Source: Paracyclopina nana
Taxonomy: Eukaryota; Arthropoda; Copepoda; Cyclopoida; Cyclopettidae
Direction of reading: 5' to 3'
NCBI GenBank assembly: GCA_019096065.1
Contig: JAGUCH010000009.1
Location: 6,086,001 to 6,150,000, forward strand
Length of the DNA: 64,000 nt
Each line of letters begins with the position of its first letter. Position 1 is the stretch's first letter. The position numbers and the translations under genes are program-made. Positions 1-64,000 of the stretch are shown here, piece after piece. The notes under the pieces were generated by a model, which had not been told where the DNA came from, did no database searches, and saw nothing but the letters and a program-made list of their open reading frames with translations.

Positions 1-2880
1 CATCAAGAGAGTTTTTTTGAATGACGTCAATGAACATTTTGCATAAGTTAAGAATTTTGCTTTGGTGAGTGGAGCTCTTAGATATGAAGATTTTCCCTTG
101 CTGGTGAAATTGCAACTTTCTTCCGATAAGGAAATGAGCAGCTAGGAAGCTCAGGGCTCTTTTTTGAGAAACTGCTAAAACCTCAAATTTTACAAGGCTT
201 TGTCTACAAGCTTTCGCAGGAATTGCAATTGCAGTGCATTTTGCACTTTATGGCACCCTTCTAGATTACATTGAAAAGTAGAATGTGTTTTTCTTTTTCC
301 AAAGTTACCTTCACAATATCTCCTATATTTAAAAAGCTCCAGAAAAAAATGTCCAATAATCCCTGTGCTTTTAAAAACTCTCTTAGGGAAAAGTCTAGAT
401 AGAAAGGCAACTTGAATAATCCTTAAAAATGCTTTAACTTTCATTTTAAATGCATTAATACTTAATTTGTTGTTCAAATTGAGCCCAATTAAGCAGATTT
501 TTTTACTTTTTGAAATATTTTGTAAATTATTGGTTAATATTTTTTGTTAATGATAGCTGTGAAATATTTTTTTAAATTACAGTTTACTTATTTTAATCAC
601 AGTTCAAAATTATCTTTAATCTTAGTATGATAATATTTTTCATATTAGTTAAATAATAGTTTTAGAAATAGCTTAAAAATATATTTTTAAATATCTTTTT
701 TAATAGTTTCAAGTATCTTTTAAAACAAATGTCAATGTCTTTTTCCAAAGGAAGCCATGTGTATTAATCATGGGGATTTGCTCAGATAAGATGTCAGATT
801 ATGGCAAGATTATACAACTAGCTAGAATATCACAAAAAAAGCGGGAAAATGTGTTTTAAATTCGCGCAACCTCTCAATTAGTTTTGCCACATTTTGTGTC
901 ATTAAACCGTAAAGCCTGAAATGACATCCTGAATTTTGTTTTATTGCTAACACGTGCTCAGGCTCTTTTTGGTGCTTCTTCCTCAAAATTCCAAATTAGA
1001 AGCCATAGATCAATTGTAATTGCTTTTCTACAAAGCTCATAAATAATGATTAAAATAGAAGGCAATACTTCATTTGCCTCAAGGAAGCTTATTAGTAATT
1101 TAAAAATGTTGAAAATATCTTAAAGAGAAGTGAAATATCATGTTTTGAATAAATAACAATGGGAGATTTCCATTACTTAATTGTGAGAAATTCTATTGAA
1201 TGATTCATTCTATTGTGAGTCAAGCTCCATTTTTTGTATGGGCAATTTTCAGTAAAGCATGCAAGCAAACTTTCACATCAAAAGTATTAAGCTACATAGT
1301 AAATATTATGATCCTATGTGAGCTAATTAGCCACTTTTTTGGCTTCGGCTTCTGCTGTTCCACAAATTTTGCTTTGGAAATTGAGATTTCTCAATGGTTT
1401 TGCATGGTTCAGGCCTTGAAACGTCACTTTGAGAAAAATGTGATGTATTGCAGATGTTTTCTCTTTCGAGCCACATTTTTCCATCCCAAAAACAGAGATT
1501 TCGATCTTTGAGATGAATCAACTTTCCAATTGAAATGTGCGAAAACACTTCACTGGTGTGCTTCTGGTTTTCTCAATGCAGAAGCAAATGAAGCGAAAAG
1601 CTTGGCAAAAGAGCGTCAAATGCTTAATGTGGAATTCGCAGACTGCGATAGGAATGTGCATTGTTAATTTATCTCCTGAAGATGAACAACATTATTTATG
1701 AAGAGAAATCCAGCATGGCTTAAAAAAGCCAAGCCAAGTAAGTAGAGGAATAAGCATATTTCATACAAAGCGTAATTGCAACAGTCATCGTTTGAATAAT
1801 TTGTGACAAGCTCTTCACCTCACTTGCTTCGACATTGCAAAATCCAGATGCACAGCAATGAAGTATTTTACGACATAACAATTGGTGAGTTGATTTTTCT
1901 TTAATATCGTTGAAACTGTTTTTGAAACTAAAAATGACGGCTGTGAGTTTTCGAGTGCTTCAAGAAAAATATTTGTTTACATCCGTTTTCGCGTCGCCCC
2001 TTCGTCCACAAAGTGTAAATAAACAAACCAGTCGCGCCACGTGTTGTTGTTTTGATTACGCCTCGTGATCCTTTGAAGAGCTGATCATTCTAGATTGATC
2101 CAGATCAGAAATGACCTTGTGTGGCCAAGTGAGCGGTTAATTTGAGTGGCTGAGAATTGTGGCCTCATTCAGGCCCATTGTTCCTCAATTGGAATTCATC
2201 CATCAATCGATATGGGAGGAAATCTAGTTTGAGGCCATTGGAAATTGGAAGGAATTAGGCAGGCAAACAAAGTCCCTTTTTGTGGTCAAAATATTTTGAA
2301 TGGCTCATTTGAATCCAATTTAAGGTGATTTTCACATTGTTTTTTCTTTGAGATATTTTTTTTTTGGTTAAGAAGAAAAAAATTATCAGCTGTCAATACA
2401 GTTATCTTCATCTACTTCTGACATGTTCCATTCCTCAACAAATAGGAGTTTTTTCAGGCCATTTCACGAATCTCTCTCAAGCATGCCTGTCCATAACAAG
2501 GTCAGAAACTTGTCACTTCAAGACAAACTAAGGTGAGAAATTAAACTGTTATTTTCTAGCCATTATATCATTGTATGAATAAAAAAAGAGAGATTTATTA
2601 GATTGACCAAATTGATTTTGGCAGTGTTTGGAGGCTCCCTGGTGATGCAGTGTACTTTTCCTAATTGACCACAAATCTGCTAAATTTCAGCAGTCAAATG
2701 GGAGAGTTGGTTGACAAATGTGATCAGTTATTAACCACTTCCTTTCACAATGCTGATCATCCATGCAGTTCTTTGGCAAGATTGACCACACTTGGTGGCA
2801 ATTCCCACGTTGTTGGCTGTGACAAAACATCCATTTTTTAACACTAAAAAATGCTTAATAATTACCTTTGTTGATCAAAG
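1..2880. other. AT-rich non-coding stretch, no gene seen
   Basis: Short open frames occur on both strands (for example 190-477 minus and 1,200-1,511 plus), but none shows a recognisable motif, convincing splice sites or protein-like composition. The stretch 480-720 is low-complexity A/T. I see no RNA gene. It may be intergenic DNA or a large intron. Confidence 0.5.
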
Positions 2881-2886
2881 CTCCTT

Positions 2887-3475
2887 TCAATCAGATTTGA
2901 GGCTGTCAGATTTTCCCAGATCATAATCTGGGGAATTTGCCTTGAAGCACTTACTGCTGTTTCCCCACACTGCACTTTGCTGTGTGTGTGCATATTTCAG
3001 CTTCTTCTTCTTCTTGTCCAGCTGACGTAAAAACGAGCACAAAGATTTCATACGGTATATAAGCTGTAAAAGTGCTACACTTACTAGACTGACAACAGCA
3101 AGAAGAAAGAACTCAAGTTGCCCAGCACCGTTACAAAATCTTTTAATGTGACGTTCATCTGCTAACAATTTTGAGGCTTGATCTATGCTTCGAGAGCCAT
3201 GCTGGATATTTAACGAAAAGCAAATATTCATCAATGAAGTTTATGAAAATGTTGACGACAAACAACTTGAGACATTGATGGTTAATTTCAGTAATGTGTA
3301 ATGAGAACAAAATTAGACGATGACAATTGTAACTTATTTCAAAGTTGGTTGGTTTTGAGAAATTGTATTTCCCATATGGGTAATCAGGAATAATGTAGAT
3401 GACCACCTCATTCGACATGGATGTACTGATGATCATTGAATGGCTTGAAAAATAGTTCACATCGTAAATCTATCC
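2887..3475 (-). pseudogene. Possible broken exon(s) of a single-pass membrane protein
   Basis: Two overlapping minus-strand frames (3,475 down to 3,155, then 3,234 down to 2,887) read like protein but are out of frame with each other. The downstream frame holds a hydrophobic segment (about 3,115 to 3,045) followed by a lysine-rich, then polar tail, as in a type I membrane protein. The upstream frame has a two-cysteine, beta-rich look loosely like a CUB domain. A repeat-like GCAGATGAACG word lies at the junction, so a repeat insertion may have broken the frame. The family call is weak and the whole could be chance. Confidence 0.2.
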
Positions 3476-5525
3476 TTTTCACTATGTATCCAATTAATGT
3501 CTCTTGGCGAGATGACATCTCTTTCTTTAGTGACTGCTTTAATGCAGTGTTCATCTACTGATGTATATTTCACTGTTAGGTATTTTTGCTGAGCAACATG
3601 GAAAAACATCGATATTGTGAATGAGACACAATTGGCTCGATTTAATTTTGTTCTCAGTTCACAAGACTGAAATTAACCAGCCATGTCCAAAGTTGCATAG
3701 CATCCAGATTTCTAATAAACGTTATCGATGATTATTTCATTGGTGTGAAATATTAAGCATGGCTCTTAAAGCATCATTCAAGCCTCACAGTTGTAAAGTG
3801 TTGACAGCCAGCTTTAAATAGCGTTATAAAGTTTACGATATCAAGATTTATCCTTTAACAGGCTCGATGCTTCATCGTCAACTTCAAGGCCTAGATTTTG
3901 GCCAATCAGTCAATGAGAAGAAGAGATGGTGAACCAAGATGAGTGATGAAATGTGTGCTGCAGAATTTGTGCTGCAGTAGACGGCTGTGTTCAGTAAAGG
4001 GCGCACTGAAGCACTCAGTTTTCAGCTGGTGGTGCTCTCAGTCTTCACTGAGGTTGCATGGTGCCAAGACGTGTGCCACAAGCCATCTACAGTTTCATAA
4101 GTGTTTTCTTTTACTGCTGCCAGTAACCAAGAGATTTATTTAGCTTTGAAGTGGAGGAGAACAAAGCTCATATTCAAGCACAAGAAGCTAGGTAAGAAGA
4201 AACACATTTGGCATGGAAATTAAGGCTCACAAAAGAAGGGGCTAGGCCTCAAAATTTCCAGCTCTATCTTTGTCAAAATGGTGGTTAATTTTCACATGAT
4301 ATGGTCATGTGCACAACTAATGCTGTGTGCTAAATCATAATTGCTTAGTGCATTAATAATAGAAATCTTTTTTTTTTTTTTTTGCAAACTCCCATTATAA
4401 TGATGCCAATTTAAAGCAGTGTTCATCTTGACAATTTGACGACATTTGACATACATGCTATTGAATCACAATTAAAATCTGCAAGATTTGCTTTCAGTTT
4501 CTTTAGCTGAAATTGAACAACTTGTGAAAATATTTATTCAGGCTTTGATTGAATTTGAAAATTGCCAAGAGTGAGTGTGTCATGTTCAGAAAACCATGTA
4601 GGAAGTACTACATGAATTGTCACATTCACGATTTTGCCATTTTTACCCAACTGCAGAGATTATAATGGATACTTAAAAGAAGGGTGGAGTTGAAAATAGA
4701 ATTGTTAACGATCCTTAAAAAAATGCCAAAGAAGTAACGTAATCATGCATGCAATCAGGAGAAAAAACGACAATTCACATTTCTGATTAATTTCAGTTTT
4801 GCACTATTACAACAAGCGCAGAGAAGACAATTGTGTCTCATTGAAAACTTTGAAGATTGCAAAATATTGCTTTTTTCATGAAAAGCATAAATGACGTCAA
4901 AACTCGAGATTTCACATGAACATCACATTAAAAAGATAAGCCACCCACTTGGAGGTTTTTTGAGACAATTGTGACGGCTCACATCCTATTTTGTAGAACC
5001 ATTTTCCAATTTGGAATGGGTATATCCTTCTTCTTCTTCTTCTTCTTTTTTGGCAATTCGTGCAAGCATTTCAGGCCTTGAGGCCAAATACTGATAGCAA
5101 AGCAGACAAAAAGTATGACCCTGAATTACCCATTTTTGGTTCATTTTTGGCTCCATTTAAAAAAAAAGCAAATTCAACCAATTAAAATTTCCACTAGATT
5201 TTTCCCACAGATGGCTTCTTTCATTTTGCTCACAAAAGGAAAAGGTTGTCAGGGTACAACATGCAAAATTGTAAATGTAGCTGTACAAATTGGGTTATTT
5301 GCATCATCATATCCTTTTTATCTTTGCAAGGAAGTTGCAAGATTTCCAGTAGAAGAGGATTTGCATGTGATGTCAAAAGGTGAAACTGTATTTTTTTTGC
5401 TTTAGGATTTCTCCTTTTATATTCTAAACATGTCATCATCATGTCACACAGCTCACCAAAAACTCAGAAAAGTTTTTGATGCCACAGCTGATTGATCGAT
5501 CACCACTTGTCATCATATAATATGA
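3476..5525. other. Non-coding, with repeat fragments
   Basis: No supported gene. Copies of the local dispersed repeat words (GTTCATCTAC and the CAGTTT..AACTGAAA palindrome) occur near 3,545-3,680 and 4,420-4,515. A poly-T run lies near 4,370 and a CTT microsatellite near 5,027-5,048. Confidence 0.45.
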
Positions 5526-5529
5526 TGCA

Positions 5530-5775
5530 AATGTTCATGTGATGTTCATCTACAGCACCTGTTGTGTACATAACGGAAACTCCATGTGTTGACGATGTTT
5601 TTAGCATAAAGTAGAAAAAAACTAATATTTACCAATCAAAGAGCTTTTTCATCAATCACAATTGTAATCTGTCTGGTTTGTCTTCAGCAGCACAAACTGA
5701 AATTAATCTTGAATGAGCAATGTTGTTTTTCGTCCATATTTGTTTGCTCTTTGTAGATGAACGTCGCTTTAAGGA
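5530..5775. repeat. MITE-like dispersed repeat copy
   Basis: This copy begins with GTTCATCTAC near 5,542 and ends with the reverse complement GTAGATGAACG near 5,755. Between them lie an AATATT..CAATCA..GAGCTTTTTCATC stretch and an AAACTGAAATT word. The same ordered words recur at least ten times in the left 23 kb. Exact ends are uncertain. Confidence 0.45.
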
Positions 5776-5912
5776 AATTCTTCTGAGGCTTTTATGTTAA
5801 AAAGGTTCTTCAGAAAATGGGCACCATTAAGTAATTTGCTCGTTCCATGATGGTGTGTAAAAAAATGCAGTCAAATAATGGTGCTTTGTGCCTCGATTTT
5901 CCTCAAATGTAG

Positions 5913-6044
5913 CCAGATGTGCCGACAAAAATACTTGATGATTTGGAAGAGAAATCTTCAAGTAAGGCACCTAAAAAAAAGCATAAACTTTTGCCAGTCC
6001 CCCACCCCTCTCAAGAACCAGCCTACTATGCCTATAAAAAGCCA
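5913..6044 (+). CDS. Orphan candidate exon, lysine-rich, unknown protein
   Basis: After an acceptor-like TCAAATGTAG, a 132-bp open stretch encodes 44 residues with a real-protein look: an acidic start (IL-DDLEEK), then KAPKKKHK and a proline-rich end. It ends at a possible donor (GTATTT) and would be a phase-0 internal exon. The words KKKHK could be nuclear or nucleolar targeting. No partner exon was found, so it may be an isolated relic or an exon of a gene spread through this AT-rich region. Confidence 0.22.
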
Positions 6045-6049
6045 GTATT

Positions 6050-7142
6050 TATACTTTATGCTAAACATCTTTTCCTTTTTTCATATCAATTTCAAGCTTT
6101 TGGCCTTCGGGTAGGAAATCTCAAAATTGCTACATTACAAGTGTATTGGAGCAAAAAATAGGTATTTGACCGATTAAGCAATTCGTCTCTCAATAATTAC
6201 AGTATACATGAAATATACAAAAAGCACCGTTCATCTATTCAATTCAAACAAATCATGACGTGATGCAACATTTTTAGTTCTGTATCAATTTTAGTTTGGG
6301 CCAGTGGAAACAAATTCGAAAGATGCCAATTGAAATTGTCGAAAAAGCCCTTTTATTTATACATATTTATTTTAAGTAATTTTGATCATCGAAAGCCGAA
6401 CATTGCTCAAACTTGCTATAATTTGAAAAATGGCATGCAAAAAGCTGAGGTGAAATTTCTGGCGCCCATTTTTGGACATGGTGCACACACACATAATTGT
6501 GCCAAGCTGAAAAAAAATATTCTGCACACCTTCCCTAAATTCCAACATCATTCCAAAAGGCAAACCATTAAGAGCAAGAAAAATGATGCTGGCACGCTGA
6601 GCCATTTTACAGATGAGTCATAGAGCATGAATATAATTTAGGCCAATAATTCAGCGAGCTTAGAGAGAAATCAATGAAAAATGGCCTCTGGCGTGCTTGA
6701 TCGTGATCAACCCCCATCCATTCCCAAAATGCTCTGATATCAACTTCCTTCTATGTGGAAAATGTGCCTTACCTCAATTTCCTTCAAATAGCTCACAATT
6801 TGAAAGTAGGTGAATTTTTATGGGGCAATAAAGGGTGGAGCCTCTGTCGACTTTATCTCACCCTGTTTTCCGACTCAATTAAAGTTCAAGGATGAAGAAA
6901 ATGCCTTAATTGCACTGCTCAACAGTGAGGCCATGTTCACCTGCTCTTTGAAATTGGTCTTACAAATTGTAGACAAAGTTTAAAGTATATTTTACAAGGT
7001 GAATGTAGCTTTTAAAATAATATTATATTAACTACGAATCTCCTGAATTGCAGTGTCATTCATTTTAGCAATTTAGGGTCGTGCTGCTCCATGAAATGGA
7101 ATTATGTGCTGTGATATAATGTAGATAATTTCTTTACTGTGC
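6050..7142. other. Non-coding stretch
   Basis: Only short overlapping frames on both strands (for example 6,330-6,623 and its antisense 6,372-6,605). No domain, no splice support and AT-rich composition. A GTTCATCTA repeat word occurs near 6,226. Confidence 0.45.
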
Positions 7143-7290
7143 AGCTCTGTGCAGATCAATGCAGCTCTTTGCAGTTCTGTGCAGCTCCATGCAGCTCTGT
7201 GCAGCTCTGTGTAGCTCTGTGCAGCTCTGTGCAGATCAGTGTAGTTCCATGCAGCTCTGTGCAGCTCTTTGCAGCTCTTTTGCAACACTA
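7143..7290. repeat. Tandem array, GCAGCTCTGT unit
   Basis: About fourteen degenerate copies of a 10-11 bp unit GCAGCTCTGT(G), in places drifting to GCAGATCAGT. Because the unit lacks stops in most frames, several artefactual open frames with repeated CSS/AAL words cross it. Confidence 0.85.
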
Positions 7291-7499
7291 TTAAGCTCGA
7301 AATGGCAGAATGTGCAGAATGAGCAGCTCAATGCAGCAACATACAGCACAGGGAACTGTAGTTCAGGGCAATGTTGTGTATTATTAGAGTTCAGCACAAT
7401 TCAGCGTTGTGGTGCTTAGTTCAGCTCAGCACAATTCAGCAAAATTCACCACTATGCAGAGTTGTTTAAAATTCATTCACTCAGCCGTGTGTTTGTTTG

Positions 7500-7960
7500 T
7501 GTAGCATTGCTCAGAATTCCTGCAGTCCTGTGCCTTATTGTGCAGTGCTGTGCAGTATTGTGTAGCTTTGAGCATTGTACACTGCTGTGCAGCTTTGTGC
7601 AGTGCGGTGCAGCATTATGCAGTGCGGTGCAGCATTGTGCAGTGCGGTGCAGCATTGTGCAGTGCGGTGCAGCATTGTGCAGTGTAGTGGAGCATTGTGC
7701 AGTGTGGTGCAGCATTGTGCTGTGTGGTGCATCATTATGCAGTGCGGTGCAGCATTATGCAGTGCGGTGCAACATTGTGCAGTGCTGTGCAGCATTTTAC
7801 AATGTTTTGTGTATTGTGCAGTACTTTGTGCATCGTGCAGTGCGTTTCAGCATTGTGCAGTGTTGAGCAGAATTGTGCAGTGCTCTGCAGCACTGAGCAG
7901 CTTTGCACAGGTCTGCTCAACTTAGTGCAGCAATTTTCACTACTATGCAGCACAGTGCAG
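7500..7960. repeat. Tandem array, 20-bp GTGCAGCATTGTGCAGTGCG unit
   Basis: A second GCAG-rich array with a clear 20-bp period in its centre (about 7,600-7,800) and looser edges. It is related to the 7,143-7,290 array and joined to it by CAGCACA-type degenerate sequence, so both probably grew from one seed. All long frames here are repeat translations. Confidence 0.85.
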
Positions 7961-8574
7961 CACCAAATAGAATTGACAAAAAAATCTAACTTATTTAGCT
8001 TTGCATTTGTGGCATTTAAAAATGGGGGCTTATTTAAAAATGGGTAGTGAGAGTGAAACTTTTTAGGAAGTTGAGGCATCTCTCTCTCGAATGGGGCTGC
8101 TGGAATTTCTCAATTGAAAACAATGTCTTGAGTAGCTAATGTTATTGTCGTGGTCATAAAGTAAGAGTACAAAGTAGGCCACATGGAAGAGAAATTGCCA
8201 TCGTTTGCAATAAAATGCATGCTACATTCAAATTGCTTTTTTGAATGGGTTCTTGTTAAAATTCAACTTGAGAGTGGCGCCATCTTGCGATTCCTTTCAA
8301 GCTCCCTTTTCCAAATTGCTCAATTTACTCAATGAAGAATTTGCAATTACTTTTTGCAAGGCTTTGATTATTAAAATCGCCATAATTTCAGTAATTACAT
8401 ACTAGTATGTACTACATGGTAGAAAGTGCAATCAGGATTCCCAAATTACATAAAATAGCTCAAATTGCGCATAATTCGCTGGATTTATGCACCACATTCG
8501 CCACCCACGCTCACAAATTTCTTTTGGAATTCATTGACATTGAAGAGTTCAGCAGTTACATCCATCATGCTTTT

Positions 8575-8695
8575 TACAATGTGGTGTTCATCTACGGAAT
8601 CTTTGTAGATTCGTCAATGCTTTCATCTTGCAGTGAATTTCAGTCTGCAAAACTGAAAACAAATTGTGATGATGCCAATTGAGTTTGATTGGCAG
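8575..8695. repeat. MITE-like dispersed repeat copy
   Basis: Starts at GTGGTGTTCATCTAC and runs to the palindrome TTTCAGTCTGCAAAACTGAAAA followed by CAAATTGTGATGATGCCAATTGAG. It resembles the copies at 16,935 and 18,030. Confidence 0.5.
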
Positions 8696-9194
8696 CTTTG
8701 CTGATTTATCCCAAATTTTTTGGCCAAAAAAGCTCAATCAACGACATTTACTAAAATGTCGTCAATTGCATATAATTCGTAATAATATGTTAATGACTTA
8801 TATCAAAACATGCATTATTCATTTTAAAAATGGTAATATCTGAAAATAGGAAGCGGATAATAAAAAGCGATAACTGCGAACTTGCAACCAAGTTGAGATG
8901 CTGCAGATCTTCCAACTTGACATGCAAGCAGGTATTTGAGTGAGGAAAGTAGATTTGACTTTGTGGAACCAATCATGTTGTTGCACTGCAGATATTTTCA
9001 CTCTCAAAGCTAAATGTTGAATTGGCCACGCACTTTTATCTCTCGGCCATATTATTTATGGGTTTTCTCCCTGGCCATTTACCAGCCAAGTTGATTCGCA
9101 ACTTTCTGTTTGTTTAAAAAAAAAAACAACGATGTTGTTTAAAAAAAGCACTTTTTTGTGTGCCAAAAAATTTGGAAGAAATCAGCAGACTATG

Positions 9195-9345
9195 CAATAT
9201 TTCTCACTTGTCATCATCCCAATTTGTTTTCAGTTTGCCCAACTGAAATTTGTGTAAAGATGAAAACATCGTCATTTTTGCATGATTGCTCGCTGCCAAC
9301 CCCAGGCCAAGGTGTTTCTTATGGTCTATAGATGAGCGTGGCCAC
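9195..9345. repeat. MITE-like dispersed repeat copy
   Basis: Inverted relative to the 8,575 copy: CTTGTCATCATCCCAATTTG, then TTTTCAGTTTGCCCAACTGA, ending near ATAGATGAGCGTGG. Diverged at the right end. Confidence 0.45.
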
Positions 9346-9789
9346 AAGACGGAAACACGAAGAAGATCTCGTCCAAATAGGAAGCCTGTGAATGCCATAG
9401 CGTGACTGGATGACACTACTACTGCTATACTGATTTTGTGGCTTCTCGGTTTTGATCTCTGGAGATTTCAACGCCCGTAGCATCCATTTACTTTGGGGCT
9501 TTTTGGCACGCCAAAGATTTCACCTTTGGCTACCCTTACCGTCTGCTGCTGATTACATCCACTCTTCCAGATTGAAAAAAGGTCCCATTTTACCTGTTTA
9601 GAGTGTAATGATGAAACCATGATTATCCTTGTGGGTATAAATTTGGGATCATCATCAAATCCAGGATGTGCTCTGCTCAATATAGGTTTTCCTTTTTATA
9701 GCCACAAGTGCATATTGATATTTTGAATTTCATTAGGTTTTCAAATAGTTTGATATGAGTTAAAAATTGGCAGAAAATGACGATGTTTT

Positions 9790-9950
9790 CATCAATTGTT
9801 CAATTTCAGTTTGTGGCACTGAAAAGAAATTGGGAGGATGACAAATGAGAAATGTTGAAAAAGAATTGGGTTGACCTGACATTTTTTGGCCAACAAAAAG
9901 GCTTTTATCTGTACACGATAACTTTTAAAGGCAGATAGATGAACGAGTCC
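9790..9950. repeat. MITE-like dispersed repeat copy
   Basis: Contains TTTCAGTTTGTGGCACTGAA, then AAATTGGGAGGATGACAAATGAG, and ends near AGATAGATGAACGAG. Confidence 0.45.
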
Positions 9951-10066
9951 TCTTGTGTTTCAGGCATGATCGTTTAGAAATCTTCGCTATGATGCATCAC
10001 CAATGCCTTTCTGAAGAGAAAACAGACAATCGACCATTTTGACCCCCTCTGGGCAAAATTCCACCA

Positions 10067-10073
10067 TATAAAA
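10067..10073 (+). promoter_or_regulatory. TATA-like element before mwh-like ATG
   Basis: TATAAAA lies 35 bp before the ATG at 10,102. If used, the 5' leader would be only a few bases, so the element may be chance or serve an alternative start. Confidence 0.25.
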
Positions 10074-10101
10074 TACCATTTTTGCCAGCCTCCTCATCAG
10101 C

Positions 10102-13100
10102 ATGGACTCTTCTTCCACTTTTGACTCCAATTTGGACATCTCTGTTGGTGGTGGCCTTCAAAATGGCGGCAGTGGCCTTGAGAGAAGGCCGCCCATTTAC
10201 AACGCTGAGGACTATGTGTTTGGCCTGAAGAAACTGTGCAAATTAACCGGTCTGCAGCTCTACTTGGATGCCCCACCGCCCAACCTCACTGCTGAGTACA
10301 ATGGCACCAATGACCAAGTGAGGAAGAACAACTTGAGGAATGATTTCAATAACCAATTAGGCCTGGAAATGGGCCTCAAGCAATTCGCCACCATTACGGA
10401 CTTGCTCATCAAATTGAAGGACGATTTGACGCTCAGTTTCCCCTCCTTTATTCGGGAATTCATTGGCACTCCTAATGATGGAGTTAATCACCTTTTGGAC
10501 GCTCTCAAGGCAATTCAATTGGCGCAAACCAACATCACAGGTACGAAAATTTCGCCATAAATTCACGATGGTTCTCATGTCGTTAAGTCAAGGCTTGAGC
10601 AAGCCAAACTCGGCAGATTTATCTGCTTGTCGCTCAAAAAGCAACTGAGTTGATTGGTACAAATCGAAGCGGAATCCTTTCTCTTCAAGTCGTCCAGACG
10701 CATGCCAATGTCCAAGCTACTTATCAATCATCGTAAGCCTTTCGATCGAGTTTGAATTTCAATCAGACAGATACTTATTCAATCAACAACACAATAAATA
10801 AAAAATAATCAGTATTGATTCAGTTTTTTTGGCTACAAAAGTTGAAGGCATGATCGATTGATGATTATATGAAAAAGGATCCCTCCGAAATTGAGAGCAA
10901 TCATCTACTTTATGTTTTGGGCGGCAAGCATTCAAACCTTGGCAGTTTGGCTTGCTCAAGCCTAATTTTCCAACATTAAGACCACTTTGAAATTAAGGCA
11001 CGTTTTCACTTTCAGGAAGCCTCAATCAGCTGGGCTCAAGGGCAAACCACGTCATGTTCAAGAAAGCTCTCCATGACGAGTTCGAGACGTTGCTCTGTTT
11101 GAAGATTTGCGCCAAGTTCGAGGACGGCGCGCTCAAACTGGTTGAGCACCATTCCGGATTGTTTACAGTTGCTGTCTGCGTCATGTCCAACTACTCCAAG
11201 TCACGCGTGCTGAGTTTGCAGCTGTTGACCCGGCTGTGCGACATGGTCGAGGGTCACAAGCAGGTCAGTGATGCCATCTCCATGCTCAGGCTGAGATTCG
11301 GCGAACCTGTCCGCCTCAAATTCCTCGTGGGCATGCTCAACTCGTACAACTCGAGCGCCTTCCACATCTCCTGCCTCAGATTCCTCAACCGGTTCGTGGA
11401 GACCTCCAAAGACACCCGTGAAAAGATCCTCATCCAGACTGAGCTGGAGGAGGCTGGATTCGATCTGATGCCACTCAAGCAAATGCTCCTTCAACCGGTT
11501 AATTCCAGCAGCAGCAACAGCCAAGACAGGCTGGACCTCCTCCAGGATGAGCTGGACAGGTGGACCAACAACTACATCGATGTCAATGGGCTGGTCAAGA
11601 AGCTCCTGGATGCTGAGCGAGCCAACCGGAAACTGAGGGAGGAATTAACCGGTTTGAAGGAGAGGTACAAGCTTTCTGAGGAGGAGAGGAGAAGGTGCAA
11701 GTCCACCATAGACAGGTTGAAATATGAGCTCAACTTTGAGGAAGGCTTGGAGCAAGATGATGAAGAAGATGCTGCCAGCTGCAGAGACTTGGAGCTGGCT
11801 CAAGTGGAGGCTGAGGAGTGCAGCTTGGTCACTGTGCTGGCCAGTGATGGGTACACCTGCATCACCAGCCCGGTGATCAGTGACAGATCCATACCAATCA
11901 ATGGAGATGATCATGCATCCTCTGGAGAGAGCAACAAGAAGGTGATCAGGTGCTCTGGCACCGACTCTGGTTTGTCCAGTGAGGAGTCGGAGAGGCACCA
12001 TCTCTCCTCAAGCTCGTCCAGCTCCAATGATGAGCTGCTCAAGATGGATGACAGCAAGTCGGACAAGTCTTCAACCTACTCTGAAAAACAGGAGAAGGAA
12101 TCCGTGAAGGAATCCGTCCAAGGTGAATTCTTGAATCATCGACAAACTTCTTTCCAATCTTGACGAGCTTCAACTTTGGCCGATTGGAGATAATTTCAGT
12201 CATGTGAACTGACACCAATTTCTAAAGATGTCAATTGGGCACTCTTGCAAAGCTTGTAGATTTGTAAATATTTCTTTCGCGGATTAGCTCGCGACAAAAC
12301 GTCGAATGTCGTCATTTGCCTTCAACTTCATGCCAGCTGTCGAGAATGAAAGATCTGGAGCAAAAAATGAGAATTTGTTGCTAATGCCAGATTTTGATGC
12401 ATTTCTCAGCTCACTTTCCCACTAATCCCCATGCATGCTCTTGCTTGCTGGTTACAGTTACTAAGCGCAGATAAAAATCCACTGGTTGTTGTTTCAGACC
12501 GAGGAGGAGATGAAATTGATATGGTTTATGCTGAGAGGAATGTTTTGCAAGAAGAGGCCACTGTCTCAGTTGAGGCTGAGTCTATGACAGTGGACCATTT
12601 CAAGCAGAGATTTTGCCCACCACTTGATCAAAATGGGTTCATGTCTGAGAATGTGGATCACCCTAAATACAAGGCACCTCCACCTCCTCCTCGCCAAAGG
12701 AGAACCTCTTCATCATCCACAATCATTAAGGTGAGTCCCACCAAATGTGGCCCAAACTCTGACTGGGCTGGATTTCCATGTGAAGGACTCATCCAGTTTT
12801 GGTGATAATTGAGCCAGGAACTGGGAAACCCTGGATCACTTCCAGGGTTTGTGGGACACTTGATCATTATGGACTCAGTATGGGAGCACTATTGAGTCAT
12901 TATTTATTTTTTGGGGGCTGATTTTCACTTCTTCTGCATCACGACTGAGCCAGCTCACTAATGAGCTGAGATGATCATTCCGGAACAAAATTACTTGACT
13001 AATTTTGGCATGAACTTGACTACTTTCAGCCACAGTCACGATTTTGTAGCATCTGATCTGCTGGCAAGATTAAAGCCCTTAAATTACATAGACTGCTGAT

Positions 13101-16100
13101 GAAAAACTGCCAATTAGCACCACAATGGCAAACTACGTAAATCAAATTTCCTTTTTTTAAATTATGTTTTACAATGTTAAATGATCGATACTTATTAGTT
13201 TTCAAAAAAATACCGATGCTTTATTTTGATTTTCAGCGTTATGTGCATTTTTTGAAAGTAAAAAATATTTGCAAATCAGCGAGCTTTTGAAGAGTGCTCA
13301 ATTGTCATCTCTTGAGTTTGGGCTCAGTTTACAAACTGGAAATTTATTCCAATTTACCAAAGTTGCTTTACAGCAATATTTGTCTTTTATTTGTAAATAC
13401 ATATTTAAAAGGATAAAGCACGTATTGCATTTAGCTCGAAGGCTGACCACTTAAAAAAATGGATAAAACGAATTTCTCTTTTTCTTTCAGAGCTCCACTG
13501 AGGTGATTCATGTCAGCTCAGATTTCGAAATCAGAAGGCCTCAAAGTGTGACTGTAAATGCACATGATTATTACTATGAGGGAGGGAGGCGTGGCAGTGA
13601 TGAAGTGGCCATTGTTCCAAAAAGAGGGCCACGCCCACCCTCGCGAAAGAGGCCCAAGTCCACGCCCATTCTCAGCAACAACAGCTGCAATCATTCCTAC
13701 GTGGACAAAAAGCGGTAGGTATTATTTTTTTAATTAGACCCTCACGACTTGAGAGAGCTAATTTACCCAATTTTTAGCTCAAAGCAAAACTCAAGTCAAT
13801 TTTGACGGGATTTTATGTAGCGACATTCATCAACTAACTTTAAAGAAATCTTGTCGAACAGCAACTTTCTCAGCTTGGAATTAATCTCAGCTTTGAGAGT
13901 TGCTGACAAATCTGAACGAGTACAATTGAGTCCCTTTGAAAAGCTTGCTGATTTGCAAATATTTGCTAATACATAATACATTGATCGACTTGCGACAAAA
14001 GTAGATGAACGCCTCATTGAGTGCCTGCAGTCATTTCCCAAAATGAAATATATAGCCACCTTTTTTCAATAAACCACAGCCAAAAAAACCACAGACATAA
14101 ATGTACTTGCTCGCAGGGCAAAATCATGATATATCAAATTCTACTCAAGGGGAAAAGGGGTAAAATCAAGGCCAGTCAAGCATGCAAAACTATTTGAAAA
14201 AATATGCTAGTCCATATAAGTTGCTGTGAAAAAAGTGAGAAATTGTTGATTAGCAATTATTCTGCCATGTTCCCATGAAGCTGCAACAAGTGTTGAAGTG
14301 AAAAATGGCTGATTTTTTTTGTTGCTGTTGTTGCAGTAGTGAGATGGTATTTTTGCCTGACTTGAGTGATGGAGAGACCAGCACTGATGGCTTCTTGGAA
14401 ATGGAAAAAACTCCTGTGGAAGATCATGCTAATAATTGTGCTTCAGCAGCACCTGGCAATTTCAACACATTGGAAACAATGTCTGCAAGAAGTTTTGGAT
14501 TCATCAAGCCTTCTCCCAAAGTGAGGGAAAACGATTTGGCCAACAGGATTCGAAGACACAAATCATTCTTCAATGCTGACACCTCGTCCAACATCACAGG
14601 TAACAAGATTTTTCCTTTTCACCTGCCAGGTGCAAATTAAGTGTCAAATCTGACACCTTCCCTTTTTTGAGCACCTTGTTAAAAACATCTTTTTATTCAA
14701 TGACGTCATTGAATGTAGATTTTTGATGAAAAGAAATATTTGCTAATCATCGCTCTTTGCAAAGCTGCTCAATTGTTCTCTGCATAATTTGCACTCAGTC
14801 TCCAAAACTGAAATTGCTGCCAATTAGCTAAAGTTGCTTGACGACAAAATTTTCCCAAAGCAGGAAAAGAACGATACTTTTTTCTTATGACTTGGAAATT
14901 GAGATGAGAATGCTTGTGATGCTCCACTCTATCATTACCCTTTGTTGCTTTGGAAATTGGTAGTTTTCCATGAAGATTGTGCATATGGTATCATCTTTTC
15001 TCATCTTTCAGCTGGTGGAGGTAATAATCATGCCAGGGCAGCCATGATGAGAACCAAGCCAAGACCTTTGATGCACAACAATGTGAGGAGAGCAGAAAGT
15101 TTCCACCACAGCAGATCAATGGGGGATTTTGATCATTTGGCACATGAAGAGGAGACCACTTCCAATCCCAGGTCATTCCATGGCATCATGGAGTACAGCC
15201 AGAGTCATCGGGGCCAAAGTGCTGACAGAATCCTGTCTCCAAATGATCCCATGGCACGGTGGTTCAAAAAGCCATTTTCACGCTCATGTGAAATTCCGCC
15301 AAATCGCCAAATTCTCATTTTGACGCCAATTTTCAGATTCTTTTTGGGAGAGCTTCTTAGCCATGAAAATAGCTCAAATTAGTGAAAAATGACAGAAAAG
15401 AGTTGAAATTCATCTTTAAAATGAAAATTTGTTTGAAAAAGTTTCCATGAGGAAAAACAGTAGAACAGCAAATTTTGCCTACTTTCAGGATTCTATAACT
15501 TTCCTTTGACATTGAATGACATTTAGATATTATTGCTATCATGATAATCAGACCCCATTTAATGATTATTCATCAAAATTGGCTGCGGAAATGTGCGGAA
15601 TTGGGAGCTCTGAAAGTCAATTTTTAGCTTAGAGCCCTATGAAAATTGACTTCGACGATTTCGCGAGTTTTTTCCCCGTGCGCGTCTAGAAGGGATTTTG
15701 AACCACTGTGCATGGAAGACAAGTCAAGAAAGCTGCACAAGTCCAAATCCATGGAATTCCTCAAGGCCAAGCTGCTCTCAAGGAAGCCATCCACCAAGCA
15801 GGTCAATCCACAGCAGCACAATCATGGCCCAATCATGCAGCAGCAGCCTTCAAGGCCAAGCAAGGCTGACTACGATTGGAGGCAGGATACTCCCTTTTGG
15901 AACCAGGCCAGTAAATCCAGGGTGAAGCCAGCTGTGCCTGCCAACAAGCCCAAGATCAGGGAAGAGCCCTGGACACATCTACATGGGCCTAGTCCAATGA
16001 CCACAGTGTGGCCTGGTGGCCATCAAAGCCCCTATCCTGGCCTTTTCCTGGGTGGCAGGAAAGCAGGGGTGCCTGGGGGTGGCAGTTTCTACCCCACCAG

Positions 16101-16464
16101 TTTCAGTGTGGCCAATCCAAAGAATCCTTCCAACGTGAGCAGAAATGTGGTGCTCACCCCTCCACCACCTGTGGGTGCTTTCGGACATCAGTTCTCCAAT
16201 GTGGCCTTTGCTGCGGTTGCGGCTGCGGCTGCAGCTCAAGCTGCCATTGCACAGCAGCAGCACAATGTGAAAAAACCAGTGGCGTCTGAGAGCCTGAAAG
16301 ATAGACTGGAGATTACTGAGCTGAGTGACGATGAGTCCAATCCTGACATACCCTCTCCTGATTACAGGCGGACGCCTTCAGAATCTTCTGGACGAAGATC
16401 CAGAAGCTCAACCAGTACGATGCAACATGGGAAGATACTTGATTTGCCTTCGGGCCTGTACTAA
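10102..16464 (+). CDS. mwh: Multiple-wing-hairs-like GBD/FH3 protein (7 coding exons)
   Basis: Exons inferred from GT/AG sites with matching phases: 10,102-10,540; 11,016-12,122; 12,498-12,730; 13,491-13,714; 14,337-14,599; 15,012-15,258; 15,690-16,464, giving about 1,095 residues. Residues about 30-320 look like the GTPase-binding/FH3 armadillo region of diaphanous-type formins. A predicted coiled coil follows (about 330-390), then acidic and serine-rich stretches, a PPPPP-RQRR proline run (exon 3), basic segments (NRIRRHKS) and a poly-Ala/Gln tail (about residue 1,010-1,030). No FH1 or FH2 follows, which is the architecture of Drosophila Mwh, a planar-cell-polarity effector that limits actin prehair formation at the cell cortex. 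A fragment of another FH3 protein is the main alternative. The exon 6 donor (CG|GTGGTT) is the weakest junction. Confidence 0.65.
13255..13395. repeat. MITE-like repeat in mwh-like intron 3
   Basis: AAATATTTGCAAATCAGCGAGC, then CTCAATTGTCATCTC, then CTCAGTTTACAAACTGGAAA. It shares word order with the copies at 14,735 and 18,885. Confidence 0.5.
14730..14880. repeat. MITE-like repeat in mwh-like intron 5
   Basis: AAATATTTGCTAATCATCGC, then CTCAATTGTTCTC, then CACTCAGTCTCCAAAACTGA and CCAATTAGCTAAAGTTGC. Diverged copy of the same family. Confidence 0.5.
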
Positions 16465-16473
16465 AAGGATATG

Positions 16474-16479
16474 AATAAA
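16474..16479 (+). terminator. AATAAA poly(A) signal of mwh-like gene
   Basis: AATAAA begins ten bases after the stop codon at 16,464. The same word recurs at the matching place in the decayed copy near 16,875, so the duplication included the 3' end. Confidence 0.6.
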
Positions 16480-16535
16480 TGTCGACATTTAGATATTTTG
16501 ATTAGGTATCGATGAAACTGAACCTTTATGATTCA

Positions 16536-16880
16536 TTATTCCTATGTCCCTATCCTGGCCTTTTCCTGGCTAGCAGGAATACAGGGGAGCCTGGGGTTGG
16601 CAGTTTTTTTACCGATAGTATCAGTGTGGCCAATCTAAAGAATCCTTCCAATGTGAGCAGAAATGTGGTGCTCACCCCTACACCACCTGTGGGTGCTTTC
16701 GAACATCAGTTCCCCAGTGTGGCCTTTGCTGCGGTTGCGGCTGCGGCTGCAGCACAAACTGCTATTGAACAGTAGCAGCACAATGTGAAAAAACCAGTGA
16801 CGTATGATAGCCTGAACGATATCATGGAAATCACTGAGCTGAGTGACGATGAGTCCAATCATGACATTCCATATGAATAA
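16536..16880 (+). pseudogene. Tandem partial copy of the mwh-like last exon
   Basis: This stretch repeats about 16,032-16,350 of the last coding exon, including the Tyr-Pro-Gly-Leu-Phe-Leu start, the SNVSRNVVLTP word and the alanine run. It breaks at an in-frame TAG where the parent encodes a Gln run and has lost sequence further on. It ends at a second AATAAA. It is an unprocessed segmental duplicate without an obvious acceptor. Confidence 0.75.
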
Positions 16881-16934
16881 ATGTTGATCACTACGTAAAC
16901 TTTTAAACAAATCCTGACGTTTAACTACTTTACG

Positions 16935-17005
16935 TGCTTGTAATTGATTTCAGTCTTGGAAACTGAAAACAAATCAGGAAGATGACAATTGAGTTTCATA
17001 GCAAA
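16935..17005. repeat. MITE-like dispersed repeat copy
   Basis: TTTCAGTCTTGGAAACTGAA, then AACAAATCAGGAAGATGACA ending in ATTGAG. Same core as 18,050 and 20,620. Confidence 0.5.
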
Positions 17006-17090
17006 GATTCCTGATTTGAGCATAATTTATTTGGCATATAAAGTATATTTCATGAATTATCGTCAAAATGCTGTGCATTTTTTTGAAATA

Positions 17091-18022
17091 TTAATGATGC
17101 TTGCGCAATAAATTGGCTAAGTGTTCCACCCACTTCTTTAAAATTGCAGCCAAAAGAAATCTGGAATGATTAATTGAAAAGAGGTTTGCAATAATAATGA
17201 GAGATAGAAATCTTGCTAAATCATCATCATGGCAAAATACTATGTAGGTTAATTGCCATAATTCAAATTCCTCTTCTTCTGCAAGTTGTGAAAGTTTTGA
17301 CATTTTGCTCTTCAAACTGCTGCATTGCCATTCCAGTGGACTCTTTTTTCCACCATCATTTTCTTCTTGGAAAATGTCAAGTTCAATCACTTCCAAGTGA
17401 CTTCAATGTCATTTTCAGAAAAGTGAAAAAAAAAATTATATTTTACATAAAATAGTTTCATATTTAAAAAAGGTATTTTATATATTTCAAAAAAAAATAT
17501 TTTATTATTCACAAAAAATAGCCTAATCTTTTACCAAACATATCTTATCTTTTAGAATTTTTTTTATTAATTTTACAAAAGAATGTTTTATGTGTGGAAA
17601 AAAATACATAATCTTTAAAAAAAATTTAAAAAAATCTTATTTTTGAAAACAGGTTAGTTTTTTTTTGCATTTTCTGGGTTGTCATTCTGCATTTCATAAT
17701 TGCTTTGGGAAGCGTTTAACCTTGCAAAACTGTAATGTAGAATAGCATCTAATTTGGCACACTCAATGGCTTTTCGTGGCAAAATTGGAAACCACAAATT
17801 CAACCTTCGTGACACCAAATACAGATTGTTACACCTACATTTCAACATTTCTTCGTGAGCCTCAACTTGATTGCTTTTGTTATTGATCACCCCAAATTTG
17901 CCGCATTTTTTTCCTAGGTCAGCTGTTGTAGCCTTGACACGTGCGCGCATCAAAAGTGTCAACCTTGCAGCTGCTGAAGATGCCAATAACATTCTTGAGG
18001 TCATTCTACTTTGCCACATCAT
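17091..18022 (-). other. Two minus-strand open stretches, possible unrecognised gene
   Basis: Frames 18,022-17,654 (122 residues, basic N part, then a mixed region with Cys-Arg-Cys) and 17,396-17,091 (101 residues, acidic then hydrophobic/basic) have more protein-like composition than neighbouring frames, although AT-rich low-complexity DNA (17,455-17,650) separates them. No domain is recognised and no splice pair was proven. This could be an unknown gene, a relic or chance. Confidence 0.2.
17455..17660. repeat. A/T low-complexity tract
   Basis: Runs of A and T with words such as TTTTACATAAAATAG and AAAAAAATATTTTATT. No coding potential. Confidence 0.6.
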
Positions 18023-18029
18023 TTTATGC

Positions 18030-18140
18030 GCCGTTCATCTACACATTTCCATTTCAGTTTTACGCACTGAAAACAAATTTGTGGGTAGACAATTGAGTTT
18101 GCTTTCAAAGCTTGATGATTAGTGCATATTTTTAATAATA
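18030..18140. repeat. MITE-like dispersed repeat copy
   Basis: A clear copy: GCCGTTCATCTACAC, then TTTCAGTTTTACGCACTGAA, then GGTAGACAATTGAGTTTG and CAAAGCTTGATGATTAGTGC. Confidence 0.55.
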
Positions 18141-18884
18141 TGTTGATTTTCATATACTTCGCTATGCTCGTCCGCACAAAGTTATACTAGGGTATTTTGC
18201 AACTGTAATGATTAATTGGAAAAATTAATCCAATTATAAGTAATGATATTATTTAAATAAATTAGAGTTTTAATTAATATCTATGATTTTGCTATACTCA
18301 TCCTTTTAAAAACCTAAATCAAATTTAAATTCTCAGCTTTTTTTTATTTATGAACAAATGTGTGTAAATGAATGAGCTCTTATGAACTTCTCAATGGGGA
18401 ACTTTGAAATTTGATGTCAGTGACCAAAACTGAAATTTACTTAAAAAACCAAAATATTGTGGAGCATTAAAATTAATACAGATGAACGCCGCATAAAACC
18501 TCATTATATATTATCACGTGTCGCAAATGAAGATGATGCGACCTTGCAGGCAATAAATTAGATAAATGTAGAAAAAAATAATTGAGCAAGTTGGCTGATT
18601 TGAAAACTGAAATGATGGCTCAAATTCGATTCGGCCAATAAGTTGAACACATGTTGCTTGAAAATCCTAACGGGTCATGTTTGTCAAAGATTTTGACCGA
18701 ATTTCTTGCGTTTCTTCAGGGCATTCATCAAAATCGTGATCACGGTGATCAAAAGGCGGCAGCAGCAACTTTAAAACACCGTTACAATTTCAGAAACTCC
18801 AAAATTAATGATTGATATATCAGAATTGACGATGTTTTTCTTAAAATGCTTTTGACGCATAACGTACTTTATTTTTGCAAAAAT

Positions 18885-19035
18885 AAATCATTGCAAATCA
18901 GCAAGCTTTTTCATGCAGACCAATTGACAACTTCCAAATTTGGATTCAGTTGGCAAAACTGAAATTCACTTTGGAACCAAGAAATTTGTTTGCGGCAAGA
19001 TTTTGGCTCATTTTTGCAGATGAACACCGCTTGAA
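18885..19035. repeat. MITE-like dispersed repeat copy
   Basis: The reverse orientation of the 18,030 copy: TTGCAAATCAGCAAGCTTTT, CCAATTGACAAC, TTCAGTTGGCAAAACTGAAA, ending at GCAGATGAACACCGC. Confidence 0.55.
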
Positions 19036-20590
19036 CTTTTTTATTGGGGATGAGATGAAAAAGCTGAGTTTGGGAAGATTTGTCAAAGCTGAAAGGGTGC
19101 CAATTACAATTTTTCAAAAAATTCTCATGAAATTTATTTTATCATGCTTTAATGTGGTCACTTTGTTATTGTGCGCAAAATTGTGAAAAACCACCATCAT
19201 ATAACAGCATCTCTTCTGGTGCTCCACTTTTTTCTTCTGTTGCTTGGCAGATGACGTGATGAACTGGATTTTCCACCAAAGAAGACCAATGTGGCGTTCA
19301 TCTAATGTGCTAAGAAAAATAGTGATTAATTAATTGTTAATAAAATTACTATTTTGAAAAATCATTATTTTGAAAAATCCTTAACTTAACAAAATAGTAT
19401 TAATTTGAAAAGTATTTTAAAATTGGAAGAAATCATTATTTTGAATAATTATAAGTGATTTTAAAGATATTTTAAATCTGAAAAATAATAATTTGCTTAA
19501 TATTAATTAGTTTGTTATTTATTAGTGAAATTTGAATTTGACAAAAATTAGTTTGAAAACCATTATGTTAATTTGAAAAATATTTCAATATTCTTAAAAT
19601 AAATATTGAAGCATCCTTTTGAAAAAATCGAAATATTAATTTTGTTTGTTTTGACCAGAGTAGGTGCATGAAAAGACACTTATAAGAGTATTGATTTTCA
19701 TAGATGAACACCACATTTTCGATTCATTAGGCTAATGACACTTTTAGTATAGAACAGCTTGGCCTAGAAATCCCCCCTAAAATTACACGGTGTCTCTTCT
19801 TCTTCTTCATGGGCTGAACTTTGCCTGACCCTGTCATGATAATGATACCAGGTAATAATAAAAGTGAAATCGGAGCTCAAACTGCGACAAAAGCATAATA
19901 ACACTAAATGTTCCATGTTTTTTATCTTCTGAGAAAATGTTAATTGCACTCACAATAAAGTTTAATTTTAAAAAAGTTTTTTTTTTGTAGAGTGACTGTA
20001 AATGAACACCTCATAAAAATAACTCTTGTTTCAAGAAAAAGTACAACAAATAAAAAAATCCTTTTTATTTATGAATACATTAAGTAATAATGAAGTTATG
20101 ATATAATATTTAAAATTACTGAATTTTACTCTAGAAAAATCAAACAATGAAAATGATTTTTAAGTAAATTAATTTATGCAAAATGTCAAACTTTTGATCC
20201 AAGAAAAGTGGTTTTTCTGTCAAAAGCTGGGTAATAATTAAAAAAATTGTTTCAATAGTGAGTAGATGAACAGCACTTAAAAAAGTTTAAAGATTATCTA
20301 ATAAGCAGCAAAAAAGTTGGCATGAACTTTTTTGCCTAATTCAACTGGAAGTTGGGTGTAATTATTCAGTCGTGAGCAACACAAAAAAATGAGGCTTCCA
20401 TCTATGTCAGCTGTTTTTTTTATCTTGTAGAGATTAGTTTTCGAGGCTGAAAACAAATCTGTCAGAAGTGTCATTTAACCTCCCCAATATCCATTATTAT
20501 TAGTCTTACTTTCACCATTCTCATCATCTTCGTGAGATAATTACCTGCAATAGCGTGGGCATATTGCTCCAAAAAGAATGTCGAGATCTT
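19036..20590. other. AT-rich non-coding stretch with repeat words
   Basis: No supported gene. GATGAACACC/GATGAACAGC and GTTCATCTA words lie near 19,286, 19,703, 19,998 and 20,266, so several decayed repeat copies are present. 19,320-19,640 is A/T low complexity. The small frame at 19,764-19,949 has no support. Confidence 0.45.
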
Positions 20591-20594
20591 GTCG

Positions 20595-20700
20595 ATAATC
20601 AATTTTTTGTCATTGAAAGAAATTTCAGTTTTGGAAACTGAAAGCTAATTGAGAAGACTTCAATTGATCCGGATTCAAAAGCTTGATGATTTGTACATAT
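20595..20700. repeat. MITE-like dispersed repeat copy
   Basis: TTTCAGTTTTGGAAACTGAA, then GAGAAGACTTCAATTGATCC and AAAGCTTGATGATTTGTACA. Close to the 16,935 and 18,030 copies. Confidence 0.5.
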
Positions 20701-20944
20701 TAATTTCTGCATTAAAATGTCATTTGTCGTCTCAAAGTTCGCTTAACATTGTTCAATATTTTAGAAAGCGAATAATGATGTTAAATATCAATCATGTATT
20801 TAATCTAAATAAAACACTGTTTCACATGCTTTGTATAAAGGTACTTGTTTTGAAAATGGAGATTGCATCCCTTGCACCTAAAATTGAGCCTGAAAAATAC
20901 GAATCCAATTAATTTATTAATTAATGATAATTAGTATAATGTAC

Positions 20945-21177
20945 TCACTTGTGCTGCCTATGTCTGTGTTGCCTTAATGCTCCAGTTGAAGGGCCACGAT
21001 AGTCGCACATGTTACATTCATAAGGCAATGTAATGTTTAAGGCTGGCAGATCCTTTCTGGGAACATCCACGTGGTACCTGTCCATATGTTTTTGCAGTGC
21101 AAATCTGGAGGGAGCCAAATATGAGGTGCAATATCTGCAATTGAGGCCAGTGTCTTCATCATCTACCAAGAGCAAAT
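20945..21177 (-). CDS. C2H2 cassette Z11 (most distal)
   Basis: Alternative 3' exon with two fingers: CRYC..(K)HMDRYH and CNMC..RQHRHRQH. The acceptor is TTACTTCCAG. The reading ends at TGA, but the bases there are CACAA|GTGAGT, a good splice donor, so the exon may instead be spliced onward to an exon left of 20,945. This makes it the most ambiguous cassette end in the array. Confidence 0.7.
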
Positions 21178-21360
21178 CTGGAAGTAAAATCAACAATTAT
21201 TCTTAGCTTTTCATGTTCAAAGATTTTGGGACTGAGAACAAGGTTACAAGGTTTGAACCGGCTACTGAGTCCCATCAAAAACCGACTGATTGCAACATGC
21301 TTGTGAACCTTGACCTACCTTGCTAGTGACCATGGCTCGAACCTTTGGCACAACCTTACA

Positions 21361-21910
21361 CATGAGCATTTAAGAATGGCCACAACCTTGGCCTCAACCC
21401 TACCTAAAACCTCTGCCACAACCTTACCTAAAACCTTAGCTAAACCATTTCATAAAAGATAGGCCACAGCTTTACTTAGAATCATAGCTACAACCTTTGG
21501 TAAAACCTTACCTGAACCTTGGCCACAACCTTACATAGAGCCTTGGCCGCAACCTTACCTTCAACCTTAGCAACAACCTTAGGTAAAACCTTACCTAGAA
21601 CCTTGGCAACTACCTTTTGGGCCAAACCTCACCAAGAACCTTGGCAACTACCTTGGGGCCAAACCTCTCCTAGAACCTTGGCAACTACCTTGGGGCCAAA
21701 CCTTACCTAGAACCTTGACTTACTTATAACTCGACCTAGAACCTTGGCAACTACCTTGGGGCCAAACCTCACCAAGAACCTTGGCAACTACCTTGGGGCC
21801 AAACCTTACCTAGAACCTTGACCGCAACCTTACTTATAACTTGACCTCAACCCTAACAATACCTTAGCCATTCTTTACTTTGGTGCAACCTTTGTGATAT
21901 CCTTGAGCAC
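21361..21910. repeat. Minisatellite, AACCTTGGC-type units
   Basis: Imperfect tandem units built on AACCTTGG/ACCTTACC. A roughly 42-bp higher-order repeat (ACCTTGGCAACTACCTTGGG plus GCCAAACCT) is best preserved at 21,600-21,830. It lies in the intron between cassettes Z10 and Z11. The open frame across it (21,519-21,710) is a repeat translation. Confidence 0.8.
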
Positions 21911-21997
21911 AACCTTGTTCATAACCTTATAGACATGATACATGGACATGAACATTAAAGTAACAATGTATTTTCATAATGACTATTCTCTTTATTT

Positions 21998-22557
21998 TCA
22001 TATTTTCAGAGGGTCCAAAGCAGTAGACTCATCAGAAAATCCTTTGACCTTGGCAAGGACATGATAGTCCACAATTTGCTTCAAGTCCATAACTGGCCTT
22101 TTGTGGCTGCCATAAATGTGGAGGAACAGGGAATGCATTGAATTGCACATTTTGGAGCAAAACCTGCAAATGATGTCCCCCTCAAAGTGGGCACTTTTTA
22201 TGTGTCTCACAAGTGCATTGAGGTTCTTTTTGCAGGAAAAGTGGCACAAATTGCACATGAAACCATTCTCCTCAATCCTGATGAACTCATGGGCTATTTC
22301 AGGCTCAAAATGAACAGACATGATCAGGCCCAAATCCAGTTTGGTGCTGTGGCCTTTGCCCAAATGAGTCTGGTTGAAATGCCTTTTGAGGCTCTGCTCA
22401 TTTGGGTAAGCTTTGGAGCAAAATTTGCATTGCAAGCTGCAAATTTTGGGGTGCATTGTAACGTTGTGCAAATTCATCTCTGCTTTGCTTAGGCTGTAAT
22501 AGCCACAATCCATGCAAACCAATTCCCCAGTTTTGCTGGCAATTTGGCTTTTTCTGC
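21998..22557 (-). CDS. C2H2 cassette Z10, four fingers
   Basis: The longest zinc-finger cassette (186 residues after the split codon). Four C2H2-type fingers: CMDC..HNVTMH, CKFC..HFNQTH, CNLC..HIKSAH and CRFC..HIYGSH, with a 50-residue spacer between the second and third. The acceptor is TTTACTTGCAG at 22,558. It has twice the usual finger number and no close paralogue in the array. Confidence 0.8.
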
Positions 22558-22584
22558 CTGCAAGTAAACAAAGAAAGGAGCAGT

Positions 22585-22775
22585 TTAATGTGGCGTTCAT
22601 CTACATCAACTACTTGTGTGCTTTGGTCACTGCATTCTCAGTTTAGTCCTTGACGCTTAAAATAATAACGCTTTTTGACAAACAAATATTTAGCAATCAA
22701 CCAGCTGAAGAATGAGAATCAATTGTAATCTTTCAACTTCACATTCAGTTTGCAAAACTGAAATTGGCCTTTACT
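22585..22775. repeat. MITE-like repeat between cassettes
   Basis: GTGGCGTTCATCTACATC, then CAAATATTTAGCAATCAACC, ending in TTCAGTTTGCAAAACTGAAA. The right half runs into the decayed cassette at 22,745, so an insertion may have helped destroy that cassette. Confidence 0.5.
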
Positions 22776-23055
22776 ACGTCAAATTGCTTTCCATCTCGAT
22801 TTTTTTGAACAGATTGATAAACAGCGATAGTGATTTTGCATTGTTGTATTCTAGTGGTGTTTTTTATTATGATGAGCCAAATTAAGACACAAATCAAGCA
22901 TGGCAGTTGAAGATCCAGGTGTCTACACTCAACATGTCTAACCATGTTGGATCTTTTAATGCTGTTGTAAGAGAACTTTTTGCAAGCAAAATCTTTGTAG
23001 CCTCCATCATTTACTCCTATTGTGAAGCATTCCACTGGATCACCCACAAAATCTC
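22745..23055 (-). pseudogene. Decayed C2H2 cassette, relative of Z8/Z9
   Basis: The first half matches Z8/Z9 (ECFTIGVNDGGYK), but the first finger has CKKF in place of CKKC. The second finger loses its ligands after CLIC and runs into repeat-derived sequence. The acceptor and phase remain, so it could still be spliced, but neither finger can fold normally. Confidence 0.7.
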
Positions 23056-23327
23056 CTGAAAAGTACAGTTCATTGGACTTAAAACCAGCATCGAATGCAA
23101 ATCATCATGATCAATATTTTAACCAAATATTGCTTATAAAGGCGAAACTGATGCCTCTTCAACAAGATGTTATGATAAACATTTAGATTTGTAAATGCCG
23201 ACTAAGATCGAGATTTGACAATGTTCCTTGGAATGTGAAAGGCGAAACTTGACATTCTCTTGACTTTATAGTTAACATAATATGTAGCTCATAAAATATT
23301 TCATAATTGCACAATTAACTGTTGCAT

Positions 23328-23554
23328 TTATTGATGATGACTTTTTAAATGATACAACAGATTTCGCTTTGACCTGAAAATCCTGTCGCAATAGTGACAT
23401 GGCAGCTGAAGATCCAGGTGTCTACACTCGACATGTCTAACCATGTCGGTTCTATTATTGCTGCTGTAAGAGCACTTTTTGCAAGCAAAAGCTTTGTAGC
23501 CTCCATCATTTACTCCTATTGTGAAGCATTCTTCTGGATCACCCTCAGAATCTC
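23328..23554 (-). CDS. C2H2 cassette Z9 (identical twin of Z8)
   Basis: Two fingers: CKKC..HVECRH and CHYC..HLKSHH, after GDSEGDPEECFTIG. The acceptor is TATTTTTCAG at 23,555. The predicted protein is identical to Z8, 447 bp away, as is the surrounding intron DNA. Confidence 0.8.
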
Positions 23555-23774
23555 CTGAAAAATATAGTACATTTGACTTAAAAACCATCATGATCAACAT
23601 TCTGACCAAATAATGTATTTATGATATTCCAGTTTCGCAATAAATTAATGAATCTTAGACTTGACCAAGATGATCTATAGTAATAAGGTGAGTTCTTGAC
23701 ATTCTCTTGACTTTATAGTTAACATAATATGTAGCTCATAAAATATTTCATAATTGCACAATTAACTGTTGCAT

Positions 23775-24001
23775 TTATTGATGATGACTTTTTAAATGAT
23801 ACAACAGATTTCGCTTTGACCTGAAAATCCTGTCGCAATAGTGACATGGCAGCTGAAGATCCAGGTGTCTACACTCGACATGTCTAACCATGTCGGTTCT
23901 ATTATTGCTGCTGTAAGAGCACTTTTTGCAAGCAAAAGCTTTGTAGCCTCCATCATTTACTCCTATTGTGAAGCATTCTTCTGGATCACCCTCAGAATCT
24001 C
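23775..24001 (-). CDS. C2H2 cassette Z8 (identical twin of Z9)
   Basis: Same sequence as Z9: acidic start, then CKKC..HVECRH and CHYC..HLKSHH. It is part of a perfect tandem duplication (about 23,249-23,672 and 23,696-24,119), so it is either very young, gene-converted or an assembly duplicate. Confidence 0.8.
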
Positions 24002-24191
24002 CTGAAAAATATAGTACATTTGACTTAAAAACCATCATGATCAACATTCTGACCAAATAATGTATTTATGATATTCCAGTTTCGCAATAAATTAATGAAT
24101 CTTAGACTTGACAAGATTCTAACATACAACTCATAATATGTCAGAGGTTAATAAGTGATTCAACTTTATTTTGGGCTAAAATGACTCAACA

Positions 24192-24436
24192 TTATTTCTC
24201 TAGGTTATGATGATGCTTTTTGAAGTGATAGGACAAATTTCTTTTTGATGTGAAGAGCCTGTTGCAATACTGACAAGGGAGCAGACGATCCAGGTGCTTG
24301 GCATCAATATGACGAAGTACGCAGCTCTTCCATGAGCTAGTGAACTCACAAATGGCACAAGCAAAGGATCTTCCTCCACTGCCTAACTCCTTTGTGATCA
24401 AGTGTGATTCAATTTCAGCCTCCCCACCAGTAAGTC
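24192..24436 (-). CDS. C2H2 cassette Z7
   Basis: Two intact fingers: CAIC..HIDAKH and CQYC..HFKKHH, after a GLTGGEAEIE start. The acceptor is CCATTTCAG at 24,437. Paralogue of the damaged cassette at 24,554. Confidence 0.8.
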
Positions 24437-24553
24437 CTGAAATGGAGTATGCGACAATTACTTCAACTGGAATACAATTACAAATATTTTGACCTAATGT
24501 CATCAAGAAATTGATACTTTATGAATACCTAAACAATATCAATATTTTCAAAT

Positions 24554-24900
24554 CTAGGAACAAAGTTTTGATATTTTGACCATATCAATATGACTTTTTT
24601 CTGTATCAGACATCGTCATTTGATGCTTGATCATAATCTGCTCAAGGTAATTTGACGGTAATTTTTTTTGGTAAAGCAATGATGCTTTTTGCTGTGTTAC
24701 TATGTTTTCCTTTGATGTAAAGAGTCTGCAAGTTCTGCATTGAAGATGTTGATTCAAGTGATTGGGATCAATATGTCGAACACTGGTGAACTTTCTTGAG
24801 CTAGTGAACTCACAAATGACACAAGCATAGGATCTTCCTCCACAGCCTAACTCCTTTGTAATCAAGTGTGCCTCAATTTCAGCCACCCCACCAGTAAGTC
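24554..24900 (-). CDS. C2H2-type cassette with damaged second finger
   Basis: Paralogue of Z7 with the same start and first finger (CVIC..HIDPNH). In the second finger CRTC is followed by one residue fewer and the His pair has become Gln-Gln/Ala-Ser. The frame then continues about 45 residues beyond the Z7 end. It is open and in phase, but probably a one-finger or decaying module. Confidence 0.55.
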
Positions 24901-24952
24901 CTAAAAATGAATTGGCATTGCTAAATTACATTCGAGCTTTCTCTTCATGTAT

Positions 24953-25200
24953 TCATGATTGGTTACAATATCTTTTGTAATATTTGTAGCATTTCTTGAT
25001 GTGATCATTGAGATTTCTTCTTGATGTCAGGATTTTGGGACAATATTGGCATGGCAGTTGCAGGTCCAAGTGTTTGCATTCAACATGTCTGATCAAGTTT
25101 CCTCTCTTACAGCTTGTGTAAGAGCATATGGAGCAAGTGAAGGACTTTTGGCCATTGTCACCAACCTTCATGACAATTTTTGGCTCAGCCTTTAGAACAC
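24953..25200 (-). CDS. C2H2 cassette Z6
   Basis: Fingers CSIC..HVECKH and CQYC..HIKKCY, so the second finger ends in Cys or Tyr instead of the last His (C2HC-like). The exon begins at 25,200 after a CCATTTCAG acceptor, upstream of its first Met, as expected for an internal protein segment. Confidence 0.75.
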
Positions 25201-25239
25201 CTGAAATGGATCATTGGTTCCATGATTAGTTACTACTCT

Positions 25240-25499
25240 CTATGCATTGATCTCATTGGTGGTGGCCTCTCTCCTCCATTTGAGTCCATGAAGGCCATGC
25301 TTGGACCTCATGTGTCTCATGAAGTTGTGCCTTGTGTTGCACACCTTGGGGCACATTTTGCAAGGGTAGGCATGGGCTAGGTGCTTAGCCTCAATGTGCC
25401 TCTTGACACAGACCAAATTGGGGCTTTCATAGCCACAACCATTGCAGAAATGCAAGCCTTCAGCTGATTTACTCAGCAACTCCACCACTGGATCACTTC
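25240..25499 (-). CDS. C2H2 cassette Z5
   Basis: Two fingers: CNGC..HIEAKH and CKMC..HMRSKH, then a basic tail (LKWRRE). The acceptor is ACTTTTGCAG at 25,500. No close neighbour paralogue. Confidence 0.8.
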
Positions 25500-25532
25500 C
25501 TGCAAAAGTTGTCAAAATGGCCTTTAGGAGTT

Positions 25533-25789
25533 TCACATTTGGGCAAAAGCTTGACACCTTTTCAGGTGAATTCTCATGCATGATTTTATCTTGAACACTT
25601 GATGGCACATTGAGCATGGGTACCCAGGAGAATAGTGCTTGGACTCGACATGATTGCGAATATTGGTGACAAAGGAGAAAGTCTTGCCACAATTTGGACT
25701 AGCACAAGTGTAGACACGATCCTTGTAATGAACAAATGCATCAACGCCTGGATCATAGGTTGAAGAATGCTTCCTTACACTGACGTAGC
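25533..25789 (-). CDS. C2H2 cassette Z4
   Basis: Near-identical to Z3 through the first finger (CASPNC..HVESKH) and CSMC. The tail differs (HLKRC), making the second finger C2HC-like. The acceptor is TGATTGCAG at 25,790. Confidence 0.8.
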
Positions 25790-25889
25790 CTGCAATCATA
25801 CAAAAAGCCAGCTAGAAACTCAATCTGCAAATCTTGCCATCAGCATTCACAACCTTGAAAGTTGGAATGTCAAACTTATTCAAGGGAGT

Positions 25890-25985
25890 TTTCGCCTGGG
25901 TTTTATTTTTGAACACTTGGTTACAAACTGAGCAGGGATAGCCAGGCAAATAGTGGCTGGATTCTGTATTGTGTTTTCATTACAA
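25890..25985 (-). pseudogene. C2H2 cassette relic
   Basis: The minus strand reads HNTESSHY, then CSVCNQVFKNKT and a stop, matching the middle of Z2-Z4 cassettes. The acceptor side is lost. Two sister relics lie at about 26,415-26,490 and 26,940-27,040, one beside each Z2-Z4 cassette, so the duplicated unit was cassette plus relic. Confidence 0.6.
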
Positions 25986-26055
25986 CCGTAACTGTGCAGA
26001 ATTGCTTCTAATAATTGTAACAAGTATGAAATGGATCACAAAGGGAAAATGGTCC

Positions 26056-26306
26056 TCAGCTTAAGTCAGTGCATTTTTTGGTGTGATTTCTCAGCGATGA
26101 TTTTATCTTGAACACTTGATGGCACATTGAGCATGGGTATCCAGGAGAATAGTGCTTGGACTCAACATGATTGCGAATATTGGTGACAAAGGAGAAAGTC
26201 TTGCCACAATTTGGACTAGCACAAGTGTAGACACGATCCTTGTAATGAACATATGCATCAACGCCTGGATCATAGGTTGAAGAATGCTTCCTTACACTGA
26301 CGTAGC
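26056..26306 (-). CDS. C2H2 cassette Z3
   Basis: GYVSVRKHSSTYDPGVDAY start, first finger CASPNC..HVESKH, second finger CSMC..HTKKC (C2HC-like). Acceptor at 26,307. It differs from Z4 by few bases over about 200, so it is a recent duplicate with a changed tail. Confidence 0.8.
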
Positions 26307-26414
26307 CTGCAATCATACAAAAAGCCAGCTAGAAACTCAATCTGCAAATCTTGCCATCAGCATTCACAACCTTGCCAGTTGGAATGTCGAACTTTTTCAA
26401 GGGAGTTTTTGCTC

Positions 26415-26490
26415 AGGTTTTATTTTTGAACACTTGGTTACAAACTGAGCAGGGATAGCCAGGCAAATAGTGGCTGGATTCTGTATTGTG
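26415..26490 (-). pseudogene. C2H2 cassette relic
   Basis: Sister of the relics at 25,890 and 26,940: CSVCNQVFKNKT followed by a stop in the minus frame, without a usable acceptor. Confidence 0.55.
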
Positions 26491-26555
26491 TTTTCATTAC
26501 AACCGTAACTATGCAGAATTGCTTCTAATAATGGCAACAAGTATGCACTAATGGA

Positions 26556-26833
26556 TCACAAAGGGAAAATGGTCCTCAGCTTAAAGTCCGGGCATTTTTT
26601 GGTGTGATTTCTCAGCGATGATTTTATCTTGAACACTTGATGACACACGATGCATGGGTATCCAGGAGAGTAGTGCTTCGATTCGATATGTGCTCGAATG
26701 TTGGCAAGCACAGTGCTGGCCTTGACACAATGAGGGGCAGTACAAGCATAGACTCGATTTGCTCTGTCATACCTAATGAATGCATTGACACCTGGATCAT
26801 AGGTTGATGCATGCTTCCTTACACTGACGTAGC
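26556..26833 (-). CDS. C2H2 cassette Z2
   Basis: Same family as Z3/Z4, more diverged: CTAPHC..HIESKH and CIVC..HTKKC. The acceptor is TGATTGCAG at 26,834. Tail KLRTIFPL. Confidence 0.8.
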
Positions 26834-26939
26834 CTGCAATCATACAAAAAGCCAGCTAGAAACTCAATTTGCAAATCTTGCCATCAGCATTCAAAACCTT
26901 GACAGTTGGAATGTCGAACTTTTTCAAGGGAGTTTTCGC

Positions 26940-27040
26940 CTAGGTTTTATTTTTGAACACTTGGTTACAAACTGGGCAGGAATGGCAATGTGAATATTGG
27001 CTGGACTCGATATTATGGTTTTGAATGTTGCCAACCCTTG
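26940..27040 (-). pseudogene. C2H2 cassette relic
   Basis: The minus strand reads NIQNHNIESSQY, then CPVCNQVFKNKT and a stop. Third member of the relic set beside Z2-Z4. Confidence 0.55.
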
Positions 27041-27109
27041 ACATAATCATGCTTGAGGTTCACTCCGGATCCTGGAGGTCCTGGAGTGATCAACTTGTCC
27101 ACTTGAGGA

Positions 27110-27381
27110 TCATGAGGAGCTATCGCCTAAAGGATTCATGCTAGCTTGAATTTCATCGACAAGCTGCTGATGCTTCTTCACATGCCTGGACATGGTGGCT
27201 TTGATCTTAAACTCCTGGTCACACAATGGGCACTTGTACCCCGGAGAGTAATGCTTGGACTCGACATGGGCTCGAACATTGGAGATGACAGTGTAGGTGT
27301 TATTACAAGCCCTGCACCCATATCCACCCAGGATAGGGATGAAGTACGAGTCCACCTTGGGATCATAGCTAGAAAACCTAC
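27110..27381 (-). CDS. C2H2 cassette Z1
   Basis: Stem-proximal zinc-finger cassette: CRAC..HVESKH and CPLC..HVKKH, both intact, then an acidic/serine tail. The acceptor is GCTGTTGCAG at 27,382. It shares the YSPGY linker with Z2-Z4, so it probably represents their ancestral form. Confidence 0.8.
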
Positions 27382-27526
27382 CTGCAACAGCAACAAGAAT
27401 TGTGAAAGCTTGGCAACAACCAGAGCACTCATGTCTTGGAGAACAGTGACTTGACATGGGACTGAACAATGTTGAAAATATTAATATCTCAAGTAAAATT
27501 GTCAGATTTCTCCATCTTATTATTAT

Positions 27527-27780
27527 TCACTTTCGATGCATTGAAGAATTCAATTTCAGTGAAGAAATGGCATCTAATGAGTGATTATGTGTGCCAGTCC
27601 ATGACACAACAAGGAAGCCATCAGTGACAGCTCTGGCACCACACTTGAACTTGTCGGAATCTCGACACCTCCAATAGATTCTGGACTCTTTCTTTGAATT
27701 GGACCTGTAGGCATAGCCAATTTTGTCGACGAGTACAGCATTGCCAAACTTGCTCCTCATAAAAGTGGCCTCTTCCGGAT
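27527..27780 (-). CDS. FLYWCH cassette F37 (most distal)
   Basis: FLYWCH zinc finger: YWRC, C after seven residues, HNH. It starts DPEEATFMRSKFG. The acceptor is CAATTGTTGCAG at 27,781. This is the border between the FLYWCH and C2H2 halves of the array. Confidence 0.8.
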
Positions 27781-27859
27781 CTGCAACAATTGGATGGAAA
27801 ATCAGTGCCAACACCTCAATAGCTTATTTTAATGGCCTTTGTTCGATAGCAAAGTTCTG

Positions 27860-28020
27860 TCACATGTTGGAATAGCTGTACACTTCAACTGTTTCGCTAT
27901 GTTCACCACTTCAATTGGTGACTTTGCCATCATTGGCGATAGCTCTAGCATTGCACTTGTGCTCAAGCCCAATGTGAAAGAACATTCAGAAAATCTTATG
28001 CAATGAATAATATTAACGAC
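27860..28020 (-). pseudogene. Decayed FLYWCH cassette, F36 type
   Basis: The minus strand retains the KCNARAI..DGKVTN and SGEHSETVEVYSYSNM ending of F36, but with a stop after the T-N word, a stop near the Trp position and His-x-Glu in place of His-x-His. The upstream half is missing. Confidence 0.65.
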
Positions 28021-28054
28021 AATTCTACTTAATGAGTAACAAAGCTTGATGATA

Positions 28055-28310
28055 CCTTAACATTCTCATACTCGCTCATCACAATAGTGGCCATTTCTGG
28101 ATCTTCAAGAATTGGATGCCATCAATAACATCTTTGGAAAACATGTGCGCTTGAATGGAAGGTTCACCGCTAAGTCATCAGTGAAGTGGGGATAACTCAA
28201 GAATGACACTCATTCTTGATAGTCCAGAAGCTTCGCATAGTTTAACTTAATGTCTTTAATGAGCACCTCATAAAAGTGGGCAATTCCTAGTCTGCAACAA
28301 TTGAATTGGA
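28055..28310 (-). pseudogene. Two 5' fragments of F37-type cassettes
   Basis: Near 28,105 and again near 28,300 the minus strand has an acceptor-like end followed by a short match to the F37 start (ATCCGGAAGAGGCCAC, and CCACTTTTATGAGG). Both lose frame before the finger. The second begins right after a TTGTTGCAG. Confidence 0.5.
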
Positions 28311-28370
28311 AATCAGGGCCAACACCTCAATAGCTCATTTTTATGGCATTTATTCGATAGCAAAGTTACG

Positions 28371-28639
28371 TCACATGTTGGAGTAGTTGTACACTTCCAC
28401 TGTGTGGGAATGTTCACCACTATACTTGGTGACCTTGTCGCCAGTGGTGACAGCTCTGGCATTGCACTTGTACTCAGGCCCGTTGTGCAAGCACAGCCAG
28501 AAAATCCTATTGCTAGAATCATAGTGTCGACCATTCTTTCGATACAAGAAGCCATTGCTATCAATCAGCCTCAGAGCATTTCTCGATTTAGTCCGGATGA
28601 TATTTGCCTCCTCAATGTAACCAAATGGGAGATTATTCC
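28371..28639 (-). CDS. FLYWCH cassette F36
   Basis: Intact exon with no Met near its start, so it is easily missed by Met-to-stop ORF calling. FWLC, C after eight residues, HSH, ending in VEVYNYSNM and a stop. The acceptor is TCCTGTTCCAG at 28,640. Paralogue of F35 and of the relic at 27,860. Confidence 0.75.
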
Positions 28640-28718
28640 CTGGAACAGGAATGAGAAGATGGTTTCACATTACATAAAATCCTGTTAACATAGACATTCC
28701 ATGAGTTCAAGCAATTGT

Positions 28719-28987
28719 TCACAAGCTTGAAAAATTGTACACTTCAACTGGATGGCTGTGCTCCCCAGTAAATTTGGCAATCTTGTCTTCCAGGGTGACA
28801 GCCCTGGCCTTACACTTGTACTTTGAGGCTGAAGGATTAAGCAAGCAGAGCCAAAAGCGCCTTGACTGGGTGACACCATTCCTATTCTTTCGATATATGA
28901 ATCCTTGGCTGTCAATCAGTCTCAAGGCATTAGTGGAGGTGGTGATAATGTTTGCCTCTTCAACCCTCTCCTGCTTAACTCCAAACC
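28719..28987 (-). CDS. FLYWCH cassette F35
   Basis: FWLC, C after ten residues, HSH, ending in VEVYNFSSL. Acceptor GATGTTTCAG at 28,988. Same length (269 bp) as F36. The long + strand frame over it (28,735-29,376) is antisense. Confidence 0.78.
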
Positions 28988-29049
28988 CTGAAACATCAAT
29001 GGAAAAGGCATGTTTGCAATTCAGCTTTATTCTGTTAGGCCTCTCTCAA

Positions 29050-29309
29050 TCATTGGTATGCATTGAACTTCCTCACAATTGGAAGATGATTATGATCCTC
29101 TCCTTTCTTTGTGACTTTGCTACCAATGGTGACAATCCTGGAGCTACATTTCTTCTTCGCTTTGACAATGCACTCCCAGAACACTTTCCCACTAGACTTG
29201 GACTTTTTATTGATGACATAAGAGAAACCTCTGATGTCATAGAGCAAAGGGTTGCCCTTGGTAGTCTGAGAAAACCCTCCAACCTCTTCTATGTATTTGA
29301 ATGCCTTAT
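29050..29309 (-). CDS. FLYWCH cassette F34
   Basis: FWEC, C after seven residues, HNH, with a lysine-rich finger (KAKKKC). The acceptor is TTGTCTTCCAG at 29,310. It shares EEVGGFSQTTKG with the F30-F33 starts (GGY.TT.RG). Confidence 0.78.
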
Positions 29310-29372
29310 CTGGAAGACAACAATACAAAAAAGAGGTCACACAAATCAAGATCAGCTATTTCATTTGACAGG

Positions 29373-29980
29373 CTAAGCTAATTGGCTTAGTTGAAGTTTC
29401 TTTATCATTCTACGCTTCTTTTTGCCCTTCAGAACCTCAATGGGCCTGAATTTCTTCCTATGCTTGTACAAGCCAGATTGAATGTTTCTAAACGATGAAG
29501 CTTCCTGCAGAAAGGAGATCTCATCGAAACCCTCAAGATTGGACACAAACTCTTGCTTGACTTCATCGTACAGCTTTGTGAGCGGCTTGTTTGGATCCTT
29601 TTCAACCGCATCGTAAAGCCTCAAATGGAATTTGCGAACCAAACTCTCAGTGGCAGACGGTGAGCAATCATGATCATCTTCGCTTGGAAGTTTGAGAAGC
29701 CTGAATGATGGTGTGCCATCCGGAGCGGTAGACTTGTAGGCTCTGGCATATGTGCTGAGTCCAAGCTTGGCACAAGCATTGCACTCGAAGCACACAATTC
29801 CCTCATCTCCAGGAGTGTCCTTGTGCTTTCTGAATGTGTATGGAGGAACCCTGAGTGTCACCAAAACTCGATTCTCACCAGCCTTCTTGCCAGTTTTGTA
29901 GTCAGTTTTTCGCAGCATGAACTCATGGAATGGCCAAGACTCTTCTACCTTTGCATGCACAAGAGGGTCAACAGCATCTT
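29373..29980 (-). CDS. Long FLYWCH-variant cassette L3
   Basis: About 202 residues. After KVEESWPFHEFMLRKTDY and VPPYTFRKH comes a Cys/His cluster laid out like a FLYWCH finger: CFECNAC, an ARA word, then HDC. A 90-residue tail follows with FHLRLYDAVEKDPNKPL, SFLQEASSFRNIQS and YKHRKKFRP, then a basic end (KGKKKRR). The tail matches my memory of the region after FLYWCH domains in MULE-transposase-related proteins (SFRNI..YRHRRK..P). Acceptor ATTTCAG at 29,981. Confidence 0.75.
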
Positions 29981-30075
29981 CTGAAATGAAGATAGTGTGA
30001 CTATTATGAGGCTATGTTGAGTACGATAAAAAGTAGTTGTATTTCGACTCCTAAAAGCTCCCAATGATTTGCATT

Positions 30076-30689
30076 TTAAAAATCCAAGTCGTTAATTGGT
30101 GGCAACTTTTTGAGCAGTCTACGCCTCTTTTTGCCCTTCACAAGGTCAGTTGGCCTGAACTTCTTCCTATGCCTGTAAAGACTAGCCTGGATTGATCTAA
30201 ATGACGAGGCTTCTTGCAGAAAGGAGACCAAGTCAAAACCCTCAAGATTGGACACAAACTCTTGCTTGACTTCATTGTACAGCTTTGTGAGTGGCTTGTT
30301 TGGATCCTTTTCGACCTCGTCGTGCAGCCTCAGATTGAACTTGCGCACCAAGCTTTCAGTGGCAGATGGTGAACAATCATGATCATCTTCGCTTGGAAGC
30401 TTCAGAAGCTTGAACGAAACTGTGCCATCCTCATGAGTGGTTTTATGGGCACTGGCATAGGTATTGAACCCGAGGCGGGCACAAGGGTTGCATGCAAAGA
30501 ACACGGTTCCCGCATTTTCAGGAGTGTCTCTTTGTCGTCTGAATGTGTAAGGAGGAACGCTTAGTGTCACCAAAACTCGATTCTCGCCAGCTCTTTTGCC
30601 ACTTTTGTAGTCAGACTTTCGAATGATAAACTCATGGAAAGGCCAAGGCTCTTCTACCTTTGGCTGAGCAAGAAGGTCAACAACATCTT
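30076..30689 (-). CDS. Long FLYWCH-variant cassette L2
   Basis: Paralogue of L1 and L3 with all shared elements: EEPWPFHEF, FFACNPC, HDCSPSATES, LHDEVEKDPNKPL, FRSIQASLYRHRKKFRP and a basic C-end. The acceptor is TCATTTCAG at 30,690. The flanking intron is a close copy of the one beside L1, so L1 and L2 are the younger pair or have been converted. Confidence 0.75.
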
Positions 30690-30783
30690 CTGAAATGAAC
30701 ATCATTTGGCAAGTATGAGAAGGTGTTTCAACAAAATGAAAAACCAAAGTAGTTTGTGTAGTAAAAGCCCCCAAATTGACAAC

Positions 30784-31400
30784 TTAAAAGTTTAAGTCAT
30801 CAAATGGTGGTAGTTTATTTTGCATTCTACGCCGCCTCTTTTTCCCCTTGGTCAGCTCAACTGGCCTGAATTTCTTCCTATGCTTGTACAAGCCGGATTG
30901 AATGTTTTTGTAAGACGTAGCATCTTGCTCGAAGGAGATCTGATCAAACCCTTCCAAAGAGGACATAAACTCTGCTTTCACTTCATCGTAAAGCTTTTGC
31001 AGTGGCTTATTCGGGTCTTTCTCAACCTCATCGTAAAGCCTCAATTGGAACTTGCGGCTCAAGCTCTCAGTGGCAGAAGGTGAACAATCATGATCATCTT
31101 CACTTGGAACTTTTTGCAGCTTGAACGACAGTGTGCCATCCGGAGCAGTTGTTTTGTATGCTCTTGCGCAAGTCCTGAACCCAAGCCTGGAGCAAGAGTT
31201 GCAGGCAAAGTACACCGTTCCCTCATCACCAGGAGCATCCCTGTGTCGCTTGAATGTGTATGGAGGAACTCTGAGGACTACCAAAGCACGACTCTCGCCA
31301 ACTCTCTTGCCAGTTTTGAAGTCCGTCTTCCGGATGATAAACTCATGGAATGGCAAGGACTCTTCAACCTTTGGCTGAGCAAGAAGGTCAACGACATCTT
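30784..31400 (-). CDS. Long FLYWCH-variant cassette L1
   Basis: Stem-proximal member: EDVVDLLAQPKVEESLPF start, YFACNSC, HDCSPSATES, YDEVEKDPNKPL, YKHRKKFRP, KGKKRRRR. The acceptor is CATTTCAG at 31,401. The three long modules keep cysteines, HDC and the tail while other positions vary, indicating selection on protein function. Confidence 0.75.
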
Positions 31401-31522
31401 CTGAAATGAACATCATTTGGCAAGTATGAGAAGGTGTTTCCACAAAAAAACCAAAGTAGTTTGTGTAGTAAAAGCCCCCAAATTGACAACTTAGAAATCA
31501 TTTGGCATGTATGAGAAGGCGT

Positions 31523-31818
31523 TTATTCATTGATGATAATCTTGTCGAAAACTCTGTCAAGAGTAGCTGACTGGTCATGGTTATGAGAGGACTTGAAGGC
31601 TGTGATCATTCGACCATTTGTAGTGCACCTACTGGGGCAAGAGAACCTTTTGTGGAACCTGCACTTCCAAAACACCTTGTCATTGGCACTGGACCTTTTG
31701 TTAATGAGATATGAGAAGCCCTGCTTGTCTATGAGCAGAGGACAGCCTCTGGTTGTGGTGGAAAAGGTAGCCTCTTCACCAGCAAAAAGAGCTTCATCTA
31801 CTGGATCAGCATCTTCTT
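31523..31818 (-). CDS. FLYWCH cassette F33
   Basis: FWKC, C after seven residues, HNH. Acidic start EEDADPVDEALFAGEE. The acceptor is TTCATTTCAG at 31,819. Confidence 0.8.
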
Positions 31819-31854
31819 CTGAAATGAAGAGGACAATTACTGAGACCAAAGCTA

Positions 31855-32132
31855 CTATTTGGGACACTTTTCTAGCAAAATCTTGGCAGCTTCCTTGGAT
31901 GAGCCTCGCACTGGTGGATGATTGTGCTCACCAGTGAGCTTAGTTATTTTGTTCTTGATTGTCACAGCAGCAGCCTTACAGCTGAGCTTTTTGAAAACAA
32001 AACAGCGCCAATACGTTTTGGCTGAGGTGGTTGATTTGCGGTTGACCTGATAAGTATAGCCCCTAAGATCCACCATCATTGGGCCACCCTTTTGGCTGAA
32101 GCAATAGCCTCCAACGTCCTCAAGAAAGCCAT
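31855..32132 (-). CDS. FLYWCH cassette F32
   Basis: YWRC, C after seven residues, HNH, then GSSKEAAKILLEK. Acceptor GCTTTCAG at 32,133. Related to F30 and F31 (EDVGGY start). Confidence 0.8.
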
Positions 32133-32199
32133 CTGAAAGCATGTACAGCCATGAAAACAATCAGCTGACCCTCATGGAACCAAACTTATCGCTAATTTG

Positions 32200-32960
32200 T
32201 TAAACTTTTTTCAGGAAGGCCTTCAATGTTGAATTTAAGTATGGGGCACAAAATTTATTTTTTTCATTAACAAACACCTGACAATCGAGAAAGTTGGAGA
32301 GCTTTTAGCATTGATTGACATGATCGAGGCAAATCATATCAGGAACATGAACATTGTTTTCTTTAAGACTCTCGCTTAGATACTGTCAGATCCATGATTT
32401 TATTCAGGATCCGGAATTGTCATTACTTTGGAGAGAGGAATTCTTGTCATTTCCTTTGAGGAACCTGGGATAGGTAGATGATTTTGTCGCCTTATAAACT
32501 TGCTAATATTGTCCTTGTTTGAGATTATTTTGCCGTTCACTTGAATCTTTTACCACTTCTAACGAAACAGCTCCATCTAGTAGAAGTCATGTCGGAATAT
32601 GCATGGACGTGGTGATAAGAATAACAAATGAGCACCCCATGTGTTGATACTTTTACCTCCAATGTCATCTGAAAGCATGTACAGCTGTTAGGCCATCAGC
32701 TGACCCTCATGGAACCTAGTATCCTCAAGCTTTTTTTGGAAGGCCAAAAGATTTGCAAAATCTTTTGGAAGGCCTTTGATGTTGAATTTATGTATGGGGC
32801 ACAAAATTTATTTTTTTCATTAACAACACCTGACAATCAAGAAAGTTGGAGAGCTTTTAGCATTGATTGACATGATTGAGGCAAATCATATCAGGAACAT
32901 GAACACTGTTTTCTTTAAGACTCTTGCTTACATACTGTCAGATCCATGATTTTATACAGG
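32200..32960. repeat. Duplicated intron block (about 220 bp, twice)
   Basis: About 32,215-32,430 and 32,760-32,975 share long near-identical sequence, including GGGGCACAAAATTTATTTTT and GATCCATGATTTTAT. Between them lies a decayed cassette. This records an unequal-crossover duplication of cassette plus intron. Confidence 0.75.
32460..32668 (-). pseudogene. Decayed FLYWCH cassette, F31 type
   Basis: Acceptor and first codons (ATGACATTGGAGG) survive at 32,668. The rest matches F31 at the DNA level but with a deletion that shifts the frame, and stops before the finger. Confidence 0.65.
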
Positions 32961-33005
32961 ATCCGGAATCTTCTTTAATTTGGAGAGATAAATTCAAGCC
33001 ATTTC

Positions 33006-33250
33006 CTAGGAGGAACCTGGGATAGGTGGATGATTGTGCTTCCTAAAAAACTTGATAATTTTGTCATCGTTTGTGATAACTTTTGCCTTGCACATGAATC
33101 TTTCACCATTCTTAAGGGAACAGCTCCATATAGTAGAAGTCTTGTCGGCATAAGTATGCATGTGGTGATAAGAATAGCCTCTTAAATCCAGAAGCACACG
33201 AGCACCTCTTGTGGTGGTGCTATAGCCTCCAATATCCTCCTCTAAGTCAT
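33006..33250 (-). CDS. FLYWCH cassette F31
   Basis: IWSC, C after nine residues, HNH, short tail PPIPGSS. Acceptor GCTTTCAG at 33,251. Paralogue of F30 (LEEDIGGY start). Confidence 0.78.
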
Positions 33251-33359
33251 CTGAAAGCATGCACAGCCATGTAAACAATCAGCTTCAAAAACTGGCATCA
33301 TCAGAGACTTTCGCTTAAAAACTCAAGTACTTCCAGATCAGTGAATTTATTCTGGATCT

Positions 33360-33646
33360 TTACTTTGTCGGCACTTTAGAGAGAGAAATTCTAGTCATTC
33401 TCCTTGAAGAACCTGTCATAGGAGCATGGTTGTGTTCCTGTGAAAACTTGACAATTTTGTTCCCTTTGGTGACAACAGCTGCCTTGCACTTGAAGTTGAC
33501 AATCTTGTAAAGGGAGCAACGCCAATGTGTATAAACCTTGCTATAGGATTGGTGGCGGTTCTGATAAGAATAGCCTCTCAAATCCAGAAGCATAGGTGCG
33601 CCTCTTTGGGTGGTGCAATAACCGCCAATATCCTCCTCTAAGTCAT
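33360..33646 (-). CDS. FLYWCH cassette F30
   Basis: HWRC, C after nine residues, HNH, then PMTGSSRRMTRISLSK. Acceptor GCTTTCAG at 33,647. This is the first intact cassette distal to the retroelement. A copy of its tail lies at about 33,770-33,835. Confidence 0.8.
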
Positions 33647-33848
33647 CTGAAAGCATGCACAGCCATGTAAACAATCAGCTTCAAAAACTGGCATCATCAG
33701 AGACTTTCGCTTAAAAACTCAAGTGCTTCCAGATCAGTGAATTTATTCTGGATCTTGACTTTTTCAGTACGCTAGAGAGAGAAAATCAAGCCATTCTCCT
33801 TGAAGAACCTGTCATAGGAGCATGATTGTGTTCCTGTACTTTTGGCCT

Positions 33849-33938
33849 CTATGAACATTGGTCAACCTCATGGTTGTGTATGAATGATATTTTTGTGATT
33901 TTGGTCTTGTAAGTGACAGCTCTGGCCTTACAACCAGT
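33849..33938 (-). pseudogene. 3' half of FLYWCH cassette split by the retroelement
   Basis: Minus-strand continuation of the cassette whose 5' half is at 47,824-47,973. It encodes the second ligand Cys (GCKARAVTYK), HNH and a TAG stop. With one copy of the 4-bp target duplication removed, the two halves total 236 bp and keep phase 1. The exon was therefore intact when the element landed. Confidence 0.85.
33935..33938 (+). repeat. Target-site duplication CAGT (left)
   Basis: CAGT directly before the 5' LTR, repeated at 47,824-47,827 after the 3' LTR. The size fits the 4-6 bp made by Ty3/Gypsy integrases. Confidence 0.8.
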
Positions 33939-34174
33939 TATGAAGAAATGGAACCAGACGACGACCACAAGTAGGTCACGACGCCTGATCTCTCTTTTTT
34001 GGCTCTACGCGCGCGCCGCTGGTATATGTTACTTCTACCTGCATTTTTACTTCAGTATGCTAAAGTTTGCTTCGCTCACTTCATCCTAGCAAATAAAGTA
34101 TACTCAAACCCGTTTCATCACTCTTCTACTCATAAAACTGTTCGAACCCAGTTCTTCACCTCCATTTCATCATA
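33939..34174 (+). repeat. 5' LTR (236 bp)
   Basis: Starts TATGA and ends TCATA (5-bp inverted ends) and is identical by eye to 47,588-47,823. AATAAA at 34,092-34,097 is a likely poly(A) signal. Confidence 0.95.
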
Positions 34175-34176
34175 GT

Positions 34177-34188
34177 TGGCTCCCACGG
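34177..34188 (+). other. Candidate primer-binding site
   Basis: TGGCTCCCACGG begins two bases after the 5' LTR. TGG is the complement of a tRNA CCA end. I cannot name the tRNA without a tRNA set from this species. Confidence 0.5.
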
Positions 34189-34537
34189 AATTGTATCAAG
34201 ATCACTAGTGGAAGTGAAGTGCTTTTTTCCAGAGCGGGGGAGAAATAATATCATCTAAAGAAGACCTAGCCAGTCTAATTTGGATCGACTCCCTCAACAA
34301 AGTCGTACAGTGCTCCATCACTCCATCTGAACCATAAAGGTAACCTTGCCTTAGACGAGATTAGCTACCTCAAAAAAGGACACTTCCGGCTACGCGCCCA
34401 TATAAGTTAAAAGAGGCCCTTAATTCAGAGTCCCGTGTTGTGACTTACAGCTCAAACAAAGCCCTTAAGGCAATCTGGGCGGAGCATAGAAGTTCTTTCC
34501 TATCAACAACTTACTTTCACGTACATTAGGTTCAAAA

Positions 34538-35755
34538 ATGGCTGAATCTGGTGCTCATCATCATGACCACCACGAAGAGACTTTAGAGAACGCCATACAA
34601 AATGAGCTACTAGGCATTGCAGCTCGCATGGCCGTGCCTCCAAATGAAGTTTCACAAGATCGCAGAGCAAAACTTGCCACCAACAGGAAAATTGAGAAGC
34701 TTGAGAGAAACCTCCTCAAAATGCAAGAAAACGTCGACACCAGCTTCTCAACCATCACCAGAGCATTGAATGATGTTCATGAGTCAAACAAGGCCATTCT
34801 ACAGCGCATGGAACCATCTCCGGACTCACCTCCACAAGACCAACCTGAGCCAAGAAGATCTCGCCGATCAAGTGTGACATCCTCCATCAGAGGAGACTCC
34901 AGAGCACCATCTCCTCATGCCAATGCTGGAGTAGCCCCACTCTTCCAAAGCTTGGCTTATGGAACTAGCAACCTTCTCCAAGGGAAAACTCATAAATATG
35001 AAAAGTCCCTTAAGGATCTGAAGGAATATGCTCGTCACAATTCAGTCCAAAACAGGGTGGAAATGGAACGAGATATTATCGCAGCAGAACTCAGGAACGA
35101 CTTCCTTCAACTCATTCCAAAACTCATCCAAACGCAAAGAATTCCATGCCTGAAAACCGTCCCTTTCATTCCTGGATCAGATACAAGAGAGTCCAACACG
35201 CTTTTTGTCCAACTAAAAAGAGAAAACTTGAAAGAGTTCCCGAGGTTGAGCAAGGCAAGCCCAGATGTGAGGCACATTATTGAAGCTATGGCTGAGCGAC
35301 ACGCAGGCGAGCTAACAGCCAAGCAGTTTGCCAACCTCATTATACACCAGACTAACTCTCAACTCAAGGACACTTTCACCAACATTTTCAAGAGTCATGA
35401 TGATATTAATGAAGCTATCAAGGAAATCCTTGAGAGCTATTGTTGCAGCAAGAGACCAGACGAACTCTTGTGCGAGTTTTATGACTCCAAAATTGACACG
35501 AAAAAGGTCGATGACTCGCTAACCAAGATAGTCGAAAAGGCTCGTTTGGCCTTCCCAGAACAAAGGAACGACGCCTTGACTAAGTTAGTTATCGATCATG
35601 TCATTCCCCAGCTGCCTTCAGAGGTACAAAAGGCAGTTAACCTTGAACGGACAAAGATTGCGGAACTCCAAAAAATATCACCCTTTGTTCCACCCATGGA
35701 TTTGAACACGTTCAAAAACATGGTTACATCCCATCCTTCCATGACAAAAGGGTAG
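34538..35755 (+). CDS. Gag-like protein
   Basis: The first ORF of the element, 405 residues: a His-rich start, a coiled-coil-prone region (about 50-90), an Arg/Ser-rich basic patch (about 105-130), then a mostly helical capsid-like part. No CCHC knuckle is present in this frame. It ends in TAG at 35,753 and the next ORF lies in the +1 frame with no gap, so either a +1 shift at GGG-TAG joins them or a one-base change has split them. Confidence 0.75.
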   Translation: MAESGAHHHDHHEETLENAIQNELLGIAARMAVPPNEVSQDRRAKLATNRKIEKLERNLLKMQENVDTSFSTITRALNDVHESNKAILQRMEPSPDSPPQDQPEPRRSRRSSVTSSIRGDSRAPSPHANAGVAPLFQSLAYGTSNLLQGKTHKYEKSLKDLKEYARHNSVQNRVEMERDIIAAELRNDFLQLIPKLIQTQRIPCLKTVPFIPGSDTRESNTLFVQLKRENLKEFPRLSKASPDVRHIIEAMAERHAGELTAKQFANLIIHQTNSQLKDTFTNIFKSHDDINEAIKEILESYCCSKRPDELLCEFYDSKIDTKKVDDSLTKIVEKARLAFPEQRNDALTKLVIDHVIPQLPSEVQKAVNLERTKIAELQKISPFVPPMDLNTFKNMVTSHPSMTKG

Positions 35756-35762
35756 TAAAAAC

Positions 35763-36428
35763 TTGGAAGCGGCCCCTCAAGCCATAAATAATGAGCATAC
35801 CACAACCGCAAGCATAAAAACCGGTTCTTCCAACCACTCCAATGGCCATTTCGCTGCTAATAATCAAATCATCTCTGAAATGAAAGAAACGAACCAGTTA
35901 TTGATGAAAACCGTAGCTGCACTTGAAAATCAGCCCAAGACTTACCCAAACGAAAAGGGAGGATACAACAGACCTCAAAAGTCTAAGCTGATTGTCTACA
36001 AAATTTCAGACCCCAAATTTTCTGAAATAGCAGCCAAGTTTGACAAAAAAGGCCCTCTTATGAATGTTCTTCTCATGGAAATCGATTCGTATGAACGAAA
36101 CACCAGAAAGAGAGGCCCAAAGCTCAAGATGCTGGATGATCCACATTCGCGAATTCCCTACAAGTTTGACAATCTTGGACGCATTATTCCTGAAAATGCA
36201 CCAATTGACTTTCCAGTATTTGTTGAAACTCAACCGGGAAAGTATCGCATCTCTTTGAAAACTCTTGAAAGAATCTCTATTTCTTGTGCGAGATGTGGAC
36301 ATTTACTGTGTGGATTCAATGCTGAAAATTGCATTTACAAGAGCTCCACTCCTAGCTTCAATGCATGCTCCAAATGCATGCAAGGTTTCCATCTTGATCA
36401 CCAATGTCGAGCAGTTCCTTTAAACTAG
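35763..36428 (+). CDS. Gag C-terminal / nucleocapsid-like ORF with Cys/His cluster
   Basis: About 221 residues; open from about 35,751 in its frame. The C-terminal 45 residues hold CARCGHLLC, another Cys, then CSKC, H and HQC. These are two possible zinc sites but not the classical CCHC knuckle. It overlaps the protease ORF by 25 bp in the -1 frame, a standard gag-pol arrangement. Confidence 0.65.
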   Translation: MEAAPQAINNEHTTTASIKTGSSNHSNGHFAANNQIISEMKETNQLLMKTVAALENQPKTYPNEKGGYNRPQKSKLIVYKISDPKFSEIAAKFDKKGPLMNVLLMEIDSYERNTRKRGPKLKMLDDPHSRIPYKFDNLGRIIPENAPIDFPVFVETQPGKYRISLKTLERISISCARCGHLLCGFNAENCIYKSSTPSFNACSKCMQGFHLDHQCRAVPLN

Positions 36429-39400
36429 CTCGGCCCTTTCCAAAAACAGCAACTGTAAAAGAAGAAATATCATTAGTCACATTCTCAGACATTTCACTCG
36501 CAGACATTGACACTGAAGATGATGACAATCCCACCATTTCCTCTTCAATCGAACCTGACTGGTTAGATTCAGATGCTGCCTTGGAAATCGCATCCTCATT
36601 AGACTATCAAGAAATTTCGCAAGTCTCCAAAGTTCTTACTCCAGATATCATTTTAGAAGGACTCGATCTTCCAGTGATCAACGAAAGTCCTCTAAAAACA
36701 GCTTTGACAACAGACTTTGGCCTAAAAGTTGACTTCACTGTCGACTCAGGTGCACAAGTCTCAATTCTCTCCGTCAAAACTTTCCAAGAGCTTCCTAAAG
36801 ACAAGTATTCCCTTTCTAATGAAAAACTCACATTGGTCGATGTACAAAAGAATGAAATACCACAATACCAGTGTCCAATCGAACTAACCTTCCAACTACA
36901 AGGATTTCAGTTTAAGCACACATTTTTCATTGCCTCTTCAAGCAATCTACTTGGTTTAGATTTCATAACCACTCACAACCTTCAAATAATCCAACAAAAA
37001 GGTAGAACAAACCTCATCATAAGCTTTGAGCAAAGATCTGAACAAAAGTCTCTGCCATCTCCGGAAGGCTTAGACTCATGGGCTTCAGTGGACGAGATCG
37101 AAGTTCTACCCGGATTAAATGAGGTCACTGGCACTCTGGATCTTCCGGATGGCCAATATAACTTGTCAATTCCCAGTGAATCACCCTTAAAGACAGTTGG
37201 ATCACTTTCAGTCAGAGGGGGAAAATTCACCACCACCATGGAAAACAAGTCTACTTCAAGATTCCCACTTTCCTGCAATGAAATCATTGGAAAAGTAACC
37301 ACTGAGGATGAAACCACCAACCAAATAGATGAAGAGACAGTTGAACCAACCGGATTCCCATGCTTGACTACAGAAGAAAAAGATGACTGGAAAATGATTA
37401 TTCGTGATAATCATTCTCACATCGATAAATCTGCAGTTGAAGACATCATATCATTCATCGAAAAGGAAACACCCAATCTTTTCAGCACACATGAATCCGA
37501 CATTGGAAAGATCCATGAAAAGTTTGAAATCTTCTTTGACATAGAAACTACAACTGAAAAACCTGTCTACATCAAACCTTACACCTTGGATCCGCTCAGA
37601 GAAGCTCAACTGGCTGACCAACTCGCTGAACTTGAGAAAATTGGAGTTCTGAAAAAAGGATTTTCACCATGGGCCATGCCATGTTTCTTGGTCACAAAAA
37701 GGAATGGAACATTAAGAGCAGTGTATAATGCTCGTGAACTGAACAAGGTTACAAACCTGTTAAGTTCCCCTATAAGCCAATTAACACCATCATCGAAGAA
37801 ATCTCATTGGCCAACCCCAAATACTTCACCACCATTGACATTGCCTCAGCCTTTCTCTCTATTCCCATGACAGAGAGAGCACAAAAGATCTGTGCAATTG
37901 TCACCAATTCAGGTCAGTGGCTTCCCCTTCGAATGATCTTTGGTCTCTCTAATGCTCCATCCTACTACAATTACTGCATGAGCCGCATCCTTGATACTGC
38001 AGACAAATCTCCGTGTAAGAGCAACTTTGTGTGCAACTACTCTGATGATGTCTGTCTTTATTAAAAAGCTTTGAACTCAACATTCAGCAAACCAAAATCA
38101 TACTCAGAACACTTTACAATGCTGGAATCAAACTACGACCAAGAAAATTCCAGTTTGCCCAAAAAAGCATCGAACTTCTCGGCAAACACTTGGACCAAAA
38201 TGGATTTTCCATTCTTCCTCGACACTTGTCTGCTGTCAAGAACTTTAAAAAGCCTGAGGACAAACACACTTTGATGTCCTTCATCGGCTTGGCTCAATGG
38301 AACGCTAACTTAGTTTATGCCTTTTCTGAAAAATTGAAGCCACTCACCAAACTTTTACGGAAAGATGAAGACTTTGCCTGGGGTACCGAACAAGATCAAG
38401 CCTTTGACGATATTAAAAATGCCATTATCAACTCTACAACGGTGTACTTTGTGAACTATAACGAACCACTCTATCTCCATTATGACAGCAGCCTCAATGC
38501 CATCGCTGGCTATTGCTATCAGATCAAGTCCTTCTCCAGGGAGGAAGTCTCCAAATGGCATGAAGAACTTTATCAAGAGGAATCCCTCGATAGCAAGTCA
38601 AAATTGAACACAAAACATCCAGTCATCCCTCCATCTGGAAAAAATAATCCAGGAATGGTAACACTGTCACCAATAGATGAAGCATTGAAGCAATATGAAA
38701 GTAACTTGAAAACCAACAACGAAGAGCTCTTCATCAGAGACATCAGACATGAAGAACTTGACGAATTGGAACCCATCTCTACATATCTTCAGGAAAAGGA
38801 CAAATTACACATAATTTGTCCTGTGGGTTTTTACAGTGCAACGCTCAACAAGCAGCAATCCAGATATACCATTCTGGAACTTGAATGCCTTGCCCTTGTG
38901 AAATCACTCGAACATTTTGCTCATCTACTTCATGGAGTTCCGACAACTTTTGTTTGTGGTGATAACATGGCACTTCTGTGGATACTCAAATCATCCAAGC
39001 TGTCCCCAAATCCACCTCCAAAGCTAGTGAGATGGTGCATCACGATTAGCTCAATGCCATTCAAATGCATCTTCCTACATTGCCAAGGAAAATACAATTT
39101 GTGTGCAGATGCCATGACTAGAAACTTTCCCATAGTGTATAAAGCTGTTCAAAATGATGGTCAACTAGAACCCATTCTCATCACTTCACCGTTCAAGCTT
39201 GGTAAGGTTGTCACTTTAAATGATCTCCAAGAATATCTAGAAAAAGTCTATGAAGAAGGTTTTGAACCCAAGTTCAATGGAGAACAAAAGCTTGGGACAC
39301 GCAAGAAAAAACCTAAAAAGACTTTTTCCTACATTGACTCGATTCCGGAGAAGATCCAAATTAACTACATTGGTAAGAAAAATCCAAAACATGAACTCGC

Positions 39401-40760
39401 TGAACTGCTGACTCTTGATAACATCGCAATGGAACAAGAAAAGGATGCCAATATTCAAAAAATGAGGAGAAATCCACCAAAAGGCTTTGCTTTTGAACAA
39501 AATGTTCTATACAAAACTGTTCAAAATCCAGACCAATCCACTGAAAGGAGCCTTATTTATATTCCCGATTCTCTTCTTGGTGTACTTTTAGCCTATCTTC
39601 ATTTGGATTGTCATATAGGAGGAACAAGCTTGGCACGAATGGCTGCTATGACTCATTATCATCCCAAGTTATTTAAGTCAGCTTTAAACTTCACAATCCA
39701 ATGTTATCTTTGCCAACTCGCCAAACCCAATCGACTTGGAAAGGCCAAGCTAAAACCTATCTCATATGGAGAATCACCAAAAGGCCATACCTTTTCAATT
39801 GACATCCTCGAAGGCTATCCTGAGTTTTACAAAAGCTCCAAGATCCTTGTCATGATTGAGTACTTTACTGGTTACAAGATCATAGTACCCGTCAAGAATG
39901 CGACTGGTGACGAAATTGCCAAGATTATTGAACAATACATCATTGCAGTGTTTTCACCACCTAAAGTCCTCATCTCTGATGGTGCCTCCAACCTTGTCTC
40001 CTCATCAAAAGTCAGAAGACTTCTGGAGTATTATGACATCCACCCACATGTGACAATGCCATACTCTCCTCAAGCTCACTCAATTGTGGAAAATGCAGTT
40101 CAACAAGTCAGCAACCTCATCCGGATTTTGACCAATCAACTTAAACTACCCTGGATCAAACTCTTGTATCTTGTTCAACTATCCTTGAACACTCGCACCT
40201 CACCAAGAATTGGCAACATTAGCCCCATTTATGCTTACTTTGGAGTTGATCACGACAGACTAAGACCAATTACAGAAAAGGACATTGTCGAACCAAGCAC
40301 AATCAAAGACATCTGGAAAGCTCATGACGCCATTATACAAGAAGCAATCAATAAGAACACTCAGCTCAAAAAGCAAGCAAGAGAAAAGATTCCTGGAAAA
40401 GACATCAACTATGAGCCTGGCACTTACGTTTTCATGCTTGATAAGAGAAAACATGAAAAGCCAAAGATTTGGGTACGTTATCACACGAGCCCTTACCTGG
40501 TCCTCAAGAACTTGCAAAACACATGCCTTCTAAAAAGTTTCAATGGAGTTGTCTTTCCTGCTCACAAGAATCTCCTGAAGAAATGCTCTCCTCGCTTCGC
40601 TGAGCTCTATGGAAATTTGCCATTAAGTGTTAGATTCATGCTTGGATCACACTTCACATTGGAGTCTCTCGAACCGTACATGGAAATCCAAAAGACTCCC
40701 GAATTCTTCGATGAGGACATTTTCAAGCCCATTGAAAAGGGCCGTAATGACACGTGGTGA
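36404..40760 (+). pseudogene. pol: Pol: protease, RT, RNase H, integrase (two frameshifts)
   Basis: The protease motif DSGA is at about 36,743. The RT begins near 37,560, with the active-site box in the form YSDD at 38,038-38,049. RNase H starts near 38,480 (Asp at 38,484). The integrase has an H-x3-H and C-x2-C zinc site (about 39,600-39,720) and the D, D, E triad at 39,801, 39,978 and 40,089. The frame breaks near 37,755 inside RT, and again at an A-run near 38,060 just after YSDD. Catalytic residues are otherwise present. With identical LTRs the breaks are very recent or sequencing errors. I describe them only and do not rejoin the frames. Confidence 0.85.
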
Positions 40761-40896
40761 ATCAAAAAGACTAAAGGAGCAAGAAAAAGCTCAAAGTGTC
40801 AACTCTCAGCTTCCAATCATTGACCAGATGTTCCTGGATGATGAAGAAGATGAACAAGCAATGCCATATGAACCTACTGTACATTTCGCAGAATGA
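40747..40896 (+). CDS. Small acidic ORF overlapping the pol end
   Basis: 49 residues from ATG at 40,747, overlapping the last 14 bp of pol. Basic start, then FLDDEEDEQ. It may be a pol extension reached by frameshift or a small accessory product. No family known. Confidence 0.3.
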   Translation: MTRGESKRLKEQEKAQSVNSQLPIIDQMFLDDEEDEQAMPYEPTVHFAE

Positions 40897-40954
40897 ATAT
40901 TAGACAAATGTGATACAAATGATGATGGATGAATGATAACCTCTACACTCTACT

Positions 40955-42598
40955 TTGACTTCTAGCCCAACTATGAGTACAAGGATGAAACAACTTCTGT
41001 GGAGTTTGGCGTTGGCAACACTGCTCCACAACACGAGTGTGACAAGCACTCCTTTCTGCAAGGCTTACAACATTGTGTCCTTGTCAGAAACACTCAATCA
41101 ACTACATCAGCTCCTAGAGCCTCTAGTTGATGCCATCTCGAACCAAATTACTGATGTGGAGACTTTTGCAAAAGGTCGCATTGTCAACGACAAAGTTTAC
41201 AAGCTGATCAATGTTCAAGACAAGTTTGCCACTTCAAAATTGGTCTGCGAGATCGAGAAGATGACTTTCATCAAGCCCAAAGGTGATTTTGCATCTGTTT
41301 TAAAGAAGATAGAGGCAGGTGTGAGAGACCCACCTAACTTCAAATTCGATGACAAGAAAATCTGGGTAAATCTTCAATATGACAAAAGAACTGATTCCTA
41401 CTACTTCGACGGTGAACCATTTCCACTATACTGGGGAGACAATGTTGAGAATCTAAGTGTCAAGCCTACTTCATTTGATGAAAACAAGTGCTATCGGATC
41501 GTCGTACCAAACAATTACGACGACAACACTATTTTTGTAATTGAAGATGTGGCTTGCAGGAACGGACAAGCTTTGACACTGTGTGAAGCTGCCATTCCGG
41601 ACAATTATGAAAAGTACACTTCCCTACGAAAAGTTTACTCAGCAGAACTCACTACTATCAAAGACAACTTCCCAAATGGAAAAGAGTTAATCCAAGAGTT
41701 GAATCAAGCTGATTGGTGCGATCAATATCAAGAAAGCAATGTGGATGAACTCTTTCTGGACCACCCTTTACAAGAAGTGAAGAATCTACTAGAATCTACT
41801 CCACCCAATATGGAGCTGATCTTTGACCTTCTTCCTAATCTAGTGAATGATTATGTCACAGCGGACAATATTATTCAGAGATTGGATAATAGTGCAAAAT
41901 CTATGGATGGAAACCAAATTTGCATTTGTGATGAAGAAGAAAAACAAAACTCCGCTGAAATCAACCCTCCTACTACAGTTATTAATGGCTCTATACCCAC
42001 TAAGACAAAAAGGCCAAAGGTGATAAAAACACTTCCAGCTGATAAGCCATCAATCAACATCACTGAGATTTTTGATAAGGCAAAAGAAAAACTGCCAGAT
42101 TGGATCACTAAACATACAAATCCTAAAGTGCTGGATATTATATTTAGTATCATAGGCGGTATATCTGGAATTGTCACCTTGATCACAAGCCTTTTCCTCG
42201 TCATAAGAAGCTGTCGGAAAGATGGATTTATGTGCCATAAAAGAAAAAGATTTGTTGCTTTTAAAGTACCTGCCAACAAGGCGAGTCCCAAAACTACCAA
42301 TCGTAATGAAACTGAAATGGCCACTTTTCTCCCATCAAAAAAGGACTCTTCAAGCGAGGGGGAAAATGATAAAAGTGATGTCTATTTTGTGACTCAAGAT
42401 TCAAAATCAAAGAAACAAATGGACAACACAAAACCTTCAAGACCACCAAGAAGAAGCCCAAGAGCCAAAAGATCTGTAAAAGTGATTGATGTTGCTCATG
42501 TCCATAGCATTGATCCCAGGAGACACAGCAACTATTCCTGTTACACAAGTGAGGATGAAATTCAAGCAGCAAGCAAAATTCACCCCTACTATGACTAA
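40955..42598 (+). CDS. Membrane-anchored protein in env position (first)
   Basis: About 547 residues, with a signal-peptide-like start (best from the ATG at 40,985), a Cys-containing ectodomain, one strong transmembrane segment (42,130-42,213) and a basic cytoplasmic tail of about 125 residues rich in Ser and Lys/Arg. Position after integrase and topology fit an envelope-type glycoprotein, but I recognise no known fusion-protein family and see no clear furin site. Confidence 0.6.
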   Translation: MTSSPTMSTRMKQLLWSLALATLLHNTSVTSTPFCKAYNIVSLSETLNQLHQLLEPLVDAISNQITDVETFAKGRIVNDKVYKLINVQDKFATSKLVCEIEKMTFIKPKGDFASVLKKIEAGVRDPPNFKFDDKKIWVNLQYDKRTDSYYFDGEPFPLYWGDNVENLSVKPTSFDENKCYRIVVPNNYDDNTIFVIEDVACRNGQALTLCEAAIPDNYEKYTSLRKVYSAELTTIKDNFPNGKELIQELNQADWCDQYQESNVDELFLDHPLQEVKNLLESTPPNMELIFDLLPNLVNDYVTADNIIQRLDNSAKSMDGNQICICDEEEKQNSAEINPPTTVINGSIPTKTKRPKVIKTLPADKPSINITEIFDKAKEKLPDWITKHTNPKVLDIIFSIIGGISGIVTLITSLFLVIRSCRKDGFMCHKRKRFVAFKVPANKASPKTTNRNETEMATFLPSKKDSSSEGENDKSDVYFVTQDSKSKKQMDNTKPSRPPRRSPRAKRSVKVIDVAHVHSIDPRRHSNYSCYTSEDEIQAASKIHPYYD

Positions 42599-42680
42599 TG
42601 GATATGCAACATCAACTTTTCGCCTTCAAATACAGTATAGCCAAGCATTTTACATCTAGTTCAACACAACAGCAATTTTA

Positions 42681-43694
42681 ATGAGCCATTATTGCACATT
42701 AAGCACGAAGAAGATACACTATCAAATTGCAAAACCTCAGTCTCATCTACTACCAAGAAGAAGCAACATGAGTCCACTCCAATTCTTCGTCATCACCTTA
42801 AGATTGATTTCTGCCATAGAAGCCAAATCAATCTCTGAAATTGAATTCCTCAATAACTATGTCCTCAATCAACAAAGACTAACCACCTGTCTTGCATCCG
42901 AAGCTGAACTCAAGGAAAACAACCAGGAATTGAAGACCAAAATTACCACCTTGACTGATCAACTTGACAAGTGCCAAACAACCTATGCTGCCATGATAAC
43001 AGAAGAGAAGGAGAATAACAAATCTACTTATCTGGATCCAACGGCAGACACCGATCTTGAGGAGCAAGAGGCTCTTTTTCAAAACATAAGTGTGGCCTCT
43101 CAAGATTTGATCAATGCTTCATCCAGATTGAATCCCAATCAAGGTCTCCGTGATGTCCCTTGTCAAAGAAAAGTCATCATCCTGGAAAAACTCTATGATT
43201 ATGCCAAATCCAAGGTTGAGGATATGCTAATTACCATGTCAGCTCAAGAAGAACGCCTCAATACAGAAATCCTTAACCTCCAAAAGGATCTATCCAATCA
43301 AAAGGTCCTCAACATTGAGCTCCAAGCTACAATTGCCTCACTAGAAGATGTCAAGACTGGTACGGTCCCCATTTATGACGAATTGATTGGAACCCCTGGA
43401 TTCGACACCGCTCTGAGAAACAATCCCACCTTGACGATGTGGCTCACCATCCCCACCTCGATCTTAGTCCTCCTGGCTTTGGCATTCTCCACATATCTCC
43501 TTCATAAGTGCTCAGAGAACAACTTTTTCCTTCTGAGACAGCTTGGAACCAGAGCTAGAAAATACGTGAAACGTCAAGACAAAAAGTTGAGATCCAGAAT
43601 CCAAGTACGACTTACCAAGATGAGGAAAGCCAAGGACTCCATGGAAAATGAAAACTTCGACGAGGATATTCTTGACCCTCGAAGGACATCTTAA
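42681..43694 (+). CDS. Membrane-anchored coiled-coil protein (second)
   Basis: Signal peptide most likely from the internal ATG at 42,768. Long coiled-coil regions (about 42,890-43,000 and 43,180-43,350), one transmembrane segment (about 43,440-43,510) and a basic tail follow. The frame closes at 43,694, but protein-like sequence continues in another frame to about 43,990, so the tail is probably frameshifted. Confidence 0.55.
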   Translation: MSHYCTLSTKKIHYQIAKPQSHLLPRRSNMSPLQFFVITLRLISAIEAKSISEIEFLNNYVLNQQRLTTCLASEAELKENNQELKTKITTLTDQLDKCQTTYAAMITEEKENNKSTYLDPTADTDLEEQEALFQNISVASQDLINASSRLNPNQGLRDVPCQRKVIILEKLYDYAKSKVEDMLITMSAQEERLNTEILNLQKDLSNQKVLNIELQATIASLEDVKTGTVPIYDELIGTPGFDTALRNNPTLTMWLTIPTSILVLLALAFSTYLLHKCSENNFFLLRQLGTRARKYVKRQDKKLRSRIQVRLTKMRKAKDSMENENFDEDILDPRRTS

Positions 43695-43699
43695 AGTCT

Positions 43700-43990
43700 G
43701 TGGAGAAAAGCATTATCAAAAATGAGCGTAAACTTGAGGCCATGAAGCACAAAAAGGCCAAGCTCATGGAGATGATGCCAAAACCTGAAACTCACCTTCA
43801 ACTCCATCCAACACTCCCACTATTCACGTTGAAACCGCAGTTGAAGTTCATGTCGCTGATGACAACAATTCTGACGGCAACAACGTCGAAAATGACGACA
43901 ACATTGAGGTGAACACTTCTTCCACTGAGAAAATCGTCGCTGATGAAACCGCTGCCTCCCAAGTTGAAAAGGCCCAGTGTAAAACTGATT
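43700..43990 (+). pseudogene. Frameshifted tail of the preceding ORF
   Basis: First a lysine-rich helix (to about 43,795), then in a different frame an acidic Asp/Asn/Glu-rich stretch ending in TAA near 43,990. Two single-base shifts (about 43,690 and 43,800) would explain it. Confidence 0.45.
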
Positions 43991-43994
43991 AAAA

Positions 43995-44535
43995 TGCATT
44001 TGGAATCACTTGCATCCACTTTCGAATAAAATTAACAAAATCACTTTGTTTTGCCATGCTTTAGGAAAATGTCAACAAAAATTAAGTTGGTCGGAAAAAT
44101 AGCTTGATCTAGACACTTCATTTTCCAACCTGATTCTCCATGGATCCAAACGCCAAAATCCTCACCAATTGGTGCCCTCGATGGCGTAATGGCATTCTCT
44201 GATTATATTCTCGCAAAATCTTTGAAAATGATCAAAACCATCAAAGCAAGAATTTTCCCAAATTAGCCTTAAAAATAACTGCTCGATTCACACGGCTTGA
44301 TGATTAGTAAACAACAACAACTGTCATGTGGACCGTGGGAAAATTCATCCTCATTCATCTATCAGCTGATGTTTTGACAAGTCATCTCAGGCCTACTTCC
44401 GGACGCCATAATAAGGAAAGTAAATCTGTCAATTATAAGGAATCTTCAAAAATCAGTCACATCACACCTTTCAAAAGTAATTGCCATATATTGGTCATTT
44501 GCTGGCTTAACATCATAACAATTATTAAAAAAAAG
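43995..44535. other. Non-coding gap inside the retroelement
   Basis: No supported ORF. The short + frame at 44,326-44,538 has no features. This is the boundary between the + strand genes and the antisense block. Confidence 0.5.
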
Positions 44536-44610
44536 TGACTAGATTAAAGCTTCCTCTTCTGTAAAAGGACAGCCATTCGAGCTGACCTCCTCTCTTGGGC
44601 CATCTTGGCC

Positions 44611-45515
44611 CTAATGGCCATCCTCCGACTCGGGACTTCCATTGGAGTTGGGGCAACCTGGCTGGAAGAATCCAGGCCCCCCTTGACGAAAGGGCTGCTG
44701 CCCTTGACCCTCCTGGTCACCGACGACGCCATTGCCATTACTGGCCAGTCCAGCCGAGGCCACTACCTCGCCGTTATCGCCGACAGCATCATAAATGCCA
44801 TCCTCGAGGTTGACATCCTCAAAAGGTGCTGATGGGGTAAGACAACTCGATTGACCTGACTCCACATCTTCGGGCCATCTCGGTAAACGGGGGAGGATGA
44901 GGTCACGGACCAACACTGTCCTCTCTGTGGAGCCTGGCGGGTGGAAAACGAGAGAGAGGTACTCGCCAGACAATACCTCTCTCACAAACGCGTCATTCCC
45001 ATCGAAGTTCGTGGCTAACAAGTAAGGCAAGACCACGCGCACCAAATTGGCCAACGGTTGAGCGGCCTCAGTAGGCTTCGGCCTCACTGGCAACCGCTCC
45101 TTCCCGCACATGTCATGAAAGACATACCCCAGAAATGGTCCAAACGTCAGCGGGAAGAACACAGCTGCCAGGAACTTGACAAAGATGTCAAGCCACACAT
45201 TCCGGAGAGCCTTGAAGAACACAGGAACAGTGAAAGTGAAAGCTGCCTTTAAAATTCATATCAACTTACTTTACGAGTGAAAAACCCGTACACCATGTAC
45301 GCGAGGAAGACGAGGAAGACGAGGACCATGTACACCATCACCACCAAAAACCCGAGCTCACCAATCAACAGTGACCCTACACCTTCTTCAGGCTGACACA
45401 TATTAGCCTTAAGCCAATCCGGATCCACAAACTTGGACACCTCATTCCGGATCTCGCCGACCTCCGATGCCACCTTACTGAGCCGGTACTCGTTCATACG
45501 CTGAACTGACGACAT
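44611..45515 (-). CDS. Antisense spliced gene C of the element: membrane protein
   Basis: Exon 45,270-45,515 and exon 44,611-45,210, with a 59-bp intron (45,211-45,269) having GTAAGT and a pyrimidine-rich TTCAAG end and keeping phase 0. About 281 residues: one strong hydrophobic segment late in exon 1, a second near the exon 2 start, and an acidic then Gly/Gln-rich tail. A TTTTCAG acceptor just before the ATG (about 45,524) suggests a further 5' exon. The region is clearly more GC-rich than the rest of the element. Function unknown. Confidence 0.5.
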
Positions 45516-45608
45516 GACGCTGAAAAGTCAATGATTAAACAAAGTGATTGACAGTAAAGCAAAACTAGCAAACTTAAAAAGGCTGAGGAAACATCTATTT
45601 ACAAAAGC

Positions 45609-46270
45609 TTAACAGAAAGGAAAAAGAGGGAAGAAGAAACAGAATGGAGAAACTGGTGGCGAATAGGACATGGTTTGTGACACCACCAGGATCATCAACA
45701 CCATAGCCATCAATCCGTATCGCCTGGTTGACCCTGACCAGACGAGGACTCCATAAAAGAGGCTGGCAAGGCCTCCAGCCAGGCCTACAATGATGCCAAT
45801 CAGAGCCAAGATCAGCCTTCTCAAAAGTCTTCGCCGCCATCTCCCAGCTTCCACTCTACTTGGCCCTCCATAGTAATCCCGCCATGCCATCCGATAGTCA
45901 AGTGATGCCAAGGCCAGAATGGCCATGGCGAGGACCCAAAGAGCCCTTAGACGAGGTGACAAGCCCGACGCAGCCTCCGTCAACGCCTCCAAATCCACAA
46001 GGAATCTCTTCAAAAGACGAATTACTTCTTGACTAGAATCGTTGGCCATCCAGAATTGGAGGCCATGGGCAATAAGCTCCGTTATGAAATCAGCCATCTA
46101 CAAATCAAATGTTTCCACAGCCCTGAAGAAAATGCTAAAGTGTAACTTACCTTGACAAAGACTTCGCAAAAAACCGTAATGGTGACTGACCGGGAATGAA
46201 AATTCGAATGACCTGGCTTATGAATGCTACCCAAAAAAGTTGACCTCATGTCCCTGCTTCTCAACCTCAT
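45609..46270 (-). CDS. Antisense spliced gene B of the element: multi-pass membrane protein
   Basis: Candidate exons 46,151-46,270 and 45,609-46,097 with a 53-bp intron (GTAAGT..TTGTAG), in frame. It has a basic start, an amphipathic helix and three hydrophobic segments (about 45,950-45,890, 45,820-45,745 and 45,710-45,650) with an RRRLLRR patch. GC-rich. No family recognised. It may be joined to gene C by a further splice. Confidence 0.45.
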
Positions 46271-46494
46271 GCAAGAGACAGGTTAATACAGCCCATTCAG
46301 CCCGCTACAGGTCCACACTCCTGACTTCACCTGTTGCCACCACAAGTCTGTTCAGCTATACGTGCACTCCTAAGCCGAATTCAAGCTAGTTGCCTGACAA
46401 CAGCTACCAGACAAAGATGCATCTTTTGCAACTATTGCTCAAAGCACCAATCTAATCATGCAAACATGGCTTACCTTGGCCTCGCTTCATTTGC

Positions 46495-46917
46495 ATGATC
46501 ATTGGAGCGTTTACGATCGTGGCCAAAATTATCTCTTTAAGAAAAATGAAGAAAACTCAAATCATTCATGTGACCATTGGCATCTCTAAAATCTTGAAAG
46601 CCTTCAATTTAGTGACATTTGTTGAAGCTTCATCAAACTCAACCATAGAATATCACGGAACACTTTGTCGCATCATCATCAACTACTCTTTCTGCAACAA
46701 CTATTTTCACTTCCTTATGGATTCGCCAATCAAAAAGATCAATTTCATTTGTGAACCGCACTCAATTGAAGAACTCATTCTGGACATTGATGAATTAAGC
46801 AGATTGAAGTCCATTGAAGACACAGTACAGAAACTTTACAGGCTTGCCTTCAGGGGAAACTCCACTACTAACCGCCAAAGAGGACTCGCCCGACATGAAG
46901 CAAGAAACAGGTTTTAA
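46495..46917 (+). CDS. Small secreted-type ORF within the antisense block
   Basis: 140 residues from the first ATG. A better start is the internal ATG at about 46,546, giving a short basic start, a hydrophobic stretch and an EASS cleavage-like site, then a Cys-containing domain and a basic tail. It is on the element's coding strand, between antisense genes A and B. Unknown. Confidence 0.35.
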   Translation: MIIGAFTIVAKIISLRKMKKTQIIHVTIGISKILKAFNLVTFVEASSNSTIEYHGTLCRIIINYSFCNNYFHFLMDSPIKKINFICEPHSIEELILDIDELSRLKSIEDTVQKLYRLAFRGNSTTNRQRGLARHEARNRF

Positions 46918-46986
46918 TACCAGTCCACAACGAAATCTACAATAAGTCCACATGGAGAAGATCAGCCCAAAAACATCACTAATGAT

Positions 46987-47552
46987 TTATTCATCATCTT
47001 TCTCATTCTCAAAAGTATCATACTCTAATGATATTTCATCACACAACATGACTTCCCTGGAAACAGCTTCCACTTGGTCATCTTCATCACCCATATTTGA
47101 AATAGTAATCTCAAGACTCTCTCTTGTCTCCATCATAATGCCTGATTCGGATTTTGAAGATGACGCTGCCCTTATTCGGTTGGGGTCCTCTAAAACCAGA
47201 TCACGGAAATATGACAAGTCAATGTGAAGATTCTTCTCAAGAGCCCTCCGCACTTTTCTCCTGAATATTGGTGATCTCTTCAAATACCGGCACACCTCCT
47301 CGTACTGTCTCCTTTTCAACGACAAAATGATCCTTTTCAACGTATTCACCACTGATGCGGCCTCCAACCTAAAATTGACACTTCTCTGGTCTACCCCATC
47401 GCCATTCCCCAGTTCGTCCATGGGCAAACGATGGATCATCATAAGAAGATCGACATAGGCAATGCAAATCGACACCTAAATTGGAAAAATCACATTATTA
47501 TAGACGTCGTGATTCATTTCTTCAATCATACCTGACTGGTCCTAGCCTTCAT
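46987..47552 (-). CDS. Antisense spliced gene A of the element, next to the 3' LTR
   Basis: Exon 47,532-47,552 (seven codons) and exon 46,987-47,475, with a 56-bp intron (CAG|GTATGA..TTTAG) in phase 0. About 169 residues: a helical, basic middle (LKRRQYEEVCRYLKRS) and a very acidic C-terminus, without a membrane segment. The ATG lies only 35 bp inside the 3' LTR, so transcription probably starts antisense from that LTR. Confidence 0.5.
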
Positions 47553-47587
47553 CGTGGAAGGCTAGCTTCTTCTTCCGGGGGGATATC

Positions 47588-47823
47588 TATGAAGAAATGG
47601 AACCAGACGACGACCACAAGTAGGTCACGACGCCTGATCTCTCTTTTTTGGCTCTACGCGCGCGCCGCTGGTATATGTTACTTCTACCTGCATTTTTACT
47701 TCAGTATGCTAAAGTTTGCTTCGCTCACTTCATCCTAGCAAATAAAGTATACTCAAACCCGTTTCATCACTCTTCTACTCATAAAACTGTTCGAACCCAG
47801 TTCTTCACCTCCATTTCATCATA
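47588..47823 (+). repeat. 3' LTR (236 bp)
   Basis: Identical by eye to the 5' LTR. It is preceded by a short G run (CCGGGGGGATATC) that could serve as a weak polypurine tract. Confidence 0.95.
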
Positions 47824-47973
47824 CAGTTCTCTTTCTGCAGCTGCAAGTCCAAAAGATCTTGCCATGCACTGACTTGCGACAAGTCCAATAAGTAAAGTCT
47901 CTCTGATCCACGAGCAAAGCATTGCCAGTTTTGGAATGCTTGTAACCTTTCACATCTTCGACGTAATCAAATT
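47824..47973 (-). pseudogene. 5' half of FLYWCH cassette split by the retroelement
   Basis: Acceptor GTTTCAG at 47,974, then EFDYVEDVKGYKHSKTG, ALLVDQRDFTYW and FWTC. The coding continues at 33,938. The first four bases (47,824-47,827) are the right copy of the CAGT target duplication. Confidence 0.85.
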
Positions 47974-48019
47974 CTGAAACGATACAAACGATGTATCAGC
48001 ATTAGCTTTCGCCTCAAAA

Positions 48020-48200
48020 CGCTCATGTCACTAGTAAGGTTATCCACTCTTCTGAACTTTGAAACTAGGCTGCCAACTGTGACTGCTCTGGCTCTCCACT
48101 TTAACTCTGCTCGACTCCAAGAGCAAATCCAGAAGACTTTCGACAAGCTTCAAACATGTATTCGATACTCATAACCAATCTTATAGCATTTCTCCTAGGT
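48020..48200 (-). pseudogene. Decayed FLYWCH cassette
   Basis: The minus strand retains KVFWICSW and WRARAVTVG words but has a stop upstream of the Trp and no His pair. A smaller remnant with SARAVSVG lies at about 48,640-48,715. Confidence 0.55.
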
Positions 48201-48225
48201 GTAACAAAAGATATGAAGACCAACA

Positions 48226-48503
48226 CTAGTTGTTGCACAAGGAGGAGAGAAGGGCCGGATATTTGGACTGGTTAAGCTCAATCGAGTGACAGTGAGAACC
48301 AGTTAAGCGAACAATCTGATCATCCAGAGTGGTGGCTCTTGCAGTGCACCTAGTTGGGCTAGCCCAAAACTGGCATTTCCAAAACACCTTTTCGCCATTC
48401 ACTCCACTAATACGCCTGTTGGCCATGTACACAAATCCCTGACCATCCACCAGCCTTGGCACATTTTTGTCCGTATAGAATATGGATGATGAAAAGTACG
48501 GGT
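48226..48503 (-). CDS. FLYWCH cassette F29
   Basis: FWKC, C after eight residues, HCH. Acceptor TTGTTTCAG at 48,504. A long tail (ELNQSKYPALLSSLCNN) follows the finger. This is the first intact cassette on the stem side of the element. Confidence 0.8.
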
Positions 48504-48729
48504 CTGAAACAATGGAACAGAGTAATGCCAATGCCACAGCCAAAGTGTAATCAAATTCTTTAACAATATTCCCAATGTACATGAATTTCTTTCCGCTACT
48601 CAACAACCAAGTTACTAGTTTGATTTTAACCTCTGCTCAACTTGCAAACTAGTAAACCAACTGAGACTGCTCTGGCACTTGATGTGATCTCTGCTCGACT
48701 CTCAAGACAAATTATACATATTAGCGATA

Positions 48730-48956
48730 CTATGAAGTGGTGACTTCTGGAGGATGATTGTGACCCTTGGTCAGCTTAACAATGACATCATTCTCAGTTT
48801 TGGCCCTGGCCCTGCACTTGAAGTTGTGCCCCTTCACACACCTCCAGGTGACGCCCCAGGAATACACCTTGTCCTTGCGATACATGTACCCTTCCTGGTC
48901 AATCAATTGAGGATGGCCTTTCTTGCTCACCGAAATGGCAGCCTTTTCAAGAAGAC
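48730..48956 (-). CDS. FLYWCH cassette F28
   Basis: TWRC, C after seven residues, HNH. It starts GLLEKAAISVSKKG. Acceptor CATTTTGCAG at 48,957. Paralogue of F27 (shared ARAKTEN word). Confidence 0.8.
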
Positions 48957-49072
48957 CTGCAAAATGACCATACATGCTGTATTTCCAAATATCAGAATAC
49001 TGAGAGACACACTGAGTCATCACCCCAATTGAAGAGTGAAAGTCAAGAGCCAAGTTAAGTATGACCATGAAG

Positions 49073-49314
49073 CTAAGTATGAATAGTGTCTTCAGCATGT
49101 GGAGGAGGATGAGTGTGACTCTTGATCCTCCGGACCAACATGCCATTTTCAGTCTTGGCTCTGGCATAGCACCTGAATCGGTGCTCCTTCATGCACCTCC
49201 AGGAGATGCCGTGGTTCTTCTGAGTCACCTTGTCCTTGCGATAGACATACCCTTGAGCATCAATTAACTTGTTCTGTGAAATGGTGGCCTTTTCATAGAG
49301 GTCAAGCCAAGTAT
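49073..49314 (-). CDS. FLYWCH cassette F27
   Basis: SWRC, C after seven residues, HTH. Starts DTWLDLYEKATISQNK. Acceptor CTCTTGCAG at 49,315. A truncated copy of its first third lies at 52,130-52,220. Confidence 0.8.
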
Positions 49315-49641
49315 CTGCAAGAGGATCAAGAAGAAAGCTAAGCATCTGTGGTGCTGGATCTTGGTCATCCGGATCATCATGCAAGCTCATTTATGCTTAT
49401 CCGTTCGTAAATACTGCACAAGTAGCCTTGATCATCTTGGACCAAGCACTTGCTTTTCAATCAATGAATTATCAGTGAACTTAATCAGTGCCAAAGAATG
49501 GACATTCCAAAAGACTTCATGTACAGATTATACAACATGGATCATGGTTGCACCAGCTAACTTAATGAGCAATATGACCAAGCTGAGCGTAAAATGACGA
49601 CTGCTGAGATAACGACTCAAGAGTCAATCTGTGCATGTATT
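49315..49641. repeat. Duplicated inter-cassette block, copy 1
   Basis: About 330 bp nearly identical to 52,221-52,590, including GCTGGATCTTGGTCATCCGG and ACTTCATGTACAGATTAT. Marks a past duplication of the F27-F26 interval. Confidence 0.75.
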
Positions 49642-49883
49642 TCAATGAGTCTTTGGCCCATGGGTATGACTTCGCTTCTTAACTATAAACTGCCCATCGG
49701 TATGCACTGAGCCTTTACAGCCTTCGTTTCGCTGGCTACACCTCCAGTAGCTCAGGTTGGAGGATTTGATCACCTGCCTAGAACTGTATGTGTATCCTTC
49801 ATCATCTCGCACTGAGTGCGTATTTCTCATCGGGTTCTCAATAAACTTAGCCAGAATTGGAGGATGGACATCCCAAGAGACTC
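49642..49883 (-). CDS. FLYWCH cassette F26
   Basis: YWRC, C after six residues, HTH. The exon starts at 49,883 (GVSWDVHPPILAKF), well upstream of its first Met; acceptor AATCTGTTGCAG. A truncated copy of its first 75 bp sits at 50,995-51,073. Confidence 0.78.
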
Positions 49884-49899
49884 CTGCAACAGATTATAT

Positions 49900-50153
49900 T
49901 CATTTGTGAAATGGAGGCGGATCATGGTTGCGTCGATTTCTTTTTCTTACAATCCAGTCAAGCTGAGTGCAAACTATGCTTCTGCAATGCTTGTTTCTTC
50001 AACTACACCTCCAATCCTTAATGCCAAGTCTCCTATTTTGGGGATCACTATTTGCATAGCCTTAATCATCGATAAGGTTGAATCTGCCAAACAACTTGCT
50101 GTCCCTTAACTTTGCAAGAATGGAAGGATTCAACATAACATCTAAGTAATAAT
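49900..50153 (-). pseudogene. Nonsense-mutated FLYWCH cassette, twin of F24
   Basis: Same length (254 bp), acceptor and phase as F24 with few differences, but a TAA replaces the codon before GY and a TGA follows WRCS. The His pair is also changed (RNH). The tail DPPPFHK and stop are kept. Confidence 0.8.
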
Positions 50154-50424
50154 CTGCAACTGGAAACGTGAAAGGTTTATTTCAGCTCATCTTGCTTTTG
50201 AAGCATTAATTATTTTAGAAAGCTATTAGAATCCGATTCCTTGATTCTCAACCACTATGTGCTTATAGTTATGCATTGAGACTTTATGGCATTTGCTGTT
50301 GATGACAAAGACCTCCAGAAGCTCAGAATCGTCTAGTTGGACAACTGTCAAGAACTAAGCAACATCCATCAAAATATCGAACTTAAGAGTGTATTTCTCA
50401 ACAAACCCAATCAGCCAGAGTTAT

Positions 50425-50708
50425 TTAATTGTCAAATGGAGTTGGATCATGGTTGTGTCGATTTCTCTTCTTCACAATCCAGTCAAGGTCTGTGCTAACT
50501 ATACATCTACACTTCTTCTTATACTTCTTCTTATGCCTGCGACTACATATCCATTCCTTAATGCCATGCTTTTTATCTTTGGGACCACTGTATGTATAGC
50601 CTTCATCATCGACAAGGATGAATCTGTCAACGTCGATTCTGCCAAACAACTTGCTCTCTCTAAACTGAGCAGGAATGGGGGGATTTAGTGTAACTTCCGA
50701 GCAATATT
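50425..50708 (-). CDS. FLYWCH cassette F25
   Basis: EWIC, C after eleven residues with a lysine-rich expansion (KKKYKKKC), HNH. It has the longest Cys-Cys spacing in the array. Acceptor CAGTTGCAG at 50,709. Paralogue of F24. Confidence 0.78.
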
Positions 50709-50779
50709 CTGCAACTGGAAATGAGAGAGGTTTATTTCAGCAGATCTTGCTTTTCTTTGCATTAGTTATTTTAGGAAGC

Positions 50780-51075
50780 TCATTTATTCAGCTTCCTAGA
50801 TTCTCAACAATAAAGCGTAAATAGGTTTGCATTGAGCCCTTGCATCATTTGTTGTTGATGACAATGACCTCCAGAAGCTCAGATTGGACAAATTGATCAA
50901 CTGCCAAGAACTGTGTGTCATTCATAACGTAGCAATTAAGAGTGTTTAACTCATCAGATTCTAAAGTAACGAAATAAGCCAGAATTGAACTACTTGTGAA
51001 ATGGAGTGCGTATTTCTCATCGGGTTCTCAATAAACTTAGCCAGAGTTGGAGGATGGACATCCCAAGAGACTCCT
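50780..51075 (-). pseudogene. Decayed F26-type cassette and F26 5' fragment
   Basis: At 50,995-51,073 the minus strand starts with the F26 acceptor and about 75 bp of its coding sequence, then diverges. At about 50,820-50,930 it resembles the F26 finger (NLSFWR) with stops and no ligands. A similar relic lies at 50,240-50,360. Confidence 0.6.
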
Positions 51076-51089
51076 GCAACAGATTATTT

Positions 51090-51343
51090 TCATTTGTGAA
51101 ATGGAGGCGGATCATGGTTGTGTCGATTCCTCTTCCTCACAATCCAGTCAAGCTGAGTGCAAACCATGCTTCTGCACTGCTTGTTTCTTCGACTACATCT
51201 CCAATCCTTAATGCCAAGCCTCCTATTTTTGGGATCACTATACGTATAGCCTTCATCATCGATAAGGTTGATTCTGCCAAACAACTTGCTGTCTCTGAAC
51301 TTTGCGGGAATGGGAGGATTTAGAGTTACATCCAAGTAATAAT
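51090..51343 (-). CDS. FLYWCH cassette F24
   Basis: DWRC, C after six residues, HNH, tail DPPPFHK. Acceptor CAGTTGCAG at 51,344. Intact twin of the pseudo-cassette at 49,900. Confidence 0.8.
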
Positions 51344-51366
51344 CTGCAACTGGAAATGTGAGAGGT

Positions 51367-51671
51367 TTATTTCAGCACATCTTGCTTTTGGCTGTATTTG
51401 TTATAGGAAGCTAGAATAGCCAGAGTGAGGCTGTCGGGGTCATGACTATGCGAAATGTGTCTGCGAAAAATTGAGTCATTCCTGGTGCAAGCCAAGGCTT
51501 GGCACTGGCTAACAATGCATTCCCAAGTCCGGATTTGATCTTTGCCACTTGGCCTGCCAACTTTGGGATTGCTATACGTGAATCCTTGATTGTCTAGCAA
51601 GCACACTTTGCCCCCAGAAGCTTTTGTATATCTAGCTTGGACTGGTGGATCTAAAGTCACATCATCCACAT
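51367..51671 (-). CDS. FLYWCH cassette F23
   Basis: TWEC with C only four residues on and a further C after ALA, HSH. An unusual spacing but otherwise FLYWCH-like. Acceptor CACTTTCCAG at 51,672. The stop TAA overlaps an AATAAA word. Confidence 0.75.
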
Positions 51672-51713
51672 CTGGAAAGTGTCAAATGAAAGGTGATCAA
51701 GAAGGAGCTTTAT

Positions 51714-51997
51714 TTACATGGCATTCAGTTGCAAGAGCCTCATGGAGTGCTGCTGAGGCAACATTGGATCATGATTGTGCACATTTCTTTTGATGACAAT
51801 CATGTCATGTCTGGTGAGCACAGATGCCTTGCATTTGCCATGCTTTTGTCGACTGCATCTCCACACAACTAAGTTGGAATTCTTGCGCATTTTCCCACAG
51901 TTATAGTTATATCCCACCTCATCAACCAGCACCACATTGGCCCTATTTCTCAAGCTGGGCACAAAAGTGGGCACAATGGGAGGATCACAGCTCACAT
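51714..51997 (-). CDS. FLYWCH cassette F22
   Basis: VWRC, C after seven residues, HNH. Acceptor CATTTTGCAG at 51,998. AATAAA follows the stop directly. Paralogue of F21 (CDPP start, LRNR word). Confidence 0.8.
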
Positions 51998-52129
51998 CTG
52001 CAAAATGACAGCATTAGATCACCTTTGGCACAGAGCTGGTTTCTCATGGAACTATCGATAAACTAGATCATCATTGGAGAATGGACATTCCTTAAGACCT
52101 CATGTACAGATTGCAAGGTCATTTATCCT

Positions 52130-52220
52130 GATCAATTCGTAAAAACTGAGACACACCCATGAGCATCAACTAACTTGTTCTGTGAAATGGTGGCCTTTCC
52201 ATAGTCGTCAAGCCAAGTAT
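52130..52220 (-). pseudogene. 5' fragment of F27-type cassette
   Basis: The acceptor CCTCTTGCAG and about 30 codons (DTWLDDYGKATISQNKLVDA) match F27, then similarity stops before the finger. Confidence 0.7.
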
Positions 52221-52590
52221 CTGCAAGAGGATCAAGAAGAAAGCTAAGTATCTGCGGTGCTGGATCTTGGTCATCCGGATCATCATTCAAGCTCATTTAT
52301 GCTGATCCATTCGTAAAAACTGCACAAGTAGCCTTGATCATCTTGGACCAAGCGCTTGCTTTTCAATGAATTATCGATGAACTAGATCATTGTCGGTGAA
52401 TGGACATTCCAAAAGACTTCATGTACAGATTATTCAACATGGATCATGGTTGCACCAGCTAACTTAATGAGCAATATGACCAAGCTGAGCGTCAAATGAC
52501 GACTACTGAGACAACGACTCAAGGGACAACCTGTGCATGTATTTCAGTGAGTCGTTGGCTCATGGGTATGGAGTCGCTTCTCAACTATGA
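52221..52590. repeat. Duplicated inter-cassette block, copy 2
   Basis: Near-identical to 49,315-49,641. No cassette is left inside it. Confidence 0.75.
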
Positions 52591-52862
52591 TCATAGGTGT
52601 AATTGAGTCTTCAAGATGGGCTCATGGTTGTGAGCCCTGCAAAACATGATGATATAATCATCCTTAGTTTGCAGCCTACTCTTGCACCCCTTGTTTTGCC
52701 TGCCACACTTCCAAGACACTGTGTTTTTGGTCTTATTCCACTTGCGTTGATTGTAATTGTAGCCCTGGTCATCTATCAACACTTTGTTGCCACGATTGCG
52801 TAAGCTAGGTATGTAATGGGCTGGCATGGGTGGATCACATGGAAGCATCGACAGCTCAACAT
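52591..52862 (-). CDS. FLYWCH cassette F21
   Basis: SWKC, C after six residues, HNH, then EPILKTQLHL. Acceptor TTGCTTGCAG at 52,863. Confidence 0.8.
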
Positions 52863-53039
52863 CTGCAAGCAACATTTTTGTGTTTTAGCTAAAAAAGTTT
52901 GGCAATGTTGCCAAGCCAAAGAATAGGAAAAAATGCCTTTAATCTAAGCTTCTCCATGCAGATTAAAAAAGATTAACTTCCAAAAGAAAAAACATGTATT
53001 GTATTGTAATTGGAAAGCTCAACATAGATGAAGACCACA

Positions 53040-53266
53040 TTAATCCTCTATGAAATGGTTATGCAAGCCTGACAAGGTGACAATGATTTGGTCTTGGCAG
53101 ACAGCCTTGGCTGGGCATTTGAACCTAGCTCTTCTGGCCATCTGGCAACGCCAGTAGCTTCTGCCACCACCCTTAAACTTGTCACATGGCTGAAACATGT
53201 AACCAGTCTGATCACACATCCTCCAAATGCCAGGGGAGATCTCTAAAAACCGCGCCTTTCCCAGCC
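53040..53266 (-). CDS. FLYWCH cassette F20
   Basis: YWRC, C after nine residues, HNH, Arg-rich finger (ARRARFKC). Acceptor TGCAATTCCAG at 53,267. No close paralogue. Confidence 0.78.
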
Positions 53267-53292
53267 CTGGAATTGCAAGATAGGGACTTGTG

Positions 53293-53497
53293 TTATAACA
53301 GCTTTTCATCAATGACAATTACTTTCAAAACTATCATTGTTTGAGTAAGCCTCTTTCGTCTGGAGCATCTCCAGAACTTGAGGCCGTTGGCAGTGAAACG
53401 ATGCCCATGATAGGAGCATCCTTGATCATCAATCAGAATTTGTCCTCTTCCTTGCTTGGAATTCTCGGAACAAACCTTTTTATGAGCTTCCAATCTG
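53293..53497 (-). pseudogene. Decayed FLYWCH cassette, F18/F19 group
   Basis: Keeps FWRCSRR but a deletion after it removes the second Cys and the His pair. The acceptor has changed from GTAG|G to GTGAG|C, which also breaks phase (length + 1 not divisible by three). Confidence 0.75.
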
Positions 53498-53608
53498 CTC
53501 ACAAAACATCAAAAGAGTTTTCGCATCATTGGTGACTCATTCAACCAGCATGAACGCTTCAATGCTTAATGAAGAAGCGTAAATGATTTCTTTGATAACG
53601 CTTATTCT

Positions 53609-53841
53609 TTAATTCGCATGCAAGTGAATGTGTGCATTTTTCCTCAGTACAATCCAGTTATCACGAGTGTAAGCCTCAGCAGGACACTTGAACCTCAGTC
53701 ATCTGGAGCATCTCCAGAACTTGAGGCCGTTAGCAGTGAAACGATGCCCATGATAGGAGTATCCTTGATCATCAATCAGAATTCGGCCTCCTCTTTGCTT
53801 GGTAGTCTCGAAATAAGCTTGCTCGTGAACTTCCAATCTGC
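53609..53841 (-). pseudogene. FLYWCH cassette with a single nonsense codon
   Basis: Acceptor, phase, FWRC, second Cys, HIH and the final stop are all kept. The only defect is an in-frame TGA at 53,699-53,701 (one base from an Arg codon CGA/AGA), two codons after FWRC. This could be a fresh null, an allele or a base error. The paralogue at 53,293 is more decayed. Confidence 0.8.
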
Positions 53842-53963
53842 CTACAAAACATCAAATGAGTTTTCGCATCATCGGTGACTCAATCAACCAACATGTTGAA
53901 ATCATCGATAACTTTTCTAGAAGCGATTCAAAGAATACAAAGGTGCTTTTGTATTTCAAGTGG

Positions 53964-54184
53964 TCAGACAGAAGGGTGATTGTGAACGTTTTTCCTCCTA
54001 ACAATGTGGCTTTCTAGAGTGTAGACTCTAGCCTTGCACTTGGTCTGTCTTCTTTTAGAGCATCTCCAACACTGTTGGCCTCTCACAATAGAGTCCTTAT
54101 AGTACATGTATCCTCGAGTATCAACCAGAGCTCTGCCATGAGACATGGTCTGGCAATGAGCTGGCTCAAATACTTCCATCTCTC
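53964..54184 (-). CDS. FLYWCH cassette F19
   Basis: CWRC (Cys instead of Tyr before Trp), C after seven residues, HNH. Acceptor TATCTTGTAG at 54,185. The start GEMEVFEPAH is shared in outline with F18. Confidence 0.78.
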
Positions 54185-54233
54185 CTACAAGATAACAACA
54201 CACAACAAAACTTAGTGCCTAGTCCATCTTCAA

Positions 54234-54481
54234 TTAAGCCATGACTTTAGATCCATCTGGCAAATGAGAATGATCATTTCTCCTCTCAACTATGAGGCCA
54301 CCAGTGGTGTACACCTTGGCCTTGCATTTACAACTTCTTCTCTTGGAGCACCTCCAATAGCTGAGGCCTTTGGCATTCATGTTGCTCCCATTATAAGTGA
54401 AGCCATGGGCATCAATCAAAATTTTGCCTCCAGCTTTGGAAGCCTGAATGAGCCCTGGCTCACACAGCTCAAAATTTCCTC
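54234..54481 (-). CDS. FLYWCH cassette F18
   Basis: YWRC, C after seven residues (with an extra Cys inside, RRSCKC), HSH. Acceptor ATTTTGTAG at 54,482. Confidence 0.8.
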
Positions 54482-54514
54482 CTACAAAATAGGAACACAA
54501 TTCATGAGTCAGTT

Positions 54515-54735
54515 TCATGGGTGGTGATTGTGGCTCTCAGCACTGCGACTGATGATGACATCATTCCTGCAAAACAGCTTGGCTTTGCAGTTGAAAGTTC
54601 TAGGGTGGAATTTGTTACATCTCCAGTAAATACTGCCATTCTGATTGATCCTGCTTTGGTGGTAGGTGAACCCATCCGAGTCTCTCAGCAGAGATTTGCC
54701 ACGTGAGGACAAATAGAACTCCACCATTGACTTGC
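54515..54735 (-). CDS. FLYWCH cassette F17
   Basis: YWRC, C after nine residues, HNH. Acceptor GTATTTACAG at 54,736 gives GKSMVEFYLSS. The frame stays open upstream of the acceptor, so an ORF finder fuses it with non-coding DNA to 55,072. Confidence 0.8.
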
Positions 54736-54866
54736 CTGTAAATACATTACACCTACAAATCAGCTCAACCAACCTTATACCCAACCAAGAAGAAAAAGTG
54801 TATTGGAATGATTGGAAATGTATTCTGGAATCATCGATGAATGGATGATGACATTTGGAAAATAAA

Positions 54867-55087
54867 TCAAGGGAGATGATTGTGTGGTTTCTCCCCATGC
54901 TTGACAATGAAGCCATTGCTAGTGTGAACTGTAGCTCGACAACTGCCATATTCTGGATACACTCGCCTACACCTCCAGTAAGTGAGCCCGTCTCTTCCTG
55001 AAGACGGCTTAAACATGTAAATGTAGCCAAGGCTATCCTTGAGCTGCTTTTTGCCACGCTGCGACAGGACATATTCCGCTGGCTCGC
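54867..55087 (-). CDS. FLYWCH cassette F16
   Basis: An intact 73-residue cassette hidden beneath an open frame in another phase. YWRC, C after nine residues, HNH, ends PHNHLP then TGA. Starts GEPAEYVLSQRG; acceptor ATTTTAG at 55,088. Near-identical to F13. Confidence 0.78.
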
Positions 55088-55213
55088 CTAAAATAGCAAT
55101 GTATCGAACAATGAATACAGGACTTCCTTAGCTTCAGTACACTCCTATCCAATCAGGGGAAAGGTGCAACATTGGGAATCGATTTCAACTTTATTTTGAT
55201 AGCCGGTTCCATG

Positions 55214-55434
55214 TTATGGGAGATGGTTGTGACGATGATCGCCATGTTTCACAATGAAGCCACCTAAAGTGTGGCATGTTGCTTTGCAGCTGCCATATTG
55301 TGGATACTTGAGCTTGCACCTCCAGTAAGTGCTTCCATTCGTTTTTGAGGTTTTATCACGAATGTAAATGTAGCCCAGGCCATCTTGGAGCATTTCTTTG
55401 CCATGCTGGGACATGACATACTCCGCTGGCTCGC
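55214..55434 (-). CDS. FLYWCH cassette F15
   Basis: YWRC, C after nine residues, HNH. Start GEPAEYVMSQHG. Acceptor TTGTTTTAG at 55,435. Member of the 221-bp F12-F16 clade. Confidence 0.8.
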
Positions 55435-55511
55435 CTAAAACAATAATGCATCAAGCTATGAAAGTCTATCCTTAAAGAATGAACTACAGCTGTATTCTGG
55501 ATACACACGTT

Positions 55512-55732
55512 TCATGGGAGATGGTTGTGACGTTTATCACTATGTTTCACAATGAAGCCTTTAGAAGTGTGGCAAGTTGCTTTGCAGCTACCATATATTG
55601 GATTCTTCCACCTACACCTCCAGTAGGTGTTTCCTTTCCTTTTTGAGGTCCTATCATGAATGTAAATGTAGCCAAGGCAATCTCGGAGCATTTTTTTGCC
55701 CTGCTGAGACAGGATATAATCCACTGGCTCGC
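55512..55732 (-). CDS. FLYWCH cassette F14
   Basis: YWRC, C after nine residues, HNH. Start GEPVDYILSQQG; acceptor ATTATTTTAG at 55,733. Differs from F12 and F15 mainly between the two cysteines (RWKNPIYGS). Confidence 0.8.
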
Positions 55733-55864
55733 CTAAAATAATAATACAGCTGTGAAAGTCGATTCACAGAAGAAAATCCTGATTGGTTCCTAGCGCTTCA
55801 ATCACTGATTCCTACCAATGCTTTCATTTTTTTTGGATTTGAAAAGACTATGACACAATTTTCA

Positions 55865-56085
55865 TCAAGGGAGATGATTATGTGGTTTATCCCCATGCTT
55901 GACAATGAAGCCATTACTAGTGTGAACTGTAGCTCGACAACTGCCATATTCTGGATACACTCGCCTACAACTCCAGTAAGTGAGCCCTTCTCTTCCTGAA
56001 GATGGCTTAAACATGTTAATGTAGCCAAGGCTATCCTTGAGCAATTTATTGCCATGCTTCAACACGACATACTCCACATGTTTGC
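55865..56085 (-). CDS. FLYWCH cassette F13
   Basis: YWSC, C after nine residues, HNH. Start GKHVEYVVLKHG; acceptor TGTTATTTTAG at 56,086. Close copy of F16, 1 kb away. Confidence 0.8.
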
Positions 56086-56140
56086 CTAAAATAACAACAT
56101 CCAACTGCGATTGCGTGCTACAATTGATGTAAGTATAGTC

Positions 56141-56361
56141 TTATGGAAGATGGTTGTGAGGCTGATCGCTATGTTTCACAATGAAGCCATCAAAAGTGTG
56201 ACAGGTTGCTTTGCAGCTGCCGTATTCTGGATACTTGCACTTGCACCTCCAGTGAGTGCTGCCATTCTTTCTTGAGGTTGTATCATGAATGTAAATGTAG
56301 CCAATGCTATCTTTGAGCATTTTTTTGCCATGCTGAGACATGACATACTCCACAGGCTCGC
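56141..56361 (-). CDS. FLYWCH cassette F12
   Basis: HWRC, C after nine residues, HNH. Start GEPVEYVMSQHG; acceptor TTGTTCCAG at 56,362. Confidence 0.8.
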
Positions 56362-56435
56362 CTGGAACAATAACGACGTATCTCTATGTGTGTGGCAAAT
56401 ACATTTCCTTTTTCAAGGATACATTTATCTAAGAT

Positions 56436-56662
56436 TCAGGGGAGATGGTTGTGAGGTTCATTACCCCTCTTCACAACCATATGTCCCAAGGTTTGAACAG
56501 TGGCTCTACAGTATCCAAGATTTGAATACTTTCGCCTACACCTCCAAAGAGTTCTTCCATGCCTTCCAAGAGTTCCAGGTTGTCTATTCACATAAATGTA
56601 GCCCAAGTTATCTTTGAGCATAAGCTTGCCTTGTCGCGACACAATGTATTCAGCCGACTCAC
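56436..56662 (-). CDS. FLYWCH cassette F11
   Basis: LWRC, C after nine residues, HNH. A two-codon-longer loop (PGTLGRHGRT) than its neighbours. Acceptor TTATTCCAG at 56,663. Confidence 0.8.
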
Positions 56663-56732
56663 CTGGAATAACAATGTATCCCAAGATGTATTCGGATACA
56701 TACAAAATATTTCAAGAGAGGGTGTTTTTTTT

Positions 56733-56953
56733 CTAAGGAAGGTGATTGTGTGGATGCAGACCAATTTTCACAATAAAGTCATCCAGGGTTTGAACTGAGG
56801 CTTTGCAATTGCCGTATTCTGGATACGCTCGCTTACACCTCCAATATGAAAGGCCAGCTTTCCCAGAGCTGGACTTTCGCGTGTAAACAAAGCCTTGCTG
56901 ATCCTTGATCATTTTATTACCACGTTGAGACAACACATATTCCACTCGTTCGC
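56733..56953 (-). CDS. FLYWCH cassette F10
   Basis: YWRC, C after nine residues, HNH. Start GERVEYVLSQRG; acceptor TTGTTCTAG at 56,954. Paralogue of F9 (MIKDQ word). Confidence 0.8.
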
Positions 56954-56997
56954 CTAGAACAACAATAGCCTATACTTTTAATCCAAACCCACATACG

Positions 56998-57155
56998 CTA
57001 AGTGAAAACTGTGGTAGACTTGTAATTGTAAAGAATACAACTGAACTTGTTGCGCCTCCAATCAATTTGACGATTTAGACTCTGCCTATTCTGGTGATAC
57101 ACTTGACCAGCATTGTCTCTTAAGAGGATTCTGCCTTGAAGAGAAGTCAAGAGCT
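56998..57155 (-). pseudogene. Decayed FLYWCH cassette, metal ligands lost
   Basis: Acceptor GGTGTAG and phase kept, but DWRRN replaces the WRC and NYKS the second Cys, and the frame stops before any His pair. Paralogue of 57,588. Confidence 0.75.
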
Positions 57156-57326
57156 CTACACCGAAATCTTCTGAATCTTCACAAAGGATGTTCGTGTTTG
57201 CTTCTCCCATGTACAATCGAGTCATTGAAAGCGTTAGACCAGCCTGTTTTTTCGAAGATGTTCGGGCCAAAATAAAGCATGAATATTATGACACATTCAT
57301 TTCATGATATGAAATGTTTTCATGAT

Positions 57327-57550
57327 CTAAGGAAGGTGATTGTGAGAGGTCTTGCCAAACTTAACAATTATGTCATCAAGGGTTTGAATTGTGGCTTTGC
57401 AACTGCCATATCCTGGATTGGCACGCCTACACCTCCAGTATGAGTATCCAGCTCTATGATAGCTTGCTTTGCTCATGTACGCAAAGCCGAGCTGATCCTT
57501 TATCATTTTATTGCCACGATGTGACATGAACACTTCCACTCGATGTTGGC
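57327..57550 (-). CDS. FLYWCH cassette F9
   Basis: YWRC, C after nine residues, HNH. Start GQHRVEVFMSHRG; acceptor TTGCTTCTAG at 57,551. Confidence 0.8.
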
Positions 57551-57587
57551 CTAGAAGCAATAACAATATCCTGTATTGTTTATTTTT

Positions 57588-57791
57588 TCAGATATCAGTA
57601 TGGAGGTTCACAGGTGGATGAATGGCAATGACGTTATCTTTCGTGAAGACCTTAGCCTTGCAATTGAAATAAATGCGACTGAGCTTGTTACACCGCCAAT
57701 AAATTTGACCATTTAGACTCTGTCTATTTTGGTGATACACATGACCAGCATTGTCTCTTTTGAGGAGTCTGCCTCTAGGAGAAGTCAAGAG
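57588..57791 (-). pseudogene. FLYWCH cassette with acceptor-side 2-bp loss
   Basis: Finger partly kept (YWRC, second Cys), but relative to the paralogue at 56,998 two bases are missing right after the acceptor (TTTAG|CTCTTG versus GTAG|AGCTCTTG), which breaks the phase. The HNH is replaced by IHPPVN. Probably dead. Confidence 0.65.
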
Positions 57792-57816
57792 CTAAACAAT
57801 GAAATCATCTGAATCT

Positions 57817-58061
57817 TCACAAGGGATGATTGTGATTGTTTCTTCGGAGGACAATCGAGTCATTGAGAGTGTTCGCTTTGGCCTTGCAAAAGAAGGCCTT
57901 TGTTTTGAACTTGGAGCATCTCCAGGCTATGCTGCCATTGGTGGTGATCCTGGTTTTGTAATAAGTGAACCCTTGGGAGTCTTTCAATATGATACCATCA
58001 TTGTTGTGAGGGGATGGCAAGAAATGAGCCTCTTCCTGCACAACTCGAGCAGGTGCTCCAC
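57817..58061 (-). CDS. FLYWCH cassette F8
   Basis: AWRC (Ala before Trp), C after nine residues, HNH. Acceptor GTCATTGTAG at 58,062 gives GGAPARVVQEEAHF. Confidence 0.78.
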
Positions 58062-58078
58062 CTACAATGACAAGCAAA

Positions 58079-58170
58079 TCAAGGGTCATGACAATGCTGG
58101 TTGGACCCAGAGACTATTCTTCCATCGAGGTTATAAACTTTGGCCTTGAACCAGAGTGGGATGGCCAAGC
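58079..58170 (-). pseudogene. 3' fragment of a FLYWCH cassette
   Basis: The minus strand reads FKAKVYNLDGRIVSG then HCHDP and a stop. No Trp-Cys half lies upstream in frame. Confidence 0.55.
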
Positions 58171-58223
58171 TTGCTTTTGTCAAGGTGGAAAGGCTCATTG
58201 ACAGGAAAGAGGAATGAAAAATT

Positions 58224-58459
58224 TCAAGTTTCTTGGTGGTTATGCTCAGCACTTCGAGCCACAATTTTGCCATTCTCAGTATAGATTTTGGCCTTGCAAT
58301 TCCGCTGATGCTTGACATACTTCCGGCACCTCCAATAAAGCCTACTGGATTCTTGGCCAGGTCGAACCTTCAGATATATGTAGCCAAATTGGTCCTTGAC
58401 ACGAAAATGACCATTATACACTTGAATGAGCTCCATAGGTTCTTCGACAGCATAAACGC
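58224..58459 (-). CDS. FLYWCH cassette F7
   Basis: YWRC, C after nine residues, HNH, ends QET. Acceptor TATTCACTAG at 58,460 gives GVYAVEEPMELIQVY. A truncated twin lies at 58,889. Confidence 0.8.
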
Positions 58460-58485
58460 CTAGTGAATAGATAATACAACAATCA

Positions 58486-58748
58486 TCAGCATTTGGCTTT
58501 TTTCCTCGATGGCAAAACTGCCTCGTTTGGACCATGGATATGGACACCGGACTTTTTCTTAATGAAAAACCCCTGGGTGACAGCACTGCTCCTACAATAG
58601 CCTCGTTTCTTCGGGGCGAAAACGCATCTCCAATAAATGTTCTTCTCTGTCGTTTTGTCTTTCGTGTATCTAAATCCTTTGGAGTCAACAAGGATGGGTT
58701 TTCCAAATTTGCTCTTAGAAAAGTGAGCTTCCTCAAAGGCGTCAGCTT
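58486..58748 (-). CDS. FLYWCH cassette F6
   Basis: YWRC, C after nine residues, HIH, Lys/Arg-rich end. Acceptor GTTGCTTGCAG at 58,749. Near twin of F5. Confidence 0.8.
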
Positions 58749-58888
58749 CTGCAAGCAACAATCGAGAGGAATTTGTAGCATTCAGCAACATTTATCGACT
58801 CATCACAAACAATTTGTGTCAATGGCTTCAACTTGTAAAAATTATTCACTGAACAGGATATGTGCCTAGTGGATAGGTCATACAACAA

Positions 58889-59022
58889 TCACAAACAACA
58901 AAGCCTACTGGATTCTTGGCCAAGCCGAAGCTTCAGATACATGTAGTCGAATTGGTCCTTGACTCGAAAATGACTGTTATACATTTGAATGAGCTCCATA
59001 GGTTCTTCAACAGCAAAAAGAT
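58889..59022 (-). pseudogene. Truncated twin of F7
   Basis: Acceptor ATCACTAG and phase kept, and the first 40 codons match F7 (FAVEEPMELIQMY), but the sequence ends at SSRLCCL and a stop just where YWRC should begin. Confidence 0.8.
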
Positions 59023-59054
59023 CTAGTGATAAGATAATACAACAATCATCAGCA

Positions 59055-59311
59055 TTAAGCTTTTTTCTTCGTTGGCAAAACTGTCTCATTCGGACCATGG
59101 ATATGGCTACTGGATCGTTTCTTTATGAAAAACCCTTGGGTGATGGCAGTGCTCCTGCAATAGCCTCGTTTTTTGGTGGCAAAAACGCATCTCCAATAAA
59201 TGTTCTTCTCAGTCGTTCTGACTTGAGAGTATCTAAATCCTTCAGAGTCAACAAGGATGGCCCTTCCATATTTGCTCTTTGAAAATTGAGCTTCCTCGAA
59301 GGGGTCAGCTT
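59055..59311 (-). CDS. FLYWCH cassette F5
   Basis: YWRC, C after nine residues, HIH. Acceptor GTTGCTTGCAG at 59,312. F5 plus the truncated F7 copy repeat the F6 plus F7 order, so a two-cassette block was duplicated. Confidence 0.8.
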
Positions 59312-59345
59312 CTGCAAGCAACAATCGAGAGGAATTGGCATCATA

Positions 59346-59590
59346 CAGGTAATTTCACGAGGGCCATGGATTTGAACCACATGATTTAAGCTTAGTAAAA
59401 AAACCATCGGTGACAGCCCTACCTATTCCATATCCATGCTTGTTATTGCCAAACACACATTGGTAATAAACCTTTTCCTCTCTTGCTTAGCTCTTAGCAT
59501 ATCGAAATCCATCAGAGTGAACAAGGATGGCATCTCTAAATTTGCTTGTAGAAAACTGAGCTTCCTCATAAGAGACCAGTTTCAGCAATA
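59346..59590 (-). pseudogene. Decayed FLYWCH cassette, F4 type
   Basis: The minus strand matches F4 (EEAQFSTSKF, HSDGFRYAKS) but has a stop after AKS, YYQC instead of YWRC, Tyr for the second Cys and no His pair. Confidence 0.8.
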
Positions 59591-59673
59591 TAAATTGGAC
59601 AGGACCCAAGATCATTTTGATTTTAATATCAGATATTAAAGAAATCTTAAAAATGCACTCATGACATCAAGAA

Positions 59674-59963
59674 TTATTGAGTATTTTTTTCGGACTTTGA
59701 TTTCAAAAGCTTCGCCTTTTTCTTTGATGGAACAGGATCATGCGGACCATGAGTGTGGACCCCTGTTTTTTGCTTGATCATAAAACCATAAGTGACAGCC
59801 TTGCCTGTACAATGGCCAAGCTTGCTATTGCCAAAAGTGCATCGCCAATACACCTTTTTCTCTCTTGCTTTGCTCTTTGCATATCGAAATCCATCAGAGT
59901 CAATGAGGATGGCACCTCCAAATTTGCTTGTAGAAAAATGAGCTTCCTCAAAGGGGCCAGCTT
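59674..59963 (-). CDS. FLYWCH cassette F4
   Basis: YWRC, C after nine residues, HTH, then a lysine-rich tail (KKKAKLLKSKSEK). Acceptor TCTTGCTTGCAG at 59,964. Confidence 0.8.
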
Positions 59964-60055
59964 CTGCAAGCAAGAATTGAGAAGACTCTTGAATACGAAG
60001 GACAAAATCTAAGATTTGAAGCAATCAGCGCTAATAGACAATTTATTAAAATACT

Positions 60056-60315
60056 TCATTCTTTTCCAAGTGGATGAGTAGGATTTACAATTGGCTTTTC
60101 AAAGGGGCCATGGATGTGACCCCCAGTTTTTTGCTTGATAATGAACCCATAGGTGACTGCTTTGCCCTTACAATGGCCTCGCTTTTTCACACCATATACG
60201 CATCTCCAGTAGATCTTTTCATTTCTTATCGTAACCTTATTATACTTAAATCCATCGGAGTCTAAGAGCTGTGCATGTCCATATTTGCTTCGTTCAAACT
60301 GAGCAACCTCGGCGT
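60056..60315 (-). CDS. FLYWCH cassette F3
   Basis: YWRC, C after nine residues, HIH. Acceptor TTGCTTGCAG at 60,316. Nearly identical to F2, with only a handful of codon differences, mostly before and after the finger. Confidence 0.8.
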
Positions 60316-60401
60316 CTGCAAGCAAGAATTGAGGCTGTTGAATACGAAGGAAAGCTAGTGGTGCTAACAACTGACAATAATAGACACTTTTATTAGACTC
60401 T

Positions 60402-60661
60402 TCAGTCGTTTCCAAGTGGATCAGAAGGGTTGACAATCGGCTTTTCAAAGGGGCCATGGATGTGACCCCCAGTTTTTTGCTTAATAATGAACCCGTGGGT
60501 GACTGCTTTGCCCTTACAGTGGCCTCGCTTTTTCACACCATATACGCATCTCCAGTAGATCTTTTCATTTCTTACTGTAACCCTATTGTACCTAAATCCA
60601 TCCGAGTCTAAGAGCTGTGCTTGTCCGGATCTGCATTTTTCGAACTGAGCAACCTCGGCTT
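60402..60661 (-). CDS. FLYWCH cassette F2
   Basis: YWRC, C after nine residues, HIH. Acceptor TTGCTTGCAG at 60,662. Same length as F3, so a recent duplicate. Confidence 0.8.
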
Positions 60662-60780
60662 CTGCAAGCAAGAATCAAATATTTTGATATTTGGACAAGC
60701 CCATTCTTTTTTATTCAAACATATACAGCGAATGTATATTTCAAGTTTCTTGCTTCAAACTTACTCCTTTCCTTTGGTAG

Positions 60781-61148
60781 TTTCCCTACCAGATTATAAC
60801 TCAGTTCCCTAGTGTCCCTACCAGAATGAAGCTGGGTTCCCTAGCTTTCCCTACCAGAATGAAGCTGGGTTCCCTAGTTTCCCTACCAGAGTGAAGCTGG
60901 GTTCCCTAGTTTCCCTACCAGAATGAAGCTGGGTTCCCTAGTTTCCCTACCAGAATGAAGCTGGGTTTCCTAGTTTCCCTACCAGAATGAAGCTGAGTTC
61001 CCTAGTTTCCCTACCAGAATGAAGCTGAGTTCCCTAGTTTCCCTACCAGATTATAACTCAGTTCCCTAGTTTCCCTACCAGAATGAAGCTGAGTTCCCTA
61101 GTTTCCCTACCAGAATGAAGCTGAGTTCCCTAGCTTCCCTACCAGACA
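60781..61148. repeat. Minisatellite, 32-bp unit
   Basis: About eleven copies of a unit combining TTTCCCTACCAGAATGAAGC and TGGGTTCCCTAG, with two variant copies carrying ATTATAACTC. It lies in the intron between F1 and F2. Confidence 0.9.
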
Positions 61149-61160
61149 TAATTATAGGTT

Positions 61161-61393
61161 TCAAATAGCTTTTAATGCGATTTTGTCTATGTGCATATGC
61201 TTGTTTCTACTGAATACAATTGTGTTCGATTTGTCATTGGTATGGACTCTAGTCTTGCATCCTGGATATCTACACTTCCAAAGCGACTTGCTTGGCCCAG
61301 CTTTGATGCGATAATAGCTATTGCCTTTAGAGTCCCACAAAATGGGATTTTTGCCTCGACTTGAAGCCGTGACATAACACCGGAGGAGATCAT
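61161..61393 (-). CDS. FLYWCH cassette F1 (next to the stem)
   Basis: LWKC, C after only four residues, HMH. A compact, divergent finger. Acceptor TTGTCTTGCAG at 61,394 gives DDLLRCYVTASSRG. First acceptor met by the transcript after the stem. Confidence 0.75.
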
Positions 61394-61467
61394 CTGCAAG
61401 ACAACAACATAGGTACACTTGTCTCAAGATGCGGATTTTCTCCTTCCCTACCTTGAAAGTAACCGGA

Positions 61468-61553
61468 TTTTCCGTGCTGAAGGCGCTTGGACAAACGGTG
61501 GGGATCCATTAGGGTTGACAAAACAGTTGCCAACCCTAACTTCAGCACGGGAA
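61468..61553. repeat. Nested inverted repeat in the stem-F1 intron
   Basis: Outer arms TTCCGTGCTGAAG (about 61,470-61,482) and CTTCAGCACGG(GAA) (61,540-61,553). Inner arms TTAGGGTTG (61,509-61,517) and CAACCCTAA (61,531-61,539). It would fold as a stem with a 26-base bulge on one side. Confidence 0.7.
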
Positions 61554-61675
61554 AAATGTCGAGAAAATCAAAGCTAGGGGTGGGCAAAATAAAACGCGAC
61601 TTAACTAGCCAAAATGTATATGATCAAGCTTGGAGCCCAACTAGCAAAAGGAAAAAAGCAATTAAATTGCTCAAA

Positions 61676-61780
61676 GAAGCTTGAGCAACATTGACCATGT
61701 CATGGTGCATGAGATTGAACACAGCTTCAAGCTATTTCACATTGATGCCTTCCAAACAAATAAGATGGTTTCAAGACGTT
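61676..61780 (-). pseudogene. Decayed BTB-exon fragment in the first intron
   Basis: About 100 bp matching the stem BTB exon at 62,305-62,400 (GAGCAACATTGACC, then CATGGTGCATGAGATTGAAC against CATGGTACATGAAGTTGAGC). It no longer encodes the domain. Confidence 0.75.
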
Positions 61781-61863
61781 TTTTAAGGTTTTAAGCATGA
61801 TAAATGGCTTAAAATCAATGCTATGCTTGGCTCCAAGCTTGGAAAACAAAGAGGGTTGCCTAC

Positions 61864-62677
61864 CTTTGGAGTCGGTGGCAGTTCCGGAGCCACCGGGAGC
61901 GCCAAGACTGCTGTCGTCAAAGTCATCGCCGTACTGAGCAAAGCTGTCAAAGTCTTCACCCTCGCCAAAGTCATTAGCTTCTACCTCATCACCAGCATAG
62001 CTATCTTCCTCAGCCTCCAATGGCACATTCGAGCCCGAAGGCTCAGGCTCGGCTTTGATCCTCTTGACATCCAGCTCTTCGACAACATCGTCATCATCGT
62101 CATCGTGACTGGCAGGAGTGGGTTTGGCCTTCTTGGCAGCTCCAGCATTGGGAGCCGTCGCTGGGGGAAGGGATGATTTTCGCTTAGCTGGCACAGCCTT
62201 TTTTCTTTGGTCATTGGTTGTCGACTCTGAGTTGGTTGAGGATTTGCCATCTGTGGTCAAGCCTTTCACGGCCAATTCCTCGGCCACAGCAAGGAAATTG
62301 TTCAAGGCGTCTTGAGCAACATTGACCTCGCCATGGTACATGAAGTTGAGCACAGCTTGGAGCTCTTTCAGCTTGATGCCTTTCAGGTAAAGAAACGGGT
62401 TTTGTGTGTGCTTCTGGTGGGCCAAGATCTTCCGGAAGAGGGGCGAGCAAGCGGCCAAGATCACTTTGTGGGCTTGGACCACATCAGTCCCATTATCGCA
62501 GCAAAGGGTGACGTCAAAGAACTCGGAATCTTGCCGAAGTTCGCGGAAACTTGTGCTGATATTCGACTCGAAGTCGTTCCACCTGAAACGCCAAGGATGC
62601 CCAAGATATTAACGGATTCTGGCAAGGAAAATAACGGCCATTGCTCACCTCAGACAAAAGTTGTCTGACGATCCCAT
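61864..62677 (-). CDS. BTB/POZ stem of the cassette locus (lola/mod(mdg4) type)
   Basis: Coding exon 1 is 62,649-62,677 (ATG, MGSSDNFCL plus two bases), intron 62,583-62,648, exon 2 is 61,864-62,582. Together they give 249 residues plus one base. FCLRWNDF and the BTB fold (FFDVTLCC, AHKVILAACSP, FMYHGEVNVAQ) occupy residues about 5-120, as in insect BTB transcription factors that dimerise in the nucleus. The linker has basic clusters (KRKSS, KKAKP), a run of Asp, a sumoylation-like IKAE and a long acidic stretch before the donor AAAG|GTAGGC. If the donor is not used, the frame reads 45 codons further to a stop at 61,727, giving a finger-less form. Whether it is the true lola or mod(mdg4) orthologue is undecided. 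Confidence 0.88.
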
Positions 62678-63000
62678 GATCGCGGATTGCTAAGCTCTCC
62701 AAGCACGTTTTTAATTGGTTTTTTGGCTTCAAATAAATGAATTCCTGGAAATGAGAATGAAAAGTCAACACTTTGTTGTTGTTAAAAAAGAGCACAATTG
62801 TTGAGCGTAAACAAAGCACGGATTTTCCGCGGAATCGAACGAGGTCAAATTCACTCACCTTTTGGGCATGAAATCCCAGCCTTAATTAAGAATCTCGAGC
62901 TCTATCCTCGTTGCAAAGTCCTCTTGAGAGACGACGGCAAAATATGGCGGATTTCAAGAGTTGCCAAATGGTTTCACTCAAAAAAGGCTGAATGTTGGTG
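62678..63000 (-). other. 5' leader exons of the BTB gene
   Basis: An acceptor (TTTCCAG) lies at 62,745, 67 bp before the ATG. A good donor AAAAG|GTGAGT at 62,858 implies a non-coding exon from 62,859 upwards and a 114-bp leader intron. The transcription start is not seen. Confidence 0.5.
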
Positions 63001-63059
63001 AAATCAGCCAAACTGGAGGAGTTTCTCGGCTGAGAGCGGACTCTGGTAACGCTGGCGTC

Positions 63060-63150
63060 CCCGGCCTTTTCTCTCAGCCAATCAGAAGCTGGCGTCGGTT
63101 GGCCCGGCGCGCCTTTTTCGTGGGGCCCCACGACGCTGATTGGCTGACAC
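63060..63150 (-). promoter_or_regulatory. GC-rich candidate promoter with two CCAAT boxes
   Basis: The only strongly GC-rich stretch in the area (GGCCCGGCGCGCC, GGGGCCCC). It holds CCAAT at 63,078-63,082 and ATTGG at 63,139-63,143 in opposite orientations, about 60 bp apart. It lies just upstream of the inferred leader exon and just downstream of the GH16 stop. Confidence 0.5.
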
Positions 63151-63234
63151 CAACAGAGAAATTGGCGCCAAATTCAAATTTCTCCGGACTGGAATTTTTT
63201 GAAATTTATGACTTTATTGCGTTTTGAGGGCCAG

Positions 63235-63959
63235 TTAAAAGCCATAAACTTTGACACTCTTGATCCTCATGTATTGAGGCTGGCCATCGATGAAGCATTC
63301 GCCAGGGTTGAACACCTGGGGGAAATCCCCACCCTGGGCCAGGTTGATGAGCAGGGAGAAGCCCTCAGTGTTGAAAGAGTTGAAAAAGTCATAGTAGTCA
63401 TTGTTGCCATTCTTGAACAAGGACTTGGTGGTGTGGGCTGACTGCCAAGAATTTGAGCCCAGGTCAAACCAAGAGGTCCACCAGGTCAAGTCAATTTGGC
63501 CTTGGTTGTCCTGGACATTCCACTCAAATCCTGCTACCAAAGGAGTCTCATCAAGGTTGGCATCGATGATGTAAGGATTGGCAGGGGGATGCTGAGGCCC
63601 ACCACCAAAGAAATTTGTTGAATGGAGGGACATGACAATTTTGGGCTCACCATTGACAGCCTAAATAAGGATAAGTCATTAAGTTATTCAAGCTTTGGTC
63701 TCAGTTACCTCCATGATGTCAATCTCTCCATGCCTTGGCCACTCCCAGCCATTGCCTGATCCCAGCATCCAAATGGCAGGCCAAGATCCTCTGAAGTTGC
63801 CTCCATTGGTTTTGATTGGCAAGGTTGACTCCACTTCCAGGTAACCTCGGTACTTGATCTCATTGGACTGAGCAGTGCTCCAAACCTTGTAGGTTTCAAG
63901 CCTGGCTGAGGTGATTCGGTTGCCATCTTTCCTGGCTGTGATTGTGATCTCTCCAGATC
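63235..63959 (-). CDS. GH16 beta-1,3-glucanase, C-terminal part
   Basis: Two exons: 63,709-63,959 (starting mid-codon) and 63,235-63,660, with a 48-bp intron in phase 0. The first ends in GEIDIME, the catalytic ExDxxE motif of family 16 laminarinases, after RGSWPAIWMLGSG. The second has the usual SLHS..N, WTSWFDLG and FFLLINLA-like beta strands and ends YMRIKSVKVYGF. Both catalytic Glu are kept, so this is a likely active endo-1,3-beta-glucanase rather than a non-catalytic glucan-recognition protein. The N-terminal exons lie beyond the window. Confidence 0.85.
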
Positions 63960-64000
63960 CTAGGATAAAAAAAAAAGAATTTTTTCTTACAAATTAAAAA

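Follow-up and report, generated by a model that had tools for sequence, protein, structure and literature searches.

The minus strand of the 92-Mb Paracyclopina nana genome carries what is very probably a single BTB stem-and-cassette transcription-factor gene, in which one splice donor (61864/61863) joins a TTK-type BTB stem to one of about 50 last exons and whose isoforms could mix. Within the window (the whole 64,000-nucleotide stretch analysed here) the stem is followed on its own strand by 53 cassettes, 38 FLYWCH, 3 long and 12 C2H2, as counted by our own criteria (Table 1): FLYWCH cassettes were picked with our own FLYWCH model (at least 35 bits over at least 45 positions), long cassettes by PFHEF, and C2H2 cassettes by one finger pattern applied to the minus-strand frames of 20.9-27.6 kb. 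Pfam at E 0.01 recognised FLYWCH in 37 of the 38 and zf-C2H2_4 in 11 of the 12; at E 0.05 it gave no family for the three long cassettes, and the predicted structure of a long cassette (pLDDT 56) was too low in confidence for structure search. The initial annotation listed 37 FLYWCH, 3 long and 11 C2H2 exons; the long ones stand and the other two classes each gain a member on recounting. Its 11 C2H2 exons equal the number of minus-strand frames with two or more finger patterns, the twelfth (24554-24900) being the one without an intact second finger.

Table 1. Stem exons, cassettes from stem-proximal to distal, and decayed copies in the window. Ranks are those of the in-phase acceptor; P numbers are proteins of relatives.
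Feature	Coordinates	Strand	Remarks
Stem coding exon 1	62649..62677	-	ATG and FxLRWN start; MGSSDNFCLR, then split codon
Stem exon 2	61864..62582	-	BTB domain (Pfam) and acidic linker; phase-1 end, donor AAAG|GTAGGC
Decayed copy of BTB-exon piece	61654..61791	-	43% identity, 3 stops; within first intron
FLYWCH cassette	61161..61393	-	reciprocal best match P0076, 58%
FLYWCH cassette	60402..60661	-	
FLYWCH cassette	60056..60315	-	
FLYWCH cassette	59674..59963	-	
FLYWCH cassette	59055..59311	-	
FLYWCH cassette	58486..58748	-	
FLYWCH cassette	58224..58459	-	
FLYWCH cassette	57817..58061	-	
FLYWCH cassette	57588..57772	-	rank 4 of 4, weakest of all
FLYWCH cassette	57327..57550	-	
FLYWCH cassette	56733..56953	-	
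FLYWCH cassette	56436..56662	-	
FLYWCH cassette	56141..56361	-	
FLYWCH cassette	55865..56085	-	rank 2
FLYWCH cassette	55512..55732	-	rank 2
FLYWCH cassette	55214..55434	-	
FLYWCH cassette	54867..55087	-	
FLYWCH cassette	54515..54735	-	
FLYWCH cassette	54234..54481	-	
FLYWCH cassette	53964..54184	-	
FLYWCH cassette	53040..53266	-	
FLYWCH cassette	52591..52820	-	ambiguous acceptor, rank 2
FLYWCH cassette	51714..51997	-	
FLYWCH cassette	51367..51671	-	
FLYWCH cassette	51090..51349	-	
FLYWCH cassette	50425..50714	-	
FLYWCH cassette	49642..49883	-	
FLYWCH cassette	49073..49314	-	
FLYWCH cassette	48730..48956	-	
FLYWCH cassette	48226..48503	-	
FLYWCH cassette	33360..33646	-	
FLYWCH cassette	33006..33250	-	
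FLYWCH cassette	31855..32132	-	reciprocal best match P0059
FLYWCH cassette	31523..31818	-	
Long cassette	30784..31400	-	no Pfam family; rank 2; matches P0128 tail
Long cassette	30076..30689	-	no Pfam family; rank 2; reciprocal best match P0128
Long cassette	29373..29980	-	no Pfam family; low-confidence structure model
FLYWCH cassette	29050..29309	-	
FLYWCH cassette	28719..28987	-	
FLYWCH cassette	28371..28639	-	
FLYWCH cassette	27527..27780	-	73% identity to P0078; no other cassette is as close to a relative's tail
C2H2 cassette	27110..27381	-	
C2H2 cassette	26556..26833	-	
C2H2 cassette	26056..26306	-	
C2H2 cassette	25533..25789	-	
C2H2 cassette	25240..25499	-	reciprocal best match P0092, 55%
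C2H2 cassette	24953..25200	-	
C2H2 cassette	24554..24900	-	second finger degenerate
C2H2 cassette	24192..24436	-	
C2H2 cassette	23775..24001	-	coding-identical to 23328-23554
C2H2 cassette	23328..23554	-	coding-identical to 23775-24001
C2H2 cassette	21998..22557	-	several fingers
C2H2 cassette	20945..21177	-	final one of array; reciprocal best match P0086
Broken FLYWCH cassette	59358..59666	-	
Truncated FLYWCH cassette	57001..57285	-	
Two truncated FLYWCH cassettes	53296..53851	-	
Two FLYWCH fragments	47822..48149	-	
FLYWCH fragment	33852..34004	-	
FLYWCH fragment	32540..32695	-	
C2H2 remnant	22889..23035	-	

The two stem coding exons encode a TTK-type BTB domain and an acidic linker; the last complete codon is K, and a single base of the next codon follows. 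The BTB of exon 2 exceeds the Pfam cut-off, and the N terminus reads NFCLRWNDF, which contains the FxLRWN motif that the accessible text of PMC11426971 names for TTK-type BTB domains. One codon base is left over at the stem donor, so the exon ends in phase 1, as first annotated; the junction had been placed at 61,863, which is the first intron base on this strand, the last exon base being 61864. A chosen cassette would complete the codon as GNN and add a FLYWCH, C2H2 or long tail with its own stop.

Every cassette frame does end in its own stop. With a generic acceptor score, set from general knowledge and blind to phase, the best AG lay in phase 1 for 47 of the 53 cassettes (p 8e-17 against 1/3), for 40 of 45 unique contexts (p 1e-14) and for 27 of 30 families defined at 50% identity (p 2e-10), which rules out chance agreement among cassettes; in the six exceptions the in-phase AG ranked second five times and fourth once. 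The description of the cassettes as starting after AG, in a common phase and with their own stops thus held, and the window contains many 3' exons with DNA-binding domains in one phase, presumably used as alternatives. Tandem zinc-finger gene clusters are common, and most cassettes might be read as small autonomous genes, or pseudogenes, of the FLYWCH or C2H2 type that lie behind a BTB gene by chance: an in-frame Met precedes the core within the predicted exon in 15 of 53 cassettes and occurs somewhere upstream in the open frame in 35, so that separate starts are possible for those. Against this stand the phase-1 acceptors, the lack of any Met before the core within the predicted exon in the other 38, and proteins of relatives in which the same stem is joined to matching tails. 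We reject this reading for most cassettes, as extremely improbable.

These database proteins, encoded on short contigs, have the same stem, and their sequences part at the predicted residue. In 24 of them a 267-residue stem is identical and is followed by 24 different tails, the longest of the contigs behind them running from 1281 to 2487 bases; we infer from the stem-tail contiguity and short length that such contigs are cDNA, and the spliced-looking proteins suggest that each product really pairs the stem with a single end. Among the matches listed, a stem cluster at 95% comprises 50 proteins with 43 tails, and 133 tail clusters are spread over 13 stem clusters, 2 of the 133 being common to different stem clusters at 80%. 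The residue after the junction is G (67), D (61), V (24), A (13) or E (7) at the 172 recognised junctions listed, a restriction that phase 1 demands; this total includes 19 proteins that look unspliced and continue through the donor as GR. All 53 window cassettes match a relative's tail, and 124 of 151 relatives' tails match a window cassette, 95 of these 124 beginning no more than 5 residues from the predicted junction.

The relatives' proteins might also be products of numerous complete gene copies, every copy with a stem of its own, and the one-stem reading would then not be transferable. Extra stems do exist in the P. nana genome, at C3 (68-71% to this stem, with 3 cassettes) and at C8 (57%, with 1 cassette). 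Identity of 24 stems whose tails differ, and the 19 stems that read through a donor among the matches listed, make this very unlikely. All 11 relatives' stems sampled are closer to the stem described here than to the C3 paralogue. The claim that one stem feeds many cassettes is supported by the relatives' identical stems with different tails, and the contrary outcomes named with it, cassettes never joined to the stem or belonging to separate genes, are countered for the relatives only.

The tails of relatives are of FLYWCH, C2H2, BED and HTH types. The small C3 locus gave the best match for 27 of 150, and 29 of 150 had no match in any array compared. BED cassettes found no match in the window, and among the matches listed the only BED matches in the genome are at C3:4363-4364 kb; the short tail of P0037/P0156/P0164 was not found in the window or in L009-L032 (best E 0.18-0.35).

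In the gene proposed here, most cassettes would probably be cis-spliced from one long pre-mRNA, since they share the stem's strand and are closely spaced, 30 of the 52 gaps between them being shorter than 150 bases (12 shorter than 60). A retroelement-bearing gap of 14.6 kb splits the array, a point against the single-gene reading. The same products could arise by trans-splicing, if each cassette had a promoter of its own and its RNA were then spliced to a stem transcript; in Drosophila mod(mdg4), all mRNAs are reported to be trans-spliced and the 3' exons to have independent promoters (PMC12692577, accessible text). A one-strand layout is compatible with this: in Anopheles gambiae donor and acceptors share a strand, yet trans-splicing is presumed there (PMC4667647). 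One relative's protein, P0040, also speaks for it, combining a stem of this type with a cassette whose best match in this genome lies in the C1 locus (55%, 84 residues). On the other side, the short gaps offer scant space for separate promoters; cis-splicing is reported for Daphnia, a beetle and two Hymenoptera (PMC4667647); and no cassette was found on the opposite strand, unlike in the Drosophila and Lepidoptera examined in the same source. We consider trans-splicing unlikely.

A search of the window's plus strand for FLYWCH, relatives' tails and finger patterns gave no convincing cassette: FLYWCH produced just two matches at chance level (E >0.2), and none of the 1958 tblastn matches of relatives' tails fell there. 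Two overlapping Cys-rich repeat frames lie on that strand outside the locus, at 7.4-7.9 kb. No additional cassettes flank the array in the 29.7 kb to the left and 9.9 kb to the right of the window.

The cassettes appear to have been born by tandem duplication and then either held by purifying selection or left to decay. The ratio dN/dS lies between 0.16 and 0.66 in 31 of 33 near cassette pairs and is undefined in two, and at least 8 broken FLYWCH copies are present in the window. Poly(A) signals follow 21 of 53 cassettes against 9.2 expected from a control that includes coding sequence and is unmatched in composition; AATAAA or ATTAAA is absent after the other 32, within 400 bases or up to the next acceptor.

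Five BTB stems of the genome (C9, C3, C8, C1 and C4) have donors that are all AAAG|GTA in phase 1, and together they would serve about 99 cassette-like exons, broken ones counted. C8 was considered as an intronless retrocopy and dismissed, its fused frame containing a 60-base intron with phase-1 donor and acceptor. As the five donors agree, any cassette could in principle plug into any stem. It is possible, though less likely than not, that the whole is a genome-wide plug-and-socket system, present in this animal and its relatives alike, in which cassettes are copied, shifted from stem to stem and recruited out of several DNA-binding families, the transposase-type helix-turn-helix among them, while the stem stays fixed and tails turn over fast, as the 2 shared tail clusters among the 133 listed would suggest; such turnover would suit a repertoire evolving against mobile elements.

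If the single-gene reading is right, one gene gives rise to about fifty transcription factors with a common assembly domain, above the insect counts compared. All isoforms have the same BTB and could therefore mix, in dimers or hexamers that would carry different DNA-binding tails. The suggestion of heterodimers probably understated this, TTK-type BTB domains being reported to assemble as hexamers (PMC11426971, accessible text), in which case a very great number of assemblies combining different tails is possible. By analogy with the Drosophila Mod(mdg4) variants (PMC9723646, accessible text) the cassettes may confer many DNA specificities. The locus offers a compact system for studying how a single donor picks among fifty acceptors, and for the birth and loss of DNA-binding repertoires under a constant partner domain.

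In Dscam, too, constant exons come with a large set of alternatives, which are internal exons chosen in clusters. The cassettes here would be terminal exons, each carrying a stop, and a message would include just one of them, so that "Dscam-like", as the locus was first called, fits only loosely. A search for docking pairs between 33 intron windows and 52 upstream regions gave a lowest mean z of -4.7, from a crude shuffle without positional control. Closer is insect mod(mdg4), whose TTK-type BTB stem is joined to one out of many 3' exons that mostly encode FLYWCH; the array here, with FLYWCH in 38 of 53 cassettes, would follow the same scheme, the likeness being one of architecture. The accessible text of PMC4667647 gives 31 isoforms in Drosophila and up to 41 in Plutella, beyond the 20-30 alternatives initially quoted for mod(mdg4) and lola of Drosophila; these are exon combinations rather than exons, to be set beside 53 cassettes. 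Trans-splicing of mod(mdg4) occurs in Diptera and Lepidoptera, and according to the same text acceptors lie on both strands in Drosophila and Lepidoptera but not in Anopheles. The present locus differs in its 12 C2H2 and 3 long cassettes, its two stem coding exons and its confinement to one strand over 42 kb. Drosophila lola likewise combines a BTB stem with alternative 3' exons, which supply C2H2 in 17 of 20 isoforms (PMC11426971, accessible text), against 12 of 53 cassettes here, where most are FLYWCH; C1 or C4, which bear C2H2 cassettes in the stretches examined, could be the lola counterpart. Among crustaceans, Daphnia pulex has a homologous mod(mdg4)-like gene, reported to be canonically cis-spliced, for which the accessible text of PMC4667647 mentions no large cassette array, and a literature search covering mainly open-access papers turned up no comparable crustacean locus. 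The design is that of the insect mod(mdg4)/lola scheme, distinct in its size, in its mixture of FLYWCH and C2H2 cassettes, and in a phase-1 donor common to five loci.

The constant 5' part of the gene, the stem, comprises a BTB domain and an acidic linker and is encoded at the C9 locus by two exons (table) of the window, which spans bases 6,086,001-6,150,000 of contig C9. The two-exon protein opens with MGSSDNFCLRWNDF, and its last residues, ...TATDSK, are followed by one spare base, leaving a phase 1 donor at which each in-phase cassette, a candidate alternative last exon with its own stop, would complete the codon. FxLRWN is the hallmark of the TTK-type BTB domain, of which one survey found no example beyond Arthropoda (PMC11426971); if this is correct, the genome is that of an arthropod. 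A decayed, partial copy of the BTB exon lies in the first intron.

Features of the window and related BTB loci (C1, C3, C4, C8: other contigs of the same genome; L009, L010, L025, L027, L028: stretches of it)
Feature	Position	Strand	Remark
Stem coding exon 1	window 62677-62649	-	
Stem BTB exon	window 62582-61864	-	
Partial BTB-exon copy	window 61654-61791	-	decayed
Cassette array	window 61393 down to 20945	-	53 cassettes
C2H2 cassette pair	window 23328-23554, 23775-24001		
Series of long open frames	window 34490-43691	+	inside array
Frame with RNase H match	window 38049-40757	+	
Three open frames	window 44614-47475	-	162-214 codons
Neighbouring open frame	window 10997-12160	+	
Related stem, 3 FLYWCH cassettes	C3:1573091-1575041 (L009)		small paralogue
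Related stem, 1 FLYWCH cassette	C8:4587730 (L010)		small paralogue
BTB stem, 25 finger-bearing cassette-like frames	C1:17199295-17210656 (L027, L028)		array 17200669 to 17210656
BTB stem, 17 finger-bearing cassette-like frames	C4:1008439-1014988 (L025)		
C1 match to P0040 tail	L027:4061-4315		55%

Using our own FLYWCH model, derived from 30 Pfam FLYWCH hits, together with finger patterns, we called 53 intact-looking cassettes: 38 FLYWCH, 12 C2H2 and three long ones without a Pfam family. Pfam concurs on 37 of the FLYWCH and 11 of the C2H2 cassettes; all 38 of the former share D, G, W, C, C and the last H without exception, and all 12 of the latter the C, C, H, H of the first finger and C, C of the second. 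Acceptors were chosen by a generic score blind to phase, and the best is in phase 1 in 47 of the 53 cassettes (phase 0 in three, phase 2 in three); with redundancy collapsed the same holds for 40/45 distinct contexts, and for 27/30 cassette families. Either a duplication of very recent date or gene conversion has left one C2H2 pair with zero coding differences, so that the array specifies at most 52 distinct proteins. Cassette decay is evident from eight or more FLYWCH copies in the array that are broken or partial.

dN/dS lies between 0.16 and 0.66 in 31 of the 33 cassette pairs with >55% identity and is undefined in two, these being pairwise values from non-independent pairs, with dS >1 in several. 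AATAAA or ATTAAA is found downstream of 21 of the 53 cassettes (within 400 bases or up to the next acceptor), against 9.2 +/- 2.7 expected from random placement in the locus, coding sequence included; 0 of 500 placements reached 21. The gap from stop to next acceptor has a median of 124 bases and is <150 in 30 of 52 cases. A Met precedes the core within the predicted exon in 15/53 cassettes, and anywhere upstream in the open frame in 35/53.

The plus-strand frames inside the array include one with an RNase H match and an integrase-core match slightly below cut-off, and an LTR-type retroelement thus probably lies within a 14.6-kb gap between cassettes. Three frames between it and FLYWCH cassettes have no Pfam match at E 0.001. 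The neighbouring frame has a Diaphanous FH3 domain match slightly below cut-off.

Searching with the C9 stem returned 5626 proteins (entries being clusters at 90% identity), of which the best 120 were taken; with the best 120 from each of two more searches, using the stems of two relatives, 178 relatives' proteins were compared. The stem end was recognised by pattern in 172, and in all of these the next residue is G, D, V, A or E; of the other six, three are incomplete and three have a different stem end, yet continue with E, G or D. Apart from 19 unspliced-looking proteins (short, beginning GR) and three with tails (the part after the stem junction) of <30 residues, 150 tails fall into 133 groups when clustered at 80% identity and are carried by 13 stem clusters (95%), of which the largest bear at least 43, 24, 23, 19 and 15 distinct tails, all among the matches listed; in one stem cluster 24 proteins are identical over 267 residues and divergent thereafter. 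Relatives' contigs of 1.3-2.5 kb carry stem and tail without a gap, and because the distance from stem start at the C9 locus is 1.5 kb to the nearest cassette end and 42 kb to the farthest, they are best read, on sequence, as spliced messages.

A Pfam scan (E 0.01) of 142 of 151 spliced-looking proteins—three with short or cut tails and six near copies of one FLYWCH tail being omitted—found BTB in 142, FLYWCH in 87, BED in 17 and zf-C2H2_4 in 9, and more rarely BrkDBD (3), HTH_Tnp_1 (2) and HTH_Tnp_Tc5 (1). Identical stems carry different classes of tail, as in P0004 (BED), P0008 (FLYWCH) and P0012 (BrkDBD match slightly below cut-off). Every one of the 53 window cassettes has a matching relative tail (E 1e-3), and 124/151 relative tails a matching cassette (E 1e-4); none of 1958 tblastn hits of these tails in the window is on the plus strand. 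A short tail without recognised domain, NPLEDLSRIVS, is borne by relatives' stems P0037, P0156 and P0164, two of which have 21 member sequences; it was not found in the window or in L009-L032.

Within the genome searched (92 Mb, ten contigs), the donor AAAG/GTA, in phase 1, is common to the C9, C3, C1, C4 and C8 loci. Best acceptors are in phase 1 in 23/25 finger-bearing frames of the C1 array, two more far from it being left out, and in 12/17 at C4, possibly the lola counterpart; both counts include some partial frames. The first C3 cassette has 93% identity to a tail borne by four relatives' stem clusters, joined there to the main stem. The C9 stem is closer than the C3 stem to relatives' stems in 11 of 11 sampled, yet the best-fitting locus of the 150 tails is C9 for 91, C3 for 27, C8 for 2, C1 for 1 and none for 29; cassettes therefore seem to have been apportioned differently to loci between species, or lost here. 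In one case of the 150, P0040, a relative's C9-type stem is joined to a C2H2 tail that clearly matches the C1 locus of this genome, which would reflect cassette movement or trans-splicing between loci.

The stem, donor and phase-matched cassettes are established in this genome, as are stem-tail proteins in relatives. Each message would arise by choice in cis of a single last exon, and the isoforms may form mixed oligomers whose different tails would have different DNA targets. Such targets are plausible by analogy, since Drosophila Mod(mdg4) variants N and T are reported to occupy distinct sites (PMC9723646); a telomeric retrotransposon is up on knock-down of variants N, V and AF, according to the same source. 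Our literature search found no published precedent for FLYWCH, C2H2 and long tails mixed in one locus, for a count of 53 cassettes, or for a donor phase common to several loci. In its design the locus follows mod(mdg4) and lola. For insects, PMC4667647 gives counts of up to 41 isoforms, and it also names a cis-spliced Daphnia homologue; one survey infers that Mod(mdg4) arose on the neopteran stem or perhaps at an earlier point within insects (PMC5094011).
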